From: Microbacterium sp. zg-Y625
Lineage (GTDB): Bacteria; Actinomycetota; Actinomycetes; Actinomycetales; Microbacteriaceae
Assembly (NCBI RefSeq): GCF_030246925.1
Contig: NZ_CP126740.1
Coordinates: 1,798,001-1,862,000, forward strand
Direction: 5' to 3'
DNA length: 64,000 nt
The translations under genes were made by a program, and so were the position numbers. The number at the start of each line of letters is the position of its first letter. Positions within the stretch are counted from its first letter, which is position 1. Positions 1 to 64,000 of the stretch are shown piece by piece. The notes below the pieces were generated by a model. The model was not told where the DNA came from, ran no database searches, and saw only the letters and a list, made by a program, of their open reading frames with translations.

Positions 1-496
1 TGGGCTCGTCGGCGAGCAGGATCTGGGGGCGGTTCACCAGCGCGCGCGCGATGGCGACGCGCTGCTGCTCGCCACCGGACAGCTCGTGGGGCAGACGCTT
101 CTGCTTGCCCTCGAGGCCGACGAGCGCGAGCACCTCGGGCACGGCCTGCTGGATGAAGGCCCGCGACGAGCCGATCACCTGCAGCGTGAACGCCACGTTC
201 TGAAACACGGTCTTGTTCGGCAGGAGGCGGAAGTCCTGGAAGACCGAGCCGATGTGGCGACGGAAGTACGGGACCTTGCGGTTGGACAGGGTGCGCAGAT
301 CGCGACCCAGCACCACCACTCGACCCTCGCTGGGGCTGTCTTCGCGCAGGATGAGCCGCAAGCACGACGACTTGCCCGACCCCGACGCGCCCACGAGGAA
401 CACGAACTCGCCGCGTTGCACCTCGAAGTCCACGTCGCTGAGCGCGGGTTTGCTGGTGCCGCGATAGCGCTTCGTGACGTTCTCGAACCGGATCAT
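1..496 (-). CDS. ftsE: Cell-division ABC ATPase FtsE (3' end outside window)
   Basis: ATPase partner of the membrane protein FtsX; in the family FtsEX couples divisome assembly to peptidoglycan hydrolase activation. The translated piece starts MIRFENVTKRY, has a Walker A GASGSGKSS near residue 37, the Q-loop stretch FQDFRLLPNKTV and the signature LSGGEQQRVAIARAL, and runs off the window at the Walker B region (LLADEP). That wording (RLLPNKTV, LSGGEQQR) is typical of FtsE rather than LolD. The last part of the protein and ftsX lie beyond base 1. The ATG at 496 is preceded by a TAGGCT hexamer 9 nt upstream, so the gene seems to have its own promoter despite prfB lying upstream on the same strand. 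Confidence 0.93.
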   Translation of the reverse strand, partial: MIRFENVTKRYRGTSKPALSDVDFEVQRGEFVFLVGASGSGKSSCLRLILREDSPSEGRVVVLGRDLRTLSNRKVPYFRRHIGSVFQDFRLLPNKTVFQNVAFTLQVIGSSRAFIQQAVPEVLALVGLEGKQKRLPHELSGGEQQRVAIARALVNRPQILLADEP

Positions 497-505
497 GACC
501 AGTTG

Positions 506-511
506 AGCCTA
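506..511 (-). promoter_or_regulatory. -10 element upstream of ftsE
   Basis: On the minus strand TAGGCT lies 9 nt before the ftsE ATG. The same hexamer precedes many starts in this window. It implies a very short leader and transcription of ftsE independent of the sigma/anti-sigma operon ending at 583. No clear -35 was seen. Confidence 0.45.
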
Positions 512-582
512 AGCGGCGGCCGTGGCGCAGCCGCCAGCGACACCCGCGCGTTGCGGCATCCGCCCCAAGCGCAGAACGACGG

Positions 583-1509
583 TCATGCAGGCTGCAGCGC
601 GCCGCGGACGATCGAGTCGCCGGAGTGCGTCTGGTCGCCGTCCTCGGCTTCCTGCGAGACGTCGACGACACTGAACTTCGCGAGGTCCACACCGGCGGGC
701 ACGTCGAAGACGCCCTCGCTGCCCTCGAGCACGCCGAGGCTCACCAGATCCGACCCGTCGTCGGCCAGCAGCCACACCTCTCGGTAGCCGTCGTCGGGCA
801 CGGTGGCGTCGAGGGTCACCACCACCTGATTGCGGCCGTCCACCTCTTCGAGCAGCGCGACGCCGCGCGCACCCTCGTGGGCGGGGAACCCGTCGAGGGT
901 CGCCTCAGCGACGATCTGCGGGTTCGGCGCGAGGGCGTTCTGCGTGGCCCACACCCCGATGACCATCGCGACGACGGCGAGCGTGCCGGCCAGCGCGAGC
1001 AGCAGCGGAAGTCGACGCACGCGCCCTCGTCGAGGCACCCGGTGCGAGGCAGCCGAACGCGGCGTGCCGTGCGACGACGCGTCCGCCGGCGGCCGCGGCT
1101 CGGTCGGCGGCGCGGCGTGGTGGGCCTGGGAGTCCGTCGCGGGGGCGGGCGGCGGCGCCGCGGCGGGAGCGGCGGCGGATGCCGGCAGCGCGGGGTCCAG
1201 GGCGGCCGGGGCGTCATGCGCGGTCGGCGCGTCCACCGGTGAAGCGGGCGTCACGTCGGCCGCCGGAGACTGCGCTCCCCCGGGCGTGAAGCCGACTTCG
1301 GCGGCGATGGCCTCCCACACGCGCGGCGGGGGCGTCAGCAAGGGCGGCTGCACGAGTGCACCGCGGGCAGCGCCCGCGGCCATCGCGAACGCGGCGACCT
1401 CGTCGGCGCACTCGAGGCACTCGGCCAGGTGGGCGCTCTGCTCGTCGGTGGCCGCGTCGTGCTCGCCCATGGCGATCAGGGCTGCCAGTTCAGGGTCAAG
1501 GTGCGACAT
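583..1509 (-). CDS. RskA-like anti-sigma factor, membrane anchored
   Basis: Predicted to hold the ECF sigma factor encoded just upstream inactive at the membrane. The 308-aa protein has a cytoplasmic N-terminal zinc anti-sigma motif (His and Cys in SAHLAECLECADEV, around residues 25-38), a long Ala/Pro linker rich in PAAAPP-type runs, one transmembrane helix (LPLLLALAGTLAVVAMVIGV), and a C-terminal extracytoplasmic RskA-type domain ending in FSVVDVSQEAEDGDQTHSGD. Its ATG overlaps the end of the sigma gene by 14 bp, the usual arrangement for a sigma/anti-sigma pair that must be made in fixed ratio. In the family, release is by regulated proteolysis; the signal here is unknown. Confidence 0.88.
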   Translation of the reverse strand: MSHLDPELAALIAMGEHDAATDEQSAHLAECLECADEVAAFAMAAGAARGALVQPPLLTPPPRVWEAIAAEVGFTPGGAQSPAADVTPASPVDAPTAHDAPAALDPALPASAAAPAAAPPPAPATDSQAHHAAPPTEPRPPADASSHGTPRSAASHRVPRRGRVRRLPLLLALAGTLAVVAMVIGVWATQNALAPNPQIVAEATLDGFPAHEGARGVALLEEVDGRNQVVVTLDATVPDDGYREVWLLADDGSDLVSLGVLEGSEGVFDVPAGVDLAKFSVVDVSQEAEDGDQTHSGDSIVRGALQPA

Positions 1510-2086
1510 CGGCGGCCTCCAATCGTGCGCGCAGCCGGGACAGACTTCGTCGGATGTGACTCTTCACCGTACCCAGGGGCATGGCGAGCCGGTCGGCGAT
1601 CTGGGCGTGGGTGAGATCGTCGTAGAACGCCAGCCGCATGACATGCTGCGCGTCGGGCTCGAGATGCTCGATCTCCTGCGCGATCATCAGCGAGTCCTCG
1701 ACGTCCACCGGGTCGGGAGCGGGCGCGAGCGCTTCCGCCGTCACCGCGTCCTCGAGGCGTGCCGCGCGCGAACGGGCTTCATGCGCGTCGGCGATGCGGC
1801 GGCGGGCGATGCCGACGAGCCACCCGCCGAGGTTGCCGCGGTCTTCGTCGAACGCCTCGCGAGAGGTCCAGGCCGAGACGAACGTGCGCTGCGTGACGTC
1901 CTCGGCCTCGGTCTGGTCACCGAGCGAACGCACGGCAACCGTGAACACGAGGCGCGACCAGCGGTCGTACATCGTCTTCAGCGCCTCGGGATCCCCCGCG
2001 CGGAAGCGTGTCGCCAGGGCGCCGTCGTCCTCGATGAGCTTCTCCCTCCGTGCGTCGCAGCCCGCAGCATCCACGACGAAGGTCAT
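1496..2086 (-). CDS. ECF sigma-70 factor, SigK-like
   Basis: Alternative sigma factor of 196 aa. Region 2 is visible as MYDRWSRLVFTVAVRSL followed by DVTQRTFVSAW, and region 4 as a helix-turn-helix LTHAQIADRLAMPLGTVKSH. The start ATG shares bases with the TGA of the sortase gene (ATGA overlap) and the end overlaps the anti-sigma gene, so DUF4397 protein, sortase, sigma and anti-sigma read as one operon. Assignment to the SigK/RskA group rests on sequence style and on the RskA-type partner. If it autoregulates, the promoter-like sequence at 3599-3626 is a candidate target. Confidence 0.88.
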   Translation of the reverse strand: MTFVVDAAGCDARREKLIEDDGALATRFRAGDPEALKTMYDRWSRLVFTVAVRSLGDQTEAEDVTQRTFVSAWTSREAFDEDRGNLGGWLVGIARRRIADAHEARSRAARLEDAVTAEALAPAPDPVDVEDSLMIAQEIEHLEPDAQHVMRLAFYDDLTHAQIADRLAMPLGTVKSHIRRSLSRLRARLEAADVAP

Positions 2087-2727
2087 GACGATGCCCGCGC
2101 GACCAGCACCACGTTATCGCTGTACGTGCGGCTCTGCTCGTCGAACTCACCTCCGCAGGTGATGACCACGAGGCTGCGGGGGCCGTCGCGGTCGAACAGC
2201 TGGTCGACGGGAAGCTCGGCCCGCGGGATGTAGGTGACGCTCTCGACCGTGTACACGGTCACGGCGCCGTCTGCGTCGGTGACCTGGAGGGTCTGGCCGG
2301 GCTGCGCGTCCCGCAGCACCGAGAGGGGGCCGATGCCGTAGACGCGGGAATCCACGTGTGCGGCGAGCACGGTGGCGCCGTCGGCGTCGGCCGGCGCCGG
2401 CCCGTACCGGTACCAGCCCGCGACCGACGGGTCGACCGGGATCTCCATCGACCCGTCGTCCTGCACACCGACCGGCACCACGGGCATATCGATCCCGAGT
2501 TCGGCGGACGCCAGCTGCTCGGGAGCGGCACTCGGCGCCTGCACCGGCGGAGGCGTCGCTGGCGTGACGGGAATCTGCACCGCCGGCGTCGGCGCCGCCG
2601 TCTCGGTGCGCGCCGCCGCGGAGGACGGGGCCGGGACCCCGCCCTCCGCGTCGGGGGGTGAGCATGCCGCGAGGGTGAGCGCCACCGCGAGCACAGCGGC
2701 CACGCCCCACCCTCGCGACATCGTCAT
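2083..2727 (-). CDS. Class E/F-type sortase with lipoprotein signal
   Basis: Cysteine transpeptidase of the sortase superfamily, 214 aa. The catalytic residues are visible as His in VLAAHVDSRV, Cys in SLVVITCGGEFD and an Arg close to the C terminus (VVLVARASS). The N terminus MTMSRGWGVAAVLAV runs into a lipobox LAAC, so the enzyme is predicted to be a lipoprotein on the outer face of the membrane. The ATG at 2727 was chosen because it lies one base after the stop of the upstream gene and directly before the signal peptide; a longer in-frame reading to 2868 adds residues that overlap that gene. A second ATG lies 6 bp further in. The upstream DUF4397 protein may be its substrate. Confidence 0.85.
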   Translation of the reverse strand: MTMSRGWGVAAVLAVALTLAACSPPDAEGGVPAPSSAAARTETAAPTPAVQIPVTPATPPPVQAPSAAPEQLASAELGIDMPVVPVGVQDDGSMEIPVDPSVAGWYRYGPAPADADGATVLAAHVDSRVYGIGPLSVLRDAQPGQTLQVTDADGAVTVYTVESVTYIPRAELPVDQLFDRDGPRSLVVITCGGEFDEQSRTYSDNVVLVARASS

Positions 2728-2728
2728 A

Positions 2729-3550
2729 TCAGCGCCGCTTGGCCGTGGCCACGCGGGCAGCGACGACCGAGCCGGCCGCGAGGGCCAGAGCCAGTCCGCC
2801 ACCCAGGGCGATGAGCGGCATCGACTGGTTCTCGGCCACGAGGCCCGCAGAACCGGTGTTGACGCCACCCGGGTTGGAGTGGAGCCCCGTCACGGTCTGC
2901 ACCGCGAGGGCGAGGTTGCCGTCTTCGGCGCTGCCCCACGCGTAGGCGATCGTCAGCACGCCCTCCTGGATGTCGACGTCTGCCGGCCCGATCACCGGGT
3001 CGGTGGTCCCTTCCAGCGCGACGGCAGCCGAGACCACGCCGGCCGGCAGGTTGAGGGTCGCTTCCTCGGGGTTGACGAGTCCCGTCACGACCGGCGAACC
3101 GCCCGCGAGGATGTCCACGGCCGGTGCGGCTGCCACGTGGCGCACGGTCAGACGACCTTCGCCGGGCGCGGTCGCCGCGGTGTCGTTGGTGAAGAGCGTC
3201 GCCGACGGCTCGCCCGCCTCGGTGAGGTGCGCCACCGCGGTGTAGCTCTTGTTCGCCTCGAGGGTCAGGGTGATGGGCCCGAGCACCGGCGCCGAGTCGT
3301 CCGCGGCATCCGTCGCCGTCAGCGCGACCTCGTAGTCACCGGCGGGCAGGTCCAGCGGACCGGCGAGATCTCCGGGCTGGAAGTCGTCGAGGGTCAGTTC
3401 GCCGTTGACGTACACGTCGACGGGTGTGTCGGGGATGCCGTGGAGCACGGACAGATCGGCCGTGGTCTCCGAGATGGCGTATGCCGGCGAGAACGCCGCG
3501 AAGGCGGCGAAGGCGCCGACCACCACGCCCGCTGAGATTGTCTTACGCAC
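2729..3550 (-). CDS. DUF4397 domain exported surface protein
   Basis: A 273-aa secreted or surface protein of unknown function. It has an N-terminal signal peptide (MRKTISAGVVVGAFAAFAAF, cleaved near SPAYA), beta-rich DUF4397 repeats starting DLSVLHGIPDTPVDVYVNGE and continuing with VRHVAAAPAVDILAGG, and a C-terminal hydrophobic helix with a basic AKRR tail. That tail resembles a sortase sorting signal, but no LPxTG is present; the segment before the helix reads AENQSMPLIALGGG. The GTG at 3550 was preferred over the GTG at 3592 because AAGGAG lies 6 nt before it and it starts exactly at the signal peptide. It is first in the operon with the sortase and sigma genes. Confidence 0.82.
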   Translation of the reverse strand: MRKTISAGVVVGAFAAFAAFSPAYAISETTADLSVLHGIPDTPVDVYVNGELTLDDFQPGDLAGPLDLPAGDYEVALTATDAADDSAPVLGPITLTLEANKSYTAVAHLTEAGEPSATLFTNDTAATAPGEGRLTVRHVAAAPAVDILAGGSPVVTGLVNPEEATLNLPAGVVSAAVALEGTTDPVIGPADVDIQEGVLTIAYAWGSAEDGNLALAVQTVTGLHSNPGGVNTGSAGLVAENQSMPLIALGGGLALALAAGSVVAARVATAKRR

Positions 3551-3598
3551 GAGGAACTCCTTCAGGTGTTGCGCGACCGTTTCGCGCTTCACAGAGGT

Positions 3599-3626
3599 AT
3601 TCCTGCGGGACCGTGCGTTTGGATGC
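3599..3626 (-). promoter_or_regulatory. Possible ECF-type promoter of the DUF4397-sortase-sigma operon
   Basis: On the minus strand GCATCC (3621-3626) and AGGAAT (3599-3604) are 16 bp apart, about 50 nt before the GTG of the DUF4397 gene. This resembles the CCATCC / CCGAAT pattern recalled for SigK targets in mycobacteria. If right, the sigma factor encoded two genes downstream drives its own operon. This is an inference from two short motifs. Confidence 0.35.
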
Positions 3627-3657
3627 AGCCGAAGGAAAAAAGTTCGGCCGCGCGGGC

Positions 3658-4767
3658 TCAGTCCTCGATCTTGCGCTTGCGCCAGCGGATGCCGGCGGCG
3701 ATGAGACCGTCGAGGTCGCCGTCGAACACGGCGGCGGGGTTTCCTACCTCGTAGCCGGTGCGCAGGTCCTTCACGAGCTGCTGCCCGTAGAGGAAGTACG
3801 AACGCATCTGGTCGCCCCAGCTCGCGGTGATGGTGCCGGCCAGCTCCTTCTTCTTGGCCGCCTCCTCCTCGCGCTTGAGCAGCAGCAGTCGCGTCTGCAG
3901 CACGCGCATCGCGACGGCGCGGTTCTGGATCTGGCTCTTCTCGTTCTGCATCGACACGACGATGCCGGTCGGGATGTGGGTGATGCGCACGGCGGAGTCG
4001 GTGGTGTTGACCGACTGGCCGCCGGGGCCGGACGAGCGGAAGACGTCCACGCGGATGTCGCCCTCGGGAACGTCGACCTCCTTGGCCTCTTCCATGACCG
4101 GAATGACCTCGACGGCGGCGAAGCTGGTCTGGCGCTTGTCGGCGGAGCCGAACGGGCTGATGCGGGCGAGTCGGTGGGTGCCGGCCTCGACCGAGAGCGT
4201 GCCGTAGGCGTAGGGGGCGTCGACCTCGAAGGTGGCCGACTTGATGCCCGCGCCCTCGGCATATGAGGTGTCCAGCACCTTCACGGGGTACTTGTGCCGC
4301 TCGGCCCAGCGCAGGTACATGCGCATGAGCATCTCGGCGAAGTCGGTCGCGTCGTCGCCGCCGGCCCCGGAGCGGATGGTGACGACCGCCCCGCGGTCGT
4401 CGTACTCGCCGTCGAGAAGGGTCTGCACCTCGAGCTGGCCGATGACGTCCTCGAGCTCGGCGAGCTCCTTGCGCGCCTCTTCGGCGGAGTCCTCGTCGCC
4501 CATCTCGATGGCGAGCTCGACGAGCACGTCGAGGTCGTCCAGGCGGCTCTCGATCTCGGTGAGCCGCTTCAACTCGGTCTGGCGGTGGCTGAGCGCGCTC
4601 GTGACCTTCTGGGCCTTCTCGACGTCATCCCAGAGGTCGGGCACGCCGGCCTCTTCGGAGAGCCGGGCGATCTCGGCCCGGAGCGCGTCGACGTCCACCA
4701 CCGCCTGGATGTCGGAGAAAGTGGAGCGCAGCGCCTGGATGTCGGCGGAAAGATCGAGTTCAAACAT
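3658..4767 (-). CDS. prfB: Peptide chain release factor 2
   Basis: Class I release factor recognising UGA and UAA and triggering peptide release in the ribosome. The 369-aa protein has the RF2 stop-codon-reading tripeptide SPF at residues 204-206 and the catalytic GGQ at 249-251 (SGPGGQSVN). The frame is open from the ATG, so there is no programmed +1 frameshift of the E. coli type. The start is preceded by TAGTCT 8 nt upstream, suggesting a nearly leaderless mRNA. In many actinobacteria prfB is followed directly by ftsE-ftsX; here four unrelated genes stand between them. Confidence 0.97.
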
Positions 4768-4793
4768 GACTCTTCAGACTATCGTGGATGCCG
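4768..4793. promoter_or_regulatory. Divergent promoters of prfB and the MFS gene with shared -10 core
   Basis: Only 26 bp separate the two start codons. The minus-strand -10 TAGTCT (AGACTA at 4776-4781) and the plus-strand -10 TATCGT (4780-4785) overlap by the TA pair at 4780-4781, which is position -12/-11 of both promoters. Each hexamer is 8 nt from its start codon. This is the geometry of a symmetric bidirectional bacterial promoter. Confidence 0.6.
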
Positions 4794-6065
4794 ATGGCTC
4801 ACGGCGAAGACGATCCCCGCATCGCCGGGACCCTCTGGCGGTTCGCCCCGATGATCTACGGGCCCACGGTGCTCTTCGCCCTCGGCGAGGGGGCGGTGAT
4901 CCCGCTGCTGCCGATCTTCGCGGCCGACCTCGGCGCCGATCTGCCCACGGCCGCGCTCGTGGCATCCGCTCTGGTCGTCGGTCAGCTGTGCGGGAACATC
5001 CCGGCCGGATGGGCCGTCGCCCGTCTCGGCGAGCGCCTCACCATGACCATCGCCGGCACCCTGTCACTGGCGGGTGTCGCCGGCCTGATCGTGGCCCCCT
5101 CCCTGCCCGTGCTCGCCGCGGCGGTGTTCCTCATCGGATTCTGCGCCGCGGCGTTCGGGCTGGCCCGCCACTCGTTCATGACGACGCGGATTCCGCTGGC
5201 CTTCCGCGCCCGCGCGCTGTCGCTTCTGGGGGGCACGTTCCGACTCGGCATGTTCGTGGGTCCGTTCGTGGCGGCGGCCCTGCTGGGCCTGTTCGGTGAC
5301 GCCCACGCCACGGTCTGGTTCTTCGGCGCTTGCCTTGTCGCCACCGTGCTGCTGGTGCTGCTCGGGCCCGACCCCGAAACGGCGGTCGCGGGGGCTCGAG
5401 CGGACTCGCGCGTCTTAGAGGACAGCGGGGAGCCGGTGACCGGCTCCATCCCCGTGCAGGAGCGCGTGGGCGTCTTCCGCACCATGTGGCGCCACCGCGG
5501 CGTGCTGGGACGACTCGGACTGGCGGCGGCGTCACTTTCGGCGATGCGCTCGGCGCGTCAGGTGGTGCTGCCACTGTGGGGCGTGTCGATCGGTCTCGAC
5601 GCGCAGACCATCGCGCTGGTCGTCGGCATCTCCGGCGCGATCGACTTCGCCCTGTTCTACGCCAGCGGCCAGGTGATGGACCGATTCGGGCGGCTGTGGG
5701 CGGCGCTGCCGGCCATGGTGCTCATGGGCGCCGGGTTCCTCGCGCTGTCATTCACCCACGATGCCGATCAGGCGGCCATGTGGTTCGCGATGTTCGCCGC
5801 CGTGCTCGGCGTCGGCAACGGGCTCTCGAGCGGCATCCTGCTGACCCTCGGCGCCGACACCGCACCGAAGGACGACCCGGCGCCCTATCTGGGCTCCTGG
5901 CGGACATTGACGGATGCCGGTGGCGCGACCGCTCCCCTGATCGTCTCGGCGCTGGCCACGTTCTCCCTCTCCGTCGCGGCGGGGGCCATGGGCGTGCTGG
6001 GACTGGTGGGCGCCCTCGCCTTCGTGCGCTGGGTGCCCCGGTTCGTGCCGCGGGCGCGCCGGTGA
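4794..6065 (+). CDS. MFS transporter
   Basis: Major facilitator superfamily permease, 423 aa, with about 12 hydrophobic segments in two halves and a charged central loop (residues around 195-225, ARADSRVLEDSGEPVTG). The first half has AALVASALVVGQLCGNIPAGW and the loop RLGERLTMTIAG, as in drug/H+ antiporters. The substrate cannot be read from sequence. An in-frame ATG lies two codons earlier (4788), but the ATG at 4794 is 8 nt from the -10 TATCGT and better fits a leaderless message. It is translationally coupled to the next small gene through a GTGA overlap. Confidence 0.85.
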   Translation: MAHGEDDPRIAGTLWRFAPMIYGPTVLFALGEGAVIPLLPIFAADLGADLPTAALVASALVVGQLCGNIPAGWAVARLGERLTMTIAGTLSLAGVAGLIVAPSLPVLAAAVFLIGFCAAAFGLARHSFMTTRIPLAFRARALSLLGGTFRLGMFVGPFVAAALLGLFGDAHATVWFFGACLVATVLLVLLGPDPETAVAGARADSRVLEDSGEPVTGSIPVQERVGVFRTMWRHRGVLGRLGLAAASLSAMRSARQVVLPLWGVSIGLDAQTIALVVGISGAIDFALFYASGQVMDRFGRLWAALPAMVLMGAGFLALSFTHDADQAAMWFAMFAAVLGVGNGLSSGILLTLGADTAPKDDPAPYLGSWRTLTDAGGATAPLIVSALATFSLSVAAGAMGVLGLVGALAFVRWVPRFVPRARR

Positions 6066-6421
6066 GCACGGCCGCGCCGCCGCCGGAGGGCACGGGGTCC
6101 TCCGTCGTCCGGTTCTGCCGCAGCCGCAGCAACGGCCGCCGGTGCATGCGCCCGCTCGGGCACCCAGGCCTGCATCGGCACCGCACGGCGATGTGGAACG
6201 ACGTCGCGGCCGATCCGCCGCGCTGCGCGGGATCGGGCGAGCCCGCCTCCCCCGCCGCCACCCTTCCCGACGGCTACCCCCACGGTCGGGCGCTGTGCCG
6301 GCGGTGCTTCACGTTCGTCCCGCTGCGCGACGGGCTCCTCACCGCGCACGACGCGGCGCCGTCCGACGAGAGCGACGCCGAGATCGCGTCGCGCCGTGAG
6401 TGGTTCAACACCCTCGGCTGA
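6062..6421 (+). CDS. Small Cys/His-rich protein of unknown function
   Basis: A 119-aa protein whose GTG overlaps the MFS stop (GTGA), which argues that it is real and co-translated. Cys/His spacing suggests a metal-binding fold: VRFCRSRSNGRRCMRP, then GHPGLHRHR, an isolated Cys in PRCAGSG, and ALCRRCFTF. The C-terminal third is acidic (SDESDAEIAS) and ends REWFNTLG. No enzyme family is recognised. The pairing with the transporter suggests an accessory or regulatory role, but this is only context. Confidence 0.6.
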   Translation: MSTAAPPPEGTGSSVVRFCRSRSNGRRCMRPLGHPGLHRHRTAMWNDVAADPPRCAGSGEPASPAATLPDGYPHGRALCRRCFTFVPLRDGLLTAHDAAPSDESDAEIASRREWFNTLG

Positions 6422-6746
6422 GTCCTCGCGCAGCGGGTGCGACGTCGCGACGCCCGTGCCACGCCGGGTGGGATGAGGGCAGCGCAGCGCGCCGCTCGCA
6501 TCCGACCGTCGGGATTCTGCTGACAGTCCCCCGATCTCTCATGTGAGTACCCGCTCACACAGCAGCCGGAGGTGGACCTCGGCGGCACCGCGACGAAAGG
6601 GGGGCGTGTGAACGGGAACTCACATGGCGAATCCGGACACGCCGAAAACCCCGGGAGTTCGGCCCGCAGCGTGACGGCTTACCGCACGGCGCGGGGCGAA
6701 CGCAAACCTTTCCGGATGGCCACGCGTACCCGCAAGACTCGCGGGC
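6422..6746. other. Intergenic region holding repeat cluster A
   Basis: No gene was supported in these 325 bases. Apparent reading frames through it are short and encode the translated repeat (VNGNSH / VSGYSH). The main content is the inverted pair of dyad repeats at 6541-6625. A weak -10-like AAGACT lies 7 nt before the start at 6747. No terminator hairpin other than the repeats was seen. Confidence 0.6.
6513..6643. repeat. Repeat cluster A: inverted pair of REP-like dyads
   Basis: Two copies of a 20-bp dyad in opposite orientation: ATGTGAGTACCCGCTCACAC at 6541-6560 and GTGTGAACGGGAACTCACAT at 6606-6625, 45 bp apart. The core TGTGAG-N6-CTCACA is itself a hairpin. The outer flanks match other copies: GATTCTG..GACAGTCCCCCGAT before the first copy resembles the flank at 25784, and the flank after the second (GGCGAATCCGGACAC) resembles the inverted flanks of clusters B and C. 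Hence each unit is about 45 bp and the pair is REPIN-like. Confidence 0.75.
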
Positions 6747-7712
6747 ATGGTCTTTCTCGGCTTCCATGCATCCCACGAACAGATTCCCCCCGGTCAGCTC
6801 TTGCGCGACGTGGTGGCGGCGGAGGCCGCCGGATTCGACGGCGCGATGTGCTCGGACCACCTGGCGCCCTGGGGCGTGCGCCAGGGCGAATCGGGCTTCG
6901 CGCCCAGCTGGCTCGGGGCAGCCCTTGCCCGCACGGACTTCTCGATCGGCTTCGTCAACGCCCCAGGACAGCGCTATCACCCGGTGATCGCCGCGCAGGC
7001 GTACGCGACGCTCGAGGAGATGTTCCCGGGGCGCTTCTGGGCCGCGCTCGGCAGCGGCGAGGCGATGAACGAGCACGTCACCGGCGACCCCTGGCCACCC
7101 AAGCCCGAGCGCAACGCCCGGCTCGCCGAGAGCGTCTCGATCATCCGCCGCCTGCTGGCGGGCGAAGAGGTCGACCACGACGGCCTGGTGCGTGCACACC
7201 ACGCCCGCCTGTGGTCGCTGCCGGATGCGCCGCCGCCGCTGTTCGCCACTGCCATCAGCCCCGAAACCGCCGCGTGGGCGGCGTCCTGGGCGGAGGGCCT
7301 GGCCACCGCACTCCAGCCGCCGGAGGCGCTGCAGAAGGTGCTCTCGGCCTACGAGGCTGCGGGCGGAACAGGCCCCCGGTTGCTGCAGGTGCACCTCAGC
7401 TGGGCCCCGACGGATGCCGAAGCTCTCGCGATCGCGCGGGATCAGTGGCGACACGCCCTGCTCACCGCGCCCGCGATCTGGGACCTCGAGCAGCCCGAGG
7501 AATTCGACGACGCTGCCGGCGAACCCACCGACCAGCAGATGCGCGACGCGCTGTTCGTCTCGAGCGATCTCGATGAACTCGCAGACCGCATCGCCGATCA
7601 CGCCCGGCTCGGCTTCGACCGCGTGTACCTGCACCATGTCGGCCAGGACCAGGCGCCGTTCCTCGACGTGGCGCGCGACCATCTGCTGCCTCGGCTGAAG
7701 GAGATGCTGTGA
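6747..7712 (+). CDS. LLM-class flavin-dependent oxidoreductase (TIGR03885-like)
   Basis: Luciferase-like monooxygenase fold, 321 aa. Family features include GFHASHEQIPPGQLL at the N terminus, the SDHLAPW loop, GFVNAPGQRYHPVIAAQA, and LGSGEAMNEHVTGDPWP in the substrate/flavin region. The sequence resembles the TIGR03885 group, described as descendants of F420 enzymes that probably use FMN. Cofactor and substrate are not provable from sequence. The stop overlaps the GTG of the GH13 gene (GTGA), so the two are co-translated and may act in one pathway or stress response. Confidence 0.8.
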   Translation: MVFLGFHASHEQIPPGQLLRDVVAAEAAGFDGAMCSDHLAPWGVRQGESGFAPSWLGAALARTDFSIGFVNAPGQRYHPVIAAQAYATLEEMFPGRFWAALGSGEAMNEHVTGDPWPPKPERNARLAESVSIIRRLLAGEEVDHDGLVRAHHARLWSLPDAPPPLFATAISPETAAWAASWAEGLATALQPPEALQKVLSAYEAAGGTGPRLLQVHLSWAPTDAEALAIARDQWRHALLTAPAIWDLEQPEEFDDAAGEPTDQQMRDALFVSSDLDELADRIADHARLGFDRVYLHHVGQDQAPFLDVARDHLLPRLKEML

Positions 7713-9373
7713 GGATCACCGACACGAGCGACCTGTGGTGGAAGTCCGCCGTCATCTACTGCCTCGACGTCGAGACGTTCCTGGACTCGAACGGCGACGG
7801 CGTGGGCGATCTGCAGGGACTGGCATCCCGCATCGACTACCTCGCCCAGCTCGGCGTCACGTGCCTGTGGCTCATGCCCTTCTACCCGACGCCCGATCGC
7901 GACGACGGCTACGACGTGACGGACTTCTACGGCGTCGACCCGCGCCTCGGCACCCACGGCGATCTCGTCGAGGTGATCCGCACGGCCCGCGATCGGGGCA
8001 TGCGCGTCATCGTGGACCTCGTCGTGAACCACACGTCCGACCGGCATCCGTGGTTCCGATCCGCCAAGCGCAGTCCGTCGTCGCCGTACCGCGACTTCTA
8101 CGTGTGGCGTTCGGACCCGCCGCCCCCGGGCCAGAAGAACCCCGTCTTCCCCGGTGAGGCAGACGGCATCTGGACGCGGGAGGACGCGACCGGTGAGTGG
8201 TACATGCACAGCTTCTACCCGCATCAGCCCGACCTGAACATCGCCAATCCCGCGGTGCGCGACGAGATCGCGAAGACCGTCGGATTCTGGCTGCAGTTGG
8301 GGATCTCGGGATTCCGCGTGGATGCCGTGCCATTCCTGCTCGAGGTGCCCGAGGGCGCCGAGATGGCCGACCCCCACGACATGCTGCGCGACATCCGCCG
8401 CTTCCTGCAGCGGCGCTCGAGCGAAGCGGTGCTGCTGGGCGAGGTGAACCTCCCCTACGAGGAGCAGACGGCGTACTTCGGCACCGACAACGGCCAAGAA
8501 CTGACGATGCAGTTCGATTTCGTGGGGATGCAGGAGTTCTACCTGTCGCTCGCCCGTCAGGATCCGACGCCCCTCGCGGCCGCGCTCGCGTCGCGCCCCA
8601 GCCTCCCCGTCGAGGCGCAGTGGGCGAACTTCCTGCGCAACCACGACGAGCTCACGCTCGACCAGCTCACCGACGAAGAGCGGCAGGAGGTGTTCGAGGC
8701 CTTCGCGCCCGACGAAAGCCAGCGGGTGTACGGGCGGGGCATCACCCGTCGGCTGCCGCCGATGCTCGAAGGCGACCCCCGCCGCATCCGGATGGCCTAC
8801 AGTCTGCTGTTCACCCTGCCCGGCACGCCGGTGATCTTCTACGGCGAGGAGATCGGAATGGGCGAGAACGCCGACCTCGACAAGCGGCATGCGGTGCGCA
8901 CCCCGATGCAGTGGTCGGCCGAGCGTCATGGCGGATTCTCGAGCGCCCCGCCGTCCCGCCTTCCTGCTCTGCCACCCGGCGACGGCTACGCCCCCGTGCA
9001 CGTCAACGTCGCCGACCAGCTCGAAGACCGCGACTCGCTGCTGCACTTCTTCCGCGACCTGACCTCCCGCTACCGCATCTCACCCGAACTCGGGTGGGGT
9101 GAGCTGGAGATCATCGCGCACGACGCGCCGGGCGTGCTCGTGCACTCCCTGCGCGCCGACGTCGGCCGCACCGTCGCGGTGCACAACTTCACCGACGTGC
9201 CCGTCCTGCTGGGCTTCGCTCTCCCGGACGAGCCGGAAGGGACGACGCTGGTCGACATCCTCGACTCGGAGCGCCTTCCGCTCGACGACCGCGGCGGTAT
9301 CGAGTTCACCCTCCCCGCGTACGGCTATCGCTGGCTGCGCGTGTCCCGCCCAGGAGACGGCCGGGTGACCTGA
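7709..9373 (+). CDS. GH13 alpha-amylase family enzyme, trehalose-synthase-like
   Basis: Glycoside hydrolase family 13 protein of 554 aa. All four conserved regions are present: DLVVNHTSD (about 101-109), GFRVDAVP with the nucleophile Asp near 205, LLGEVNLP with the acid/base Glu near 245, and RNHDELT with His-Asp near 312-313. The close match to TreS-style stretches (MPFYPTPDRDDGYDVTDFYGVD, HQPDLNIANPAVRDEI) suggests maltose-trehalose interconversion or a related glucosyl transfer. There is no fused maltokinase domain; a separate maltokinase lies at 37127. An alternative is a plain alpha-glucosidase. Confidence 0.82.
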   Translation: MRITDTSDLWWKSAVIYCLDVETFLDSNGDGVGDLQGLASRIDYLAQLGVTCLWLMPFYPTPDRDDGYDVTDFYGVDPRLGTHGDLVEVIRTARDRGMRVIVDLVVNHTSDRHPWFRSAKRSPSSPYRDFYVWRSDPPPPGQKNPVFPGEADGIWTREDATGEWYMHSFYPHQPDLNIANPAVRDEIAKTVGFWLQLGISGFRVDAVPFLLEVPEGAEMADPHDMLRDIRRFLQRRSSEAVLLGEVNLPYEEQTAYFGTDNGQELTMQFDFVGMQEFYLSLARQDPTPLAAALASRPSLPVEAQWANFLRNHDELTLDQLTDEERQEVFEAFAPDESQRVYGRGITRRLPPMLEGDPRRIRMAYSLLFTLPGTPVIFYGEEIGMGENADLDKRHAVRTPMQWSAERHGGFSSAPPSRLPALPPGDGYAPVHVNVADQLEDRDSLLHFFRDLTSRYRISPELGWGELEIIAHDAPGVLVHSLRADVGRTVAVHNFTDVPVLLGFALPDEPEGTTLVDILDSERLPLDDRGGIEFTLPAYGYRWLRVSRPGDGRVT

Positions 9374-9511
9374 GGCGAGACGGCGTCGCCTCCTTTCGGG
9401 AGTCCCTCGGCGGACGACCTGCGGCCCCTCGCCCTCAAGCGGGCCGTATAGTTGGACGCGGTTTAGAAACAATCACCGGTCAGCCCGGGTCACGGAAGGC
9501 GAAACGACGCG

Positions 9512-10291
9512 ATGGTGGAGGGCGACAGCGCGATCGTCGAGTTCCGCAACACGACCAAGCGCTATGGCGCGAAAGCGGATCACCTTCCTGCGCTCGACGA
9601 CGTGAGCCTCAGCATCCGGCGCGAGGAGATCTTCGGGGTCATCGGTGAGAGCGGCGCCGGCAAGACCACCTTGCTTGAGCTCATCAACGGACTGACCACG
9701 CCGACCTCGGGCTCGGTCACGGTGCAGGGCATCGACGTGGGCGGCCTGCGACGCACCGGACTCCGCGGACTGCGACAGGGCATCGGTGTCGTGTTCCAAG
9801 GCATCCACCTGCTGAGCAACCGCACCGTTCGGGAGAATGTCGCTCTCCCGCAGCAGCTGGCGCGAGCGCAGGGCGGCACTGCTGTCAGCCGCGCCGAGGA
9901 GCGTCAGGCGGTCGACGAGATCCTCGCCTTCGTCGGGCTCTCGCATCGCGCCGATCACTACCCCGCGCAGCTGAGCGGTGGGGAGCAGCAACGCGTCGGC
10001 CTCGCCCGGGCCCTCGTCTCGCGGCCCGCGCTCCTGCTGGCCGACGAGCCGACGTCGTCTCTGGACGCCTCTACGACGTCGGACATCCTCCGGGTGCTGT
10101 CCGATGCCCGGGACAAGCTCGGCACCACCGTGGTCGTGATCACGCACGACCTGGACGTCGTCAAGGCGATCTGCGATCGCGCGGCGCTGTTGGAGCGTGG
10201 ACGGCTTCGGGAACTGTTCCCGGTGACCAAGAGCGACTACCGCACGCTGCCGAGCTATCACGAGCAGGTCAAGCGGGAGCTCATGCCGTGA
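9512..10291 (+). CDS. metN: Methionine ABC importer ATPase, short form
   Basis: ATPase of a MetNIQ-type importer, 259 aa. Walker A GESGAGKTT is near residue 45, the signature is QLSGGEQQRVGLARALV, and Walker B is LLLADEPTSSLD. It ends soon after the ABC domain and lacks the roughly 90-residue C-terminal NIL/ACT regulatory domain that senses methionine in E. coli MetN, so trans-inhibition by cytosolic methionine is not expected. The ATG at 9512 follows a distant GGAAGG. Neighbours metI and metQ overlap or follow closely. Substrate could be another D/L-amino acid of the same family. Confidence 0.85.
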   Translation: MVEGDSAIVEFRNTTKRYGAKADHLPALDDVSLSIRREEIFGVIGESGAGKTTLLELINGLTTPTSGSVTVQGIDVGGLRRTGLRGLRQGIGVVFQGIHLLSNRTVRENVALPQQLARAQGGTAVSRAEERQAVDEILAFVGLSHRADHYPAQLSGGEQQRVGLARALVSRPALLLADEPTSSLDASTTSDILRVLSDARDKLGTTVVVITHDLDVVKAICDRAALLERGRLRELFPVTKSDYRTLPSYHEQVKRELMP

Positions 10292-10959
10292 ACCAGATCA
10301 CCGAACTCCTCTCCGAGTACGGCGACGACATCCTCGAGGCGCTCGGCGAGACCGGGTACATGCTGGTCGTCTCCCTCCTCGCGGCGGTGCTGATCGGATT
10401 ACCGCTCGGGATGGTCGTGTTCCTCACGCAGCGCGGCGGCATCGCGGAGAACCGCGCGATCTGGTCCGTGGCGAACATGTACATCAACATCGTCCGCTCC
10501 TTCCCGTTCCTGCTGCTGGTGGTGTTCCTCATCCCGTTCACGCGCGCCGTGATCGGAACCAGCTTCGGCACGCAGGCGAGCACCCTCCCCCTGTGCTTCG
10601 TGGCGGTCGCGATCTATGCGCGCCTGGTCGAGCAGATCCTGCGCGAGATCCCGCCCGGCATCTCGCGCGTCGCCCAGGCGATGGGGGCCACCGTGCCGCG
10701 GGCGGTGTTCCTCGTGCTGCTGCCGGAGGCGCGCCCCGGGCTCGTGTACGCGTTGACGTCCGCCGCGATCAGCCTGCTGTCGTACTCGACCGTGCTCGGC
10801 GTCGTGGGAGGCGGCGGCATCGGCGACTTCGCGATGCGATACGGCTACCAGGAGTACAACGACGCCCTCATGTACATCACCATCGCCATCATCGTCGTGT
10901 GCGTCCTGACGATCCAGGCGATCGGAAACCGCACCTCGGTCCGACTGGATCACCGCTGA
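10288..10959 (+). CDS. metI: Methionine ABC importer permease
   Basis: Inner-membrane permease of the D-/L-methionine family, 223 aa, five or six helices. The EAA-type coupling loop is seen as EIPPGISRVAQAMGATVPRAVFLVLLPEARPGL. The C-terminal part STVLGVVGGGGIGDFAMRYGYQ is characteristic of MetI. The GTG start overlaps the metN stop (GTGA), giving translational coupling. Confidence 0.9.
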   Translation: MNQITELLSEYGDDILEALGETGYMLVVSLLAAVLIGLPLGMVVFLTQRGGIAENRAIWSVANMYINIVRSFPFLLLVVFLIPFTRAVIGTSFGTQASTLPLCFVAVAIYARLVEQILREIPPGISRVAQAMGATVPRAVFLVLLPEARPGLVYALTSAAISLLSYSTVLGVVGGGGIGDFAMRYGYQEYNDALMYITIAIIVVCVLTIQAIGNRTSVRLDHR

Positions 10960-11003
10960 TACCGCGAGCACCGACCCACGCCACCCCAGGAAAGAAGGAA
11001 ACC

Positions 11004-11831
11004 ATGAGAGCCTCTCGGTTCAGCGTCGTCGCCATAGCAGTGGGAGCGGTCGCGGTGCTCGCCGGCTGCGCCGCCGGTGCCGGCGCCGATGCGGGCGACG
11101 ATGGGGGCGAAGTCACCGCCCCGGTGACGCTCCAGGTCGCCGCCGTGACATCCCCGATGACCGACGTCGTCGAGGCGGCCGCCGAAGCCATCGAAGACGG
11201 GTACGAGATCGAACTCGTCGAGGTCGCCGACTACATCACGGCCAACACGATCCTCAACGACGGTGACGTCTACGCCAACTTCTCCCAGCACGAGCCGTAC
11301 ATGCAGTCCTTCAACGAGGGCAACAACGGCTCGCTCGTCGCGGTGCAGCCGGTGTACAACTTCGTGATCGCGTTCTACTCGAAGTCGCTGACCGACATCG
11401 CCGACCTCCCCGCCGGCGCCACGATTGCGATCCCCGACGATCCGTCCAATACCGGGCGCGCCCTGAAGCTGCTCGCGGCCGAGGGCATCGTGACGCTCGA
11501 TCCCGCCGTCGACCCCTATGACGCGACCGTGGACGACATCGTCGAGAACCCGAAGCAGGTCGAGTTCCTGCAGGTGCCGATCAGTTCACTCAACGCCGCG
11601 TACGAAGAAGCGGATCTCGTGTTCCAGTGGCCGTCGCACATCGCGGCGCTCGGATTGAACCCGCAGGATGACGGCCTTCTCACCGAGCTCGACGAGACCT
11701 TCGCGCTGAACCTCGTGGTCGGGGGCGACGATGCGTCCTCGGAGGCGACGGCCGCGCTGACCAGGGCCTTCACGAGCGATGCCGTGCGCGAGGTGATCGA
11801 ATCGAACGAGACCATCGAGGTCGCGTTCTGA
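11004..11831 (+). CDS. metQ: MetQ-family substrate-binding lipoprotein
   Basis: Extracellular solute-binding lipoprotein of 275 aa. The signal peptide MRASRFSVVAIAVGAVAVLAG ends in lipobox LAGC, so the mature protein is lipid anchored. NLPA-family features include VTSPMTDVVEAAAEA, the aromatic-containing YANFSQHEPYMQSFNEG and AIPDDPSNTGRALKLL. The ATG at 11004 has AAAGAAGGA 4-5 nt upstream; a longer in-frame reading back to 10593 overlaps metI and lacks a signal peptide. Third gene of the metNIQ operon. Confidence 0.92.
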   Translation: MRASRFSVVAIAVGAVAVLAGCAAGAGADAGDDGGEVTAPVTLQVAAVTSPMTDVVEAAAEAIEDGYEIELVEVADYITANTILNDGDVYANFSQHEPYMQSFNEGNNGSLVAVQPVYNFVIAFYSKSLTDIADLPAGATIAIPDDPSNTGRALKLLAAEGIVTLDPAVDPYDATVDDIVENPKQVEFLQVPISSLNAAYEEADLVFQWPSHIAALGLNPQDDGLLTELDETFALNLVVGGDDASSEATAALTRAFTSDAVREVIESNETIEVAF

Positions 11832-12112
11832 CGATGCCGGGCGCCCCGTCGCGGGGTCATCTCGGAAGTGTCATTGGGGCCCGGCCCTCGTCTCCGTAGA
11901 CACTTCCTCTTTCGGCCGTGTGAGTTCCCGCTCACACAGCCGTGTCCGGAGGGAGCTCGGACGCCCGCTCTCCCGTGCATGTGAGTTCCCGCTCACACGG
12001 GCCATGGCGTGCGCCGTGGGCCCAGCACCCAATGGTGTGTGAGCGGGAACTCACATGCGAAATCGGGAGACACTGACAGATCGATGCATCGGCCCGCCCC
12101 GGCGAGCCGCGT
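11832..12112. other. Convergent intergenic region with repeat cluster B
   Basis: The region separates metQ (plus) from the tad operon (minus). A short hairpin CCCCG-TCG-CGGGG at 11844-11856 may terminate metQ. The rest is dominated by three dyad repeats. No gene is supported; apparent frames translate the repeat as CVSGNSH. Confidence 0.55.
11899..12085. repeat. Repeat cluster B: three REP-like dyads
   Basis: Copies lie at 11918-11937 (GTGTGAGTTCCCGCTCACAC), 11979-11998 (ATGTGAGTTCCCGCTCACAC) and, inverted, 12037-12056 (GTGTGAGCGGGAACTCACAT). The outer flank of the third copy (GCGAAATCGGGAGACACTGA) is the reverse complement of flanks seen in clusters A and C, and the flank before the first (TAGACACTTCCTCTTTCGGC) is a diverged version. 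Between two converging transcription units the hairpins could also act as bidirectional terminators. Confidence 0.75.
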
Positions 12113-12547
12113 TCAGCGCAGCGCGTTGCGGCTGGTCGCCGTCGCCTCCAGCGGCACGCCGTCGGGAACGAACAGTGTCATGATCGGCGGATGCCACACC
12201 GTGGCGACCGTCACCCGCGCCGAGACGCCGTCGGGAGTGGCCGCCGACACGAGCGTCGCAGTGCCGACCGCTTCGACGATGGAGGCGGCTTGCTGGCGGA
12301 CGCCCCCGTCGGTGAGCTCGGCGGACGGTTCTCCCGCGACGACGGAGAGGGTGAACCCGTCCGCTCCGGCGAGCGCGGCGGCATCCGCGAGCCCATCCAG
12401 CCGCTTGTGGGCGATGTGCAGGCTGGTGGCATCCACGCACACGAGGATCAGCACCAGCGCGAGCGCGGCGTACCCCAGTGACAGCAGCAGAATGCTGCCG
12501 TCGTCATCCCCGGCGAGCTGCTGCCGCGCCGGCCGGACCCGGTTCAC
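12113..12547 (-). CDS. TadG/TadE-like protein, last gene of the tad operon
   Basis: A 144-aa pseudopilin-like protein with an N-terminal basic/acidic stretch, one transmembrane helix (SILLLSLGYAALALVLILVC) and the motif HKRLDGLADAAALAGADGF, typical of the Rv3658c-style secretion-neighbourhood TadE-like family (helix followed by DAAALAGA). The rest is a periplasmic beta-rich domain. The GTG start overlaps the preceding stop (GTGA). Probably an envelope component of the tad pilus. Confidence 0.75.
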   Translation of the reverse strand: MNRVRPARQQLAGDDDGSILLLSLGYAALALVLILVCVDATSLHIAHKRLDGLADAAALAGADGFTLSVVAGEPSAELTDGGVRQQAASIVEAVGTATLVSAATPDGVSARVTVATVWHPPIMTLFVPDGVPLEATATSRNALR

Positions 12548-13011
12548 CCGCCACCCCAGAATCGGGAAACCTTCTGCACGGATGCTGCTTCGACAGGCAC
12601 GCTGGCGATGCTCTCAAGCCCGAGGACCGATGGCACGAGCGGCAGCGTCACGCGCGTCGCGACCGTCACCCGGAGGGTCGCGCCGGAGGCGGGGCACGCA
12701 GCGCCGGCCGGCGTGCAACTGATCGCGACCTCGACGGCATCCGGCGCCAGACCGTACTCGTCGACCACCGAGGCGAGGATGGCATCGGTGCGGGCGGCGG
12801 CGGTCGCGGCATCCGGAGCCGTCGCCACCGCGCGCGCGATGTGACGCGCACCGGACTCGACCCCCAGTGTCTGCCCCTGCACGGCGCCCAGCGCGACGAT
12901 CAGGTAGACGAGCGGCACGAGCAGGATCACACCGACGAGGATGAACTCCAGCGCGGCGGCGCCCTCGTCGTCTCCGGCCGCGCCGTCATCCGAGGCTCTC
13001 CACCGGGGCAT
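12544..13011 (-). CDS. TadE/TadG-like minor pilin
   Basis: A 155-aa protein with an acidic N terminus ending EGAAALEFILVGVILLVPLVYL, the TadE-like pseudopilin pattern (A-x-x-EF followed by a long hydrophobic helix). The helix is followed by GVESGARHIARAVATAPD and an exported domain with two Cys in VAISCTPAGAACPAS that could form a disulfide. It overlaps the previous gene by 26 bp and the next by 4 bp. Confidence 0.75.
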   Translation of the reverse strand: MPRWRASDDGAAGDDEGAAALEFILVGVILLVPLVYLIVALGAVQGQTLGVESGARHIARAVATAPDAATAAARTDAILASVVDEYGLAPDAVEVAISCTPAGAACPASGATLRVTVATRVTLPLVPSVLGLESIASVPVEAASVQKVSRFWGGG

Positions 13012-13369
13012 GCGCGCTCACCTCCAAGACCTCTGGCGGACCCAGCAGCCCCACCAGCGGAAGCGTCGCCCGCACCGTCACCCGCACCGCCGGGTGGCCG
13101 AGGTGCGTCGTCTCGGCAACGGCCACGGACTCAGCGAACTGCCCGCCCACCGTGCGGACGATGATCGTGCGGGTGCGATCGGCACCCTCGTGCAGCGCGG
13201 TATCGGCGAGCGCCGCATGGAACGCCCCCTCAACGGCCGCGTCGTGCACGACGTTGCGCACGTACACCGCCAGGCCGAACTGCAGCACACCGAGGGTCAG
13301 CAGGGTCAGCAAGGCTCCGACCAGCACGAACTCGACCGGGCCCGACCCCGTGTCGTCCCCGAGCGTCAG
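12986..13369 (-). CDS. TadE-like minor pilin with no canonical start codon
   Basis: The conserved part reads GDDTGSGPVEFVLVGALLTLL, a TadE-type EF motif plus helix, then RNVVHDAAVEGAFHAALADTA and an exported domain. Upstream of GDD the frame has no ATG, GTG or TTG until it is deep inside the pilin gene. The only start with the operon's own logic is a CTG at 13369 that overlaps the pilin stop as CTGA, mirroring the ATGA and GTGA junctions of the other tad genes. The start is thus an inference; initiation further upstream would add about 40 non-homologous residues. About 127 aa from the CTG. Confidence 0.6.
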   Translation of the reverse strand: MTLGDDTGSGPVEFVLVGALLTLLTLGVLQFGLAVYVRNVVHDAAVEGAFHAALADTALHEGADRTRTIIVRTVGGQFAESVAVAETTHLGHPAVRVTVRATLPLVGLLGPPEVLEVSAHAPVESLG

Positions 13370-13572
13370 AGTCCGCTGACGCTCTGGATCGCCTGCTCGA
13401 AAAGGCCCGCCAGCGCGGGCCCGGCGACGGCCCAGATCACCACCACCAGACCCGCCGTCATCAGCGTCACCAGCACCCATCCCGGCACGTCCCCCCGCTC
13501 GTCGTCGCGCAGGCCGCCACCCCACGCGGTACGCAGCCGCACTGCCACCATCTCCCTCTGATCGCGGAACAT
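13366..13572 (-). CDS. Flp-like small pilin-type membrane protein
   Basis: A 68-aa protein: basic N terminus (MFRDQREMVAVRLR), then GGLRDDERGDVPGWVLVTLM and one hydrophobic helix ending QAIQSVSGL. Size, single helix and position between tadC and the TadE-like genes suit the major Flp pilin, although the canonical G/XXXXEY cleavage motif is not obvious. The ATG at 13572 is preceded by GGGAG; a GTG sits directly before it. Confidence 0.65.
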   Translation of the reverse strand: MFRDQREMVAVRLRTAWGGGLRDDERGDVPGWVLVTLMTAGLVVVIWAVAGPALAGLFEQAIQSVSGL

Positions 13573-13598
13573 CACCGCTCCCTTCCGACCGCACGCGG

Positions 13599-14522
13599 TC
13601 ACCCGAACCCGACTCGAAGCATGAACACACCGGGAAAGATCGCGAAGAGCACCGAGAGCGGCAAGATGAGGAACACCAGCGGCAGGAGCATCAGGATCTC
13701 CTTGCGGCCGGCCTGCTCGATGAGCACCCGCTTGGCATCTTCCCTGGTGTCGGTGGCCTGGGCCTGCAGCACCTGGGCGAGTGGCGCTCCCCGATCGAGC
13801 GCCGCCACGAGGTGGTCGACCGTGCGGGTCAGTGCCGGGATGTCGAGGTCCCGCGACAGGGTCGTCAGCGCGTCGGGCAGGGGCGACCCGGTGCCCACGG
13901 CCAGCACGACCCGGCGAAGCTCGGCCGGCAGCTCGCCCGACCCGACGTCCGCCACGCGGCGGAGCGCGTCGAGCACCCCCTCCCCCGCGGCGAGACACAG
14001 GGAGAGGAACTCCAGCACCGTCGGCAGCTCCTCCTGCGCCCGCGTGACGCGAGCACGCGCCGCGCTCGTCAACCGCATGTCGCACACGACGGCGCCTGCG
14101 ACCGCCGCGATCGGCGGCAGCAGTATCGACCCACCCGAGAACCTGCCGGCCACCGCGAGCGCGACGACGACCAGGGCCCCGGCGATGAGCCCGCCCAGCG
14201 TCCAGCCCAGCTGGCGGGCGCGGAAGCGTGCGGCATCCATCTGCCATCCCGCCTGCCGCAGGCGCCGCGAGATCACCGCCGAGCCGCCCAGCGCCCGGGC
14301 GAGCGCATCGCGCCACGCGCGCCAGGCAGCCCCGACGTGGAGGGCGGGCGCCGCCAGCGGGGTGAGCCCGAGCGGGTCAGCGGTGTCGCGCAGGTACGGA
14401 GCAAGCCGATCGGCCAAGCGGGCCCCTCGCCAGGCCGGCAGCCGCATCACGAGGAGAGACAAGCCCAGGGCCAGGCCCCCGCCGAGCACGACCGCGAGGG
14501 CGAGCTCGGTCAGGCCGCTCAC
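13599..14522 (-). CDS. tadC: Type II secretion system F-family protein, TadC
   Basis: Integral membrane platform protein of the Tad apparatus, 307 aa. It has N-terminal helices (LALAVVLGGGLALGLSLLVM), a central cytosolic T2SSF domain (RAQEELPTVLEFLSLCLAAG, LDIPALTRTVDHLVAALDRG, LQAQATDTREDAKRVLIEQA) and C-terminal helices ending FPGVFMLRVGFG. The GTG at 14522 overlaps the tadB stop (GTGA). A longer in-frame reading to 15482 runs through tadB in another frame and is not coding. Confidence 0.88.
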   Translation of the reverse strand: MSGLTELALAVVLGGGLALGLSLLVMRLPAWRGARLADRLAPYLRDTADPLGLTPLAAPALHVGAAWRAWRDALARALGGSAVISRRLRQAGWQMDAARFRARQLGWTLGGLIAGALVVVALAVAGRFSGGSILLPPIAAVAGAVVCDMRLTSAARARVTRAQEELPTVLEFLSLCLAAGEGVLDALRRVADVGSGELPAELRRVVLAVGTGSPLPDALTTLSRDLDIPALTRTVDHLVAALDRGAPLAQVLQAQATDTREDAKRVLIEQAGRKEILMLLPLVFLILPLSVLFAIFPGVFMLRVGFG

Positions 14523-15382
14523 GCGAACCACCGCCGCGGCTCGGGCAGCCGGCCGATCCGCACCATGATGCGGAACGCGATCACCGACACCGCGGCACCC
14601 ACCAGCACGACCACGACACCTTCCGGGCTGCCGTACGCGCGCGCACCCTCCGGGCGCAGGGCGAGAAGCGCCAGGATCACCCACGGGGCGATGACCCCCA
14701 GTGCGGCGGCGCCGCGGATCCACGACTGCCGCGCCTCGACCTCCGCGCGCAGCGCGGCGTCTGCCCGCACCGACGCAGACAGCGAGCGCAGCACGGTCGG
14801 CAGCTCGGTACCGCCCACGTGCCGGGTCATGCGCAGCGTCTCGATGATGCGGTCCGCCGCAGGGTCGGCCAGGGTGTGCTTCAACCGGAGAGCGGCGGAG
14901 TCGAAGTGACCCGACGCGTTCAGGTCCCGGGCGAAGACGACGAATGCCGGGCGCAGTTCGCCGGGCGCCGACTGCGCCAGGCTCGACACGGCATCCGGCA
15001 GCGACATGCCGGCGCGCACCGAGGCGATCAAGAGGTCGCAGACATCGGGCCAGAGCGCCCGGCGGCTGCGTCGACGCCCCGCCGCCCGCGAACGCAGCCA
15101 CACCACGGGTGCCGCTGCACCGGCCGCGCCCGCGACCAGCGCAAGCGCGGGGAGGGCCGTCACGAGCCACGCGACGGCGGCCGCCGCAAGCGCCAGGAAC
15201 ACGGTGACCAGCCCCAGAACGCGCGGCCCCAGATGTGCGAACCCCGCTGCCGCCAGCAGGCGGTCGAGCCGGCCTTCCGCGGCCGGCCGCGGAAGGTTCG
15301 CCCTCGCCCCCGCCGGCCACAGCCACGGGGACAGCGCCAGCAGCAGCCCGGCCGCCAGCACGCCACCCCAGACGAACGTCAT
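14519..15382 (-). CDS. tadB: Type II secretion system F-family protein, TadB
   Basis: Partner platform protein, 287 aa. N-terminal helices are followed by the T2SSF domain (WPDVCDLLIASVRAGMSLPD, DSAALRLKHTLADPAADRII, GGTELPTVLRSLSASVRADA), then two C-terminal helices. The ATG at 15382 overlaps the tadA stop (ATGA). Confidence 0.88.
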   Translation of the reverse strand: MTFVWGGVLAAGLLLALSPWLWPAGARANLPRPAAEGRLDRLLAAAGFAHLGPRVLGLVTVFLALAAAAVAWLVTALPALALVAGAAGAAAPVVWLRSRAAGRRRSRRALWPDVCDLLIASVRAGMSLPDAVSSLAQSAPGELRPAFVVFARDLNASGHFDSAALRLKHTLADPAADRIIETLRMTRHVGGTELPTVLRSLSASVRADAALRAEVEARQSWIRGAAALGVIAPWVILALLALRPEGARAYGSPEGVVVVLVGAAVSVIAFRIMVRIGRLPEPRRWFA

Positions 15383-16554
15383 CCGACGCCTGCCCGGTAC
15401 AGGGACCGCGCCTCGACGACCCCGTCATGCACCCGTCCGGTGGGCGCGATGATCTCCGCCACGCGGCGGTGCCCGGTGGCATCCTTCTCGCAGTGCACGA
15501 CGAGATGGACGGATGCCGCGACGGCGGGCACCACGAACCCCGGGTCGATGTTGCGGCCTGCCAGCAGCGGCAGCGCGGCGAGCTTCGCCAGCGCCTGCTG
15601 CGCCGAGTTGGCGTGGATGCTGGCGGCCCAGGGCACCCCCGTGTTCAGGGCCAGCAGCAGGTCCAGTGCCTCGGCGTCACGCACTTCGCCGACGATCAGC
15701 CTGTCGGGGCGCATGCGCAGCGCCTCCTTGACCAGGCGCCGCAGCGTCACCTCGCCCGTTCCCTCGAGGCTCGGCTGCCGCCCTTGCAGGGCAACGAGGT
15801 CCTCGGCGTCGACGGCGAGTTCGAAGGTCTCCTCCACCGTCACGATGCGGTGTTCCGGCGGGCACGCGGCGATGAGCGCGCCGAGGAGCGTCGTCTTGCC
15901 GCTGTGGGTCGCTCCCGAGATGAGCACGCTGCGGCCGGCTGCCATCGCCCCGCGCAGCATGTCGGCGGCCCGCAGGGTGAGCGAGCCCGCGGCGACGAGC
16001 CGGTCGAGGTCGCGGAACATCGGGAGGAACCGGCGGATGTTCACCGACCAGTGCCTGCGCGTGATGTCGGGGATCACCACGTGCAGGCGCGACCCGTCGG
16101 GAAGCGATGCGTCGACGAACGGCTGGCTGAGGTCCACGCGGCGACCGCTGGCATGCAGCATCCTCTCCACGAGGTCCCGTACGGCGGAATCCGTCAACGT
16201 CAGGGGCAGCCGTTCGCTGCGCCCCGCCCGGGCGATGAAGATGCGGTCCGGCGCGTTGATCCAGACTTCTTCCACCGTCGGGTCCTCGAGATACGGCTGC
16301 AGCGGCCCATAGCCGGTGACCGCCGCGAGCACCTCTCGCACGCACGCGCCCTCGTCATCGACGGGGGCCAGCCCGCGCGCAAGGGCGAAGTCGTTGTGAC
16401 GGCGCACCTCGGCCCGCGCGATCTCCGTAGCCACCTCAGCGATGCGGGCGGCATCGACGGGCTCGGCGCGCAGCCGCTCGCGCACGCGCTCGGTGACCCC
16501 CGCCGCGATGTGGGCGGCTCCGGTCGACGCGTAGGCCAGGCTCACCCGATGCAT
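15379..16554 (-). CDS. tadA: Tad pilus secretion ATPase TadA (CpaF-like)
   Basis: Hexameric AAA-type ATPase powering pilus assembly, about 391 aa. The N-terminal domain has VTGYGPLQPYLEDPTVEEVW; the ATPase core has Walker A SGATHSGKTT, the Asp box VTVEETFEL, and LIVGEVRDAEALDLLLALNT as Walker B/His-box region with SIHANSAQQAL. The ATG at 16554 is proposed; a GTG 13 codons upstream lies inside a DnaA-box-like sequence and has no ribosome binding site. First gene of a tadA-B-C-flp-E-E-G operon; no CpaE-like or prepilin peptidase gene is in the window. Confidence 0.87.
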   Translation of the reverse strand: MHRVSLAYASTGAAHIAAGVTERVRERLRAEPVDAARIAEVATEIARAEVRRHNDFALARGLAPVDDEGACVREVLAAVTGYGPLQPYLEDPTVEEVWINAPDRIFIARAGRSERLPLTLTDSAVRDLVERMLHASGRRVDLSQPFVDASLPDGSRLHVVIPDITRRHWSVNIRRFLPMFRDLDRLVAAGSLTLRAADMLRGAMAAGRSVLISGATHSGKTTLLGALIAACPPEHRIVTVEETFELAVDAEDLVALQGRQPSLEGTGEVTLRRLVKEALRMRPDRLIVGEVRDAEALDLLLALNTGVPWAASIHANSAQQALAKLAALPLLAGRNIDPGFVVPAVAASVHLVVHCEKDATGHRRVAEIIAPTGRVHDGVVEARSLYRAGVG

Positions 16555-16585
16555 CCTCGCAACGGCCCGCCGGTGGTGCGCCGAG

Positions 16586-16594
16586 TTATCCACA
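16586..16594 (+). promoter_or_regulatory. Perfect DnaA box upstream of tadA
   Basis: TTATCCACA matches the DnaA-box consensus at all nine positions. Read on the minus strand it contains GGATAACT, which could also be a -10 element for tadA with a leader of about 25 nt. Given the high GC content, a perfect box by chance in 64 kb is not expected often. Confidence 0.45.
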
Positions 16595-16694
16595 GTGCGG
16601 GCGGCGCGAGCCGGTGCACGTGGCCCTCGCTTCGTTGGTGCGCGCGGTGAGCTGAGCGCGGGAGGTGTCCGCGGCTCCGCCTACGCTGGAAGAC

Positions 16695-16970
16695 ATGCTG
16701 ATCGGTTCCATCCGCCCCGTCGAGTCCCGCGAGATCACCGTCGAGGCGCAGTCCCTCGCCGAGATCCACGAGAAGCTCGCGGCGCAGATGCCGACGGGCT
16801 GGCAGCTGAGCGATGCGCCGGTGCGCATGACCAAGGGCACGATCACGGTCACCGCCGTCGCCACGATCGTGCGCCGCGACGGCGGGCGCGAGATCGAGGC
16901 CGACGACATGCCCGCTCTGAAGGCGCAGGTCCCCGAAGGGTGGCAGCTCGTGCATGTGCGCAAGCCGTAA
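16695..16970 (+). CDS. Small conserved-looking cytosolic protein
   Basis: A 91-aa protein without signal peptide or membrane helix: MLIGSIRPVESREITVEAQS, a mixed alpha/beta pattern with MPTGWQLSDAPVRMTKGTIT and a near repeat of the Gly-Trp-Gln motif (VPEGWQLVHVRKP) at the end. The doubled P-x-GWQL motif is the main recognisable feature. The ATG at 16695 lies 7 nt after TACGCT, a leaderless arrangement; the upstream in-frame GTG at 16665 overlaps its own GGAGG and is unlikely. Function unknown. Confidence 0.7.
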   Translation: MLIGSIRPVESREITVEAQSLAEIHEKLAAQMPTGWQLSDAPVRMTKGTITVTAVATIVRRDGGREIEADDMPALKAQVPEGWQLVHVRKP

Positions 16971-17034
16971 CGAGTCCGCCGAGAACGTCGCCCACCGGGG
17001 AGACGCACCTTCCCCACACGTCACAGGAGAGCCC

Positions 17035-17745
17035 ATGCGCGGCGCCACCGCCCGACGCCGTCCGCGCGCCCGAGTATGGGTGCCGCTCGTCCTGCTCCTC
17101 ATCGCGGCCCTCGTGGTCATCGGCCTGTCGCTCTCGGCCGAAGGACTGCGCGCGGATCGGCCCGGCGCGGAGGCCTCCGCCGCGCAGGCCGTGGACGTGC
17201 TGGCCATCACCGACGGCGACACCATCGACACCACGGCGGGCAAGGTGCGCCTGATCGGCATCGATACCCCGGAGCGGGGCGAGGTGGGCTTTGCGGATGC
17301 CGGGGCCGAGCTCGGCGCCTTTCTGTCCGCCGGCCCGGTGACCCTGGTCGCCGTCACCGGCAACGACGACACCGACCGGTACGGGCGGCTGCTCCGCTAC
17401 GTGCGGGTCGACGGCCGTGACGCGGGCGCCCACATGCTGCAGACCGGATGGGCGACGGCCCGATACGACAGCCGCGATGGCTACGACGGGCACCCGCTCG
17501 AAGAGGAGTACATCGCGCTCGACACCGCGCACGCGATGCCCACCGCCCCCACCCCGGCGGCGGAGCCCGTCGAGCCCCCGGCAGGCGAGGCCGTGGGCGA
17601 GGCCGTGGGCGACGGGACCGACCCGCGGTTCGACAGCTGCCGCGAGGCCAACGCCCACGGCTACGGCGAATACGAGGCCACCGTCGATCCCGAGTACGAC
17701 TGGTACCGCGACGGTGACGGCGACGGCTGGGCGTGCGAGCGCTGA
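17035..17745 (+). CDS. Membrane-anchored thermonuclease-like protein with excalibur domain
   Basis: A 236-aa protein: basic N terminus, one transmembrane helix (VWVPLVLLLIAALVVIGLSL), an SNase-like domain (ITDGDTIDT, VRLIGIDTPERGE, TDRYGRLLRYVRVDGRD, LQTGWATARY) and a C-terminal Ca-binding excalibur motif (DWYRDGDGDGWACER) after a Pro/Ala linker. Arg and Glu of the TPERGE motif and the Asp residues of the family active site are present. It is predicted to be a surface nuclease. The ATG at 17035 has AGGAG 6-7 nt upstream. Confidence 0.87.
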   Translation: MRGATARRRPRARVWVPLVLLLIAALVVIGLSLSAEGLRADRPGAEASAAQAVDVLAITDGDTIDTTAGKVRLIGIDTPERGEVGFADAGAELGAFLSAGPVTLVAVTGNDDTDRYGRLLRYVRVDGRDAGAHMLQTGWATARYDSRDGYDGHPLEEEYIALDTAHAMPTAPTPAAEPVEPPAGEAVGEAVGDGTDPRFDSCREANAHGYGEYEATVDPEYDWYRDGDGDGWACER

Positions 17746-17788
17746 CCCGCCTCTGGCGGGGCCGAGGGGCGCCGACCATAGTGGAGCC

Positions 17789-20407
17789 ATGCCGTCCCCG
17801 GACACGCGCGCCCAGCTGATCGACACGATCAGCGAAGCGGTGCACGCGCGCACGTGCGTCGTGCTCGTGGGCCTGCCGGGGTCGGGGCGCCGCGACGCGA
17901 TGGCCCGGTTGCGGGTGCGCTTCGCGGATGAGGACTGGACGATCGCCTCGGTCACCGGCTTCCACGCCGACGGGCCTCCGCTCGAGTCCCTGGCCCTCTC
18001 GGGTTTCGCCCCGCCTGCGCCCGCCGCGACCGCCGCCCTCGCCGCAGCGACACAGGCCCTGGCCTCCCTGAGCGCGGAGCGCCCCGCGCTGCTCCTGATC
18101 GAGCAGGCCGATCAGCTCGATGAGGCGTCGACGTCAGCAGTCGCCGCCGCGATCGGCATCGGGGACCTCACCGCCGTCGCATCCATACGCCCGCCCTTCC
18201 CCGGGTACACACGCATCGAGGCCGCGCTGTCGCGGCGCGAGACCACCGCACTGTGGATGCCGGCCCTCCCCTTCGAGGACATCCATCGACTCATCTCGGA
18301 CGCCCTGGGTGGCAGCGTGAACACCGACGCCGCCGGCCGCATCTATGCGCTTTCGGGCGGACTGCCGGGCATCGCCCGCTCCATCGCCGTCGAAGCCCGC
18401 CGGGCCGGCAGGCTGGTGCGGCGCGGGGCGCAGTGGTCGGCAGAACGGGACCTGTGGAGCCCTGCTCTGGCGGTGACCCTCTCGCGGTTCGCCGACGGCC
18501 TGACCGAGGCCGAGCGTGACGGATGCTGGATCCTCGCCGAACTCGGCCCCAGCAGCCCCGAGACGGTGCGACAGGCGCTGCCGTGGTCGGTCGTGACCGC
18601 CCTCGATGATCGCGGGCTGGTCCGGTTCGTCGATGCCGATGCCGGCTCCCTCGTGGCCCTGTTCCCCCCGGTGCTGGAAGACCACCTGCGTCATCGTGCC
18701 CGCAGTGCGCGCGGCAGGCAGGCCGCCGAGCTCGTCGCCACGGGCCGCGCCGCCGCGCCGGAGACGCCGACGCGCCGCCCGGAAAGCGAACGACCTGCGC
18801 TCCACGCGCCGCTGGGCTGGTCGTCGTCGCCGGAGGCCGCCGCGATCCTCGGACGCGTGCTGCGCGAGGACGCCGCCCGTCGCGTCGCGATCACGCGCGA
18901 GGACTGGCAGGAGAAGCCGACGGCAGTGACGGCGGTCGCCCACCTCCAGGCTCTGGTAGACGACGCCGCCGGACCGCAGCAGGTCGACGCCGTGCTCAGT
19001 GCCGTCGACAACACGGCGCTGCCGCCCGATCGCGACACCGTGCGGCTGCGCATCTGGGAGATCATCTATCGCGCCCTCGTCCGCCACGATCCGCACGGCG
19101 CTATGGCGCTGCTCGACAGGACCCGACGCGAGATCCCGGTGGCCGTGACAGTGCTCAACGCCATAGAGCAGCACATTCGTCTGGTCGTCACGGGCATCGG
19201 CCCCGCCGAGCTGCCGCCCTATCCCACCGCGGCCGAGATCGACGAGGTGCACAGGCTCTCCCGCCCGAGCCCCTCGCTCAGCCTGCCACGCTCGCATGCC
19301 GTCGACGTGGTGCGGCTGGTCCGCGGCGAGGTGCTGCTCAGCGGCGCTCGAACCTCCGACGCCCTCGCCGACTTCGCCGATCTCTCGCCGACGGATCCGC
19401 TGCGGCGTGACCCTTACTCCATCCCTTCCCTCGCGCAACTCTGCGACGGCGACATCGAGGGCGCCGTGCGCCGCTCGCAGCGCGAACTCGACCTGGCGCG
19501 CGGCACGCTGGATCGCACGCGCATCGAGCCGCACGGCTACGTCGTGGCCCTGGGGCTGCTCCTGCAGGGCCGACTGGGCACGCTGCGCGACCACCTGACG
19601 AGCATGTTCGCGGTCAACGCCCCGGCCGTCCTGGTGCCCGACTCGCGCGCAGGCCTGCTGTCCATCAGCGCGGCCCTCTCGCTCTGGGAGGCCAACCTTC
19701 CGAGTGCGCGCGCCATGGTCGCGCAGGTCGAAGACCTTGAGCTCAGCGGCGGCCCCTTCCCCCTCATAGGCGCCGACGTGTCCGCCGCCGCGCTGGCCGT
19801 CGCACGGGGTGTGCCCCCCGCGGAGGCGACGCGCGCGGCGTGGGAACGCACCGGACACCTCATCGACGAGGGGCACCTGCTGGCAGCGGTGTTCGACGGC
19901 GTGCGCCTGATCGACCTGCACGTCGACCTCGAGGCGACCGCGCGGCTCACGCAGGTGGCGTACTCCGCTCAGGGCACGCTGCTGCCCGCGCTGGGCGCAT
20001 TCCTCGAAGGCGCGGTCGCGCAGTCGCCGGACCAACTCCTCGCCGCGGCGGGCACCCTGCGTGAGCAGGACCTCGGGCTGTACGGCACCCGCGCGCACGC
20101 GATGGCGATCCGCCGGCTCCGCGACGCCGGCCGCGCCGACGATGCCGCACGCGAATCGCAGCGCCTGCGTCGCGCAGTGCAGGCTGCCGGCGACGACCTC
20201 TCGCTGCTGCTGTCGGCGCGCTTCGACCCCGCCACCGTGCTGACCCCGCGCGAGCGGGAGGTAGCGCGCCTCATCGCCGCCGGCGGCACCAACCGAGACG
20301 TCGCCGAGAAGCTCGTCGTGAGCGAGCGCACCATCGACAACCACCTGTACCGCATCTTCCGCAAGCTCGGTGTGAACACCCGCGAGGAGCTCGCCGGGCT
20401 GGTCTGA
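17789..20407 (+). CDS. Very large LuxR-family regulator with AAA-like N-terminal domain
   Basis: An 872-aa LAL/MalT-style regulator. The N terminus has a P-loop-like VVLVGLPGSGRRDAM and a Walker B-like LLLIEQADQLDE; the Walker A Lys is replaced by Arg, so ATP binding may be altered. A long helical middle region resembles TPR/ATPase linker segments. The C terminus is a GerE/LuxR helix-turn-helix: LTPREREVARLIAAGGTNRD, VSERTIDNHLYRIFRKLGV. The ATG at 17789 has CATAGT 6 nt before it; a longer in-frame reading to 17417 overlaps the nuclease gene. Targets are unknown. Confidence 0.82.
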   Translation: MPSPDTRAQLIDTISEAVHARTCVVLVGLPGSGRRDAMARLRVRFADEDWTIASVTGFHADGPPLESLALSGFAPPAPAATAALAAATQALASLSAERPALLLIEQADQLDEASTSAVAAAIGIGDLTAVASIRPPFPGYTRIEAALSRRETTALWMPALPFEDIHRLISDALGGSVNTDAAGRIYALSGGLPGIARSIAVEARRAGRLVRRGAQWSAERDLWSPALAVTLSRFADGLTEAERDGCWILAELGPSSPETVRQALPWSVVTALDDRGLVRFVDADAGSLVALFPPVLEDHLRHRARSARGRQAAELVATGRAAAPETPTRRPESERPALHAPLGWSSSPEAAAILGRVLREDAARRVAITREDWQEKPTAVTAVAHLQALVDDAAGPQQVDAVLSAVDNTALPPDRDTVRLRIWEIIYRALVRHDPHGAMALLDRTRREIPVAVTVLNAIEQHIRLVVTGIGPAELPPYPTAAEIDEVHRLSRPSPSLSLPRSHAVDVVRLVRGEVLLSGARTSDALADFADLSPTDPLRRDPYSIPSLAQLCDGDIEGAVRRSQRELDLARGTLDRTRIEPHGYVVALGLLLQGRLGTLRDHLTSMFAVNAPAVLVPDSRAGLLSISAALSLWEANLPSARAMVAQVEDLELSGGPFPLIGADVSAAALAVARGVPPAEATRAAWERTGHLIDEGHLLAAVFDGVRLIDLHVDLEATARLTQVAYSAQGTLLPALGAFLEGAVAQSPDQLLAAAGTLREQDLGLYGTRAHAMAIRRLRDAGRADDAARESQRLRRAVQAAGDDLSLLLSARFDPATVLTPREREVARLIAAGGTNRDVAEKLVVSERTIDNHLYRIFRKLGVNTREELAGLV

Positions 20408-20670
20408 CACGGCGACCGAGCCTGCCCCGCCTCGCCGCTCGGCGAGCTCACGGGCGGTACTCACGCTCGGGCGTGCCGGTGCTCAGCCCGAGCCACCCCG
20501 GTGCTCCTTCCTGCCTGCCGGCGTACCGATCGCGTGAACCCGCCGCCTGTGCGACCGCCCCCGCCGCCTGAAATGGATGACCGGCAGGCGCGACCTGGTG
20601 CCGCCGCGTGACCGTCCGCTTCCGACGGCCCACCGAGCGCCGGATACCCGGCGGAAGGAGTGATGCCGTC

Positions 20671-21423
20671 ATGGACGCGATCGTGCGTTCCGCGCCCGCG
20701 CCCGCGCCCGCGCGGCGCGTGGTGCGCGCCTGCGAGCTGGCCGTCATCATCCCTGCCCACAACGAAGCGGACGCCATCGCCGGCACGTTGGACGCACTCG
20801 CCTGGCAGACTGCAGTACCGCGCCGCTTCATCGTCGTGGCGGACAACTGCACCGACGCGACCGGGCCCATCGCCGCCGCCCACGGCGCCGACGTCATGGT
20901 CACCGAGGGCAATAGAGACCGCAAGGCCGGAGCACTCAACCAGGCGCTGGCATCCCTGGGGGGCGCCGCGCCCCGGTTCGTGCTGGTCCTCGATGCCGAC
21001 ACCCGGCTCGCTCCGGAGTTCATCGACGCGGCCCTGAGGACGCTCACCGCGGACGACGCGCTCGGAGCCGTCAGCGGGCTGGTCGTCAGCGAGCAGCCGG
21101 GGCGGATGCTGCAGCAGTTCCAGGCCGACGATCACGTGCGCTACGGCACCCACATCCGGGCGACCGGACGGGTGAGCGTCGTCACCGGCACGGCGTCGAT
21201 GTTCCGCACCGCCGCGCTCCGCGACGTCGCCGGCCAGCGCGGGGCGACGCTTCCCGGGCAGCGGGGCGACGTCTACGACCGCGCGGCGATCATCGAGGAC
21301 TCCGAACTCACCCTGGCACTGAAGACGTGCGGCTGGGGCCTGGTCGCCCCCGAGCAGTGCGTGTGGACCACCGAGCTCACGCCCACGTGGGGAGGTCTGC
21401 ACAGCCAGCGCGTCCGCTGGTAG
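20671..21423 (+). pseudogene. Truncated GT2 glycosyltransferase (BcsA/hyaluronan-synthase style)
   Basis: Reading from the ATG at 20671 (GGAAGGAG 10 nt upstream) gives 250 aa of a GT2 catalytic domain: CELAVIIPAHNEADAIAGTL, the DxD-like VLVLDADTRL, a Glu-Asp pair in AIIEDSELTLALKTCGWGL and the QxxRW motif as SQRVRW. It then stops at TAG. The codons after the stop continue K-G-M-R, as expected for a family member reading RWYKGMR, so the stop replaces a likely Tyr. Homology is lost soon after, and the membrane helices that should follow are absent. Either a remnant or, less likely, a soluble minimal transferase. Confidence 0.65.
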
Positions 21424-21547
21424 AAGGGCATGCGCGCGCCTCGCGGTTTTCTCCGGCGATCGCGGGTGCGCGCACGGCGTTCGGCACGGCAGGATCGGTA
21501 GTCGACCCGAGGAGTCCTCTCCCGGCCGGCGACCACGAAGGGACGAC

Positions 21548-22396
21548 ATGCTGACCATCGAGCAGGCACTCGCCGTACAGCGCGACGCCGCCGTGCACAA
21601 GGCGCACGGACTCCGTGCGCCGGCGCGGTTCGTGGTCTCCGGCATGCTCGCCGGAGCATATCTCGGCATCGGCGTCATCCTCATGGTGAGCACCGCCGGC
21701 CCCCTCACCGCCGCCGGCTCCGGCGCCGGCAAGCTCGTCGGCGGGCTCGTGTTCGCCGCCGCCCTGACCCTGGTGGTCTTCGCCGGCGGCGAGCTCGTGA
21801 CCTCCAGCATGATGACCCTCACCCAGGGCGTCGCAATGCGCGCGGTCCGGCCCGCGCGGGCCGCCGCAGCTTTGGGCGTCACCTTCGTCGCCAACCTGGG
21901 CGGCGCCGCCCTCTTCGCCGCCGCGGTCGCGGGTGCCGGGCTGCTGCACTCCAGCTCGGGCGCCGAGAGAATGCTGACCGACATGCTGACCGCGAAGTCC
22001 GCGGAGCTGCCGCACGAGCTGTTCCTTCGCGGCATCCTCTGCAACGTGCTGGTGTGTCTGGCGATCTGGATGTGCGCGCGCCTCACCTCCGACGGGCCGA
22101 AGATCGCCGTGATCGCGTTCGCGATCCTCGCCTTCGTGGCCTCGGGATACGAGCACGTGGTCGCCAACATGACGACTTACGCACTGGGACTCATGACCGG
22201 CGTCGACGCCGCGACATGGGCCGGCTTCGGCGGCAACATGCTCTGGGTGGGCGCCGGCAACCTGATCGGCGGCGCCGTGGTCGTCGGCCTCGGGTACTGG
22301 TTCGTCGGGGGCTCGCCACGTGGCGCTGATGCCTCCGTCGTCGAGGACGAGGGTGCGTCCGTCATGGCCGAGAGCGGGTCCCGGTCCCCCCACTAG
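21548..22396 (+). CDS. Formate/nitrite transporter family channel
   Basis: Pentameric FNT channel of 282 aa with six helices. Family marks are the N-terminal LRAPARFVVSGMLAGAYLGI, GGELVTSSMMTL, ILCNVLVCLAIWMC, SGYEHVVANMTTYALG with the gating His, and GGNMLWVGAGNLIGGAVVVG. The wording is closer to NirC-type channels, but substrate (formate, nitrite, hydrosulfide) cannot be assigned. A GAAGGGA site precedes the ATG. The acidic C-terminal tail is variable. Confidence 0.87.
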   Translation: MLTIEQALAVQRDAAVHKAHGLRAPARFVVSGMLAGAYLGIGVILMVSTAGPLTAAGSGAGKLVGGLVFAAALTLVVFAGGELVTSSMMTLTQGVAMRAVRPARAAAALGVTFVANLGGAALFAAAVAGAGLLHSSSGAERMLTDMLTAKSAELPHELFLRGILCNVLVCLAIWMCARLTSDGPKIAVIAFAILAFVASGYEHVVANMTTYALGLMTGVDAATWAGFGGNMLWVGAGNLIGGAVVVGLGYWFVGGSPRGADASVVEDEGASVMAESGSRSPH

Positions 22397-22409
22397 ACTG
22401 GGGCGACCC

Positions 22410-22491
22410 GCGGGAGTGGTGGAATTGGCAGACACGCAGGATTTAGGTTCCTGTGCCTTCGGGCGTGTGGGTTCAAGTCCCACCTTCCGCA
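22410..22491 (+). tRNA. tRNA-Leu (anticodon TAG)
   Basis: An 82-nt cloverleaf with acceptor GCGGGAG / CTTCCGC (one G-U), D-arm region TGGTGGAATTGGCAGACAC, anticodon stem CAGGA / TCCTG around loop TTTAGGT, a long variable arm as in class II tRNAs and T-arm GTGGGTTCAAGTCCCAC. The anticodon is TAG. The 3' CCA is not encoded (ACG follows). Confidence 0.93.
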
Positions 22492-22550
22492 CGGGTGGAT
22501 GCTGCGGCATCCACCGCTGACACCGCCGATATCCGACCGACGGGACCCCT

Positions 22551-23354
22551 GTGCTCGAGACCGCACTGCACGCACCGACCGCGCTGATCCCGTGGCTGGA
22601 CCCCGCCACGATCATCACGAACTCGCAGCCGTGGGCGCTGCTGGTGGTGTGCTTCATCGTCTTCGCAGAGACCGGGTTGCTCGTCGGCTTCCTGCTGCCC
22701 GGCGACACGCTGCTCATCATGGCGGGCCTGCTGTCCCACTCGACGGAGATCGCGCCCGACGGCGTCTTCGGCATCAGCCCGTGGTGGGTGGCCCTGCTCA
22801 TCGGGCTCTCCGCCTTCGTCGGCGGTGAGGCCGGGTACTTCATCGGCCACAAGGGCGGGCCGGCGGTGTTCGAGCGCAAGGAATCGGGCGTCTTCAGCCG
22901 CCGCAACGTCGAGCGCACCAACGCGTTCTTCGAGCGCTACGGCGGACTGACGATCATCCTCGCCCGCTTCGTTCCCATCGTGCGCACCTTCGCCCCGGTC
23001 GCTGCGGGCGTCGGGCACATGCCCTGGCGCCGCTATTCGCTGTACAACCTCATCGGCGCGATCCTGTGGGGCTTCGGACTGACGATGATCGGCTACGGCA
23101 TCGGGTTCATCCCCTTCGTCGGCGACTTCGTGTCGGAGTACATCGACGTGATCCTGCTCGTCGCGGTGGCGGGCACCATGGTCTTCATCATCTGGCACTA
23201 CTTCGCCGAGCGCCGCAAGGTCGCGCAGGAGAAGGCCGCCGGCGACGACGGCGTGACGGATGCCGCCGAGGCCGAGGAGCTGGTCCTGGACCAGGACACG
23301 TTCCAGAACGACATCGACGACGACCCCGAAGGTCCCTCGGCGGCGCGCAGCTAA
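22551..23354 (+). CDS. DedA family membrane protein
   Basis: Polytopic protein of 267 aa. DedA/SNARE-associated family features: FAETGLLVGFLLPGDTLLIM, FVGGEAGYFIGHKGG, RTNAFFERYGGLTIILARFV, PIVRTFAPVAAGVGHMPWRR and YNLIGAILWGFGLTMIGYGI. Members act in membrane lipid homeostasis, with some implicated in undecaprenyl-phosphate recycling. The acidic C-terminal tail is unusual in length. It overlaps the ku gene end by 4 bp, convergently. Confidence 0.9.
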   Translation: MLETALHAPTALIPWLDPATIITNSQPWALLVVCFIVFAETGLLVGFLLPGDTLLIMAGLLSHSTEIAPDGVFGISPWWVALLIGLSAFVGGEAGYFIGHKGGPAVFERKESGVFSRRNVERTNAFFERYGGLTIILARFVPIVRTFAPVAAGVGHMPWRRYSLYNLIGAILWGFGLTMIGYGIGFIPFVGDFVSEYIDVILLVAVAGTMVFIIWHYFAERRKVAQEKAAGDDGVTDAAEAEELVLDQDTFQNDIDDDPEGPSAARS

Positions 23355-24331
23355 CTGGCCTTCTTCTTCGCCGGTGCCTTCTTCGCGGGCGCTTTCTTCG
23401 CGGGTGCGCTCTGTGAGGCCGCCGCCTTGGCGGGCGCCTTCTTCGCGGTTGCCTTCTTGGCGGGCGCCTTCTTGGCAGCCGGCGCGTCGTCGGACTTCTC
23501 AGGCGCCGCGGCGTCGGCGTCGGCGCTCCCCGAGCCGCCCCGTGCCGCCCGCGAGCGCTCCACGCTCGCGCGCAGGGCCGCCATCAGGTCGATGACCTCG
23601 CCGCCGGTGTCGGACTCCTCCACCTCGCCGAACGTCTCCGAGGTGTCGAGAGCGTCACCCTTCTCGAGCTTCGCCTCGATGAGGGTGCGCAGCTCCTGCT
23701 GGTACTCGTCGGAGAAGTCCTCCGGCTCGAAGTCACTGGCGAAGCTCTCGACGAGGCTGGCCGACAGCTCCAGCTCCTTCGCCGAGATGCGCACGGACTC
23801 ATCCAGCGCGGGGAAGCTAGCTTCGCGTACTTCATCGGCCCACAGCAGCGTCTGCAGCACGAGCACGTCGCCTCGCACCCGCAGGGCCGCCAGGCGGGTC
23901 TTCTGCCGCAGCGCGAAGCGCACGATCGCGGTGCGGTCGGTCTGCTCGAGGGTCTTCCGCAGCAGCACGTAGGCCTTGGGCGAGGCGGAGTCGGGTTCGA
24001 GGTAGTACGCCTTGTCGAGGGTGAGCAGGTCGATCTGGTCGCTCGGGACGAACTCCACCACGTCGATCTCGCGGCTGCGCTCGGAGGGCAGCGATGCGAT
24101 GTCATCGGCGGTGAGCACGACCGTCTGCTCGCCGTCGTCGTAGGCCTTGTCGATGTCGGCATAGGCCACGACCTCGCCGCAGATCTCGCACTTGCGCTGG
24201 TACCGGATACGCCCGCCGTCGGCGTTGTGCACCTGATGCAGCGGCACGTCGTGGTCCTCGGTGGCGGAATAGACCTTCACCGGCACGTTCACGAGCCCGA
24301 AAGTCAGCGCGCCTTTCCAGATAGCCCTCAT
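23351..24331 (-). CDS. ku: Non-homologous end joining protein Ku
   Basis: Homodimeric DNA-end-binding protein of bacterial NHEJ, 326 aa, recruiting LigD. The core is typical: MRAIWKGALTFGLVNVPVKV, RIRYQRKCEICGEVVAYADI, RFALRQKTRLAALRVRGDVLVLQTL. The C terminus is a Lys/Ala/Pro-rich tail with repeated KKAPAKK units (from about residue 270), as in Ku proteins with extended basic tails that help threading on DNA. The ATG at 24331 fits the conserved start; an in-frame ATG 8 codons upstream (24355), 8 nt after TATAGG, is an alternative. Divergent from ligD. Confidence 0.93.
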   Translation of the reverse strand: MRAIWKGALTFGLVNVPVKVYSATEDHDVPLHQVHNADGGRIRYQRKCEICGEVVAYADIDKAYDDGEQTVVLTADDIASLPSERSREIDVVEFVPSDQIDLLTLDKAYYLEPDSASPKAYVLLRKTLEQTDRTAIVRFALRQKTRLAALRVRGDVLVLQTLLWADEVREASFPALDESVRISAKELELSASLVESFASDFEPEDFSDEYQQELRTLIEAKLEKGDALDTSETFGEVEESDTGGEVIDLMAALRASVERSRAARGGSGSADADAAAPEKSDDAPAAKKAPAKKATAKKAPAKAAASQSAPAKKAPAKKAPAKKKAS

Positions 24332-24391
24332 GCTCACAGTGAACACCCGTCGCATCCGTCACGCCTATAGGTTGCGCACTAACCTGCTGAC

Positions 24392-26977
24392 ATGGCAGGT
24401 GAGGGGCAGCTGATCCGCATCGACGGTCGCCGGCTGCGGGTGACGAACCTCGACAAGGTGCTGTACCCGGCCACGGGCACCACCAAGGGCGAGGTCATCG
24501 ACTACGTCACGCGCATCGCGCCCCTGATGATCCCGCACGTGGCGGGCCGCCCCGTCACCCGCAAGCGCTGGCCCGAAGGCGTCGATGCCCCGTCGTTCTT
24601 CGCGAAGGACCTCGAGCGCGGCGCCCCGGACTGGGTCAGGCGGATGCCGATCGACCATTCCACGGGCGCCAAGGACTACCCGTTGGTCGGCGATCGCCCG
24701 ACGCTGGTCTACCTCGCGCAGGTGGCGAGCCTCGAGCTGCACGTACCGCAGTGGCGGTTCGGGCCGGACGGCGAGCGCGGGAATCCCGACCGTCTGGTGC
24801 TGGATCTCGACCCCGGCCCTGGCGCTGGTCTGGCGGAGTGCGCCGAGGTGGCGCGCACGCTGCGGGAGATCCTCACCGGTATGGGACTGGAGCCGTATCC
24901 GGTCACGAGCGGCAGCAAAGGCATCCACCTGTACGCAGCGCTGCCGGGCACGCAGTCCAGCGAGCAGATCGCCTCGGTGGCGCGGGAACTGGCACGAGCC
25001 GTCGAGGCGGATCAGCCCGATCTCGTGGTCAGCCAGATGGCGAAGGCGCAACGCCCCGGCAAGGTGCTCATCGACTGGAGCCAGAACAACGGCGCGAAGA
25101 CCACGATCGCCCCGTATTCGTTGCGCGGGCGTGAGCAGCCGATGGTGGCGGCGCCGCGCACGTGGGAGGAGCTCGATGACCCCGACCTGCGGCATCTGCT
25201 CTTCGGCGAGGTGCTGGCGCGGGCCTCGACGATTGGCGACCCGCTTGCGCCGCTGGGATTCCACGCCGACGGGCGCGCGTCGTCCGACGGCCCCCTGGCC
25301 GCTTACATCGCCAAGCGCACGGCTGGTGTGACGCCCGAGCCGGTGCCGGGCAATGCGCTGGGCGGGCGCGCGGCATCCGGACTCCCCCGGTTCGTCATCC
25401 AGGAGCACCACGCCTCGCGCCTGCACTGGGACCTGCGGCTGGAGCGCGACGGCGTGCTGGTCAGCTGGGCCGTGCCCAAGGGCGTGCCCGAGACTCCCTC
25501 GCGCAACCACCTCGCCGTCATGACGGAGGACCACCCCCTCGAATACGCGACCTTCGAGGGCGAGATCCCGCGCGGGGAGTATGGCGCCGGCACGATGACC
25601 ATCTGGGATGCGGGTGTCTACGACCTGGAGAAATGGCGCGACGACGAGGTCATCTTCACCGCGCACGGCCGCCCCGGAGGTCGGCTGGGAGATGTGCGCC
25701 TCGCTCTCATCCGCACCGACGGCGCCGGCGAGAAGTCGACGTGGCTCCTGCACCGCATGAAAGGGGATGCCGCTCCGCCGCGCGATTCTGCGGACGGTCC
25801 CTCGATTTCGCATGTGAGTTCCGGTTCACACAGCCGCCTCGGTGCCCCGCGCCGGGCCCCCTCCGATACAGCCTCGACCTCGGCCTCGTCGCAGGCCGCG
25901 GACTCGGCCCCGGACCCGGCCCCGGCCCCGGCCCCGGACGCCCGTGTGAGCGGGAACTCACATGCGGAAACGAGGAACACTCCGCAGCGGCCGGGAAGCG
26001 ACCCGTCGGACGCGCGCCCCATGCTGGCCACGTCCGCGACGCCGGCTCGCGCGCACGACGCCGCCCGCACCTGGGGAGACCGCGCCTGGGCAGAGCTGAA
26101 GTGGGACGGCATCCGGGCACTCGGCATCTGGGACGGCTCCGAGCTGCAGCTGCGCGGCCGCAACGGCACCGACATCACCGCCCGCTACCCCGAGCTCACG
26201 GCCGAGGCCGCGGCGGTCTTCGGCGACACCCCGATCACCGTCGACGGCGAGATCGTCGCCCTCGACGACACCGGGCGGCCGAGCTTCAGCCTGCTGCAGA
26301 ACCGCATGCACCTCACCGGCTCCCGCGACATCGCGCGCGAAGCACAGCGCACGCCGACCGCCTGGTACCTGTTCGACGTGATCGCCCTCGACGGCGCCGA
26401 CATCGCGCACCTGCCGCTCGCCGAGCGCCGCCGGCTGCTCGAGGAGCTGCCCACCGCGCCACCGCGCATCGACATCCCCCCGGTGTTCGACGATCTCGAC
26501 ACAGCACTCACCACGGCGCGCCGGCATCGCCTCGAGGGGGTCGTCCTGAAGAACCCGCAATCCATCTACCGCCGCGGCCAGCGCACCGAGCAGTGGCTCA
26601 AGGTGAAGCTCACGAGCACGCAGGAGGTCGTCATCGGCGCCATCCGACCCGGCAAGGGCGGGCGGCACGGATCGATCGGGTCGCTGCTCCTCGGCATCCC
26701 CGACGGAGAGGGGCTGCGATACGTGGGCCGCGTCGGGTCGGGATTCAGTGACCGCACGCTCGCGCGCCTCACGGAGACGCTCACACCGCTGCGCACCGAC
26801 GAGAACCCGTTCATCGGCATCCCCCGCGCCGATGCCTCCGACGCCCTCTGGGTGCGTCCCGACGTCGTCGGAGAGGTCGAGTTCGCCGAGTTCACCCCCG
26901 GCGGCACGCTGCGGCACGCCCGCTGGCGGGGCCTGCGGCCCGACAAGTCACCGTCCGAGGTCACGCGCGAGGGGTGA
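24392..26977 (+). CDS. ligD: ATP-dependent DNA ligase LigD (polymerase-phosphoesterase-ligase)
   Basis: Multidomain NHEJ enzyme, 861 aa, order POL-PE-LIG. The primase-like polymerase domain spans about residues 10-290 (VLDLDPGPGAGLAECAEVAR, TSGSKGIHLYAAL). The 3'-phosphoesterase domain is around 325-460 (FVIQEHHASRLHWDLRLERD). The ligase domain is about 545-861, with nucleophile Lys570 in AELKWDGIRAL, DGEIVALD, EGVVLKNPQSIY and EQWLKVK. The linker at about 457-540 contains two inverted copies of the genome repeat read in frame. TAACCT lies 6 nt before the ATG. Works with the divergently encoded Ku. Confidence 0.95.
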   Translation: MAGEGQLIRIDGRRLRVTNLDKVLYPATGTTKGEVIDYVTRIAPLMIPHVAGRPVTRKRWPEGVDAPSFFAKDLERGAPDWVRRMPIDHSTGAKDYPLVGDRPTLVYLAQVASLELHVPQWRFGPDGERGNPDRLVLDLDPGPGAGLAECAEVARTLREILTGMGLEPYPVTSGSKGIHLYAALPGTQSSEQIASVARELARAVEADQPDLVVSQMAKAQRPGKVLIDWSQNNGAKTTIAPYSLRGREQPMVAAPRTWEELDDPDLRHLLFGEVLARASTIGDPLAPLGFHADGRASSDGPLAAYIAKRTAGVTPEPVPGNALGGRAASGLPRFVIQEHHASRLHWDLRLERDGVLVSWAVPKGVPETPSRNHLAVMTEDHPLEYATFEGEIPRGEYGAGTMTIWDAGVYDLEKWRDDEVIFTAHGRPGGRLGDVRLALIRTDGAGEKSTWLLHRMKGDAAPPRDSADGPSISHVSSGSHSRLGAPRRAPSDTASTSASSQAADSAPDPAPAPAPDARVSGNSHAETRNTPQRPGSDPSDARPMLATSATPARAHDAARTWGDRAWAELKWDGIRALGIWDGSELQLRGRNGTDITARYPELTAEAAAVFGDTPITVDGEIVALDDTGRPSFSLLQNRMHLTGSRDIAREAQRTPTAWYLFDVIALDGADIAHLPLAERRRLLEELPTAPPRIDIPPVFDDLDTALTTARRHRLEGVVLKNPQSIYRRGQRTEQWLKVKLTSTQEVVIGAIRPGKGGRHGSIGSLLLGIPDGEGLRYVGRVGSGFSDRTLARLTETLTPLRTDENPFIGIPRADASDALWVRPDVVGEVEFAEFTPGGTLRHARWRGLRPDKSPSEVTREG
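25784..25990. repeat. Repeat cluster C: REP-like inverted pair inside ligD
   Basis: Copies at 25812-25831 (ATGTGAGTTCCGGTTCACAC) and, inverted, 25944-25963 (GTGTGAGCGGGAACTCACAT). The outer flank of the first (GATTCTGCGGACGGTCCCTC) closely matches that of cluster A (GATTCTGCTGACAGTCCCCC). The pair lies in frame and encodes SHVSSGSHS and RVSGNSHAETRN in the linker between phosphoesterase and ligase domains. The reading frame is preserved throughout. Confidence 0.78.
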
Positions 26978-26985
26978 CCGCCCCG

Positions 26986-27900
26986 TCACGCGTGCGCGTC
27001 GCGCTCGATGTGTCCCGCCGGCTCCAGCTGGAAGGTCGAGTGGGCGACATCGAAGTGATCCGCGAGGCAGGTCTGCAAATCCGTGAGGATGCCGGTGGCG
27101 CGCCCGTCCGCGAGGCATGCCGCGTCGACGACGACGTGCGCGGTGAACACCGGCGCCCCCCGCGTCAACTGCCACACGTGCACGTCGTGAACATCGACGA
27201 CGCCGGGCGTCGCGACGATGTGGCGGCGGATCTGCGCCACCTGGGTGCCCTGCGGGGCGGTCTCGCCAAGCACCGAGGCGACCTCGCGCAGCAGTGACAC
27301 CGCGCGTGGCACGATCATCGCCGCGATGAGCAGCGACACCACGGCATCCGCCTGGGTCCACCCGGTCAGCAGGATCACCACGGCGGCCACGATCACGGCC
27401 GCGGAGCCGAGCAGGTCTCCGAGCACCTCCAGGTAGGCCCCCCGCATGTTGATGCTGCGCTTCTGCGCCGCCCCGAGCAGCCACAGCGCCACACTATTGG
27501 CGACGAGCCCGAGCACCGCGACCGCCAGCATGAGCCCGCCCGCCACTTCTGCCGGCCCGGGCCGCGCCAGACGTCCCACGGCTTCGACGACGATCCATCC
27601 CGCGAGCACCAGCAGGATCACGGCGTTGGCGAGCGCGCCGAACACCTCCGCACGCTGATACCCGAACGTCGCCCGGTCGTCGGCCGGGCGGGCGGCGACG
27701 GTGCTCGCGACGAGCGCGATGACGAGAGCCGCCGCGTCGGTGAACATGTGTCCGGCGTCGGCGAGCAGGGCCAGCGACCCCGACAGCAGCGCACCCACGA
27801 CCTGCACGACGAGCACCACCGAGGTGATCGTCAGCGACAGCGCCAGCAGGCGCCGGTTGTCGGCGCCGCGGATGCCGCGAGCGGGCGCATGGTCATGCAT
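26986..27900 (-). CDS. Cation diffusion facilitator (CzcD/ZitB type)
   Basis: Metal/H+ antiporter of 304 aa with six helices and a cytosolic C-terminal domain. Zinc-site helices carry His-Asp pairs as LALLADAGHMFTDAAALVIA and YLEVLGDLLGSAAVIVAAVV; the C-terminal metal-sensing part has DVHDVHVWQLTRG. The N terminus MHDHAPARGIRG has two His. Zn is the likeliest substrate; Co, Cd or Mn remain possible. TAGCGT lies 6 nt before the ATG, so it can be transcribed apart from rdgB upstream. Confidence 0.88.
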   Translation of the reverse strand: MHDHAPARGIRGADNRRLLALSLTITSVVLVVQVVGALLSGSLALLADAGHMFTDAAALVIALVASTVAARPADDRATFGYQRAEVFGALANAVILLVLAGWIVVEAVGRLARPGPAEVAGGLMLAVAVLGLVANSVALWLLGAAQKRSINMRGAYLEVLGDLLGSAAVIVAAVVILLTGWTQADAVVSLLIAAMIVPRAVSLLREVASVLGETAPQGTQVAQIRRHIVATPGVVDVHDVHVWQLTRGAPVFTAHVVVDAACLADGRATGILTDLQTCLADHFDVAHSTFQLEPAGHIERDAHA

Positions 27901-27974
27901 GTTCCCACGCTACGTCGCCCCGCCGGACGGCGCGCGGCCTCGGGCCTAGTCGGGAATGATCGTGATTCTCACCG

Positions 27975-28574
27975 TCAGAGATCGGCCAGTAGCGGCGCGA
28001 GGGCGGCGAACGCGCGGGCACGGTGGGATGCCGCGTTCTTCTCGCCCGCCTCCCACTCGCCGACCGTGCGCTCGGCGCCCGCAGGCTGCCCGTCCGGGAT
28101 GAAGACCGGGTCGTAGCCGAAGCCGCCCTCCCCCGCCGGCGCGGTCGCCAGGCGCCCCGGCCAGGTGCCCTCCACGACGTGCTCGGCGCCGCCGGGCACG
28201 ACGAGCGCGATCGTGGAGACGAACCGTGCCGTGCGGCGGGGATCGGCGATGTCGCTCAGCTGGTCGAGCAGCAGCTCGAGGTTCGCCGTGGCATCCTTCG
28301 CGTGTCCCGCCCAGTAGGCGGAGAAGACGCCGGGCGAGCCGCCCATCACGTCGACGCACAGGCCGGAGTCGTCGGCGAGGGCGGGAAGCCCCGTGTGCGC
28401 TGCGGCGGCCCGCGCCTTGATCAGCGCGTTCTCGGCGAAGGTCACCCCGTCTTCAACCGGCTCGGGACCGTCGTAGCCGACGACCTCGAGGTCGGGCCGG
28501 GTGGCGAGCACGATCGACTGGAATTCCTCGACCTTGTGCGCGTTGTGGGTGGCCAGCACCACGCGGCCGGTCAC
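27975..28574 (-). CDS. rdgB: XTP/dITP diphosphohydrolase (Ham1 family)
   Basis: Hydrolyses non-canonical purine triphosphates (XTP, dITP, ITP) to monophosphates, keeping them out of DNA and RNA. The 199-aa protein starts [15 protein letters not shown] and has [34 protein letters not shown] and [14 protein letters not shown], all hallmark segments. The start overlaps the rph stop (ATGA/GTGA type, 4 bp), so it is co-translated with rph. Confidence 0.96.
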
Positions 28575-29314
28575 TGCGCGCCCTCCGCGAGGACCGCAGC
28601 CTGAATGTCGCGCAGCTGTGCGCAGCCGGCGACGCCGAGGTCCAGCAGCGCGTCGAGTTCCCGCTTGTCGAACGGCGCGCCCTCGGCGGTGCCCTGCACC
28701 TCGACGAACAGGCCCCGCCCGGTGACGACGACGTTCATGTCGGTCTCGGCGCGCACGTCCTCGACGTAGGCGAGATCGAGCATGGGCTCACCGTCGATGA
28801 TGCCCACCGACACCGCCGCGACCGAGTCGATCAGCACCTGCGAACGCTGCGCGATGAACTTCTTCGCGCGGCCCCACTCGATGGCATCCGCCAGCGCGAC
28901 GTAGGCGCCGGTGATCGCCGCCGTGCGGGTGCCGCCGTCGGCCTGAAGCACGTCGCAGTCGATGACGATCGTGTTCTCACCGAGGGCCTTCGTGTCGACC
29001 ACCGAGCGCAGCGCACGGCCGATGAGCCGCGAGATCTCGTGCGTGCGGCCGCCGACGCGCCCCTTGATGGACTCGCGGTCGTTGCGGGAGTTCGTCGCCC
29101 GCGGCAGCATCGCGTACTCCGCGGTGACCCACCCCTTGCCCTTGCCGGTCAGCCAGCGCGGCACGCCGTTGGTGAACGACGCGGTGCACAGCACCTTGGT
29201 GCCGCCGAAGGAGACCAGGGCCGAGCCCTCGGCGTGGGCGCTCCAGCCCCGTTCGATGGTGACGGGGCGCAGCTGGTCGACGGTGCGTCCGTCGGCACGG
29301 GTGATGTCGGTCAT
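28571..29314 (-). CDS. rph: Ribonuclease PH
   Basis: Phosphorolytic 3'-5' exoribonuclease that trims tRNA 3' ends, 247 aa. Motifs: [60 protein letters not shown], and [26 protein letters not shown] precedes the ATG. Middle gene of murI-rph-rdgB, an order common in actinobacteria. Confidence 0.97.
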
Positions 29315-29328
29315 GTCTCTCCGGGTGT

Positions 29329-30147
29329 TCAGCGGGGCAGGGTGATCGCGCCGGTCTGCACGAGGCGCACGGTGCTGATCCCGCGCCCCATCAGTCGGTG
29401 GGCGAGGTCGAGGAAGTCATCGGCGGAGGTGCCGGTGGCCTGGTAGTCGTGGCGGGCCGTCGCGCCGGGACCTGCGAGCAGGTCCCGCGAGACGAGCTGG
29501 CGGTAGACGTCCTTGGCGGTCTCGGTGTCGCTGGACACGAGCGACACGTCCGGTCCCATCACGTAGCTGATCGCACCCTCGAGGAACGGATAGTGCGTGC
29601 AGCCGAGCACGAGGGTGTCGACGTCGGCATGGCGAAGCGGCGCGAGGTACTCCTCGGCCACGGCGAGCACCTCCGGCGAGTCGGTGACCCCGGCCTCCAC
29701 GAACTCGACGAAGCGCGGGCAGGCCTGCGCCGACACGGTGAGCCTCTCGTTGACCTCGAGCATGTCCTGGTAGGCGCGGGACCCGATGGTCCCCTCCGTG
29801 CCGATGACGCCCACGCGGCCGTTGCGGGTCGTCGACATGGCGGTGCGCACCGCCGGGCCGATCACCTCGACCACCGGAACGTCATAACGCTCCCGCGCGT
29901 CGCGCAGCATCGCGGACGAGGCGGTGTTGCACGCGATCACGAGCATCTTCACCCCCTCGTCGACCAGGGTGTCCAGCACCTCGAGCGAGTAGCGGCGGAC
30001 GTCGGCGATGGGCTTCGGACCATACGGCGAGTGTGCGGTGTCGCCGAGGTACAGGATCGACTCGCGGGGCAGCAGCGCCGAGACGGCGCGGGCCACCGTG
30101 AGCCCGCCGACGCCGGAGTCGAAGATTCCGATGGGGGCGTCGTTCAC
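29329..30147 (-). CDS. murI: Glutamate racemase
   Basis: Makes D-glutamate for peptidoglycan. The 272-aa protein has [20 protein letters not shown], the first catalytic Cys in [12 protein letters not shown] and the second in [14 protein letters not shown]. The GTG start is 6 nt after a TAGGCT hexamer, suggesting a leaderless mRNA for the murI-rph-rdgB operon. It is divergent from pncB with a 39-bp gap. Confidence 0.96.
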
Positions 30148-30186
30148 GGTCCCAGCCTACGCGAGCGGCTCGATAGGCTGGCCCGC
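30148..30186. promoter_or_regulatory. Compact divergent promoter pair murI / pncB
   Basis: Minus-strand TAGGCT (AGCCTA at 30154-30159) lies 6 nt before the murI GTG, and plus-strand TAGGCT (30174-30179) lies 7 nt before the pncB ATG. The identical hexamers are 14 bp apart, so the -35 region of each promoter falls on or beside the -10 of the other. The two polymerases cannot bind together. Confidence 0.55.
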
Positions 30187-31539
30187 ATGACCGCCGCGTC
30201 CGACCGGCCCGCCCCCGGGTCGAGCACCGCTCTGTTCACCGACCGGTACGAGCTGACCATGCTCGACGCGGCGCTGCATGACGGGTCCGCGCAGCGCCGC
30301 TGCGTGTTCGAGCTGTTCGGCAGGCGACTGCCGGGCGCCCGCCGCTTCGGGGTCGTCGCAGGCACCGGCCGGCTGCTGCAGCATCTGGAGAACTTCCACT
30401 TCGGCGAGGGCGAACTGCGCTACCTGCGCGACAACAAGGTGGTGGATGCCAAGACCGTCGCGTTCCTGGAGGGCTACCGGTTCACCGGAACCATCACCGG
30501 GTACCGCGAGGGCGAGCTGTACTTCCCGGGCTCCCCGGTGCTGACGGTCGAGGGCACCTTCGCCGAGGCCGTGGTGCTGGAGACCATCGCCCTGAGCGTG
30601 CTCAATCATGATTCCGCCGTCGCGAACGCCGCCGCCCGCATGAGCATCGCCGCCGGCGACCGGCCCCTCGCCGAGATGGGATCGCGCCGCGCCGACGAGC
30701 ACTCCGCCGTCGCCGCCGCCCGCGCGGCCTACATCGCGGGCTTCGGCGCGACCAGCAACCTCGAGGCGGGGCGCTCGTGGGGCATCCCCACCATGGGCAC
30801 CGCCGCGCACGCGTGGACCCTGCTCCACGACACCGAGGAAGAGGCGTTCCGCTCGCAGATCGCGGCACTGGGGGTCGACACGACCCTGCTCGTGGACACC
30901 TACGACATCCGCCAGGGCGTCGAGACGGCGATCAGGGTCGCCGGCACCGGGCTCGGCGGCGTGCGCATCGACTCCGGCGACCTGCCGACGGTGGCCGCCG
31001 AGGTGCGCCGCCAGCTCGATGCGCTCGGCGCGACCGGAACCAAGATCACGGTGACCAGCGACCTCGACGAGTTCGCGATCGCCGCTCTCGCGGCATCCCC
31101 GGTGGATTCCTACGGGGTCGGCACGTCTGTCGTGACCGGCTCGGGTGCACCGACCGCGGGCATGGTCTACAAGCTCGTCGCCCGTCAGGACGACGCGGGA
31201 TCGTGGGTGGCCGTGCAGAAGACGTCCACCGATAAGGCCTCCAAGGGCGGGCGGAAGGCCGCGTTCCGCACGCTCGAGCAGGGCGTCGCGACGAGCGAGC
31301 TGATCGCGGTGGCCGACGGGTTCGAGTCCGTGCCGACCGCCGCCGACCACCCCGAGGCGCGGGCGCTGCACGTGACGCTCGTCGACGAGGGCGTGGCGGA
31401 TGCCGCGCACCTCGGCAGCGAGGGCGTTGCCGCCGCGCGCGCACACCATCTGCGGGTGCGCGAGGAGTTGCCGGTGCGGGCGCTGGCCCTCAGCCGGTCG
31501 GAGCCCGCGCTGCCCACGCGCTTCATCGACGTGGCCTGA
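30187..31539 (+). CDS. pncB: Nicotinate phosphoribosyltransferase
   Basis: Converts nicotinate, PRPP and ATP to nicotinate mononucleotide in NAD salvage, 450 aa. Visible segments: STALFTDRYELTMLDAALHD, YFPGSPVLTVEGTFAEAVVL, the EMGSRRADEHSAVAAARAAY substrate-binding part, GTAAHAWTLLHDTEEEAF with the catalytic His region, and VRIDSGDLPTVAAEVRRQLD. The ATG at 30187 was chosen over a far longer in-frame reading that runs antisense through murI, and because it sits 7 nt after TAGGCT. Confidence 0.95.
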   Translation: MTAASDRPAPGSSTALFTDRYELTMLDAALHDGSAQRRCVFELFGRRLPGARRFGVVAGTGRLLQHLENFHFGEGELRYLRDNKVVDAKTVAFLEGYRFTGTITGYREGELYFPGSPVLTVEGTFAEAVVLETIALSVLNHDSAVANAAARMSIAAGDRPLAEMGSRRADEHSAVAAARAAYIAGFGATSNLEAGRSWGIPTMGTAAHAWTLLHDTEEEAFRSQIAALGVDTTLLVDTYDIRQGVETAIRVAGTGLGGVRIDSGDLPTVAAEVRRQLDALGATGTKITVTSDLDEFAIAALAASPVDSYGVGTSVVTGSGAPTAGMVYKLVARQDDAGSWVAVQKTSTDKASKGGRKAAFRTLEQGVATSELIAVADGFESVPTAADHPEARALHVTLVDEGVADAAHLGSEGVAAARAHHLRVREELPVRALALSRSEPALPTRFIDVA

Positions 31540-31557
31540 ACCGCCCGCGCGAGCGGA

Positions 31558-31824
31558 TCAGGTGTTCAGCGACTCGTAGATCTCTTTGCACTGGGGGCAG
31601 ACCGGGAACTTCTCCGGGTCACGGCCCGGCGTCCACTTCTTGCCGCAGAGCGCCCGCACCGGCTTTCCGGTGATGGCGGATTCGAGGATCTTGTCCTTCT
31701 TGACGTAGTGCGAGAACCGCTCATGGTCACCCGGCTCGATGTTCTCCTCGCGGATGAGCTCCTCGAGCTCGCGGTCGAGGGTCGTAAGACCCCCCTGGTC
31801 GGGGCTGTCGATCGGCGTGCTCAT
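31558..31824 (-). CDS. DUF3039 zinc-ribbon-like protein
   Basis: An 88-aa protein typical of the actinobacterial DUF3039 family: TTLDRELEELIREENIEPGD, HERFSHYVKKDKI, and a putative zinc site with Cys in ALCGKKWTPGRDP and PVCPQCKEIY. Function is unknown. TAGAAT lies 8 nt before the ATG. Convergent with pncB. Confidence 0.85.
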   Translation of the reverse strand: MSTPIDSPDQGGLTTLDRELEELIREENIEPGDHERFSHYVKKDKILESAITGKPVRALCGKKWTPGRDPEKFPVCPQCKEIYESLNT

Positions 31825-31864
31825 GGTGAGTCATTCTAACCGGGGCATCCACGGTGATGGCCGG

Positions 31865-34851
<2,987 letters not shown>

Positions 34852-34908
34852 TCAAGCACATCCGCGAGGACCAGTGCCTACCGCGCGCAGCGTCATGTTG
34901 TGGACCTT

Positions 34909-35007
34909 TTGTCACGAAACGACAACGGACCGGCCGCTTTCTGTGCCTTCACAGGTGCCTTCGCTACCATTGGGAAGGCACAAAGGGGTGTCCTCTCGGT
35001 GAACCGA
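34909..35007 (+). promoter_or_regulatory. Dyad-rich promoter of the nucleotidyltransferase gene
   Basis: A -10-like TACCAT (34965-34970) lies in the 11-bp spacer of the inverted repeat GTGCCTTC (34955-34962) / GAAGGCAC (34974-34981). Another GTGCCTTC half-site lies at 34943-34950. Upstream is a second dyad TTGTC-N7-GACAA (34909-34925), and the leader holds TCGGT-GA-ACCGA (34996-35007). The layout looks like an operator around a regulated promoter. AGGAG precedes the GTG start at 35038. Confidence 0.5.
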
Positions 35008-35037
35008 TAGTGAACACAGACTTCAGGAGCAAACCCC

Positions 35038-35730
35038 GTGACTCTTCAGACCGTCATCCTCGCAGCAGGGATGGGCTCGCGCCTCGGCCGCAGCCTGCCC
35101 AAGCCGCTCACCGAGCTCAGCGACGGCCGCAGCATCATGCAGCAGCAGCACGACAACATCCGTGCCGCGTTCGGCAAGGCCGCCCGCATCACGACCGTCG
35201 TCGGCTACCGCGCCGAGACCATCGTCGAAGCCTTCCCCGAGGCCGACTACGTCTACAACGACCGATACGACCAGACCAACACCTCCAAGTCGCTGCTGCG
35301 TGCCCTGGCCGCCACCGGCAAGAGCGGGGTGCTGTGGATGAACGGCGATGTCGTCTTCGACCCCCGGGTGCTAGGCCGCGCGATCGCCCTCATCGACGCC
35401 GAGCGCTCGTTCGTGACCGTCAACACCGCCAAGGTCAGCGACGAAGAGGTGAAGTACACGGTGGATGCCGCCGGCTACATCGCCGAGCTGTCCAAGACCG
35501 TGTCCGGGGGCATCGGCGAAGCCGTCGGCATCAACTACGTCTCCGCCGCCGACAAGCGCGCCTTCATGCGCCAGCTGTCGCGGGTGGATGACCAGGACTA
35601 CTTCGAGCGCGGTCTCGAGCTCGCGATTGCAGAGGACGGCGTGCGACTGCAGCCGCTGGACATCTCCGACCTGTACGCCGTGGAGGTCGACTTCGCCGAA
35701 GACCTCGAGCGGGCCAACCTCTACGTCTGA
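35038..35730 (+). CDS. Sugar/alditol nucleotidyltransferase (NTP_transferase family)
   Basis: A 230-aa nucleotidyltransferase with the pyrophosphorylase signature VILAAGMGSRLGRSLPKPLT and a Mg-binding Asp in VLWMNGDVVFDP. Similarity in style to LicC-type choline-phosphate or polyol-phosphate cytidylyltransferases suggests a CDP- or UDP-activated precursor for an envelope polymer, which would fit the three CDP-glycerol transferase-type genes within 9 kb. The precise substrate is not readable. GTG start with AGGAG 9 nt upstream. Confidence 0.78.
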   Translation: MTLQTVILAAGMGSRLGRSLPKPLTELSDGRSIMQQQHDNIRAAFGKAARITTVVGYRAETIVEAFPEADYVYNDRYDQTNTSKSLLRALAATGKSGVLWMNGDVVFDPRVLGRAIALIDAERSFVTVNTAKVSDEEVKYTVDAAGYIAELSKTVSGGIGEAVGINYVSAADKRAFMRQLSRVDDQDYFERGLELAIAEDGVRLQPLDISDLYAVEVDFAEDLERANLYV

Positions 35731-35777
35731 TCGGCGCCCCAGCGCACGCCCAGCGAGGCGTGAATAGTATCGGCGCC

Positions 35778-36734
35778 ATGGCCGACAAGGTGCACCGCAT
35801 CCACACGCTCCCCGACGATGCTCCGTGGACGGGTGGCCTGCCGCCGGCCGGTTCCGTCGAGCATCCGCTCGTGGTGCGCATGCTCGACCGCGCCCTGGCG
35901 ATCCAGCGGCCCGTGGTGGTCGCGCACCTGCGCAGCATCCGCCTGCGTCATCCGGATGCCACCACGAGCGAGATCGCGCGCATGCTCGAGCGCCGCTACC
36001 TCACCGCGGTGACCAGCAGCGGGGCGGCCGTCGGCGCATCGGCCGTCGTCCCCGGTATCGGCACGGGCGTCACCCTCGCACTCAGCGGGGTCGAGACCGC
36101 GGGGTTCCTCGAGGCCACCGCGCTGTTCGCGCAGTCGATGGCCGAGCTGCACGGCATCCCTGTCGACAACCCCGATCGCGCACGCGCCCTGGTGCTGACC
36201 CTCATGATGGGCAAAGAGGGCGTCGACCTCGTCTCCCAGCTGGCCGGCCAGGTCGCAGGCAAGGGCGTGACTCGCGACAAGTACTGGGGCGAGCTCGTCA
36301 CCAAGACACTCCCCCGCGCCGCCGTCGGGCCGCTCGTGGACAGACTGAAGACCTCGTTCGTGCGCCAGTTCGCCGCCAAGGGCGGCGCGTCGGTCATCGG
36401 CAAGGCGCTGCCCTTCGGTGTCGGGGCCGCCGTCGGCGGAGCGGGCAACAACATCCTCGGCCGGCGGGTGCTGGTGAACGCCCGACGCGGGTTCGGCGCG
36501 CCGCCGCTGGAGTACCCACGCGAACTCGAGCCGAAAGAAGGCGCCGACCGGTTCGAGCGCACCGCCGTGCGCGGGGTCCGCCGCGCAGGCACCGCCATCG
36601 CCTCCGCCGGGATGGGCGCCGCGCACGGGGTGCAGCGTGCCGCCAAGCGCGTGGGCGGCGCCGTGACGCCGAGAAGGCAGAAGAGCATCACACCGTCCGA
36701 TGCAGAAGGCGACGGCGCACCCGACGCGCAGTGA
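35778..36734 (+). CDS. EcsC-like membrane-associated protein
   Basis: A 318-aa protein with a central amphipathic/hydrophobic segment GAAVGASAVVPGIGTGVTLA, then GVETAGFLEATALFAQSMAE, and a second Gly/Ala-rich segment (VIGKALPFGVGAAVGGAGNN). These glycine-zipper-like stretches resemble the EcsC family, tentatively. The basic C terminus (VQRAAKRVGGAVTPRRQKS) may bind membrane or nucleic acid. The ATG at 35778 is 7 nt after TAGTAT; an upstream GTG at 35760 lies before this -10 element. Function unknown. Confidence 0.6.
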   Translation: MADKVHRIHTLPDDAPWTGGLPPAGSVEHPLVVRMLDRALAIQRPVVVAHLRSIRLRHPDATTSEIARMLERRYLTAVTSSGAAVGASAVVPGIGTGVTLALSGVETAGFLEATALFAQSMAELHGIPVDNPDRARALVLTLMMGKEGVDLVSQLAGQVAGKGVTRDKYWGELVTKTLPRAAVGPLVDRLKTSFVRQFAAKGGASVIGKALPFGVGAAVGGAGNNILGRRVLVNARRGFGAPPLEYPRELEPKEGADRFERTAVRGVRRAGTAIASAGMGAAHGVQRAAKRVGGAVTPRRQKSITPSDAEGDGAPDAQ

Positions 36735-36831
36735 CCCACTCCCCCGGGTGACCGCCGTGGCTGCGCCGGCCGAACTCTGCGCGGTGCGCCACCCGGCATC
36801 GTCACAGGGAGCCCGCGGTTAGGCTCGTTCG

Positions 36832-37053
36832 GTGGCATCCCTCCTCATCGTCCTGCTCCTGGCCAACGCCCTCTTCAACGTCGTGGTGTGGCCGGCGTTC
36901 TTCCGGCGCGTGGCGAAGGACCCGCGTGCGAAGGACGCGTCCGGGAAGCGGACGAGGTTCTTCACCGTGCACGCGGTGCTGATCGGCCTCGCCCTCGCGT
37001 TGGCGGTCGTCTCAGCGGTGGTGGCGATCATCGCCGCCCTGCAGGGCGTCTGA
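36832..37053 (+). CDS. SCO4848-like small membrane protein
   Basis: A 73-aa protein with two transmembrane helices flanking a basic loop: LLIVLLLANALFNVVVWPAF, then RRVAKDPRAKDASGKRTRFF, then VLIGLALALAVVSAVVAIIA. The VVWPxF-x-RR-x-KDPRA pattern is that of the SCO4848 family of actinobacteria. GTG start 6 nt after TAGGCT. Function unknown. Confidence 0.78.
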   Translation: MASLLIVLLLANALFNVVVWPAFFRRVAKDPRAKDASGKRTRFFTVHAVLIGLALALAVVSAVVAIIAALQGV

Positions 37054-37126
37054 GCCTCAGCCGGCCCGTCGACCCCGTCCGGGCGCCGCCTCGACAGCAT
37101 GCGGCGGCGGCAATACGCTCACGGGC

Positions 37127-38557
37127 ATGGACAGTACGCTGGCGTGTCTGACCGGCTGGATGCCTCGTCAACGCTGGTATGCCGCCAAGGGCCGCAGGCC
37201 CCACCTGCGGTTCGTCGCGTCCTGGGACGTGCCGACGTCGGAGGCGGGAGTGCGCGTGTGCACGGTGCTGGTCGCCGACGACGGCACGCTCCCCGCCGTG
37301 ACCTATCAGGTGCCGTTCGTCGCCCGAGCCACCGCGTCGGTGCCGTCGGGGCTCGGCCCGCACATCATCGGTCACCCCGATCCCGGTACGACGCTCATAG
37401 ACGGCCCGCATGACCCTGCCTACGCCACGGCGCTGTTGGCGCTGGTCACTGCCGGCGGTGCGGCGCGCGGCCGACGCACCGCCGCGACCGCGCACACCGT
37501 GTCGCCCGCGCACGCCACCGCGGCCGCCACCGCGCACACGTCGAGCGTCCTCACGGGTGAACAGTCCAACACCTCCATCACCTATCGGTTCGCCGGCGAC
37601 ATCCCGCCCGTGATCTGCAAGCTGTACCGCCAGGTGCATCACGGCCCCAACCCCGACATCGAGCTGAACGTCGCCCTCAGCGAGGCGCGGTCGCCCCACG
37701 TCCCGCGCGCCGTCGGCTGGCTCGACGGAGAGTGGCCCGACCCGACTCCCACACAGCCCGCCGACACGGGCTCGCTGGCGTTCGCCCAGCAGTACTTCCC
37801 CGGTGTCGAGGATGCCTGGCGCGTCGCGCTGGGTGCAGCGGCGACCGGCGACGACTTCGCCGGACGGGCCTTCGACCTCGGCGCCGCCACCGCGGACGTG
37901 CACCACTCGCTCGCCCATGTGCTCCCCACCCGGGTGGCGGCGCCTGTCGACCGAGCCGCTCTGCGCGAGGCATGGCAGCGACGGCTGTCCACCGCGATCG
38001 CCGAGGTGGGGCAGCTCAGCCAGACCCGACGCGCCATCGAAGCCGTCTATGATCGCGCTCTCGACGTCGACTGGCCGGCCCTGCAGCGCATCCACGGCGA
38101 CTATCACCTGGGGCAGGTGATCCTTGTTCCGGGGCGGGGCTGGATCCTTCTGGATTTCGAGGGCGAGCCGCTGCGGCCGATGGCCGAGCGGGTGCGGCCG
38201 GATCTCGCCCTGCGGGACGTGGCGGGCATGCTCCGATCCTTCGATTACGTCGCCGGATCGGTGCGCCTCGATCACCCCGACCGGTCGAACACCGTTCGGG
38301 AGTGGGCCGCGACCGCTCGCCGCAGCTTCCTCTCCGGTTACGCAGACCGTGCCGGCGCCCGCGCGACGCTCGACGGTCCTCTGCTGGACGCCCTGGAGCT
38401 CGACAAGGCGGTGTACGAAGCCATCTACGAGTCCCGCTCGCGACCCACCTGGATCGTCATCCCGTTGCGCGCGATCGAGCGCCTGATCGCGCGGCCGGGC
38501 TCCGGCGCGCCATCGGCCGGTGCTCAGTCCGCGTCGTCGAGTTCCGCATCGTCCTGA
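37127..38557 (+). CDS. mak: Maltokinase-like protein (Mak/Pep2 family)
   Basis: ATP-dependent maltose 1-kinase family, 476 aa. The N-terminal cap has CLTGWMPRQRWYAAKGRRPH; the kinase part has QSNTSITYRF, PPVICKLYRQVHHGPNPDIE, the catalytic RIHGDYHLGQVIL and the metal-binding WILLDFEGEPLRP. In the GlgE pathway this enzyme makes maltose 1-phosphate from TreS-derived maltose. Here the TreS-like gene is 29 kb away and GlgE is not in the window. Leaderless-type start (TACGCT, 7 nt). The 3' end overlaps the convergent CDP-glycerol gene by 34 bp. Confidence 0.87.
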   Translation: MDSTLACLTGWMPRQRWYAAKGRRPHLRFVASWDVPTSEAGVRVCTVLVADDGTLPAVTYQVPFVARATASVPSGLGPHIIGHPDPGTTLIDGPHDPAYATALLALVTAGGAARGRRTAATAHTVSPAHATAAATAHTSSVLTGEQSNTSITYRFAGDIPPVICKLYRQVHHGPNPDIELNVALSEARSPHVPRAVGWLDGEWPDPTPTQPADTGSLAFAQQYFPGVEDAWRVALGAAATGDDFAGRAFDLGAATADVHHSLAHVLPTRVAAPVDRAALREAWQRRLSTAIAEVGQLSQTRRAIEAVYDRALDVDWPALQRIHGDYHLGQVILVPGRGWILLDFEGEPLRPMAERVRPDLALRDVAGMLRSFDYVAGSVRLDHPDRSNTVREWAATARRSFLSGYADRAGARATLDGPLLDALELDKAVYEAIYESRSRPTWIVIPLRAIERLIARPGSGAPSAGAQSASSSSASS

Positions 38558-39801
38558 TCGTCGTCGACCGGGTCTCCGGCGGTCAGGCTCTGCCAGCGAT
38601 CCCACTCCTGCATCAGGTGCTCGATGGCGGCGTGGAACCGGGCGGTCGCAGCTCCCGGAGACGTGTCGCCGAAATAGTGCCGCACCCACTCCTTGAGGCG
38701 GGCCGCCGCCTCGACGTCCGAGAGCACGCGGTCCGCCTCCGACAGGATCTGCCCGGCGTGCGCGGCATCCAGCCACTCGCAGGCGGACAGGTACCCGTGC
38801 GTGTCGATGCTGGCTCGCGGGTCGGCCGGGCGGGTCACGAGCAGCGGACGGTCGGCGGCCAGCCGGTCGTAGACCATCGCCGAGATGTCGACGACCGCGA
38901 CATCGGCGGCCGACAGCTGCCACCCGAGTTCCGGGCCGTCGTCGAAAACGTGCTGTGCGGTGGGATCGGCGGCGTTCGCCGCCGCGATGGCGGCGATGAT
39001 GCGCGCGTTGGCCTGGCCGTACGCCTCGTCGACGACGCCCGATCGCGGGTGCGGCCGGTAGATCAGACGGTGGTCAGGGCTCGCGAGCACGGCCTGCGTC
39101 AGCGCCTCGCCGTGCGTGGCGATCGAGCCGTAATGCGCAGATGGCCGGTCGCCTTCCCAGGTGGGTGCGTACAGCACCACGGTGCGCCCGTCGGGCGTGT
39201 AGGGAAGGGTGCCGGAGTAGTGGTCGGCCTGCGGCCTGCCGATCTCGATCGTGCGCCGCTCGAGGTCGTAGTCCCACAGCACCCGCGCGAGGCGCTCGCG
39301 GGCCGCGTCACCGGCCACCAGGGCGTAGTCGTACGCCTTGAACTGGTTGGTGGTCATGTACATCTTGTCGGACTCGCCGTGGTTGATGAACACGTGCCAC
39401 CGGCGGCCGTACCGGAACATCTGGAAGTTGCGGGTGTTCTGGTTGACGTACAGCACGACCCGGATGTCCTGCGCGGCGATGAAGCGCTCCACGTCGCGGA
39501 CGGTGGGCACGAACGCCAACGGCAGCGCGTCGTCGGCCGCCAGCTGCCGGGCGCCCGTGGCAGAGCGGGCGAGCACGACGACCGGCCAGCGCTCCGCCAG
39601 CTGCGCGAGCGGCTTGTACCACTGCCGCATCTGGTACATGTTCACGGCGCCGTCGGCGAAGTACACCGCGACCTTGAAGCGCATCGGCGGCACCGGTCCG
39701 CGGGTCGCGAGCTCGCGACGCACCTCGCGCACCGCCGATCGGTTGTCGAGCGCCTTTCGCAGCAGCCTGGCAGCCTTACGTCCATCCGATACAACACCCA
39801 C
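38524..39801 (-). CDS. CDP-glycerol glycerophosphotransferase family protein 1
   Basis: A 425-aa enzyme of the TagB/TagF superfamily, which polymerises polyol-phosphate in teichoic-acid-type polymers. Motifs: VFINHGESDKMYMTTNQFKA, the VVLYAPTWEGDRPS loop, LIYRPHPRSGVVD, and DVAVVDISAMVYDRLAADRP. The N-terminal part lacks a signal peptide. GTG start 6 nt after TAGGCT. Acidic C terminus (DDDQDDAELDDAD). The polymer formed is not known. Confidence 0.82.
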   Translation of the reverse strand: MGVVSDGRKAARLLRKALDNRSAVREVRRELATRGPVPPMRFKVAVYFADGAVNMYQMRQWYKPLAQLAERWPVVVLARSATGARQLAADDALPLAFVPTVRDVERFIAAQDIRVVLYVNQNTRNFQMFRYGRRWHVFINHGESDKMYMTTNQFKAYDYALVAGDAARERLARVLWDYDLERRTIEIGRPQADHYSGTLPYTPDGRTVVLYAPTWEGDRPSAHYGSIATHGEALTQAVLASPDHRLIYRPHPRSGVVDEAYGQANARIIAAIAAANAADPTAQHVFDDGPELGWQLSAADVAVVDISAMVYDRLAADRPLLVTRPADPRASIDTHGYLSACEWLDAAHAGQILSEADRVLSDVEAAARLKEWVRHYFGDTSPGAATARFHAAIEHLMQEWDRWQSLTAGDPVDDDQDDAELDDAD

Positions 39802-39841
39802 CCCTTCAGCCTACCGAGGCCGCGCATGACATGATCGACGG

Positions 39842-40942
39842 ATGCACGACGCCGCCTCCCGCACCACCAAGGACGCGCCGGTCGTGGCAGCCGATGCCGG
39901 AGTCACCTTCGTCATGCCCGTGCTCAACGAGCGGGCGTACCTGGAACGCGCGGTGCGCACGGTGCTCGAACAGGACGTCGCCGGCCGCCCGGTCGAGCTG
40001 GTGCTCGCGCTGGGACCGTCGAGCGACGGCACGACGGAACTCGCCCGCCGACTGGCCGCGGCGGACCCCAGGATCGTCCTCATCGACAACCCCGCCGCCG
40101 ACATCCCGGTGGGGCTGAACCTCGCCATCCGCGCGGGGCGCTACCCCACCGTCGTGCGCGTCGACGCGCACTCCGAACTCACCGGGGACTACACCCGCCG
40201 CGCCCTCGAGACCCTCGAGCGGGTGCGCGCCGCGAACGTCGGCGGCATCATGCGCGCCGACGGCCGCACCCCCTTCCAGCGAGCGGTCGCGCGCGCGTAC
40301 AACTCCCCCATCGGCCTGGGCGGCGGCGCGTACCACAGCGGCGGAGCCGAGGGCCCGGCGGAATCGGCCTACCTGGGGGTCATGCGGCGGTCGGTCCTGG
40401 AAGAAGTCGGGATGTTCGACGAGTCCGTGCGGCGCGGCGAGGACTGGGAGCTGAACCTGCGCATCCGGCAGGCGGGGTATCGCGTCTGGTTCGACCCGGA
40501 GCTCGCCGTCACCTACTGGCCACGCGAGAGCTGGACGCGGCTCGTGCGCCAGTTCTTCGCGACCGGGAAGTGGCGCGGCGAGCTGGTGCGCCGGTACGGC
40601 CGACGCAACTCGCTCCGCTACTTCGCCCCGCCCGGGCTGGTCGTGCTGGCGCTTCTGGCGCTGGTGCTGGCGGTGCTGCAGCTGACGGGTGTCGTCGCCG
40701 GCTGGGCGTCGGCCGTGGCATCCCTCATCTACCTGCCGGTCGTCGCGTACGCGGTGCTCGTCGTGGGCATGGCCGCCGGCCCCGGTGGCGGGTCGGGGTG
40801 GCGCGACAAGCTGTGGACGCTCGCCGTGCTCCCGACGATGCACCTCTCCTGGGGCACGGGGTTCATCGGGGGCGTGATGCGCGGCGCGCACGACACCGTC
40901 GACACCTCGCGGCTGGGCACCCGCAACACGCCGCTCCCCTGA
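39842..40942 (+). CDS. Glycosyltransferase family 2 with C-terminal helices
   Basis: A 366-aa ExoA-like GT2. The catalytic part has VTFVMPVLNERAYLERAVRT, a DxH-type VVRVDAHSELTGDYT, GMFDESVRRGEDWELNLRIR and a C-terminal set of about four helices (LVVLALLALVLAVLQLTGVV). It probably transfers a sugar to a lipid carrier or growing polymer at the membrane. It lies between CDP-glycerol-type transferases on the opposite strand. The -10-like CATGAT lies 6-7 nt before the ATG, weaker than others. Confidence 0.85.
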   Translation: MHDAASRTTKDAPVVAADAGVTFVMPVLNERAYLERAVRTVLEQDVAGRPVELVLALGPSSDGTTELARRLAAADPRIVLIDNPAADIPVGLNLAIRAGRYPTVVRVDAHSELTGDYTRRALETLERVRAANVGGIMRADGRTPFQRAVARAYNSPIGLGGGAYHSGGAEGPAESAYLGVMRRSVLEEVGMFDESVRRGEDWELNLRIRQAGYRVWFDPELAVTYWPRESWTRLVRQFFATGKWRGELVRRYGRRNSLRYFAPPGLVVLALLALVLAVLQLTGVVAGWASAVASLIYLPVVAYAVLVVGMAAGPGGGSGWRDKLWTLAVLPTMHLSWGTGFIGGVMRGAHDTVDTSRLGTRNTPLP

Positions 40943-40951
40943 GCGAGGCGC

Positions 40952-42403
40952 TCAGCGCTCGATCAAGCCCTGGTCGAGGATGCGGGCGACGACCCGCTCG
41001 GCGGCATGGCCGTCGTCGCGCGCGTTGAACCGGCCCCGCCACGCCGAGTAGGCCGCGGCGTACTGCTCGGGCACACCGTCGTCGGCGAGCGCGGCGATGA
41101 GGTCGTCGGCCGAGCGCACCACGGGGCCCGGGGCGTGCGATGCGAGGTCGAAGTAGAACCCCCGCAGCTGGCCCCGGTAGTGCTCGAGGTCCGGCACCAG
41201 AAAGTACATGGGCTTTCCCGTGACGCTGAAATCGAACATCACCGACGAGTAGTCCGTGATGAGCGCGTCGGCGGCCAGCAGCAGCTGTGCCGTATCGGGG
41301 AACGCCGTCACGTCGATGACCCGCGGCCCCGTCGCATCCCGCCCCGGCAGCAGCGTGCGCGAGTGTCCGCGCACCAGCACGACGGCGTCGCATGCCGCAG
41401 CGAGTCGAACCGGATCGACGAAGTCCACCATCTGGTCGCGGTCGTCGCGCCAGGTCGGCGCGTACAGGAGCACGCGCTCGTCGTCGCTGATCCCGAGCAG
41501 CCGCCGGGTCGCAGCGCCGTCCCCCGAGACGAGGACGTCGTTTCGGGGGTATCCCTCCACCCACACCGGGCGCGAAAGGAAGGCATACGCCTTCTTCATG
41601 ATGCGCGCCGCATAGGGGTTCTGTGCGAGCAGCACGTTCCACCGTCGGGACTCCCGCACGACGGCGAGCATGCGGCGGGGATCGAAGCCCGGGCGGTGCA
41701 GGGCGAGTCGCTTCAGGGGCGTTCCGTGCCAGGTCTGCAGCACCACCTGCCCGCGACGGCGCTCGAAGCGACGACGCAGCCAGTCGTTGACCACCAGCAG
41801 ACGCGACGCCCCTCGGGCGCGCCACCACCGCGGCGAGCCTTCGACCACCGGCACGGCGCCGTCGGGGACGGCCACCGACAGGTCCACGACGCTCCAGTAC
41901 CGCACGACGCCGGGAGCCACCCGCGCCAGCTCCCGGTCGATCGCCAGCGGGTTGCAGCTGGCGTTGCGCCCATAGAAGCTCTCGAAGAACACGGCGTTCT
42001 CGAGCTCGTCGCGTCCGGTGACGTAGCGGCGCTCCAGTGCCGCCTGCCCGTCGCCGGAGTCGTATGCCGGATCCACCGGCGGCCCGATGCGCAGCACCGC
42101 GCCGTCCAGCTCGGCGCGGAGGGTGCCGAGCATGGTGAGCGGCACCGCGGCGGTGGCATCCACCGGCTCACCGTCGGCACCGATGACCGTCACCTCGTAC
42201 CGGCCGGTCGGCAGCGGCAGCTCGGGCCCGCCCCACCGCGAGGCCTGCAGCCGGAACACCGCCCGCCAGGTGGCGCCACGGCCCGTCAGGCGCGCGGTGA
42301 CCCGTGCGCGCGGGCCGATGAGCTCGGCGCGCTCGGGACGCGGCCCGGTTCCGCTCAGCTCGAGCGTGGCAGCGTCCTCGGCGATGAGGCGTGCTCGGAT
42401 CAT
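40952..42403 (-). CDS. CDP-glycerol glycerophosphotransferase family protein 2
   Basis: A 483-aa protein. About the first 130 residues form a beta-rich non-catalytic domain (MIRARLIAEDAATLELSGTG, VTARLTGRGATWRAVFRLQA); the catalytic region has VVLQTWHGTPLKRLALHRPG, VLLYAPTWRDDRDQMVDFVD, VVLVRGHSRTLLPGRD and DALITDYSSVMFDFSVTGKP, all strongly conserved in TagF-like enzymes. The ATG at 42403 overlaps the stop of the upstream paralogue (ATGA); a longer reading in the same frame overlaps that gene wholly. Confidence 0.88.
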   Translation of the reverse strand: MIRARLIAEDAATLELSGTGPRPERAELIGPRARVTARLTGRGATWRAVFRLQASRWGGPELPLPTGRYEVTVIGADGEPVDATAAVPLTMLGTLRAELDGAVLRIGPPVDPAYDSGDGQAALERRYVTGRDELENAVFFESFYGRNASCNPLAIDRELARVAPGVVRYWSVVDLSVAVPDGAVPVVEGSPRWWRARGASRLLVVNDWLRRRFERRRGQVVLQTWHGTPLKRLALHRPGFDPRRMLAVVRESRRWNVLLAQNPYAARIMKKAYAFLSRPVWVEGYPRNDVLVSGDGAATRRLLGISDDERVLLYAPTWRDDRDQMVDFVDPVRLAAACDAVVLVRGHSRTLLPGRDATGPRVIDVTAFPDTAQLLLAADALITDYSSVMFDFSVTGKPMYFLVPDLEHYRGQLRGFYFDLASHAPGPVVRSADDLIAALADDGVPEQYAAAYSAWRGRFNARDDGHAAERVVARILDQGLIER

Positions 42404-43668
42404 GCCGGTCCCTTCGATCGTGTGGCAAGGCCTGCGCGGATCGCACGGTACACCCGCGCGGTGTTGCCGCCGTCTCGGTACGCGTGCACCCGCTCGCTCA
42501 GCCGGCGCGATCGGTCCACGCGCGCCTCGCGGGCGGCGGGGTCGCCGAGCACGGCGTCGAGCTGACTGCAGACGGCATCCCAGTCCGTTGCGTGATCGCC
42601 GCCTGCCACGTCGGCATAGGTGCCGTAGAAGCCGCGTCGCGCGGCGTACGCGTCGAGATCGGGCGCGAGGAACAGCACCGGCAGCGGAACGAGTCCGGCG
42701 TCGTAGGCGAGCGATGAGTAGTCGGTGATGAGCACGTCGAGACCCGGCAGCGCCGGTGTGACGTCGGCGAGGACGTCGCTTCCCATGAGCCGCACGCGGT
42801 CGACGTCCGCCGGGGGCGCATATCGGCCCGCTCCGAGGTGGTGGGGGCGCACGAGCAGCACGGCATCGTGCTGCGCGAGCACCTGCTGGATGCGGCGCCA
42901 CTGCGCGGCGTCGGGGATCGACGGATCCTCGTCGCCGTCGCGCCACGTCGGCGCGTAGAGCACCCAGCGGGTGTCGGACGATGCGGATGCCGGCACTCCC
43001 GTGGCCGCGGCGATGATCGCTCGCCCCGCCTCGCGCCGGGAGGCGGGGGTGCCGGTCGACAGCACGTCGACGCGGGGTTCGCCGGTGACGACGACCTGGC
43101 CGTCGTAGAGCCCGAACGCGGACTCGAGGCGTGCCCGCACGAGCGGCGAGGCTGCCGGCAGCACGGCGATGGCGGCCGCGGTGCGGCGGTACATGAGGCG
43201 CAGGAACGCCCGCACCGCGCGTGAACGGGGAAGAAAGCCGCTGCGGAGGGTCTCGGGCGAGTCCAGTCCGATGCGCTTGAGGGGGATGCCGTGCCACAGC
43301 TGCACCACGAACGCGCCGGAGACGGCGTAGCGGTTGGCGTCACCCAACCCGTGGGTCACGACGATGACACGGGCCCGGGCCGTGCGCCACAGACCTCGAA
43401 TCGAGCTGCGGGGCACCGAGGGGATGCCGCGCTCCCGCGCTTCCCGCGCCTGCGCAGCGGTTGCGGTGAGCCATGTGGCATCCACGCCGTGCCGCTCGAC
43501 GGCCTCGTGCCACAGCGCCCACCCGCCGTCGGCGAGGCCCGCGGCGGAGCCGAACACCCAGGTGTCGCGCGTGCGGGGGACGAACTGCGTGAAGAGGCGA
43601 CCGGCCGCGTAGAGCGGGATGCGGGCCAGCTTGCCGGCGTTGCCCGCGCCGAACGAAAAGGACGCCAC
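42400..43668 (-). CDS. CDP-glycerol glycerophosphotransferase family protein 3
   Basis: A 422-aa TagB/TagF-type enzyme: MASFSFGAGNAGKLARIPLY, FVVQLWHGIPLKRIGLDSPE, RWVLYAPTWRDGDEDPSI, VLLVRPHHLGAG and VLITDYSSLAYDAGLVPLPV. It is translationally coupled to protein 2. The GTG start lies 6 nt after TAGGCT and inside the right arm of a perfect 15-bp dyad, so initiation may be leaderless and controlled at the dyad. Confidence 0.88.
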   Translation of the reverse strand: MASFSFGAGNAGKLARIPLYAAGRLFTQFVPRTRDTWVFGSAAGLADGGWALWHEAVERHGVDATWLTATAAQAREARERGIPSVPRSSIRGLWRTARARVIVVTHGLGDANRYAVSGAFVVQLWHGIPLKRIGLDSPETLRSGFLPRSRAVRAFLRLMYRRTAAAIAVLPAASPLVRARLESAFGLYDGQVVVTGEPRVDVLSTGTPASRREAGRAIIAAATGVPASASSDTRWVLYAPTWRDGDEDPSIPDAAQWRRIQQVLAQHDAVLLVRPHHLGAGRYAPPADVDRVRLMGSDVLADVTPALPGLDVLITDYSSLAYDAGLVPLPVLFLAPDLDAYAARRGFYGTYADVAGGDHATDWDAVCSQLDAVLGDPAAREARVDRSRRLSERVHAYRDGGNTARVYRAIRAGLATRSKGPA

Positions 43669-43696
43669 CCCGCGAGCCTATCGCGGGGTGGCGTCC
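43660..43696 (-). promoter_or_regulatory. Perfect 15-bp dyad enclosing the leaderless promoter of CDP-glycerol gene 3
   Basis: GGACGCCACCCCGCG (43660-43674) pairs perfectly with CGCGGGGTGGCGTCC (43682-43696) around a 7-bp loop AGCCTAT. On the minus strand the loop is ATAGGCT, the -10 hexamer, and the GTG start is in the second arm. The same dyad follows the stop of the HtrA-like gene (43718), so it could terminate that message. Operator, terminator or both. Confidence 0.65.
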
Positions 43697-43717
43697 TGAC
43701 CGGTCAGCGCAGGCGCG

Positions 43718-45211
43718 TCAGTCGACGAGCTCGCCGAGCGTCACGTCGGTCGTGCGGGTCTCGCCGTCACGCAGGTACGTCAGGCTCACCGTGCTGCCGC
43801 CGGCGACCGCCCGAACCTGGGCGGTGAGGTCGGTCGCGCTGGTGATGGGCAGACCGTCGAACCCGGTGACGATGTCACCCTGCTGCAGGCCCGCTTCCGC
43901 TGCGGCACCGCCGGGGGTCACCTCGTCGATGTAGGCACCGGTCGTGGTCGCGCCCTCGATGCTCGCGGCCGGGGCGACCATCGCGCCCAGCAGGCCGTGG
44001 GTGGCCGCGCCGTCCTCGATGATCTCGTCGGTGATGCGCTCGACGATGTCGGAGGGGATCGCGAAGCCCACGCCGATCGACCCTGACTCGCTGGACGAGC
44101 CCGCGGTCGCGATGGCCACGTTGATGCCGATCAGCTTGCCTTCCGCGTCCACGAGTGCGCCGCCGGAGTTGCCGGGGTTGATCGCAGCGTCGGTCTGCAG
44201 CACCGAGATCGAGATCGTCGACGTCGCCTGCTGCGGCTCGCCCTGGCCGAAGTCGAAGTAGAACGGTCCCTGGTCCTGCTCCTCCGGTGCCGGCTCGGTG
44301 CCGTCGCCCGGCGTCTCGGGGGCGGCGGAGGAGGCGATCGAGATGGAGCGGTTCAGGGCGCTGACGATGCCGGTGGTCACGGTGTTCGCCAGGCCCAGCG
44401 GTGCGCCCACCGCGACGGCCTCGTCGCCCACGTTGAGGTCGGCGGAGTCCGCGAACTCGATGGGGGTCAGGCCTGACGCGTCCTGGAGCTTGATCACGGC
44501 AAGGTCGTACATCGGGTCGAGCCCCACGATCTCGGCGTCGTACACGCGCCCGTCGGCGGTGGTCACCGTGAGGGCGGCGTCGGAGGTCGCGCCGTCGAGG
44601 GTCACCACGTGGGTGTTGGTGACGACGTAGCCGTCCTCGCTGAGGATGACGCCCGACCCGGTGCCGCCGGCGGAGCCGCCGTCAGCGGCGATCGTCACGA
44701 CGCTCGGCACCACCTTGGCGGCGATGGCGGTGGTCTGGTTCACGCTGTCGGTGTCGTTGACCGTCACCGAAGCCGGGCCGGTCGCCGTCACCGGCTGGGA
44801 GGCGCTCCAGATGTTGACGCCGGCGTACGCGCCGCCGATCCCGGCGGTGCCGCCGACGAGGGCGGCCGCGAGCATCAGCGCGGCGACCTTGCCCGCGCCG
44901 ATGCCGGACTTCGATGCGGAGGTCGACTCGGCGGCGTCCGACGTCGAGGACGGCGCGGCGGTGGCGGCGGTCGGCTGCTGGGGCGCGGCGCCGTAGGGGT
45001 GCTGGGGCGCGCCGTAGCCGGACGCCGCAGCGCCGTAGCGGGGCGCTGCGCCGTAGGCGGGCGCGCCGGGGTGCGGCGGTGCGGGGCGCTGGCCGGGGGC
45101 CGGGTGCTGCTGGGCAGCCTGGGCGGCGGCCTGCGGGGGAACGGGGGGAACAGCGGCCGGCTCGGCGCCGGCGGGGGTCTCAGTGGGGCGGATGCCCTCG
45201 GTGTCGCTCAT
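43718..45211 (-). CDS. HtrA/DegP-like S1C serine protease with PDZ domain
   Basis: Membrane-anchored envelope protease or chaperone, 497 aa. A Pro/Gly/Tyr-rich cytosolic N terminus (PAYGAAPRYGAAASGYGAPQ) is followed by one helix (VAALMLAAALVGGTAGIGGA). The protease triad is visible as His201 (VVTNTHVVTLD), Asp236 (YDLAVIKLQD) and Ser349 (NPGNSGGALVD). A C-terminal PDZ domain has GLQQGDIVTGFDGLPI. AAGGAG precedes the ATG. It is divergent from the aminotransferase gene. Confidence 0.92.
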   Translation of the reverse strand: MSDTEGIRPTETPAGAEPAAVPPVPPQAAAQAAQQHPAPGQRPAPPHPGAPAYGAAPRYGAAASGYGAPQHPYGAAPQQPTAATAAPSSTSDAAESTSASKSGIGAGKVAALMLAAALVGGTAGIGGAYAGVNIWSASQPVTATGPASVTVNDTDSVNQTTAIAAKVVPSVVTIAADGGSAGGTGSGVILSEDGYVVTNTHVVTLDGATSDAALTVTTADGRVYDAEIVGLDPMYDLAVIKLQDASGLTPIEFADSADLNVGDEAVAVGAPLGLANTVTTGIVSALNRSISIASSAAPETPGDGTEPAPEEQDQGPFYFDFGQGEPQQATSTISISVLQTDAAINPGNSGGALVDAEGKLIGINVAIATAGSSSESGSIGVGFAIPSDIVERITDEIIEDGAATHGLLGAMVAPAASIEGATTTGAYIDEVTPGGAAAEAGLQQGDIVTGFDGLPITSATDLTAQVRAVAGGSTVSLTYLRDGETRTTDVTLGELVD

Positions 45212-45309
45212 GGAAAACTCCTTCTGACGGGCTCTTCCAGAGTGCCGCCCGTTGCTGTGCTTTGCTTATGCCCTGAGTGGGATCACCCTATGCGTGTAGC
45301 GTGGGCGAG

Positions 45310-46512
45310 GTGCGAGAGATTCCCGGCGCCTGGCGCCGCGCCGCCCGCGGCGCGGGGCTTCTGGCAGCGGACGGCACGTCCGTTCCCACCATTTTCGCCG
45401 AGATGAGCGCCCTGGCAACCCACACCGGAGCGGTGAACCTCGGGCAGGGCTTCCCCGACGAGGACGGCCCGGCGGAGGTGCTCGAGGTCGCGCGGGCGGC
45501 GATCGCTCACGGCGTCAACCAGTATCCGCCCGGCCGTGGCATGCCCGATCTCCTCGAAGCCATCGCCGAGCACCAGCACCGCTTCTACGGACTGCAGCTG
45601 GACCCCCACCGGAACGTCCTGGTCACCGCCGGCGCGACGGAGGCGCTCGCAGCCACGCTCCTCGCGCTCGTGGACGGTCCCGATGACGAAGTGGTCGTGT
45701 TCGAGCCGTACTACGACAGCTACGCGGCCTGCATCGCGCTGGCCGGTGCACGGCTCGTGCCGGTGCCGTTGCGGTGGCCGGATTTCCAGCCGGACATCGA
45801 AGATCTGCGGCGGGCGGTCACCGACCGTACCCGGCTGATCCTCGTCAACGACCCCCACAACCCGACCGGTGCGGTCTTCGAGCGCGACGCCCTCGAAGAG
45901 ATCGTGCGCCTCGCCGAGCAGCACGATGCCGTCATCGTCACCGACGAGGTCTACGAGCACCTCGTCTTCGACGCGCAGCACGTGCCCATCGCGACGCTCC
46001 CGGGCGCCTGGGAGCGCACCCTCACGATCTCGTCCGCCGGCAAGACCTTCGCCACGACCGGGTGGAAGATCGGCTGGGTCTCCGGCCCCGCCGACCTGAT
46101 CCAGGCGGTGCTGGCGGTCAAGCAGTTCCTCACCTACGTCAACGGTGCGCCCTTCCAGCCCGCGATCGCCGCCGGCCTCCGCCTCCCGGACTCCTTCTTC
46201 ACCGGACTGGCCGCCACGCTCCGGGACAAGCGCGACCTGCTCGGGCGGGGGCTGCGGGCAGCGGGATTCGATGTGTCCACACCGCGCGGCTCCTACTTCA
46301 CCGTCGCCGACGCCGCTCCTCTCGGCGCGACGGATGCCGCGCAGTTCTGCCGCGAGCTGCCGGGACGGGCCGGCGTCGTCGCCATCCCCCTCACCGCGTT
46401 CGTCACCGGTGAGCACCGCGGTGACTACGCGACCCTCCTGCGGTTCGCCGCCTGCAAGCGCACGGACGTGCTCGAGGACGCCGTCACCCGCCTCGCGGCG
46501 CTGAAAAGCTAA
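45310..46512 (+). CDS. Class I/II PLP aminotransferase
   Basis: A fold-type I aminotransferase of 400 aa. Recognisable: AVNLGQGFPDEDGPAEVLEV, GVNQYPPGRGMPDLLEAIAE, the PLP-binding VTAGATEALAATLL, NDPHNPTGAVF, VTDEVYEHLVFD and the Schiff-base Lys in SSAGKTFATTGWKIGW. The LGQGFPDEDGP wording is that of kynurenine/methionine/DAP-type aminotransferases; substrate not decided. The GTG at 45310 is chosen because TAGCGT (45297-45302) lies 7 nt upstream; longer readings start at 45277 or 45301. Confidence 0.85.
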   Translation: MREIPGAWRRAARGAGLLAADGTSVPTIFAEMSALATHTGAVNLGQGFPDEDGPAEVLEVARAAIAHGVNQYPPGRGMPDLLEAIAEHQHRFYGLQLDPHRNVLVTAGATEALAATLLALVDGPDDEVVVFEPYYDSYAACIALAGARLVPVPLRWPDFQPDIEDLRRAVTDRTRLILVNDPHNPTGAVFERDALEEIVRLAEQHDAVIVTDEVYEHLVFDAQHVPIATLPGAWERTLTISSAGKTFATTGWKIGWVSGPADLIQAVLAVKQFLTYVNGAPFQPAIAAGLRLPDSFFTGLAATLRDKRDLLGRGLRAAGFDVSTPRGSYFTVADAAPLGATDAAQFCRELPGRAGVVAIPLTAFVTGEHRGDYATLLRFAACKRTDVLEDAVTRLAALKS

Positions 46513-46534
46513 GCCGGGCGCGCCGCCCGGCCGG

Positions 46535-47344
46535 TCAGCGGCGCGGCTGCACCGTGTAGCGGCGCAGTGCCAGCGCCGGATTCACCCGGCGCACCCTGGC
46601 GACGGCGTCGATATCGAGGTGCGCGACCGCGACGTCGGTCGCGGTGCCCACGGCGGCGATCTGCACGCCCTGCGGGTCGACGATGAGCGAATGACCAACG
46701 CCGAGCGGCGGCGGGTGGTCGGCCGCGGCGACGAAGAGCGTGTTCTCGATCGCCCGTGCCGTCAGCAGGGTGCGCCAGTGGTGCTCCTTGAGCGCGCCGC
46801 GCACCCATTCCGCGGCGACCAGGATCACATCGGCGCCGGCATCCGCCAGCACACGCCCGACCTCCGGGAACCGCAGGTCGTAGCAGGTCATGAGCGCGAA
46901 CCTCAGGCCGCCGACGTCGAAGGTCTCCGGCTCGGCCGGCTCCCCCGGTTCGACCCAGTCCGACTCCCGTTGCCCGAACGCGTCGTACAGGTGCAGCTTG
47001 CGATACCGGGCCCGCAGACCGCTCGCGTCGACGGCGACGACGGTGTTGTGCACGCGCCGTCCATCGGTGCCGCGCTCCAGCAGCCCCGCCACGAGGTGCA
47101 CGCCGTAACGGGCTGCGATGCCCGTGAGCTCCTGCACGAAGGCGCCGTCGACGTCCTGGGCGTTTCGGAAGAGCGACTCGTCGAACGGGTCGACGAAGTA
47201 GCTCGCGTACTCGGGGAAGAGCACGACCTGAGCGCCCCGCCCCTGCGCACGTCGGACGAGCACCTCGATCTGCGCGAGGTTCGCCCGGGTGTCGGCCGTC
47301 GGGCCGAACTGTGCGACGGCGACGCCGACGGTCTCTGCGCTCAC
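46535..47344 (-). CDS. Carbon-nitrogen hydrolase (nitrilase superfamily)
   Basis: A 269-aa hydrolase with the catalytic triad residues Glu (VVLFPEYASYF), Lys (YRKLHLYDAFGQRESDW) and Cys (ALMTCYDLRFPEVGR). Sequence style suits the omega-amidase / Nit-type branch that acts on small amides. Next to an aminotransferase, an omega-amidase coupled to transamination of glutamine or asparagine is a plausible role, though the genes converge. The GTG start overlaps the stop of the upstream DUF6328 gene (GTGA). Confidence 0.86.
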   Translation of the reverse strand: MSAETVGVAVAQFGPTADTRANLAQIEVLVRRAQGRGAQVVLFPEYASYFVDPFDESLFRNAQDVDGAFVQELTGIAARYGVHLVAGLLERGTDGRRVHNTVVAVDASGLRARYRKLHLYDAFGQRESDWVEPGEPAEPETFDVGGLRFALMTCYDLRFPEVGRVLADAGADVILVAAEWVRGALKEHHWRTLLTARAIENTLFVAAADHPPPLGVGHSLIVDPQGVQIAAVGTATDVAVAHLDIDAVARVRRVNPALALRRYTVQPRR

Positions 47345-47862
47345 CTGCTGTCTCCTTCCCGGCGCACCCGCACCACGAGCGGAACGGCGACCCACAGTGC
47401 GATGATCACGCCGCCCAGGACGGCGCCTGCGATCCATGATGCCGTGCCGCCGACCACCACGTCGAACACAAAGGCCACGACCCCCACGAGCAGCAGCGAC
47501 ACCGTCAGGAGGGAGGTGAGCAGGGCGAGGTGCCCGTATGCGACCACGGTGCGCTTGGCGCGGTGCTGAAAGAGGAAGCGGTGCAGGGCGACGGGGGCCA
47601 GTGCCACGATCGCACTCAGGGCCGAGACGGCGATGAGCACGAGATAGAACGCGCGCTGGCCGCGGCTGAGGTCCGCGAAGGCGGGCTGGAACGCCAGCGC
47701 GAGGAGGAAGCCGGTGAGGATCTGAGAGCCCGTCTGCAGCACCCGCAGCTCCTGCAGCACCTCGTTCCAGTTGCGGTCCGCCCGCTCGGCGGGTGATTCG
47801 TCGCGTCCATCCGCGGCGGCTCGCGGCGTGGCGGGAGGGTGCGGATCGGGCGGGCCGGACAT
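47341..47862 (-). CDS. DUF6328-like four-helix membrane protein
   Basis: A 173-aa protein with a cytosolic N terminus (MSGPPDPHPPATPRAAADGR), the conserved RNWNEVLQELRVLQTGSQIL, and four helices such as GFLLALAFQPAF and SLLTVSLLLVGVVAFVFDVV. This pattern fits DUF6328. Function unknown. The ATG at 47862 is proposed; an in-frame start further upstream (47934) adds residues with no helix or homology-like pattern. Confidence 0.72.
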   Translation of the reverse strand: MSGPPDPHPPATPRAAADGRDESPAERADRNWNEVLQELRVLQTGSQILTGFLLALAFQPAFADLSRGQRAFYLVLIAVSALSAIVALAPVALHRFLFQHRAKRTVVAYGHLALLTSLLTVSLLLVGVVAFVFDVVVGGTASWIAGAVLGGVIIALWVAVPLVVRVRREGDSR

Positions 47863-47964
47863 GCGTTCATCCTGACGAGGCGGGCGGATCCGGGCAACCG
47901 GAGGGCGCGGCAGGCCAGCGATGGCGTGGACCACTCCGAGAGCGTGTTAGGCTATTAAACGTGC

Positions 47965-48041
47965 CGCGGGGTGGAGCAGTTCGGTAGCTCGCTGGGCTCA
48001 TAACCCAGAGGTCGTAGGTTCAAATCCTGCCCCCGCAACCA
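47965..48041 (+). tRNA. Initiator tRNA-fMet (anticodon CAT)
   Basis: A 77-nt cloverleaf with encoded CCA. Initiator features are clear: C1 opposite A72 is unpaired (acceptor CGCGGGG / CCCCGCA), and the anticodon stem holds three consecutive G-C pairs (GGGCTCATAACCC). The T-arm is GTAGGTTCAAATCCTGC. The upstream TTAGGCTATTAA may hold the promoter -10. Confidence 0.96.
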
Positions 48042-48047
48042 AGATGA

Positions 48048-48078
48048 GAAGGCCCTCGCGAAAGCGGGGGCCTTCTTC
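48048..48078 (+). terminator. Rho-independent-type hairpin after tRNA-fMet
   Basis: GAAGGCCCTCGC pairs with GCGGGGGCCTTC (one G-U) around a GAAA tetraloop at 48060-48063, followed by TTCTTC. It begins 6 nt after the tRNA CCA. Confidence 0.75.
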
Positions 48079-48135
48079 GTCGGCCCGCCCGCGTGACGCG
48101 TGGCCACTCGGCCCCTCGCACCCCCGGCCGGAGGA

Positions 48136-48603
48136 TCACTCCGGATCGAGCACCTCGGATATCTCGTCGAGGAAGCGCGTGACGGCGCCGAGCTGATCGT
48201 CGTCGAACCCGTCGGCCACCGCCCTCATGTCGCGCAGGCGCCGCCCGAAATGACGGTGGAAGTCGTCACGGGTCCGCTGGGTGAGCACCACGATGAGTGC
48301 ACGCCGGTCGGACGGGTGCCGGCGGCGCTCGATGTGCCCGGACTCGCTGAGCCGGTCGAGCAGCTTCGTCGTGGAGGCCGTCGAGATGCGCAGGTGCCGA
48401 GAGACGTCATGCGGGCTCACGGCCTGTCCGCGCTGCTCGCGCATGACCAGCATGCGCAGCGCCGCCACGTCCGTGGCGTTCATGTCCATCTCGTCCTTCA
48501 TACCGCCGTGCATGCGGTCGACGGCGTCGCTGAAGGTGCGCACGGCCTCCAGCGCCGAGCGCACCGCCCGGTCGTGTTCCGTGGGTTCCCGGCGCTCCGC
48601 CAT
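48136..48603 (-). CDS. MarR-family regulator, probable carotenoid repressor (CrtR-like)
   Basis: A winged-helix regulator of about 155 aa: ALEAVRTFSDAVDRMHGGMK, LRMLVMREQRGQAVSPHDVS, the recognition-helix region LRISTASTTKLLDRLSESGH and wing ERRRHPSDRRALIVVLTQR. It is divergent from idi-crtEBIYeYfEb, as crtR is divergent from the crt operon in Corynebacterium glutamicum, where CrtR represses crt genes and is relieved by prenyl diphosphates. The dyad at 48648-48662 is its likely operator. Start at 48603 (MAERREP) or 48636 (11 codons longer). Confidence 0.82.
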   Translation of the reverse strand: MAERREPTEHDRAVRSALEAVRTFSDAVDRMHGGMKDEMDMNATDVAALRMLVMREQRGQAVSPHDVSRHLRISTASTTKLLDRLSESGHIERRRHPSDRRALIVVLTQRTRDDFHRHFGRRLRDMRAVADGFDDDQLGAVTRFLDEISEVLDPE

Positions 48604-48647
48604 CGTGTGGACACCCCCGCTCCCCATCGGTATCATCGTGCCAGATC

Positions 48648-48662
48648 GCTAGATAAACTAGC
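48648..48662. promoter_or_regulatory. Candidate MarR/CrtR operator
   Basis: Perfect inverted repeat GCTAG-ATAAA-CTAGC between the divergent marR and idi genes, in an AT-rich patch. TAAACT within it could be the -10 of the carotenoid operon, so binding would block transcription. AGGAG and the idi ATG follow within 15 nt. Confidence 0.65.
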
Positions 48663-48676
48663 AACCAGGAGACCTA

Positions 48677-49231
48677 ATGAGCGAAGAAGAGCTGGTCGTC
48701 CTCCTCGACGACGACGGACGCGAGATCGGCACCGCCCCGAAATCCAGCGTGCACGGCACCGACACTGCCCTCCACCTGGCATTCTCCTGCCACGTGCTCG
48801 ACGACGCCGGCCAGGTGCTGGTGACCCGCCGAGCGCTCGACAAGAGGACATGGCCGGGCGTCTGGAGCAACTCGTTCTGCGGCCACCCCCGTCCCGCCGA
48901 GCCACTGCTGGCCGCCGTGCGGCGTCGCGCCGAGTACGAGATCGGCCTGACGCTCACCGACATCGAGCTGTCCCTCCCCCTGTTCCGCTACCGGGCGGTG
49001 GATGCCAGCGGCATCGTCGAGCACGAGATCTGCCCGGTCTACACCGCCCGCGCGTCGGGTGAGCCGGTACTCAACGCGCTCGAGGTCGCCGAGGCGCGGT
49101 GGGTCGCGCCCGAGGACCTCGCCCGCGCACTGGATGCCACGCCTTGGGCCTTCAGCCCCTGGCTGGTGCTGCAGGCCGAGCAGATGCGGGTGTTCGACGC
49201 CCTCTCCTCCACCGCACGCGGTGCGACGTGA
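48677..49231 (+). CDS. idi: Isopentenyl-diphosphate isomerase, type I
   Basis: Nudix-fold enzyme converting IPP to DMAPP, 184 aa. Catalytic Cys lies in VWSNSFCGHPRPAEPLLAAV; the Nudix-like helix is AVRRRAEYEIGLTL; metal-binding Glu residues are in VEHEICPVYT. Start ATG with AGGAG 6 nt upstream. First gene of the carotenoid operon, supplying the DMAPP primer for CrtE. Confidence 0.93.
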   Translation: MSEEELVVLLDDDGREIGTAPKSSVHGTDTALHLAFSCHVLDDAGQVLVTRRALDKRTWPGVWSNSFCGHPRPAEPLLAAVRRRAEYEIGLTLTDIELSLPLFRYRAVDASGIVEHEICPVYTARASGEPVLNALEVAEARWVAPEDLARALDATPWAFSPWLVLQAEQMRVFDALSSTARGAT

Positions 49232-50286
49232 TCGCCATCTCCGGCCAGGATCGAGCCGCCATCGACGGCGCGATCGAGGCGGCCTTCGATCGGCTCGACG
49301 CGCGTCTGGCGACCCTGTCCGGTGACATGCGTCCCCTCGGCGGCGCGATGCGCCGGGCGGCCGCGGGAGGCAAACGGTTCCGACCCGCGCTGGTCGTGGC
49401 ATCCCATCGCGCCTGCGGCGACGACGCCGTCCGCGAGGCGGTCTACGAGGTCGCCGCGGCGTTCGAGCTGCTTCACACCGCATTCGTGATCCACGACGAC
49501 GTCATCGACCGCGACACCGAGCGGCGCGGCGAGCCGAACGTCGCGGGTGAGTTCGCCGGCCGCGCGCGGGCGGAGGGTGTGCCCGACGCCGAGGCCGCAC
49601 GGCTGGGGGAAGCTGCGGCCATCCTCGCCGGCGACGTGCTGCTGCACGAGGCGACGCGCATGATCGCGCTGGCCGACGTCGCCCCGGCCACCCGCGCGGG
49701 TCTGCTGGACCTGCTCAACGACGCCGTCCTCATCTCCGCCGCGGGCGAGCTCTCCGACGTGGCCAATGCCGTCCGCCGCGATTGCCCCGACACGTCGGAA
49801 CTGCTCGTGGCCACCCATGACAAGACGGCGGTCTACTCCTTCGCCGCTCCGCTGCGCGCCGGCGCTCTCCTGGCGGCGGCGCCCGCCGCCACCGAGGCGG
49901 CTCTGGGCCGCGCGGGGGGCCTGGCCGGACTCGCGTTCCAGCTGGTGGACGACCTCATCGGTGCGTTCGCGCCGGCCGCCCGCGCCGGCCGCACCGAAGG
50001 CGCGGACCTGCGCGAGGCCAAGCGCACGCCGCTGGTGGCGCTGGCCCGCGAGAGCCCGGTATGGTCGCAGGTCGACGACGCGATCGCCCTGGCGTGGAAG
50101 GGCCCCCTGGCCGTCCGCGAGGCGCAGCGGGCGCTCGATGCCAGCGGCGCGCGGGAGCGCCTGGTGGTGCTGGTGCAGAGCACGCTGGCCGACGCCCGCG
50201 CGGCAGCCGCCGACGACGCTCTGCCCGCGCGGGCCACGGTGCTGCTCGCGCAGGTGTGCGACGCGATCGGAGCACGCATTCCGTGA
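49228..50286 (+). CDS. crtE: Geranylgeranyl diphosphate synthase
   Basis: Trans-prenyltransferase making GGPP, 352 aa. First Asp-rich motif HDDVIDRD near residue 90, second Asp-rich region VDDLIGAFAPAARAGRTEGA followed by DLREAKRTPLVAL. GGKRFRPALVVASH is the IPP-binding start. The GTG overlaps the idi stop (GTGA). Confidence 0.93.
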   Translation: MIAISGQDRAAIDGAIEAAFDRLDARLATLSGDMRPLGGAMRRAAAGGKRFRPALVVASHRACGDDAVREAVYEVAAAFELLHTAFVIHDDVIDRDTERRGEPNVAGEFAGRARAEGVPDAEAARLGEAAAILAGDVLLHEATRMIALADVAPATRAGLLDLLNDAVLISAAGELSDVANAVRRDCPDTSELLVATHDKTAVYSFAAPLRAGALLAAAPAATEAALGRAGGLAGLAFQLVDDLIGAFAPAARAGRTEGADLREAKRTPLVALARESPVWSQVDDAIALAWKGPLAVREAQRALDASGARERLVVLVQSTLADARAAAADDALPARATVLLAQVCDAIGARIP

Positions 50287-51146
50287 GCACGGGACTGGAC
50301 CTTTACAACCGGGCCGCGCAAGAAGCGGCGGCGACGGTCATCTCGGCCTACTCGACGTCGTTCGCGCTGGCCTGCCGCCTGCTGGGACCGCGCGTGCGGC
50401 CGCACGTGCGCAACGTCTACGCCCTCGTGCGCATCGCCGACGAGATCGTCGACGGTCCGGCCGCCGAGGCGGGGCTCGCGCCCGAGACGCTGCGGCGCGT
50501 GCTCGACGAGCTCGAAGCCGAGACGCTGACCGCCGTCACGCGGGGGTTCTCGTCGAACCTCGTCGTCCACGCCTTCTGCCGCACCGCGCGCGAGACCGGC
50601 ATCGGCGCCGATCTCGTGCGTCCGTTCTTCGCGTCGATGCGCACCGATCTCGAGGTGACGGCGCACGACGCCGGCAGCCACGACGCATACGTCTACGGCT
50701 CGGCCGAGGTCGTCGGGCTCATGTGCCTGCAGGTGTTCGTCAACGCCGGCGCGACCACGGCCGCCACTCCCGCCCCGGAACTCGTCGACGGCGCCCGCAG
50801 GCTCGGCGCCGCCTTCCAGGACGTCAACTTCCTGCGGGACCTCTCCCACGACGCCGATGCCCTCGGTCGGGACTACCTCGGGCTGCGGGAGGGCGGGGAT
50901 TCCCGCATCGCGGTCCTGAACCGCATCGACGCCGACCTCGCCGCCGCGGCAGCGGTGGTGCCGCAGCTGCCGGCGGACTGCCGGCGCGCCGTCACGGCTG
51001 CCCACGACCTGTTCGGGAGCCTCGCCCGCCGGCTGCGCGCCGAGGATCCCCGCACGGGCGTGCGGGTGCGGGTGCCCGACCCGGTGAAGGCTACGCTCGC
51101 AGCACGGGCGATGCTGGGCTTCGCCCCGAAGGGGGCACGCACATGA
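50283..51146 (+). CDS. crtB: Phytoene synthase
   Basis: Condenses two GGPP to phytoene, 287 aa. First Asp-rich motif VYALVRIADEIVDGPAAEAG, second AFQDVNFLRDLSHDADALGR; also SFALACRLLGPRVRPHVRNV and YVYGSAEVVGLMCLQVF. The GTG overlaps the crtE stop (GTGA). A longer in-frame reading from 50061 lies wholly in crtE and is rejected. Confidence 0.94.
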   Translation: MSTGLDLYNRAAQEAAATVISAYSTSFALACRLLGPRVRPHVRNVYALVRIADEIVDGPAAEAGLAPETLRRVLDELEAETLTAVTRGFSSNLVVHAFCRTARETGIGADLVRPFFASMRTDLEVTAHDAGSHDAYVYGSAEVVGLMCLQVFVNAGATTAATPAPELVDGARRLGAAFQDVNFLRDLSHDADALGRDYLGLREGGDSRIAVLNRIDADLAAAAAVVPQLPADCRRAVTAAHDLFGSLARRLRAEDPRTGVRVRVPDPVKATLAARAMLGFAPKGART

Positions 51147-52702
51147 CACGCACGGTCGTCATCGGCGGCGGCATCGCGGGACTCGCGACGGCCGCCCTTC
51201 TCGGTGACGAGGGGCACGAGGTCACCCTGGTCGAGGGCCGCGATGAGCTCGGGGGACGCGCCGGGTCGTGGCAGAGCGACGGCTTCCGGTTCGACACCGG
51301 TCCCAGCTGGTATCTCATGCCCGAGGTGTTCGACCACTTCTTCGCCCTGCTCGGCACGAGCGCCGCCGCCGAACTGGACCTGGTTCCGCTGCGCCCCGCG
51401 TACCGCGTATACGGCGAGCCGGATCCCGGTACGACGGCCGAGCCCCTCGACATCGTCTCCGGCCGCGCCGAGGCCGTCGCGCTCTTCGAGGCGCGTGAGC
51501 CGGGAGCGGGAGCCCGCTTGACGGAGTACCTCGACTCGGCCGGCGATGCCTACGACCTCGCCGTCACGCGCTTCCTCTACGACACGTACGAGTCGACGGC
51601 GGGTCTGCGGGACCCCGCGCTGCTGCGACGGCTGCCGCAGCTGGCGCCGCTGCTCACCCGGCGACTGTCGACCCTCGTCGAGAGCAGGTTCGCCGACCCG
51701 CTGCTGCGCCAGGTGCTGGGCTACCCGGCCGTCTTCCTGGGCGGGTCGCCCTTCGGCGTGCCGAGCCTCTATCACCTCATGAGCCACCTCGACCTCGACG
51801 AGGGCGTGCTCTACCCGCGGGGCGGATTCACAACCGTGATCGCCGCGATCGAACGCCTCGCACGTGCCCGCGGCGTGCAGATCCGCACCGGAACGCCGGT
51901 CACCGGCATCCGCACCTCCGGACGCGACGCAACCGGCGTGGACCTCGCCGACGGCACGCGCATCGACGCCGACGTCGTCGTCTCGACCGCCGACCTGCAC
52001 CACACCGAGACGGTGCTGCTGCCCGAGCATCAGCGCGAGCGGCCCGAGAAGTGGTGGCGGTCACGCACGCCCAGTCCCGGGGCGCTGCTGCTCATGCTCG
52101 GCGTCGAGGGTGCACTCCCCCAGCTCGCGCATCACACCCTGCTGTTCGCGCGCGACTGGCGCGAGAACTTCTCCGACATCTTCGGTCGCGACACCCGCAT
52201 CCCGGAGCCCGCGTCGCTGTACGTCTGCCGCCCGAGCGCCACCGATGACTCCGTCGCGCCTGCCGGCAGCGAGAACCTCTTCGTGCTCGTCCCGATCCCC
52301 GCCGACCCCTCGCTCGGCCGGGGCGGCATCGGCGGCGACGGCGACGCCCTCATCGAGCGTGCGGCGGATGCCACGATCGCGCAGATCTCCCAGTGGTGCG
52401 GCATCCCCGACCTCGCCGAGCGGGTCACAGTGCGTCGCACCGTCGCCCCCGGCGACTTCGCCGCCGACCTCAACTCGTGGCGCGGAAACTCTCTGGGGCT
52501 CGCGCACACGCTCGGCCAGAGTGCCGTCTTCCGCCCACGGAACGCCTCGAAGAAGGTGCGCGGCCTCTACTACGCCGGCACATCCGCGCTGCCGGGCATC
52601 GGCCTTCCGATGTGCCTGATCTCGGCGGAACTGGTGCTCAAGCGGCTGCGCGGCGACCACTCCGCCGGCCCCCTTCCCGTCCCCGCCGCCGCGGAGGCGT
52701 GA
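51143..52702 (+). CDS. crtI: Phytoene desaturase (lycopene-forming)
   Basis: FAD-dependent CrtI-type desaturase, 519 aa: dinucleotide motif VVIGGGIAGLATAALLGDEG, DELGGRAGSWQSDGFRFDTG, PSWYLMPEVFDHFF, YPRGGFTTVIAAIERLA, and C-terminal GLYYAGTSALPGIGLPMCLI. It should convert phytoene to lycopene for the C50 branch. The ATG overlaps the crtB stop (ATGA). Confidence 0.94.
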   Translation: MTRTVVIGGGIAGLATAALLGDEGHEVTLVEGRDELGGRAGSWQSDGFRFDTGPSWYLMPEVFDHFFALLGTSAAAELDLVPLRPAYRVYGEPDPGTTAEPLDIVSGRAEAVALFEAREPGAGARLTEYLDSAGDAYDLAVTRFLYDTYESTAGLRDPALLRRLPQLAPLLTRRLSTLVESRFADPLLRQVLGYPAVFLGGSPFGVPSLYHLMSHLDLDEGVLYPRGGFTTVIAAIERLARARGVQIRTGTPVTGIRTSGRDATGVDLADGTRIDADVVVSTADLHHTETVLLPEHQRERPEKWWRSRTPSPGALLLMLGVEGALPQLAHHTLLFARDWRENFSDIFGRDTRIPEPASLYVCRPSATDDSVAPAGSENLFVLVPIPADPSLGRGGIGGDGDALIERAADATIAQISQWCGIPDLAERVTVRRTVAPGDFAADLNSWRGNSLGLAHTLGQSAVFRPRNASKKVRGLYYAGTSALPGIGLPMCLISAELVLKRLRGDHSAGPLPVPAAAEA

Positions 52703-53028
52703 TGCCGGGGCTGTACCTGCTGGCGATCCTGCTGTCAGGCGCCGGGATCGCCGCCCTCGACGCGCGCTTCCGCCTGGCCTGGTGGCACGCCCGCGGGCGC
52801 ACCGCTGTGGTCGTGCTGATCGGCACGGCCTTCTTTCTGGCGTGGGATGCCGCCGGAATCGCCACCGGGGTGTTCGTGAAGGGCGAGAGCCCCCTGCTGC
52901 TCGGGGTCGACCTGGCCCCGCACCTCCCCCTGGAAGAGCCGGTGTTCCTGGCGTTCCTGTGCTACCTCGCCCTCGTCGCCTTCCGCGGCGCCGAGCGGCT
53001 GCGCGCACGCCGGGAGGACACCGCGTGA
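52702..53028 (+). CDS. crtYe: Lycopene cyclase subunit CrtYe
   Basis: A 108-aa three-helix protein, one half of the heterodimeric C50 carotenoid cyclase. It has LYLLAILLSGAGIAALDARF, TAFFLAWDAAGIATGVFVKG, and the conserved HLPLEEPVFLAFLCYLALVA. The ATG overlaps the crtI stop by one base (TGATG). The PLEEPxF motif is diagnostic for this family. Confidence 0.92.
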   Translation: MPGLYLLAILLSGAGIAALDARFRLAWWHARGRTAVVVLIGTAFFLAWDAAGIATGVFVKGESPLLLGVDLAPHLPLEEPVFLAFLCYLALVAFRGAERLRARREDTA

Positions 53029-53330
53029 CCTACGCCTGGATCATCGTCCCGTTCGCCCTGATCACCCTCGTCACGACCCTCGCCAGCGCCGTCCGGCCGC
53101 GGTTCGCCCGCCGCATGGGTGCGTCCGCGGTGGCCGCCGTCGTCCTCGTCGTCCTCACCGCGATCTTCGACAACGTCATGATCGCGGCGGACCTCTTCAC
53201 CTACCCGGAGCACAACATCAGCGGCATCCGCATCGGCCTCGCGCCCATCGAAGACTTCTCCTACCCGCTGTGCGCCGCCTTCCTGGTGCCGGCGGTGTGG
53301 ACCCTGCTCACGCCGCGGAGCCGCACGTGA
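53025..53330 (+). CDS. crtYf: Lycopene cyclase subunit CrtYf
   Basis: A 101-aa partner subunit with YAWIIVPFALITLVTTLASA, VLTAIFDNVMIAADLFTYPE, IRIGLAPIEDFSYPLCAAFL. The PIEDFSY motif matches the PLEEP position of CrtYe, as expected for paralogous halves. GTG overlaps the crtYe stop (GTGA). Ring type (epsilon, beta or gamma) is not readable. Confidence 0.92.
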   Translation: MTYAWIIVPFALITLVTTLASAVRPRFARRMGASAVAAVVLVVLTAIFDNVMIAADLFTYPEHNISGIRIGLAPIEDFSYPLCAAFLVPAVWTLLTPRSRT

Positions 53331-54193
53331 AGCCCGCGACACAGCTGCTGGTGTCCTCGCGGCCGGTGAGCTGGATCAACACGGCGTACCCGTTCGCGGC
53401 GGCGTATCTGCTCACCACGCGCGAGATCGACACCGTGCTGATCGTGGGCACCCTCTTCTTCCTCGTGCCGTACAACCTCGCGATGTACGGCATCAACGAC
53501 GTGTTCGACTACGAATCGGACCTGCGCAACCCGCGCAAGGGCGGCGTGCACGGGGCCGTGCTCGACCGGAGCCTGCACGCCCCGACCCTGTGGGCTGCGG
53601 GCCTGTCGTGCCTCCCCTTCGTCGTCTACCTCGTCGTCGTGGGTTCGCCCGCGTCGTGGGCGGTGCTCGCGGCGAGCCTCTTCTTCGTCGTCTTCTACAG
53701 CGCGCCGCCGCTGCGGCTGAAGGAGCGCCCGTTCGCCGACTCCGTCACGAGCTCGATCCACTTCTTCTCCCCCGCCGTCTACGCCCTCGTGCTGGCCGGG
53801 GCCGTGTGGACGTGGCAGCTCGTGCTCATCATCGTGGCGTTCGCCCTGTGGGGGGTGGCCTCGCACGCGTTCGGCGCCGTGCAGGACGTCGTCGCCGACC
53901 GCGAGGCGGGCATCTCGTCCATCGCGACGGCGCGGGGCGCCCGGTGGACGGTGCGGTTCGCGCTGGCCTGCTACGTCGCGGCCGGAATCGTCATGCTCTT
54001 CACCGCCTGGCCCGGTCCGCTCGCGGCGGCACTGGTGATCCCGTACCTGGTCACCCTGTGGCCGCATCGGTCGATCACCGACGAGACCGCAGAGGATGCC
54101 ACGCGGGGCTGGCGCCGCTTTCTCTGGCTCAACCAGTTCGCCGGATTCGGCGTGACGATGCTGCTCATCTGGTGGGTGCTGCGGCACCCCTAG
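53327..54193 (+). CDS. crtEb: Lycopene elongase (UbiA-family prenyltransferase)
   Basis: Adds two C5 units to lycopene, giving the C50 skeleton of decaprenoxanthin-, sarcinaxanthin- or C.p.450-type pigments. A 288-aa polytopic protein with the first Asp-rich motif YGINDVFDYESDLRNPRKGG and the second AVQDVVADREAGISSIATAR. The GTG overlaps the crtYf stop (GTGA). Last gene of the operon. Confidence 0.93.
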   Translation: MKPATQLLVSSRPVSWINTAYPFAAAYLLTTREIDTVLIVGTLFFLVPYNLAMYGINDVFDYESDLRNPRKGGVHGAVLDRSLHAPTLWAAGLSCLPFVVYLVVVGSPASWAVLAASLFFVVFYSAPPLRLKERPFADSVTSSIHFFSPAVYALVLAGAVWTWQLVLIIVAFALWGVASHAFGAVQDVVADREAGISSIATARGARWTVRFALACYVAAGIVMLFTAWPGPLAAALVIPYLVTLWPHRSITDETAEDATRGWRRFLWLNQFAGFGVTMLLIWWVLRHP

Positions 54194-54218
54194 ACCGGGC
54201 GGTCACGGGGACGACGAA

Positions 54219-54266
54219 GGCCCCCGGGAGAACCGGTGCTGTGTGCAGCCGCTCCGCCCGGAGGCC
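54219..54266. terminator. Possible bidirectional terminator between crtEb and the UPF0182 gene
   Basis: GGCCCCCGGG (54219-54228) can pair with CCCGGAGGCC (54257-54266), one mismatch, across a 28-nt loop, in the gap between two converging genes. No T tract; low certainty. Confidence 0.35.
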
Positions 54267-54300
54267 CTCTCGTCAGATCACGCGTCCGTGACGCGCCGGC

Positions 54301-57234
54301 TCACTCGCCGTCGGTCGAACCGCCGTCGGTGCCCGCGCCCTGCTCGCTCAGCCGCAGCAGGGTCTCCACCGCTGCCGTCAGATCCTTGTCGGCCTCGGCG
54401 AAGGCCGTGAGGTCCCCCGCCTGAAGGGCTGCCTGGCGAGCGGTCATCGCGTCCCGCGCGGCGTCGAGCGCCGACTGGTACTCGTCGACCGGCACGACCG
54501 GGGTCACAGGGGCGTCCGGATCCACCGGGGCGTCCGGATCGATCGGGTCGGCGGGCGTCACGCCCTCGTCACCGGTGACGGCACCGGAGTCGCCGCCGAA
54601 GAGGACGTCGAGGGCGTCCTGCAGCGTGTCCTCGAACGCGACCTCGTCGCCGAAGCCGACCAGCACCTTCTGCAGGGTCGGGAGCTTCGTGGCACCCGAG
54701 GACTGCACGAACACCGGCTGCACGTAGAGCAGGCCGCCGCCGACAGGCAGCGTCAACAGGTTGCCGTTGAGCACCTGCGACTGACCCTGCTGCAGGATGT
54801 TCACGAACGACGACACACCGGGGTCGGCGTTGAACGTGTTCTGCACCTGTCCGGGGCCGGGCACGGGCGTCTCGGCATCCACGATCAGCATGCGGAGGCT
54901 GCCGTAGTCCTCGGCCTTCGTGCCGTCCTCCGCACCGGCGTCGGAGTCCACCGCGAGGTAGCCCATGAGCACGTTGCGCGTGTCCTCACCACCGGGGATG
55001 AACGTGGTGAACATCGAGTAGGCGGGGTTCTCCTGACCAGGCATCTGCATCGTCAGGTAGTACGGCGGCTGCAGCTGCGAGTCTTCCTGCGGGTCGTTCG
55101 GCGTCTTCCACGCGTTGTCGCGCTGGTACAGCGACTGCGCGTCTTCGACGTGGTAGTTGCCGAGCATGGCCCGCTGCACCTTGAACAGATCGGTCGGGTA
55201 GCGCACGTGGCTCATCAGCTCGCCGGACATCTCGGAGATGGGCTCGAGCGTCGAGGGGTAGACCTTCTGCCACGCCTGCAGCAGCGGGTCCTCGGTGTCC
55301 CACGCGTACAGCGTGACGGAGCCGTCATAGGCGTCGACGGTGGCCTTCACCGAGTTGCGGATGTAGTTGATGTTGTCCAGCGCCACGGTGGGGGTGGGGT
55401 TGGTCGAGTCGGAGATCGCGTCGCTCAGGCTCACCGTGCTGGAGTACGGGTAGTTGGAGCTCAGCGTGTAGCCGTCGACGATCCAGACGATGCGGCCGTC
55501 CACGACGCTCGGGTACGGGTCGTTGTCGAGCTCGAGGTACGGAGCGGCCTTCTGCACGCGGGTCAGCGGGTCGCGGTCGTAGAGGATCTGCGAGTCGTCG
55601 TTGATGGCGTCGGAGAAGAGCAGGTCCGTCGCCTGGAACTTCAGGGCGTAGATGAGGCGGTTGAACATGTTGCCCACGCTCGGGCCGCCGTCGCCCTCGA
55701 AGGTCGTCTTGGTCTCGTTGGCGCCGTCTTCGCCGCTGGGGTAGTCCAGCTCGATCGGGGCGCGGTCCGCGGGGGCACCCACGATGGAGTACGTCGGCGA
55801 GTACTCGCCGAAGTAGACCCGCGGCTCGAAGCCGTCGCCGATCTCGGAGAGCTCACCGGTGACGGGGATGCCGCGTTCGATGAACACCGGGTTGCCGTCG
55901 GCGGTGCGCTCGTTGCCCTTGGCGGCCACGAGTCCGTAGCCGTGCGTGTAGACGAGGGTCGTGTTGTACCACGACGCCGCGTTTCCGAGCTGGTCGAGGT
56001 TGAGCTCGCGCACCGACACCACGGCGTCCTGGGACTGTCCGTCGATCTCGTAGCGGTCGACGTCCAGCGGATCGGTGAACTGGTAGTAAGACCGGTACTG
56101 CTCGATCTGGCGAACGGTCGGGTTGATGATGGCCGGGTCCATGATGCGGATGGATGCCGTCGTGTCGGCGTCCTCGCGCAGCTGCCCGGGCTCGACGTCG
56201 GTCACGGCCTCGAAGTCGGTGCGTTCCAGGTCGTCGATGCCGTAGGCGGCCTTGGTCGCCTCGAGGTTGCGCTCGAAGTACGGCATCTCCAGCGTCTGCT
56301 GGTTCGGGCGCACCTGCACGTTGAAGACGAACCACGGGTAGGCGACGCCGACCACGAGCGACGACACGATCAGCAGCGCGGTCGCGATGAGCGGGTAGCG
56401 CCAGCGGCCGATGATCGCGGTGACGAAGAAGAGCACCGCGACGAGTGCGGCGATGACCGCGAGGATCGCCTGACCGGGGATGATCGCGTTGACGTCGATG
56501 TAGCTGGCGCCGGTGATGCGGTCGCTGTCCTCCACGAGGTTGCGGTAGCGGTCGAGCCACAGGCTCGCCGCCTGCACCAGGAGGTACAGGCCCGCGAGGA
56601 CCGCGAGCTGGATGCGGGCGGACTTGGAGATGCGCAGCTCCCGCTGCCCCACGCGCACGGATCCGTAGAGGTACGACACGACGGCCGTGACGAGCAGGCA
56701 GATCAGCAGCACCGCCGAGACGAACCCGACCACAGCCGAGTAGAACGGCATGGCGAAGAGGTAGAACCCGGTGTCGAGACCGAACTCGGGATCCGCCACG
56801 TCGGTGGCTACGCCGTTGAGCCACAGCCACGTGGTCTCCCACTGCGACGAGGCGGCGAAGCCGGCGAAGAAGCCGAAGAAGACCGGAATGCCCCACATCG
56901 CCAGGCGACGCAGCGGCTCGACGACCTCCTGATAGCGGTCCAGCTGCGAGCTGAGCCGCGCGTAGACAGGTCGGAGGCGGTAGGCGAGCTGGATCGCGAT
57001 CCACACCGGCACCGCCATCGCGAAGAAGCCGACGAGGAACATCGTCACCCGCGCGGTCCACTGCGTGACCAGCACGCTGTCGAAGCCGAGCTGCTCGTAC
57101 CAGAGCCAATCGGCGTAGAGGTTGGAGAACGCGAAGAACGCCACGACGAGCGCGGCGATGATCGCGAGCGTGATCGTGATGGCGCGGCGCGAGGTGCTGG
57201 GCGTGGCCTGATTCGGCGGTGAGGTCGTGGTCAC
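54301..57234 (-). CDS. UPF0182 family large membrane protein
   Basis: A 977-aa protein with about seven N-terminal helices (LAIIAALVVAFFAFSNLYAD, VTMFLVGFFAMAVPVWIAIQ) and a very large external domain; typical segments are YADWLWYEQLGFDSVLVTQW, SYIDVNAIIPGQAILAV, and QLLTLPVGGGLLYVQPVFV-like NGNLLTLPVGGGLLYVQPVF. The C terminus is acidic with a tail rich in Asp/Pro and Ala. Function unknown; related to Rv3193c of mycobacteria by family and position. GTG start 6 nt after TAGGAT. Confidence 0.92.
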   Translation of the reverse strand: MTTTSPPNQATPSTSRRAITITLAIIAALVVAFFAFSNLYADWLWYEQLGFDSVLVTQWTARVTMFLVGFFAMAVPVWIAIQLAYRLRPVYARLSSQLDRYQEVVEPLRRLAMWGIPVFFGFFAGFAASSQWETTWLWLNGVATDVADPEFGLDTGFYLFAMPFYSAVVGFVSAVLLICLLVTAVVSYLYGSVRVGQRELRISKSARIQLAVLAGLYLLVQAASLWLDRYRNLVEDSDRITGASYIDVNAIIPGQAILAVIAALVAVLFFVTAIIGRWRYPLIATALLIVSSLVVGVAYPWFVFNVQVRPNQQTLEMPYFERNLEATKAAYGIDDLERTDFEAVTDVEPGQLREDADTTASIRIMDPAIINPTVRQIEQYRSYYQFTDPLDVDRYEIDGQSQDAVVSVRELNLDQLGNAASWYNTTLVYTHGYGLVAAKGNERTADGNPVFIERGIPVTGELSEIGDGFEPRVYFGEYSPTYSIVGAPADRAPIELDYPSGEDGANETKTTFEGDGGPSVGNMFNRLIYALKFQATDLLFSDAINDDSQILYDRDPLTRVQKAAPYLELDNDPYPSVVDGRIVWIVDGYTLSSNYPYSSTVSLSDAISDSTNPTPTVALDNINYIRNSVKATVDAYDGSVTLYAWDTEDPLLQAWQKVYPSTLEPISEMSGELMSHVRYPTDLFKVQRAMLGNYHVEDAQSLYQRDNAWKTPNDPQEDSQLQPPYYLTMQMPGQENPAYSMFTTFIPGGEDTRNVLMGYLAVDSDAGAEDGTKAEDYGSLRMLIVDAETPVPGPGQVQNTFNADPGVSSFVNILQQGQSQVLNGNLLTLPVGGGLLYVQPVFVQSSGATKLPTLQKVLVGFGDEVAFEDTLQDALDVLFGGDSGAVTGDEGVTPADPIDPDAPVDPDAPVTPVVPVDEYQSALDAARDAMTARQAALQAGDLTAFAEADKDLTAAVETLLRLSEQGAGTDGGSTDGE

Positions 57235-57297
57235 CCCCTAATCCTAGGCGTCCCCACTCCGAGGGGATGCCGAGGAGATGCCGAGCATGCGCTCAGG

Positions 57298-58419
57298 TCA
57301 CGATTCGCAGGATGCCAGCGCCGTCAGGTCGCCGTCGTCGCGCACCGTCTCGAGCACCTCGAGCGCGTCGTCGAGGGTCTGCACGGCGAAGACCTGCAGC
57401 CCGTCGGGGACGTAACCGACCACCTCGCCGCAGTTGGCGGCTGGTGCGAGGAAGATCTCCGCCCCGGCATCCTCGGCGCCCCACATCTTCTGACGGATGC
57501 CGCCGATCGGGCCGATGTCGCCGGCGCCCGTGATCGTGCCGGTGCCGGCCACATCGGCACCGCCGTTGAGTTCGCCCGGGGTCAGCACGTCCATGATCCC
57601 GAGGGCGAACATCATGCCGGCGCTCGGGCCCCCGACGTTGTCGAGCTGGATGGTGACGTCCAGCGGGAAGTCGTAATCCTGCATGAGGGTGACCCCCAGG
57701 AGCCACACCGTCCCCCCGTCGGCCTCTTCCTCTCGCGGCGTCACCGTCACGTCGCGTGCGGTCCCGTCGCGCTCCACGGTCAGGGTCACCGGCTCGCCGG
57801 CGCGCTCGGCGACGATCGCCCGCACCTCGGCGGCGTCGGCGACGGGCCGGCCATCGACGGCGACGATGACATCGCCCGTCTCGACGGCGCCGCTCGCTGC
57901 GGAATCGTCGGTCAGCGAGTACACCGTCAGCTGCGCGCCGACGTCGTAGCCGAGTTCACTCAGGGCAGCCGCGGTGGCCTCCTGCTGGGAGTCGACCATC
58001 ATGGCCGAGCTCTCCTCGTTGCGCTGCTCGGTCGTCTGACCCGCGGGGAACACCTCGTCGATGGGGACGACGGCGCGCGTGCGGTCGAACCACGCCAGCG
58101 CCAGCTCGAACCACGACGGAGTGCGGTCGCGGTTGCCGACCACCTGCACAGTCAGCAGGTCCAGGGTGCCGGCGGTGGGGTACGTCTCGGCACCTTCGAT
58201 AGAGATGAGCGGCACCTCCTCGCCGTCGCCCGTGCGCGCCGTGCCGAGGGTGTCGTACACCGGCCCCGGCTGCTGGATGACGTAGGCGGTGGGGAGGAAG
58301 GTCAGCGCGAGCAGCACCACGAGCGCAACGACGAGGGACCAGATGCCCGCCACCGCACCCCGGGGCAGCCGGCGGCGCGGTGCCGGGACGAGGGTGACGT
58401 TCTCATCGAAGAGGGCCAA
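57298..58419 (-). CDS. PDZ and Lon-like (S16) membrane protease, YlbL family
   Basis: A 373-aa protein anchored by one N-terminal helix (GIWSLVVALVVLLALTFLPT). A PDZ domain has SGAVETGDVIVAVDGRPVAD, and a C-terminal S16 protease domain has the catalytic Ser in DNVGGPSAGMMFALGIMDVL and Lys in IGPIGGIRQKMWGAEDAGAE. It resembles Rv3194c and B. subtilis YlbL. Divergent from the metalloprotease gene. Confidence 0.92.
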   Translation of the reverse strand: MALFDENVTLVPAPRRRLPRGAVAGIWSLVVALVVLLALTFLPTAYVIQQPGPVYDTLGTARTGDGEEVPLISIEGAETYPTAGTLDLLTVQVVGNRDRTPSWFELALAWFDRTRAVVPIDEVFPAGQTTEQRNEESSAMMVDSQQEATAAALSELGYDVGAQLTVYSLTDDSAASGAVETGDVIVAVDGRPVADAAEVRAIVAERAGEPVTLTVERDGTARDVTVTPREEEADGGTVWLLGVTLMQDYDFPLDVTIQLDNVGGPSAGMMFALGIMDVLTPGELNGGADVAGTGTITGAGDIGPIGGIRQKMWGAEDAGAEIFLAPAANCGEVVGYVPDGLQVFAVQTLDDALEVLETVRDDGDLTALASCES

Positions 58420-58536
58420 CGGCGGGCCTTTCTGTGCCAGGTCGTTCGCGACCGGCGAAAACCAGCCGGGTGGTGCGAGGGAAGGGTGCCACTAGCGTAG
58501 AACGGGACACCCCCCACCTGCTGAAAGGCGCCTGAC

Positions 58537-60000
58537 ATGGCCGACGGCGAAGACCGCTCCCCCGAGGATGAGTTCCAGGAACTGCTGCGCCGGCTCTTGG
58601 GGGGTCAGCCCGGCGCGATCGACCCGGAGCAGCTCTCCCGCCTGTCGGGCATGGGCATCGACCCGGCGATGATGTCCGCGATGATGCAGCAGATGCAGAG
58701 CGCGTTCTCGCAGGCCCCGGCGGAGGGCATCTCGTGGGACATCGCCAAGCGTCAGGCGCTGCACATCGCCAACCAGGAGGGCCTCGGCATCAGCAGCGGG
58801 GAGCGCACCGACCTCGGTGAGGCGTTCGCGCTGGCGAACCTGTGGCTGAGCGAGGCCACGACCATCTCGGAGCTGACCCAGGCGCCGCGCACCCTCACCC
58901 GGGGCGGATGGGTCGAAGCCACCCTGCCCGTCTGGCAGGAGCTCGCCGAGCCGGTCGCCCTCAGCATCGCCGACGCACTCACCGCGGCCCTTAACGAACA
59001 GGTGCCCGAGGAGATGCGGGCCGTCGTGCAGGGCGCCGGCCGGCTCATGCGCACCGTCGGCGGGTCGCTGTTCGCCGCCCAGCTGGGCGCCGTCGTCGGA
59101 CGGCTGTCGACCGAGGTCGTCAGCGGCGGCGACGTGGGCCTTCCGGTCATGCCCGCCGGCGAGGCGGCGATCCTGCCCCAGAACTTCGCCGACTTCGGCC
59201 GCGACCTCGGCATCGCCGACGACCAGCTCGCGCTGTACCTGGCCACGCGCGAACTCGCCCACGCGCGCTTGTTCCGCCACGCCCGGTGGCTGCGGCTGCA
59301 CGTCATCTCCCAGGTGACCGAGTTCGCCCGCGGCATCCACGTCGACACCAGTGCGCTGGAGGATCTCGCCTCGCGGTTCGACCCGTCACAGCCCGAGGAG
59401 CTGCGCCAGGCGCTCGAGAGCGGCGCCCTGCTCCCCCAGCGCTCCGAGGCGCAGACGGCGGCGCTCGCGCGGCTCGAGAACCTGCTCGCCCTCATCGAGG
59501 GCTGGGTCGACGTCGTCACGGACGCCGCCACCGCCCGTCTTCCCGAAGCCGACCGCATCGCCGAGGTGGTGCGCCGCCGCCGCGCGGTGGGGGGCCCCGC
59601 AGAGCAGGCCCTCGGGTCGCTCGTCGGGCTCGAGCTGCGCCCCCGGCGTCTGCGCGAGGCCGCAGCGATGTGGCGCGCCGTCACCGACGCGGTGGGTGCA
59701 GCCGACCGCGACGGCCTCTGGGACTACCCCGACCTCATGCCCACCGCCGAGGACATCGACGACCCGGCCGCCCTCGTGGCCCGCCTGCAGGCGCGGGCAC
59801 GCGGCGACGAGCCCCAGCGCGATGCGATGGACGACGCCCTCGAGGCCCTGCTGAACCAGGCGGCCTCGGAGGAGGCCGCCGCGGACCGGGACGAGACCCC
59901 TGGCGCCCCCGGCGACGAGGCGACGGATGCCGCGGCCGGCGACGAGCCTGCGACGGATGGCGGGGCCGGCGACGAGCCGGAAGGACCCCGCCCCGTCTGA
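58537..60000 (+). CDS. DUF2342-type zinc-dependent metalloprotease-like protein
   Basis: A 487-aa cytosolic protein of the DUF2342/TIGR03624 family. It has EGISWDIAKRQALHIANQEG, the active-site-like LATRELAHARLFRHARWLRL, where an HExxH-like motif is degenerate (R-E-L-A-H), and FARGIHVDTSALEDLASRFD. The acidic C-terminal tail (DEATDAAAGDEPATDGG) is low complexity. It matches Rv3195 by family, position and orientation. Catalytic activity is doubtful from sequence. Confidence 0.85.
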   Translation: MADGEDRSPEDEFQELLRRLLGGQPGAIDPEQLSRLSGMGIDPAMMSAMMQQMQSAFSQAPAEGISWDIAKRQALHIANQEGLGISSGERTDLGEAFALANLWLSEATTISELTQAPRTLTRGGWVEATLPVWQELAEPVALSIADALTAALNEQVPEEMRAVVQGAGRLMRTVGGSLFAAQLGAVVGRLSTEVVSGGDVGLPVMPAGEAAILPQNFADFGRDLGIADDQLALYLATRELAHARLFRHARWLRLHVISQVTEFARGIHVDTSALEDLASRFDPSQPEELRQALESGALLPQRSEAQTAALARLENLLALIEGWVDVVTDAATARLPEADRIAEVVRRRRAVGGPAEQALGSLVGLELRPRRLREAAAMWRAVTDAVGAADRDGLWDYPDLMPTAEDIDDPAALVARLQARARGDEPQRDAMDDALEALLNQAASEEAAADRDETPGAPGDEATDAAAGDEPATDGGAGDEPEGPRPV

Positions 60001-60102
60001 GCGGAGCCCCTCGTCTCCTCCCCAGCCCGCACGGGCACGGCGGAGGGCGACGTCCTGTGGACAGCGCGGACGGTGGGCGCCGCCCCGGCGCACAATCGGG
60101 TC

Positions 60103-60966
60103 ATGCTCCGTGTCGACCCCCGCCAGCCGCCGCTGTGGCGCAGCGCCACGAGTCTGCAGTTCGGGGCCGAGGCCCTCGCCGTGATCGACCACCTGTCGCC
60201 GTGGCAGGAGCGGATGGTCGCGGCGCTGGTCGACGGCATCCCCGCGAGCGCCTACGACGCCTGTGCGCGGGCGTTCGGGGCCGATGCTGCGGCGGCCGCG
60301 GACCTGCGGCAGCTCCTGGCGCCGGTGCTGCGCGAGGGCGAGGACGCGCCCGCGCTGCCGCTGCGCCTGGAGCTGCCGCACGATCTGCCGACGCGCATGG
60401 CCGAGGTGCTCACCGACGCCTTCACCGAGGCCGGCGCCGCGCCGGAGGTCGCACCGTGGTGGGACGTTCCCGCGCTTCCCGTGGGCGCCGGGGCGCCGGT
60501 GGTGGCGGTCGCGGCGCACGTGCTCGATCCGCGGCGCGCCGCGCGCTTCATGCGCGAGGACATCACCCACCTGCCGTTCGTGCTCGCGCACGACCGCGTC
60601 TGCGTCGGGCCCTCGGTGGTGCCGGGGAGGACCGCGTGCACCGCGTGCACGCATGCCCACCGCCGCGACGCCGACGCGGCCTGGCCGGTGATCGCCGCCC
60701 AGCTGCTGACCCTCCCGGCACCGGACACGCCCCGCGGCATCCTGTACGACGCCGCCGCCCTCAGCGTGCGGCTGCTCAGCGCCCGCCCGGACCGCGCGGG
60801 CCGGTCGGCGACGATCCTCGGCCGCCGCGGGCGGGTGACGTGGCACGCGAATCCGCCGCACGAAGACTGCCTGTGCCGATCTCCCGCACGAAGCGCGACA
60901 CCGCTCGCTCCCGTTGTCCCGTTCCCCGTGCCCACGACAGCGACAGCGTCCGCGCGGCGCGCGTGA
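60103..60966 (+). CDS. Cyclodehydratase/ThiF-like protein without RiPP neighbours
   Basis: A 287-aa protein resembling the E1-like/cyclodehydratase-associated family (TIGR03882-like): QPPLWRSATSLQFGAEALAV, VDGIPASAYDACARAFGADA, FVLAHDRVCVGPSVVPGRTA and a Cys set CTACTHAHRR plus HEDCLCRSP that could bind zinc. No precursor peptide, YcaO or other RiPP gene is near. The ATG at 60103 is 6 nt after CACAAT. It equals Rv3196 by position. The 3' end overlaps uvrD2 by 191 bp on the other strand. Confidence 0.72.
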   Translation: MLRVDPRQPPLWRSATSLQFGAEALAVIDHLSPWQERMVAALVDGIPASAYDACARAFGADAAAAADLRQLLAPVLREGEDAPALPLRLELPHDLPTRMAEVLTDAFTEAGAAPEVAPWWDVPALPVGAGAPVVAVAAHVLDPRRAARFMREDITHLPFVLAHDRVCVGPSVVPGRTACTACTHAHRRDADAAWPVIAAQLLTLPAPDTPRGILYDAAALSVRLLSARPDRAGRSATILGRRGRVTWHANPPHEDCLCRSPARSATPLAPVVPFPVPTTATASARRA

Positions 60967-62533
60967 TGCCCACGTACGCGAGTCTGCGCTCCTCGTCGAT
61001 GGTCTCGAGGGTGTTCGCGTACGAGATGGGCAGCAGCCCCTCGGCCATGCCGATGAGGTGCACGTGGTCCCACTCCAGGCCCTTGGCGGCGTGGAGGGTC
61101 GCCAGCGTGACGGTGCGCAGCGCGGGTTCGTGCTGGTCCTTCGCGCGGGCGATGAGGTCGTCGGTGAAGGCGCGCAGGGTCGTTCCCTCCGGCGATTCTT
61201 CGGCGAGACGCAGGATCGCCGCCCGCGCCTCCCAGGCATCCCGCACCGCGCCGCCCGCCGGCGGCGCCTCGTCGGTCAGCCCGGCGCGTCGAAGGATGTC
61301 GCGCACCGTCGGCAGGAACGCCGTGTCCAGAGGCGCCACCGTCGCCGCGCGCAGCTCGAGGATCGCCTGGCGCACCTCGGGCAGGTCGAAGAATCGCTTG
61401 CCGCCGAGCACCGTGGCCGGGATCTGCCGATCCGCGAGGGCGGCGAGAATCGGCGCGGACTGCGAGTTGGCGCGGTAGAGCACCGCGATGCTCTCCGGGT
61501 CGACGCCCGCCGCGAGCTGAGCGGCGATCGCCCGGGCGACGCCCGCCGCCTCGGCGGCGTCGTCGGAGTACGTGGCGACCGTAGGGGTGGGACCGGGCTC
61601 ATCGCCGGCGGCCGACACCAGCGCGAGGGCGCCCGGTCGGTCGCGCATGAGCTCGTTGGCCACCGCCAGGATGGCGGCATCCGACCGGTAGTTGCGTTCC
61701 AGCCGCACCACGCGGGCGTCGGGATGCCGCTCGGCGAACCCCACCAGGAACTGCGGGTCGGCACCGGCGAACGAGTACACCGTCTGGCTGGCGTCACCCA
61801 CGACGCAGAGGTCCCGCCGCTCCCCCAGCCACAGTTCGAGCAGCCGGTACTGCACCGGCGACACGTCCTGGAACTCATCGACCGTGAAGTGGCGGTACTG
61901 CTCCCTGACCGCGGCGGCCACGTGCGGCTCGGTTTCGATCATGCCGGCGCACGCCAGCAGAACATCCTCGAAATCCAGCTGGTGTCGCTCGTCCTTGAGC
62001 TTCTCGTAGGCACGCTGCAGGTCGACCACCTGCGACAGGTCGAGGCCGGCGACCCCGCGCGGGCGCGCGACGGCGTACTCCTCGATGCTGCGCATCGTGA
62101 CCTTGCGCCATTCGATCTCGGCGGCGACGTCGCGCAGCGCCATGGGGCCGGGATCGAACCCGAGGGTGTCGGCGGCGTGGGCCAGCATGCGCACCTTGCC
62201 GTTGACGATCGACGGCGCGCTGCCGCCGGCCAGCTGCGGCCAGAAGAAGTTCAGCTGGGCGAGCGCCGCCGCGTGGAAGGTGCGGGCGGCGACCCCCGGC
62301 ACGCCCAGCGCGCGCAGCCTGCCGCGCAGCTCGCCGGCGGCCTTCGTCGTGAAGGTCACCGCCATGACGCGCGAGGGCGAGTACGCGCCCGTGTCGACGC
62401 CGTGTGCGATGCGGTGCGTGATGACCCGGGTCTTGCCGGTGCCGGCACCGGCGAGCACGCACACCGGTCCCCGCAGCGCGGTGGCCGCCTGCAGCTGCGC
62501 GTCGTCGAGCCCAGCGAGGGGAACGGTGCTCAC
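60776..62533 (-). CDS. uvrD2: ATP-dependent DNA helicase UvrD2
   Basis: SF1A helicase of 585 aa: Walker A AGAGTGKT with Lys34, motif Ia VTFTTKAAGELRGRL, motif II FTVDEFQDVSPVQYRLL, motif III VVGDASQTVYSFAGAD, motif IV RNYRSDAAIL, motif V TLHAAKGLEWDHVHL, motif VI RRLAYVGITRAARTLSL. It ends after VSRFVREIGTG plus a short Gly/Arg tail, without an HRDC domain. GTG start overlaps the nudC stop. Confidence 0.93.
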   Translation of the reverse strand: MSTVPLAGLDDAQLQAATALRGPVCVLAGAGTGKTRVITHRIAHGVDTGAYSPSRVMAVTFTTKAAGELRGRLRALGVPGVAARTFHAAALAQLNFFWPQLAGGSAPSIVNGKVRMLAHAADTLGFDPGPMALRDVAAEIEWRKVTMRSIEEYAVARPRGVAGLDLSQVVDLQRAYEKLKDERHQLDFEDVLLACAGMIETEPHVAAAVREQYRHFTVDEFQDVSPVQYRLLELWLGERRDLCVVGDASQTVYSFAGADPQFLVGFAERHPDARVVRLERNYRSDAAILAVANELMRDRPGALALVSAAGDEPGPTPTVATYSDDAAEAAGVARAIAAQLAAGVDPESIAVLYRANSQSAPILAALADRQIPATVLGGKRFFDLPEVRQAILELRAATVAPLDTAFLPTVRDILRRAGLTDEAPPAGGAVRDAWEARAAILRLAEESPEGTTLRAFTDDLIARAKDQHEPALRTVTLATLHAAKGLEWDHVHLIGMAEGLLPISYANTLETIDEERRLAYVGITRAARTLSLSWARGTGQRERAVSRFVREIGTGSLRAADSRATSPARGGRGSSPTGPRGPGGR

Positions 62534-63441
62534 GCGCGTCCCTCGAGCCAGTCGGTGATGAGGCGGTGGGCGATCGAGGCGGTGCCCGGCAGCAGCACGT
62601 CGCCACCGCCGGCGAGGGCCTCGGCGATCTCGTGCCGGGTGAACCAGCGCACGGCGACGATCTCTTCGCCGTCGGCGCGCGCCGCCTGCTCATCGTCGGC
62701 CACGGCGTGAAAGCCGAGCATGAGCGAGCGCGGATAGGGCCATGCCTGCGAGCCGCCGTATCGCAATGCGCTCAGCCGCACTCCCGCCTCTTCGTGCACC
62801 TCACGCTCGACGGCGGTCTCGAGCGACTCCCCCGCTTCGACGAACCCGGCGAAGGTGGAGTACCGATTGTGCTGGGCCCACATCGCATTGGACCCGAGAA
62901 GCAGACGCTGCCGATCGGGACTGGTGACGGCCACGATGACGGCGGGATCGGTGCGGGGGAAATGCTCTCTGCCGCAGCCCTGGCACGTGCGGGCCCAGCC
63001 GGCCGCGTGCACGCGGGTCGCCGAGCCGCACGCGGGGCAGAAGGGGGCCTCCAGCAGCCACCGTCCGAGGCTCAGCGCGGCGACGAACGCGTCGGCGTCG
63101 GCGGGGGCGAGCTCGCCGCCGACCGCGCGGAGCGCTCCCCAGGTCTCGGCGACCGCGGGAACCTCGGCGTCGGCCGTGGCGGCCGCAAGCAGCAGCGGCA
63201 CGCCGTCGGCATCGCGTCCGAGAAAGGCCCACGTCACGTCGCCCGCGACCTCGCGCGGGCGCAGCCAGCGCAGGGCGCCGTCGGCCGTCAGCGGCGCGCG
63301 ATCGCCGTGCACCACGAGCACGCGGGCGTCGGGACGTGCGCGTGCCTCGTCGAGCAGGCCCTCCGCGGCGCGCTCGTGGGCAGCCCGGTCCAGCCCGATC
63401 TGCACGGGCGACGCGGGCTGCGGGCTCTCGGGCACCGTCAT
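62530..63441 (-). CDS. nudC: NAD(+) diphosphatase NudC
   Basis: Nudix hydrolase that cleaves NADH/NAD+ and in some species decaps NAD-RNA, 303 aa. Zinc ribbon FCPACGSATRVHAAGW and CQGCGREHFPRTDPAVI; Nudix box GFVEAGESLETAVEREVHEE; the NADH-pyrophosphatase motif SQAWPYPRSLM. AGAGAGG precedes the ATG. Coupled to uvrD2. Confidence 0.95.
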   Translation of the reverse strand: MTVPESPQPASPVQIGLDRAAHERAAEGLLDEARARPDARVLVVHGDRAPLTADGALRWLRPREVAGDVTWAFLGRDADGVPLLLAAATADAEVPAVAETWGALRAVGGELAPADADAFVAALSLGRWLLEAPFCPACGSATRVHAAGWARTCQGCGREHFPRTDPAVIVAVTSPDRQRLLLGSNAMWAQHNRYSTFAGFVEAGESLETAVEREVHEEAGVRLSALRYGGSQAWPYPRSLMLGFHAVADDEQAARADGEEIVAVRWFTRHEIAEALAGGGDVLLPGTASIAHRLITDWLEGRA

Positions 63442-63506
63442 CCGGGACCTCTCTTGCGGGCGTGGCGCGGGGGTGAACGGAGCGCGCGCGACCTACCCTT
63501 GTGGGC

Positions 63507-64000
63507 ATGGCACGCTCTCCCTTCACTCTAGCCGCGTCGGTCACGTCGGCCCTTCCCCGGGTCGCCGTCGTCGGGGTCGGAGAGCTGACCGAAAGCGCCG
63601 CCGGCCGCTTCGATGCGGCGGTGGCCGACCTCGACGACGGCCGCCGCGTGGTCGTGCGGGTGGCGAACTCCCCCGAGGCCGACGACGAGCTGGTGGCGCA
63701 GGTGCGCGTGCTGCGGGCCCTGTCGGCCGGCGTGCGGGGCGTGCTGCCCTTCCGTGCTCCCGAGGTGCTGGGCGAAGCAGGGCTCGGCGGCTCACGGGTG
63801 GTCGTGTCCGACCTGCTGCCGGGCTACCGTGTCGAGGCGGCGCACGTGCCGCCCGGGCGCGGTGTCGCGACCTCGCTGGGCGCCGCGATCGCCGACGTCC
63901 ATGGCCTCCCCGTCTCGGTCGTGCGCGACGCGGGTCTGCCCGCCCGCACGCCCGCGCAGGTGCGTGACGAGGCGGAGCGGATGCTGGATCGGGCCGAAGC
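63507..64000 (+). CDS. Phosphotransferase (APH-like) family protein, 5' part
   Basis: The first 164 residues of a kinase-like protein: N-lobe with GELTESAAGRFDAAVADLDD, a Lys/Arg strand RRVVVRVANSPEADDELVAQ, RALSAGVRGVLPFRAPEVLG and GSRVVVSDLLPGYRVEAAHV, then LGAAIADVHGLPVSVVRDAG. The family includes macrolide 2'-phosphotransferase homologues; catalytic HGD motif lies beyond the window. ATG 7 nt after TACCCT. Divergent from nudC. Confidence 0.75.
   Translation, partial: MARSPFTLAASVTSALPRVAVVGVGELTESAAGRFDAAVADLDDGRRVVVRVANSPEADDELVAQVRVLRALSAGVRGVLPFRAPEVLGEAGLGGSRVVVSDLLPGYRVEAAHVPPGRGVATSLGAAIADVHGLPVSVVRDAGLPARTPAQVRDEAERMLDRAE

Follow-up and report, generated by a model that had tools for sequence, protein, structure and literature searches.

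A small family of palindromic repeats, almost always in inverted pairs or arrays on Microbacterium chromosomes, co-occurs in most cases with a single gene for a winged-helix protein of the ArsR/SmtB type whose C-terminal tail is basic, and that gene is itself adjoined by an array. The best explanation, which we hold to be reasonably probable, is that the arrays form the DNA half and the tailed ArsR gene the other half of a mainly vertically inherited system, in which the protein would bind the repeats. The co-occurrence of this gene, in place of the transposase that such repeats would lead one to expect, suggests a new protein-plus-repeat system of bacterial chromosomes.

Repeat copies and array anatomy

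The window, a stretch of 64,000 nucleotides, belongs to a Microbacterium genome that we refer to as G000. Allowing up to 2 mismatches, the dyad TGTGAG-N6-CTCACA matched the window 8 times, against 1.74 +/- 1.35 matches in shuffled sequence (0 of 100 shuffles had at least 8). The match at 46009 was not counted because it is isolated and has 2 mismatches. The seven others lie where the initial annotation had placed them (6541, 6606, 11918, 11979, 12037, 25812 and 25944), and its arrangement of inverted pairs and a triplet was likewise borne out: 6541/6606 and 25812/25944 each read + -, and 11918/11979/12037 read + + -. These form clusters D, E and F, the outer arms being scored with a unit-plus-arm model (R1) and mismatches counted against the consensus:

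6514..6540, + strand: left outer arm of cluster D (R1, 57.5 bits; L020:2515-2565)
6541..6560, + strand: palindromic unit of cluster D, first copy (1 mismatch)
6606..6625, - strand: palindromic unit of cluster D, last copy (1 mismatch)
6626..6652, - strand: right outer arm of cluster D (R1, 48.9 bits; L020:2603-2653)
11891..11917, + strand: left outer arm of cluster E (R1, 52.9 bits; L021:2492-2542)
11918..11937, + strand: palindromic unit of cluster E, first copy (1 mismatch)
11979..11998, + strand: palindromic unit of cluster E, middle copy with weaker arm (0 mismatches; R1, 41.1 bits)
12037..12056, - strand: palindromic unit of cluster E, last copy (0 mismatches)
12057..12083, - strand: right outer arm of cluster E (R1, 57.9 bits; L021:2634-2684)
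24392..26977, + strand: ligD ORF of 861 aa, a single open frame (Pfam LigD_Prim-Pol, LigD_N and DNA ligase) with cluster F in frame in its linker
25785..25811, + strand: left outer arm of cluster F (R1, 66.8 bits; L022:2486-2536)
25812..25831, + strand: palindromic unit of cluster F, first copy (2 mismatches)
25944..25963, - strand: palindromic unit of cluster F, last copy (0 mismatches)
25964..25990, - strand: right outer arm of cluster F (R1, 63.9 bits; L022:2641-2691)

Conservation confined to the outer side, which the initial annotation had ascribed to each copy, holds for the outermost copies, where an A/T tract lies outside and is absent inside, but less well for the middle copy of the triplet at 11979, whose arm scores 41 bits where those of the outer copies reach 53 and 58. 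Searched in full, G000 holds 16 copies in 6 clusters, and the highest number seen in any genome was 45 exact copies (G011).

The inverted pairing is not a matter of chance: across many genomes, 71 of 76 multi-copy clusters have a + unit at the left end and a - unit at the right (of 83 loci, L105 and L274 yielded no cluster by the counting rule used, and L063, L064 and L065 were left out). Over 71 clusters A+T reaches 0.81, 0.85 and 0.80 at 6-8 bp outside the terminal unit, compared with 0.30, 0.28 and 0.35 on the inner side, and the outer tract recurs in 34 type-2 clusters found without use of the arm (0.82, 0.72 and 0.74). The consensus reads TTnCGC-ATGTGAG...CTCACAC-AGC. Tandem copies are commonly 26-55 bp apart, with a pronounced peak at 26 bp, and array interiors vary freely; spacings cluster weakly at 10.5 bp (R 0.31), and since the best period is 9.1 we make no claim of helical phasing.

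Six inverted pairs that were folded gave long hairpins, with z of -4.0 to -9.8. Just 125 of 173 type-1 units form the innermost stem pair, which suggests that what is kept is the dyad GTGA...TCAC and not a perfect hairpin; a conserved RNA-type stem was rejected on the same count, the other type-1 stem pairs being largely selected by the pattern search that found the units. No known RNA family matched any of six loci up to an E value of 1.

A tailed ArsR-type gene beside its own array

Among 366 Microbacterium genomes, with at most nine candidate proteins scored in each, the tailed gene was found in 21 of the 26 that carry repeated units and in 2 of the 340 others, an association that is inflated by kinship, uses thresholds set after the data were seen and was computed for this gene alone. 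Both gene-positive genomes among the 340 carry variant arrays. What speaks most against strict dependence is the absence of the gene from five repeat-carrying genomes: G094 (28 copies, many in near-perfect pairs), G110 (7 copies), G091 (3 copies; genome 68% complete), G231 (2 copies; genome 86% complete) and G152 (2 copies, both isolated).

The gene is single in G000 and lies outside the window, at about 2052.3-2052.8 kb. HTH_20, HTH_5 and NF033788 exceeded their cut-offs in the two proteins scanned, which identifies an ArsR-type winged helix-turn-helix (wHTH), and NCBIfam and PDB matches were to ArsR/SmtB autoregulators such as SdpR and SmtB. The predicted structure combines a confident wHTH core with a low-confidence tail, typically [K/R]GPGRxxxRGxRGxQ, which is probably disordered. 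Variants include the gene of G259, without the GPGR part, and that of G222, without the first 20 model positions. A lax ArsR search returned 23 matches; besides the tailed proteins of G130 and G122 there were 21, and the tail appeared in none of the ten that were read, the other eleven including three weak matches in G110 and one in G091. The full tail is absent from G353 and from four matches in other genera, and no type-2 unit was found at up to 3 mismatches in the fetched loci of those four.

At all 23 loci identified among the 366 genomes, from at most nine scored candidates in each, an array lies upstream of the tailed gene. Nine genomes have the GTGA-N8-TCAC unit there (3-10 copies), eleven a diverged TGAAC-type unit and three (G130, G122 and G098) variant units, the fourteen diverged or variant arrays having been read by eye. 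In 16 genomes the gene stands at hrpA/AKR and in 7 at metG/lacI, the locus being assigned from one or both of its marker genes, and the array accompanies it at both of these unrelated loci. In G013 (metG/lacI) and G094 (hrpA/AKR) the gene has been lost, leaving one unit where it stood. The arsR-linked region L018:2250-2800 contained no promoter or terminator consensus. In searches, the arsR-linked array matched no plasmid and the ArsR protein no phage; a loose 17-base pattern matched 5 viral contigs, all lacking the family's outer bases and flanks, and these were therefore taken as chance and a viral origin was discarded.

Placement, conservation and competing readings

Beyond arsR, 72 dispersed arrays were placed with our own gene caller, orthologous sites being counted separately: 31 lie between convergent genes, 30 between codirectional and 1 between divergent ones, and 10 are in frame within ligD (an earlier count gave 32 convergent and 29 codirectional, until one site, L126, was reassigned when longer overlaps of genes were permitted). 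The 62 dispersed intergenic arrays fit REPs in the broad sense, that is, short palindromes mostly behind genes that avoid divergent promoters. All ten intragenic arrays are in ligD, with all ten ORFs open; cluster F (25812-25963) is accordingly not extragenic and falls between the 3'-phosphoesterase and ligase domains. The genes adjoining arrays, read by eye, form no coherent set.

All six clusters of G000 recur at orthologous loci in G031 and four of the six in G364. Units at these sites are 95% (G031) and 94% (G364) identical, figures partly favoured because units were found by their sequence, against gapped identities of 70-72% and 60-67% for neighbouring DNA and 61% for shuffled sequence. 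Arms are 48% identical at orthologous sites (G364) and 50% between different sites of G000 (27% when shuffled); orthologous arms are thus no more alike than non-orthologous ones, as expected of a constrained motif. Array sites differ between clades. Fixed positions, which the initial annotation took to speak against mobility if identical in all relatives, are seen in G031 and for the most part in G364, and not in all relatives. G000, G031 and G364 carry an array at locus C; in G025 the site is empty, with 32 bp instead of 391 bp, and its ends are not clean. The hisS locus was rejected as an orthologous site of G320 and G112, the array lying on opposite sides of hisS.

It is possible, but in our judgement unlikely, that the arrays are REPIN-like mobile elements on whose single-stranded hairpin an unseen enzyme acts, the ArsR gene being a passenger or that enzyme's regulator. 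The long hairpins, the variation of array sites between clades, the filled and empty states of locus C and the many near-perfect compact pairs of G094, which has no tailed ArsR, all agree with mobility. However, the Y1 (RAYT/IS200-like) transposase expected from the initial annotation did not appear: Y1_Tnp (PF01797) exceeded its family cut-off in 0 of 12 family-carrying genomes, a set that excludes G094, G110 and G011, while a control matched in known genomes. Nor was a target-site duplication readable at the empty site of G025, and many sites are common to several species, with arms held to the motif.

Improbable, too, is that the arrays are ordinary operators through which ArsR controls the genes adjoining each of them. 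Such a role would suit an ArsR-type partner, the array directly upstream of arsR itself, the TGAA..TTCA dyad, which resembles ArsR/SmtB operators, and the 30 codirectional sites that do stand upstream of a gene; it sits poorly with the 31 convergent arrays, the 10 inside ligD, the single divergent one and the incoherent neighbours, and conserved arms, inverted ends and free interiors are unlike operators. We give very little credence to the arrays being functionless debris of old MITEs or minisatellites: freely varying interiors and closely spaced tandem copies would be natural in such debris, whereas the conservation of terminal units above neighbouring DNA, even though partly favoured by how units were found, and the retained + left, - right order would not.

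If arrays and tailed ArsR gene are indeed two halves of one system, the protein would bind the GTGA-N8-TCAC dyad as a dimer, and its AT-hook-like tail may read the A/T tract outside terminal units, giving each array its outward polarity. The array upstream of arsR would serve autoregulation, and the dispersed arrays would be non-promoter docking sites at gene ends, with a role in chromosome structure or as transcription boundaries. Arrays would expand and contract internally by tandem duplication, their terminal units being held by selection. More tentatively, an interspersed repeat might be both maintained and spread under a non-catalytic ArsR-type protein, with contact between tail and A/T tract marking the ends and the protein-DNA unit, as opposed to a transposase, under selection, including inside ligD.

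Relation to known systems

MatP/matS and ParB/parS each combine a single DNA-binding protein with a restricted number of palindromic sites at dispersed positions, as the Microbacterium family would; the latter differs in protein fold, inverted array ends and tandem expansion. ArsR/SmtB autoregulators (SdpR, SmtB) share the wHTH core and have dyads in their own upstream region, as the Microbacterium gene does, but the Microbacterium protein has a basic C-terminal tail and many dispersed, non-promoter site arrays. To our knowledge no other interspersed palindrome family linked to a protein has been described from Actinobacteria, and none was found in searches of open-access literature, a scope outside which most subscription papers fall. 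Fixed ends and variable internal copy number are also features of pneumococcal BOX elements. The same is true of BIMEs, which are named in PMC3116915; unlike BIME and BOX, to which they are likened by layout, the Microbacterium arrays are tied to one DNA-binding protein gene.

The initial annotation had matched the repeats to REPINs. They are REPIN-like in anatomy, with a palindromic unit, two inverted REP palindromes, a conserved outer side, hairpins and 3' intergenic placement, yet membership failed on low copy number, the missing Y1 transposase and clusters at shared loci. REPIN/RAYT systems, in the available text of PMC3116915 and PMC8049555, likewise comprise inverted palindrome pairs that form hairpins, are dispersed outside genes and have a single-copy, vertically inherited partner gene adjoining its own repeats. 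Their tens to hundreds of copies compare with 2-45 here; the 16 copies of G000, like the maximum of 45, fall short of the hundreds per genome usual in typical REP families, and the initial annotation's caution that few copies would count against its match applies in part, copy number being a soft criterion because some REP families, including GTAG/CGTC-tagged ones, have <100 units (PMC3733652, in part). As the co-occurring gene encodes an ArsR-type wHTH protein with no known catalytic domain, a RAYT mechanism is not supported.

GTAG/CGTC-tagged REPs, including Rickettsia RPEs, are similarly described in excerpts of PMC3733652 as short palindromes mostly downstream of genes, forming dimers, some of them inside DNA-repair genes including a DNA ligase, and the CGTC REPs as being without a dedicated transposase. 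The Microbacterium consensus differs in having neither a GTAG nor a CGTC tag beside the stem, and the same excerpts do not include Actinobacteria among the phyla given or mention an ArsR partner. Untagged REP-like palindromes, whose ends carry no conserved tag, are mentioned for M. tuberculosis and other organisms, which gives one actinobacterial case; they are likened here by description, not sequence, and no partner protein is named for them in those excerpts (PMC3733652).

Why bacterial genomes retain populations of REP-like repeats is an open question, and in the known case the partner is a transposase. If the system proposed here is real, its plain DNA-binding partner would separate two roles of repeats, spreading and usefulness when bound, and a single protein, a single 20-bp site and deletion strains would be enough to test the second directly.

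Repeat clusters in the genome and the genus

All seven copies of the 20-bp palindromic unit (TGTGAG-N6-CTCACA core) reported in the initial annotation were recovered, and the window holds eight matches at ≤2 mismatches versus 1.74 ± 1.35 in shuffled sequence; the eighth, at 46009, is isolated and weak. Across the whole 3.26-Mb, single-contig genome (G000) to which the window belongs, a pattern search at ≤3 mismatches found 16 copies and no match to the reversed control pattern. The copies fall into six clusters, with a + copy first and a − copy last in 6/6. The structure pointed out in the initial annotation is real and non-random.

Repeat clusters of G000 (+ copy first, − copy last)
Cluster A: 55184-55336
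Cluster D: 1804541-1804625, in the window
Cluster E: 1809918-1810056, in the window
Cluster F: 1823812-1823963, in the window
Cluster B: 2052951-2053150
Cluster C: 2447267-2447463

Exact matches to ATGTGAGTTCCSGYTCACRC occurred only in Microbacterium sp. Root180, M. pullorum and M. dauci among 84,980 species, a scan whose records may not have included the window's own genome or those close to it. R1, a model of the unit plus its 27-bp outer flank (the arm) built from 31 copies, had matches with E values of 0.02 or better in 38 of 366 genus genomes, and at least three matches in nine of them (G000, G031, G364, G320, G012, G112, G153, G025 and G193). For the diverged, TGAAC-type unit (type 2), exact search with TGAACTTCNNGYTCACR gave matches in 46/366 genomes and at least two in 17, the largest counts being 45 (G011) and 39 (G052); the control pattern matched twice in total. 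Many single TGAACTTCNNGYTCACR matches share one sequence that looks like a conserved coding site, and single matches were excluded from the counts.

Placement and constraint

Identical positions in all relatives, which by the initial annotation would point to a regulatory rather than mobile origin, were found in part: orthologous sites exist in G031 for 6/6 clusters and in G364 for 4/6, with cluster B or F also in several further genomes. The interior between terminal units varies among orthologues and is often expanded to tandem arrays. Terminal units of G000 share 95% identity with those of G031 (12 ends) and 94% with those of G364 (8 ends), figures raised by the search itself, since units were located by their sequence. 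Arm identity at orthologous sites is 67% with G031 and 48% with G364, arms of different loci within G000 are 50% alike, and shuffled arms 27%. At greater distance, then, orthologous arms resemble each other no more than paralogous arms do, and the arm is constrained to a motif. Gapped identity beyond the arms and inside units is 72% and 70% with G031, and 67% and 60% with G364 (shuffled sequence, 61%). The A+T fraction rises to 0.80-0.85 in the stretch 6-8 bp beyond the terminal unit, versus 0.28-0.35 on the inner side (71 clusters); this contrast recurs in the 34 type-2 clusters and the 11 clusters of G000 and G031, all located from the core alone. In G012 (L060/L134) and G320 (L116) the whole multi-unit element is doubled head to tail, in units of ~138 and ~109 bp, respectively. 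Between trhO and an SRPBCC gene, G025 (L286) has 32 bp in place of the 391 bp of G000 at the cluster C site (locus C), and no target-site duplication is legible at this empty site.

The 83 fetched loci contain 82 clusters, 76 of them multi-copy (two or more copies); 71 of these keep the + ... − order, and the five exceptions include sites so palindromic that either orientation can be assigned. Ten of the 82 adjoin arsR. By our own gene caller, the other 72 comprise 31 convergent sites (25 once orthologues were merged by hand), 30 codirectional, one divergent (where G094 formerly had arsR) and 10 intragenic. Every one of the ten intragenic arrays occupies ligD, in the one frame avoiding the unit's stop codon, and all ten ORFs stay open; the window's array separates the phosphoesterase domain from the ligase domain. 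Arrays flank hisS upstream in one species and downstream in another (G320 L111:2768-3050; G112 L127:3046-3274), apparently placed independently. REPs of other families are described in PMC3733652 downstream of genes and within DNA-repair genes, DNA ligase among them; the present arrays resemble these in lying mostly behind genes and, in part, inside a DNA ligase gene.

A tailed ArsR gene linked to the repeats

Gene calls around the clusters place an ArsR-like gene immediately downstream of an array at two unrelated loci, metG/lacI and hrpA/AKR. The protein is of the ArsR/SmtB wHTH class, modelled with a confident core and a low-confidence tail. Its counterparts in the other eight type-1 genomes (GTGA-N8-TCAC dyad) are 56-92% identical to that of G000, and the nine have in common a C-terminal tail, which we take to resemble an AT-hook; no tool match for an AT-hook was obtained in it. 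A profile of these proteins matched 24/366 genomes at E 1e-25 or better (at most nine candidates per genome scored). The tail is whole or partial in 23 of them, G353 being without it; G012 has KGAGR and G259 lacks GPGR. All nine type-1 genomes are within the tailed set, with 3-10 GTGA-N8-TCAC dyads adjoining each gene. No such dyad lies beside the gene at the other fourteen loci, where reading by eye revealed diverged-unit arrays, TTGAACTTCCNGYTCACAC, at 11/14 and variant arrays in G130, G122 and G098, with + copies first and − copies last wherever both ends were visible. The ArsR tree, its backbone poorly resolved, has at least two changes of unit type. In G222 (L188), arsR is missing the first 20 positions of the model, and the type-2 repeats extend as far as that point, which looks like growth of the array into the gene; in G045 (L177) and G130 (L179), tailed arsR runs on in frame into the aldo-keto reductase gene that follows it, giving open frames of 507 and 508 aa.

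Counting genomes with at least three R1 or at least two type-2 matches as repeat-positive (26/366), the tailed gene is present in 21/26 versus 2/340 others (Fisher p ~2e-27, with kinship ignored and cut-offs picked after the fact); the two, G122 and G130, both have variant arrays upstream of the gene. Repeat-positive genomes without it are G094 (28 type-2 copies), G110 (7), G091 (3), G231 (2) and G152 (2), whose best ArsR matches are untailed paralogues, with none in G231. One unit is left and the ArsR gene is absent at the hrpA/AKR site of G094 and the metG/lacI site of G013, which look like gene losses. Because the dispersed pairs of G094 are still near-perfect despite the missing gene, either the dependence of repeats on gene would be loose or the loss recent. 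The nine fetched type-2 sites of G094 (L244-L252) hold seven compact pairs (~50-90 bp), two single units and no tandem arrays; compact pairs are likewise seen at the three dispersed sites of G155, a genome with the tailed gene.

Among 398 genomes sampled from the bacterial family, six ArsR matches at E 1e-30 comprised two in Microbacterium and four in other genera, the latter weaker, missing the full tail and with no type-2 units found nearby. When 8000 candidate proteins were scored, 218 matched with an E value of 1e-20 or better; among the 120 listed, every named genus was Microbacterium and 92 met the strict tail motif.

Proposed mechanism and relationship to REPINs

The initial annotation read the repeats as REPIN-like, and in doing so named their nearest relative; the partner is an ArsR-type gene instead of the Y1 transposase of RAYT REPINs. 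Y1_Tnp (PF01797) is absent from G000 and exceeded the cut-off in 0/12 family-carrying genomes, with the control positive in known genomes. On this absence from the 12 genomes scanned, and on the orthologous sites in G031 and G364, we do not regard the repeats as RAYT REPINs.

The repeat/arsR system has a demonstrated anatomy, linkage and constraint. As its likeliest mechanism we infer, for binding and function together, that a tailed ArsR dimer would bind the dyad, regulate its own gene through the array at that locus and occupy the dispersed non-promoter arrays, while its C-terminal tail would read the outer A/T tract. The convergent and intragenic sites sit poorly with a reading as ordinary operators. 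Spread of hairpins by an unseen enzyme is a less likely rival, in favour of which are the strong folding of the pairs and the empty locus C of G025. We regard the family as a REPIN-like variant, with an appreciable probability that it forms a kind of its own.
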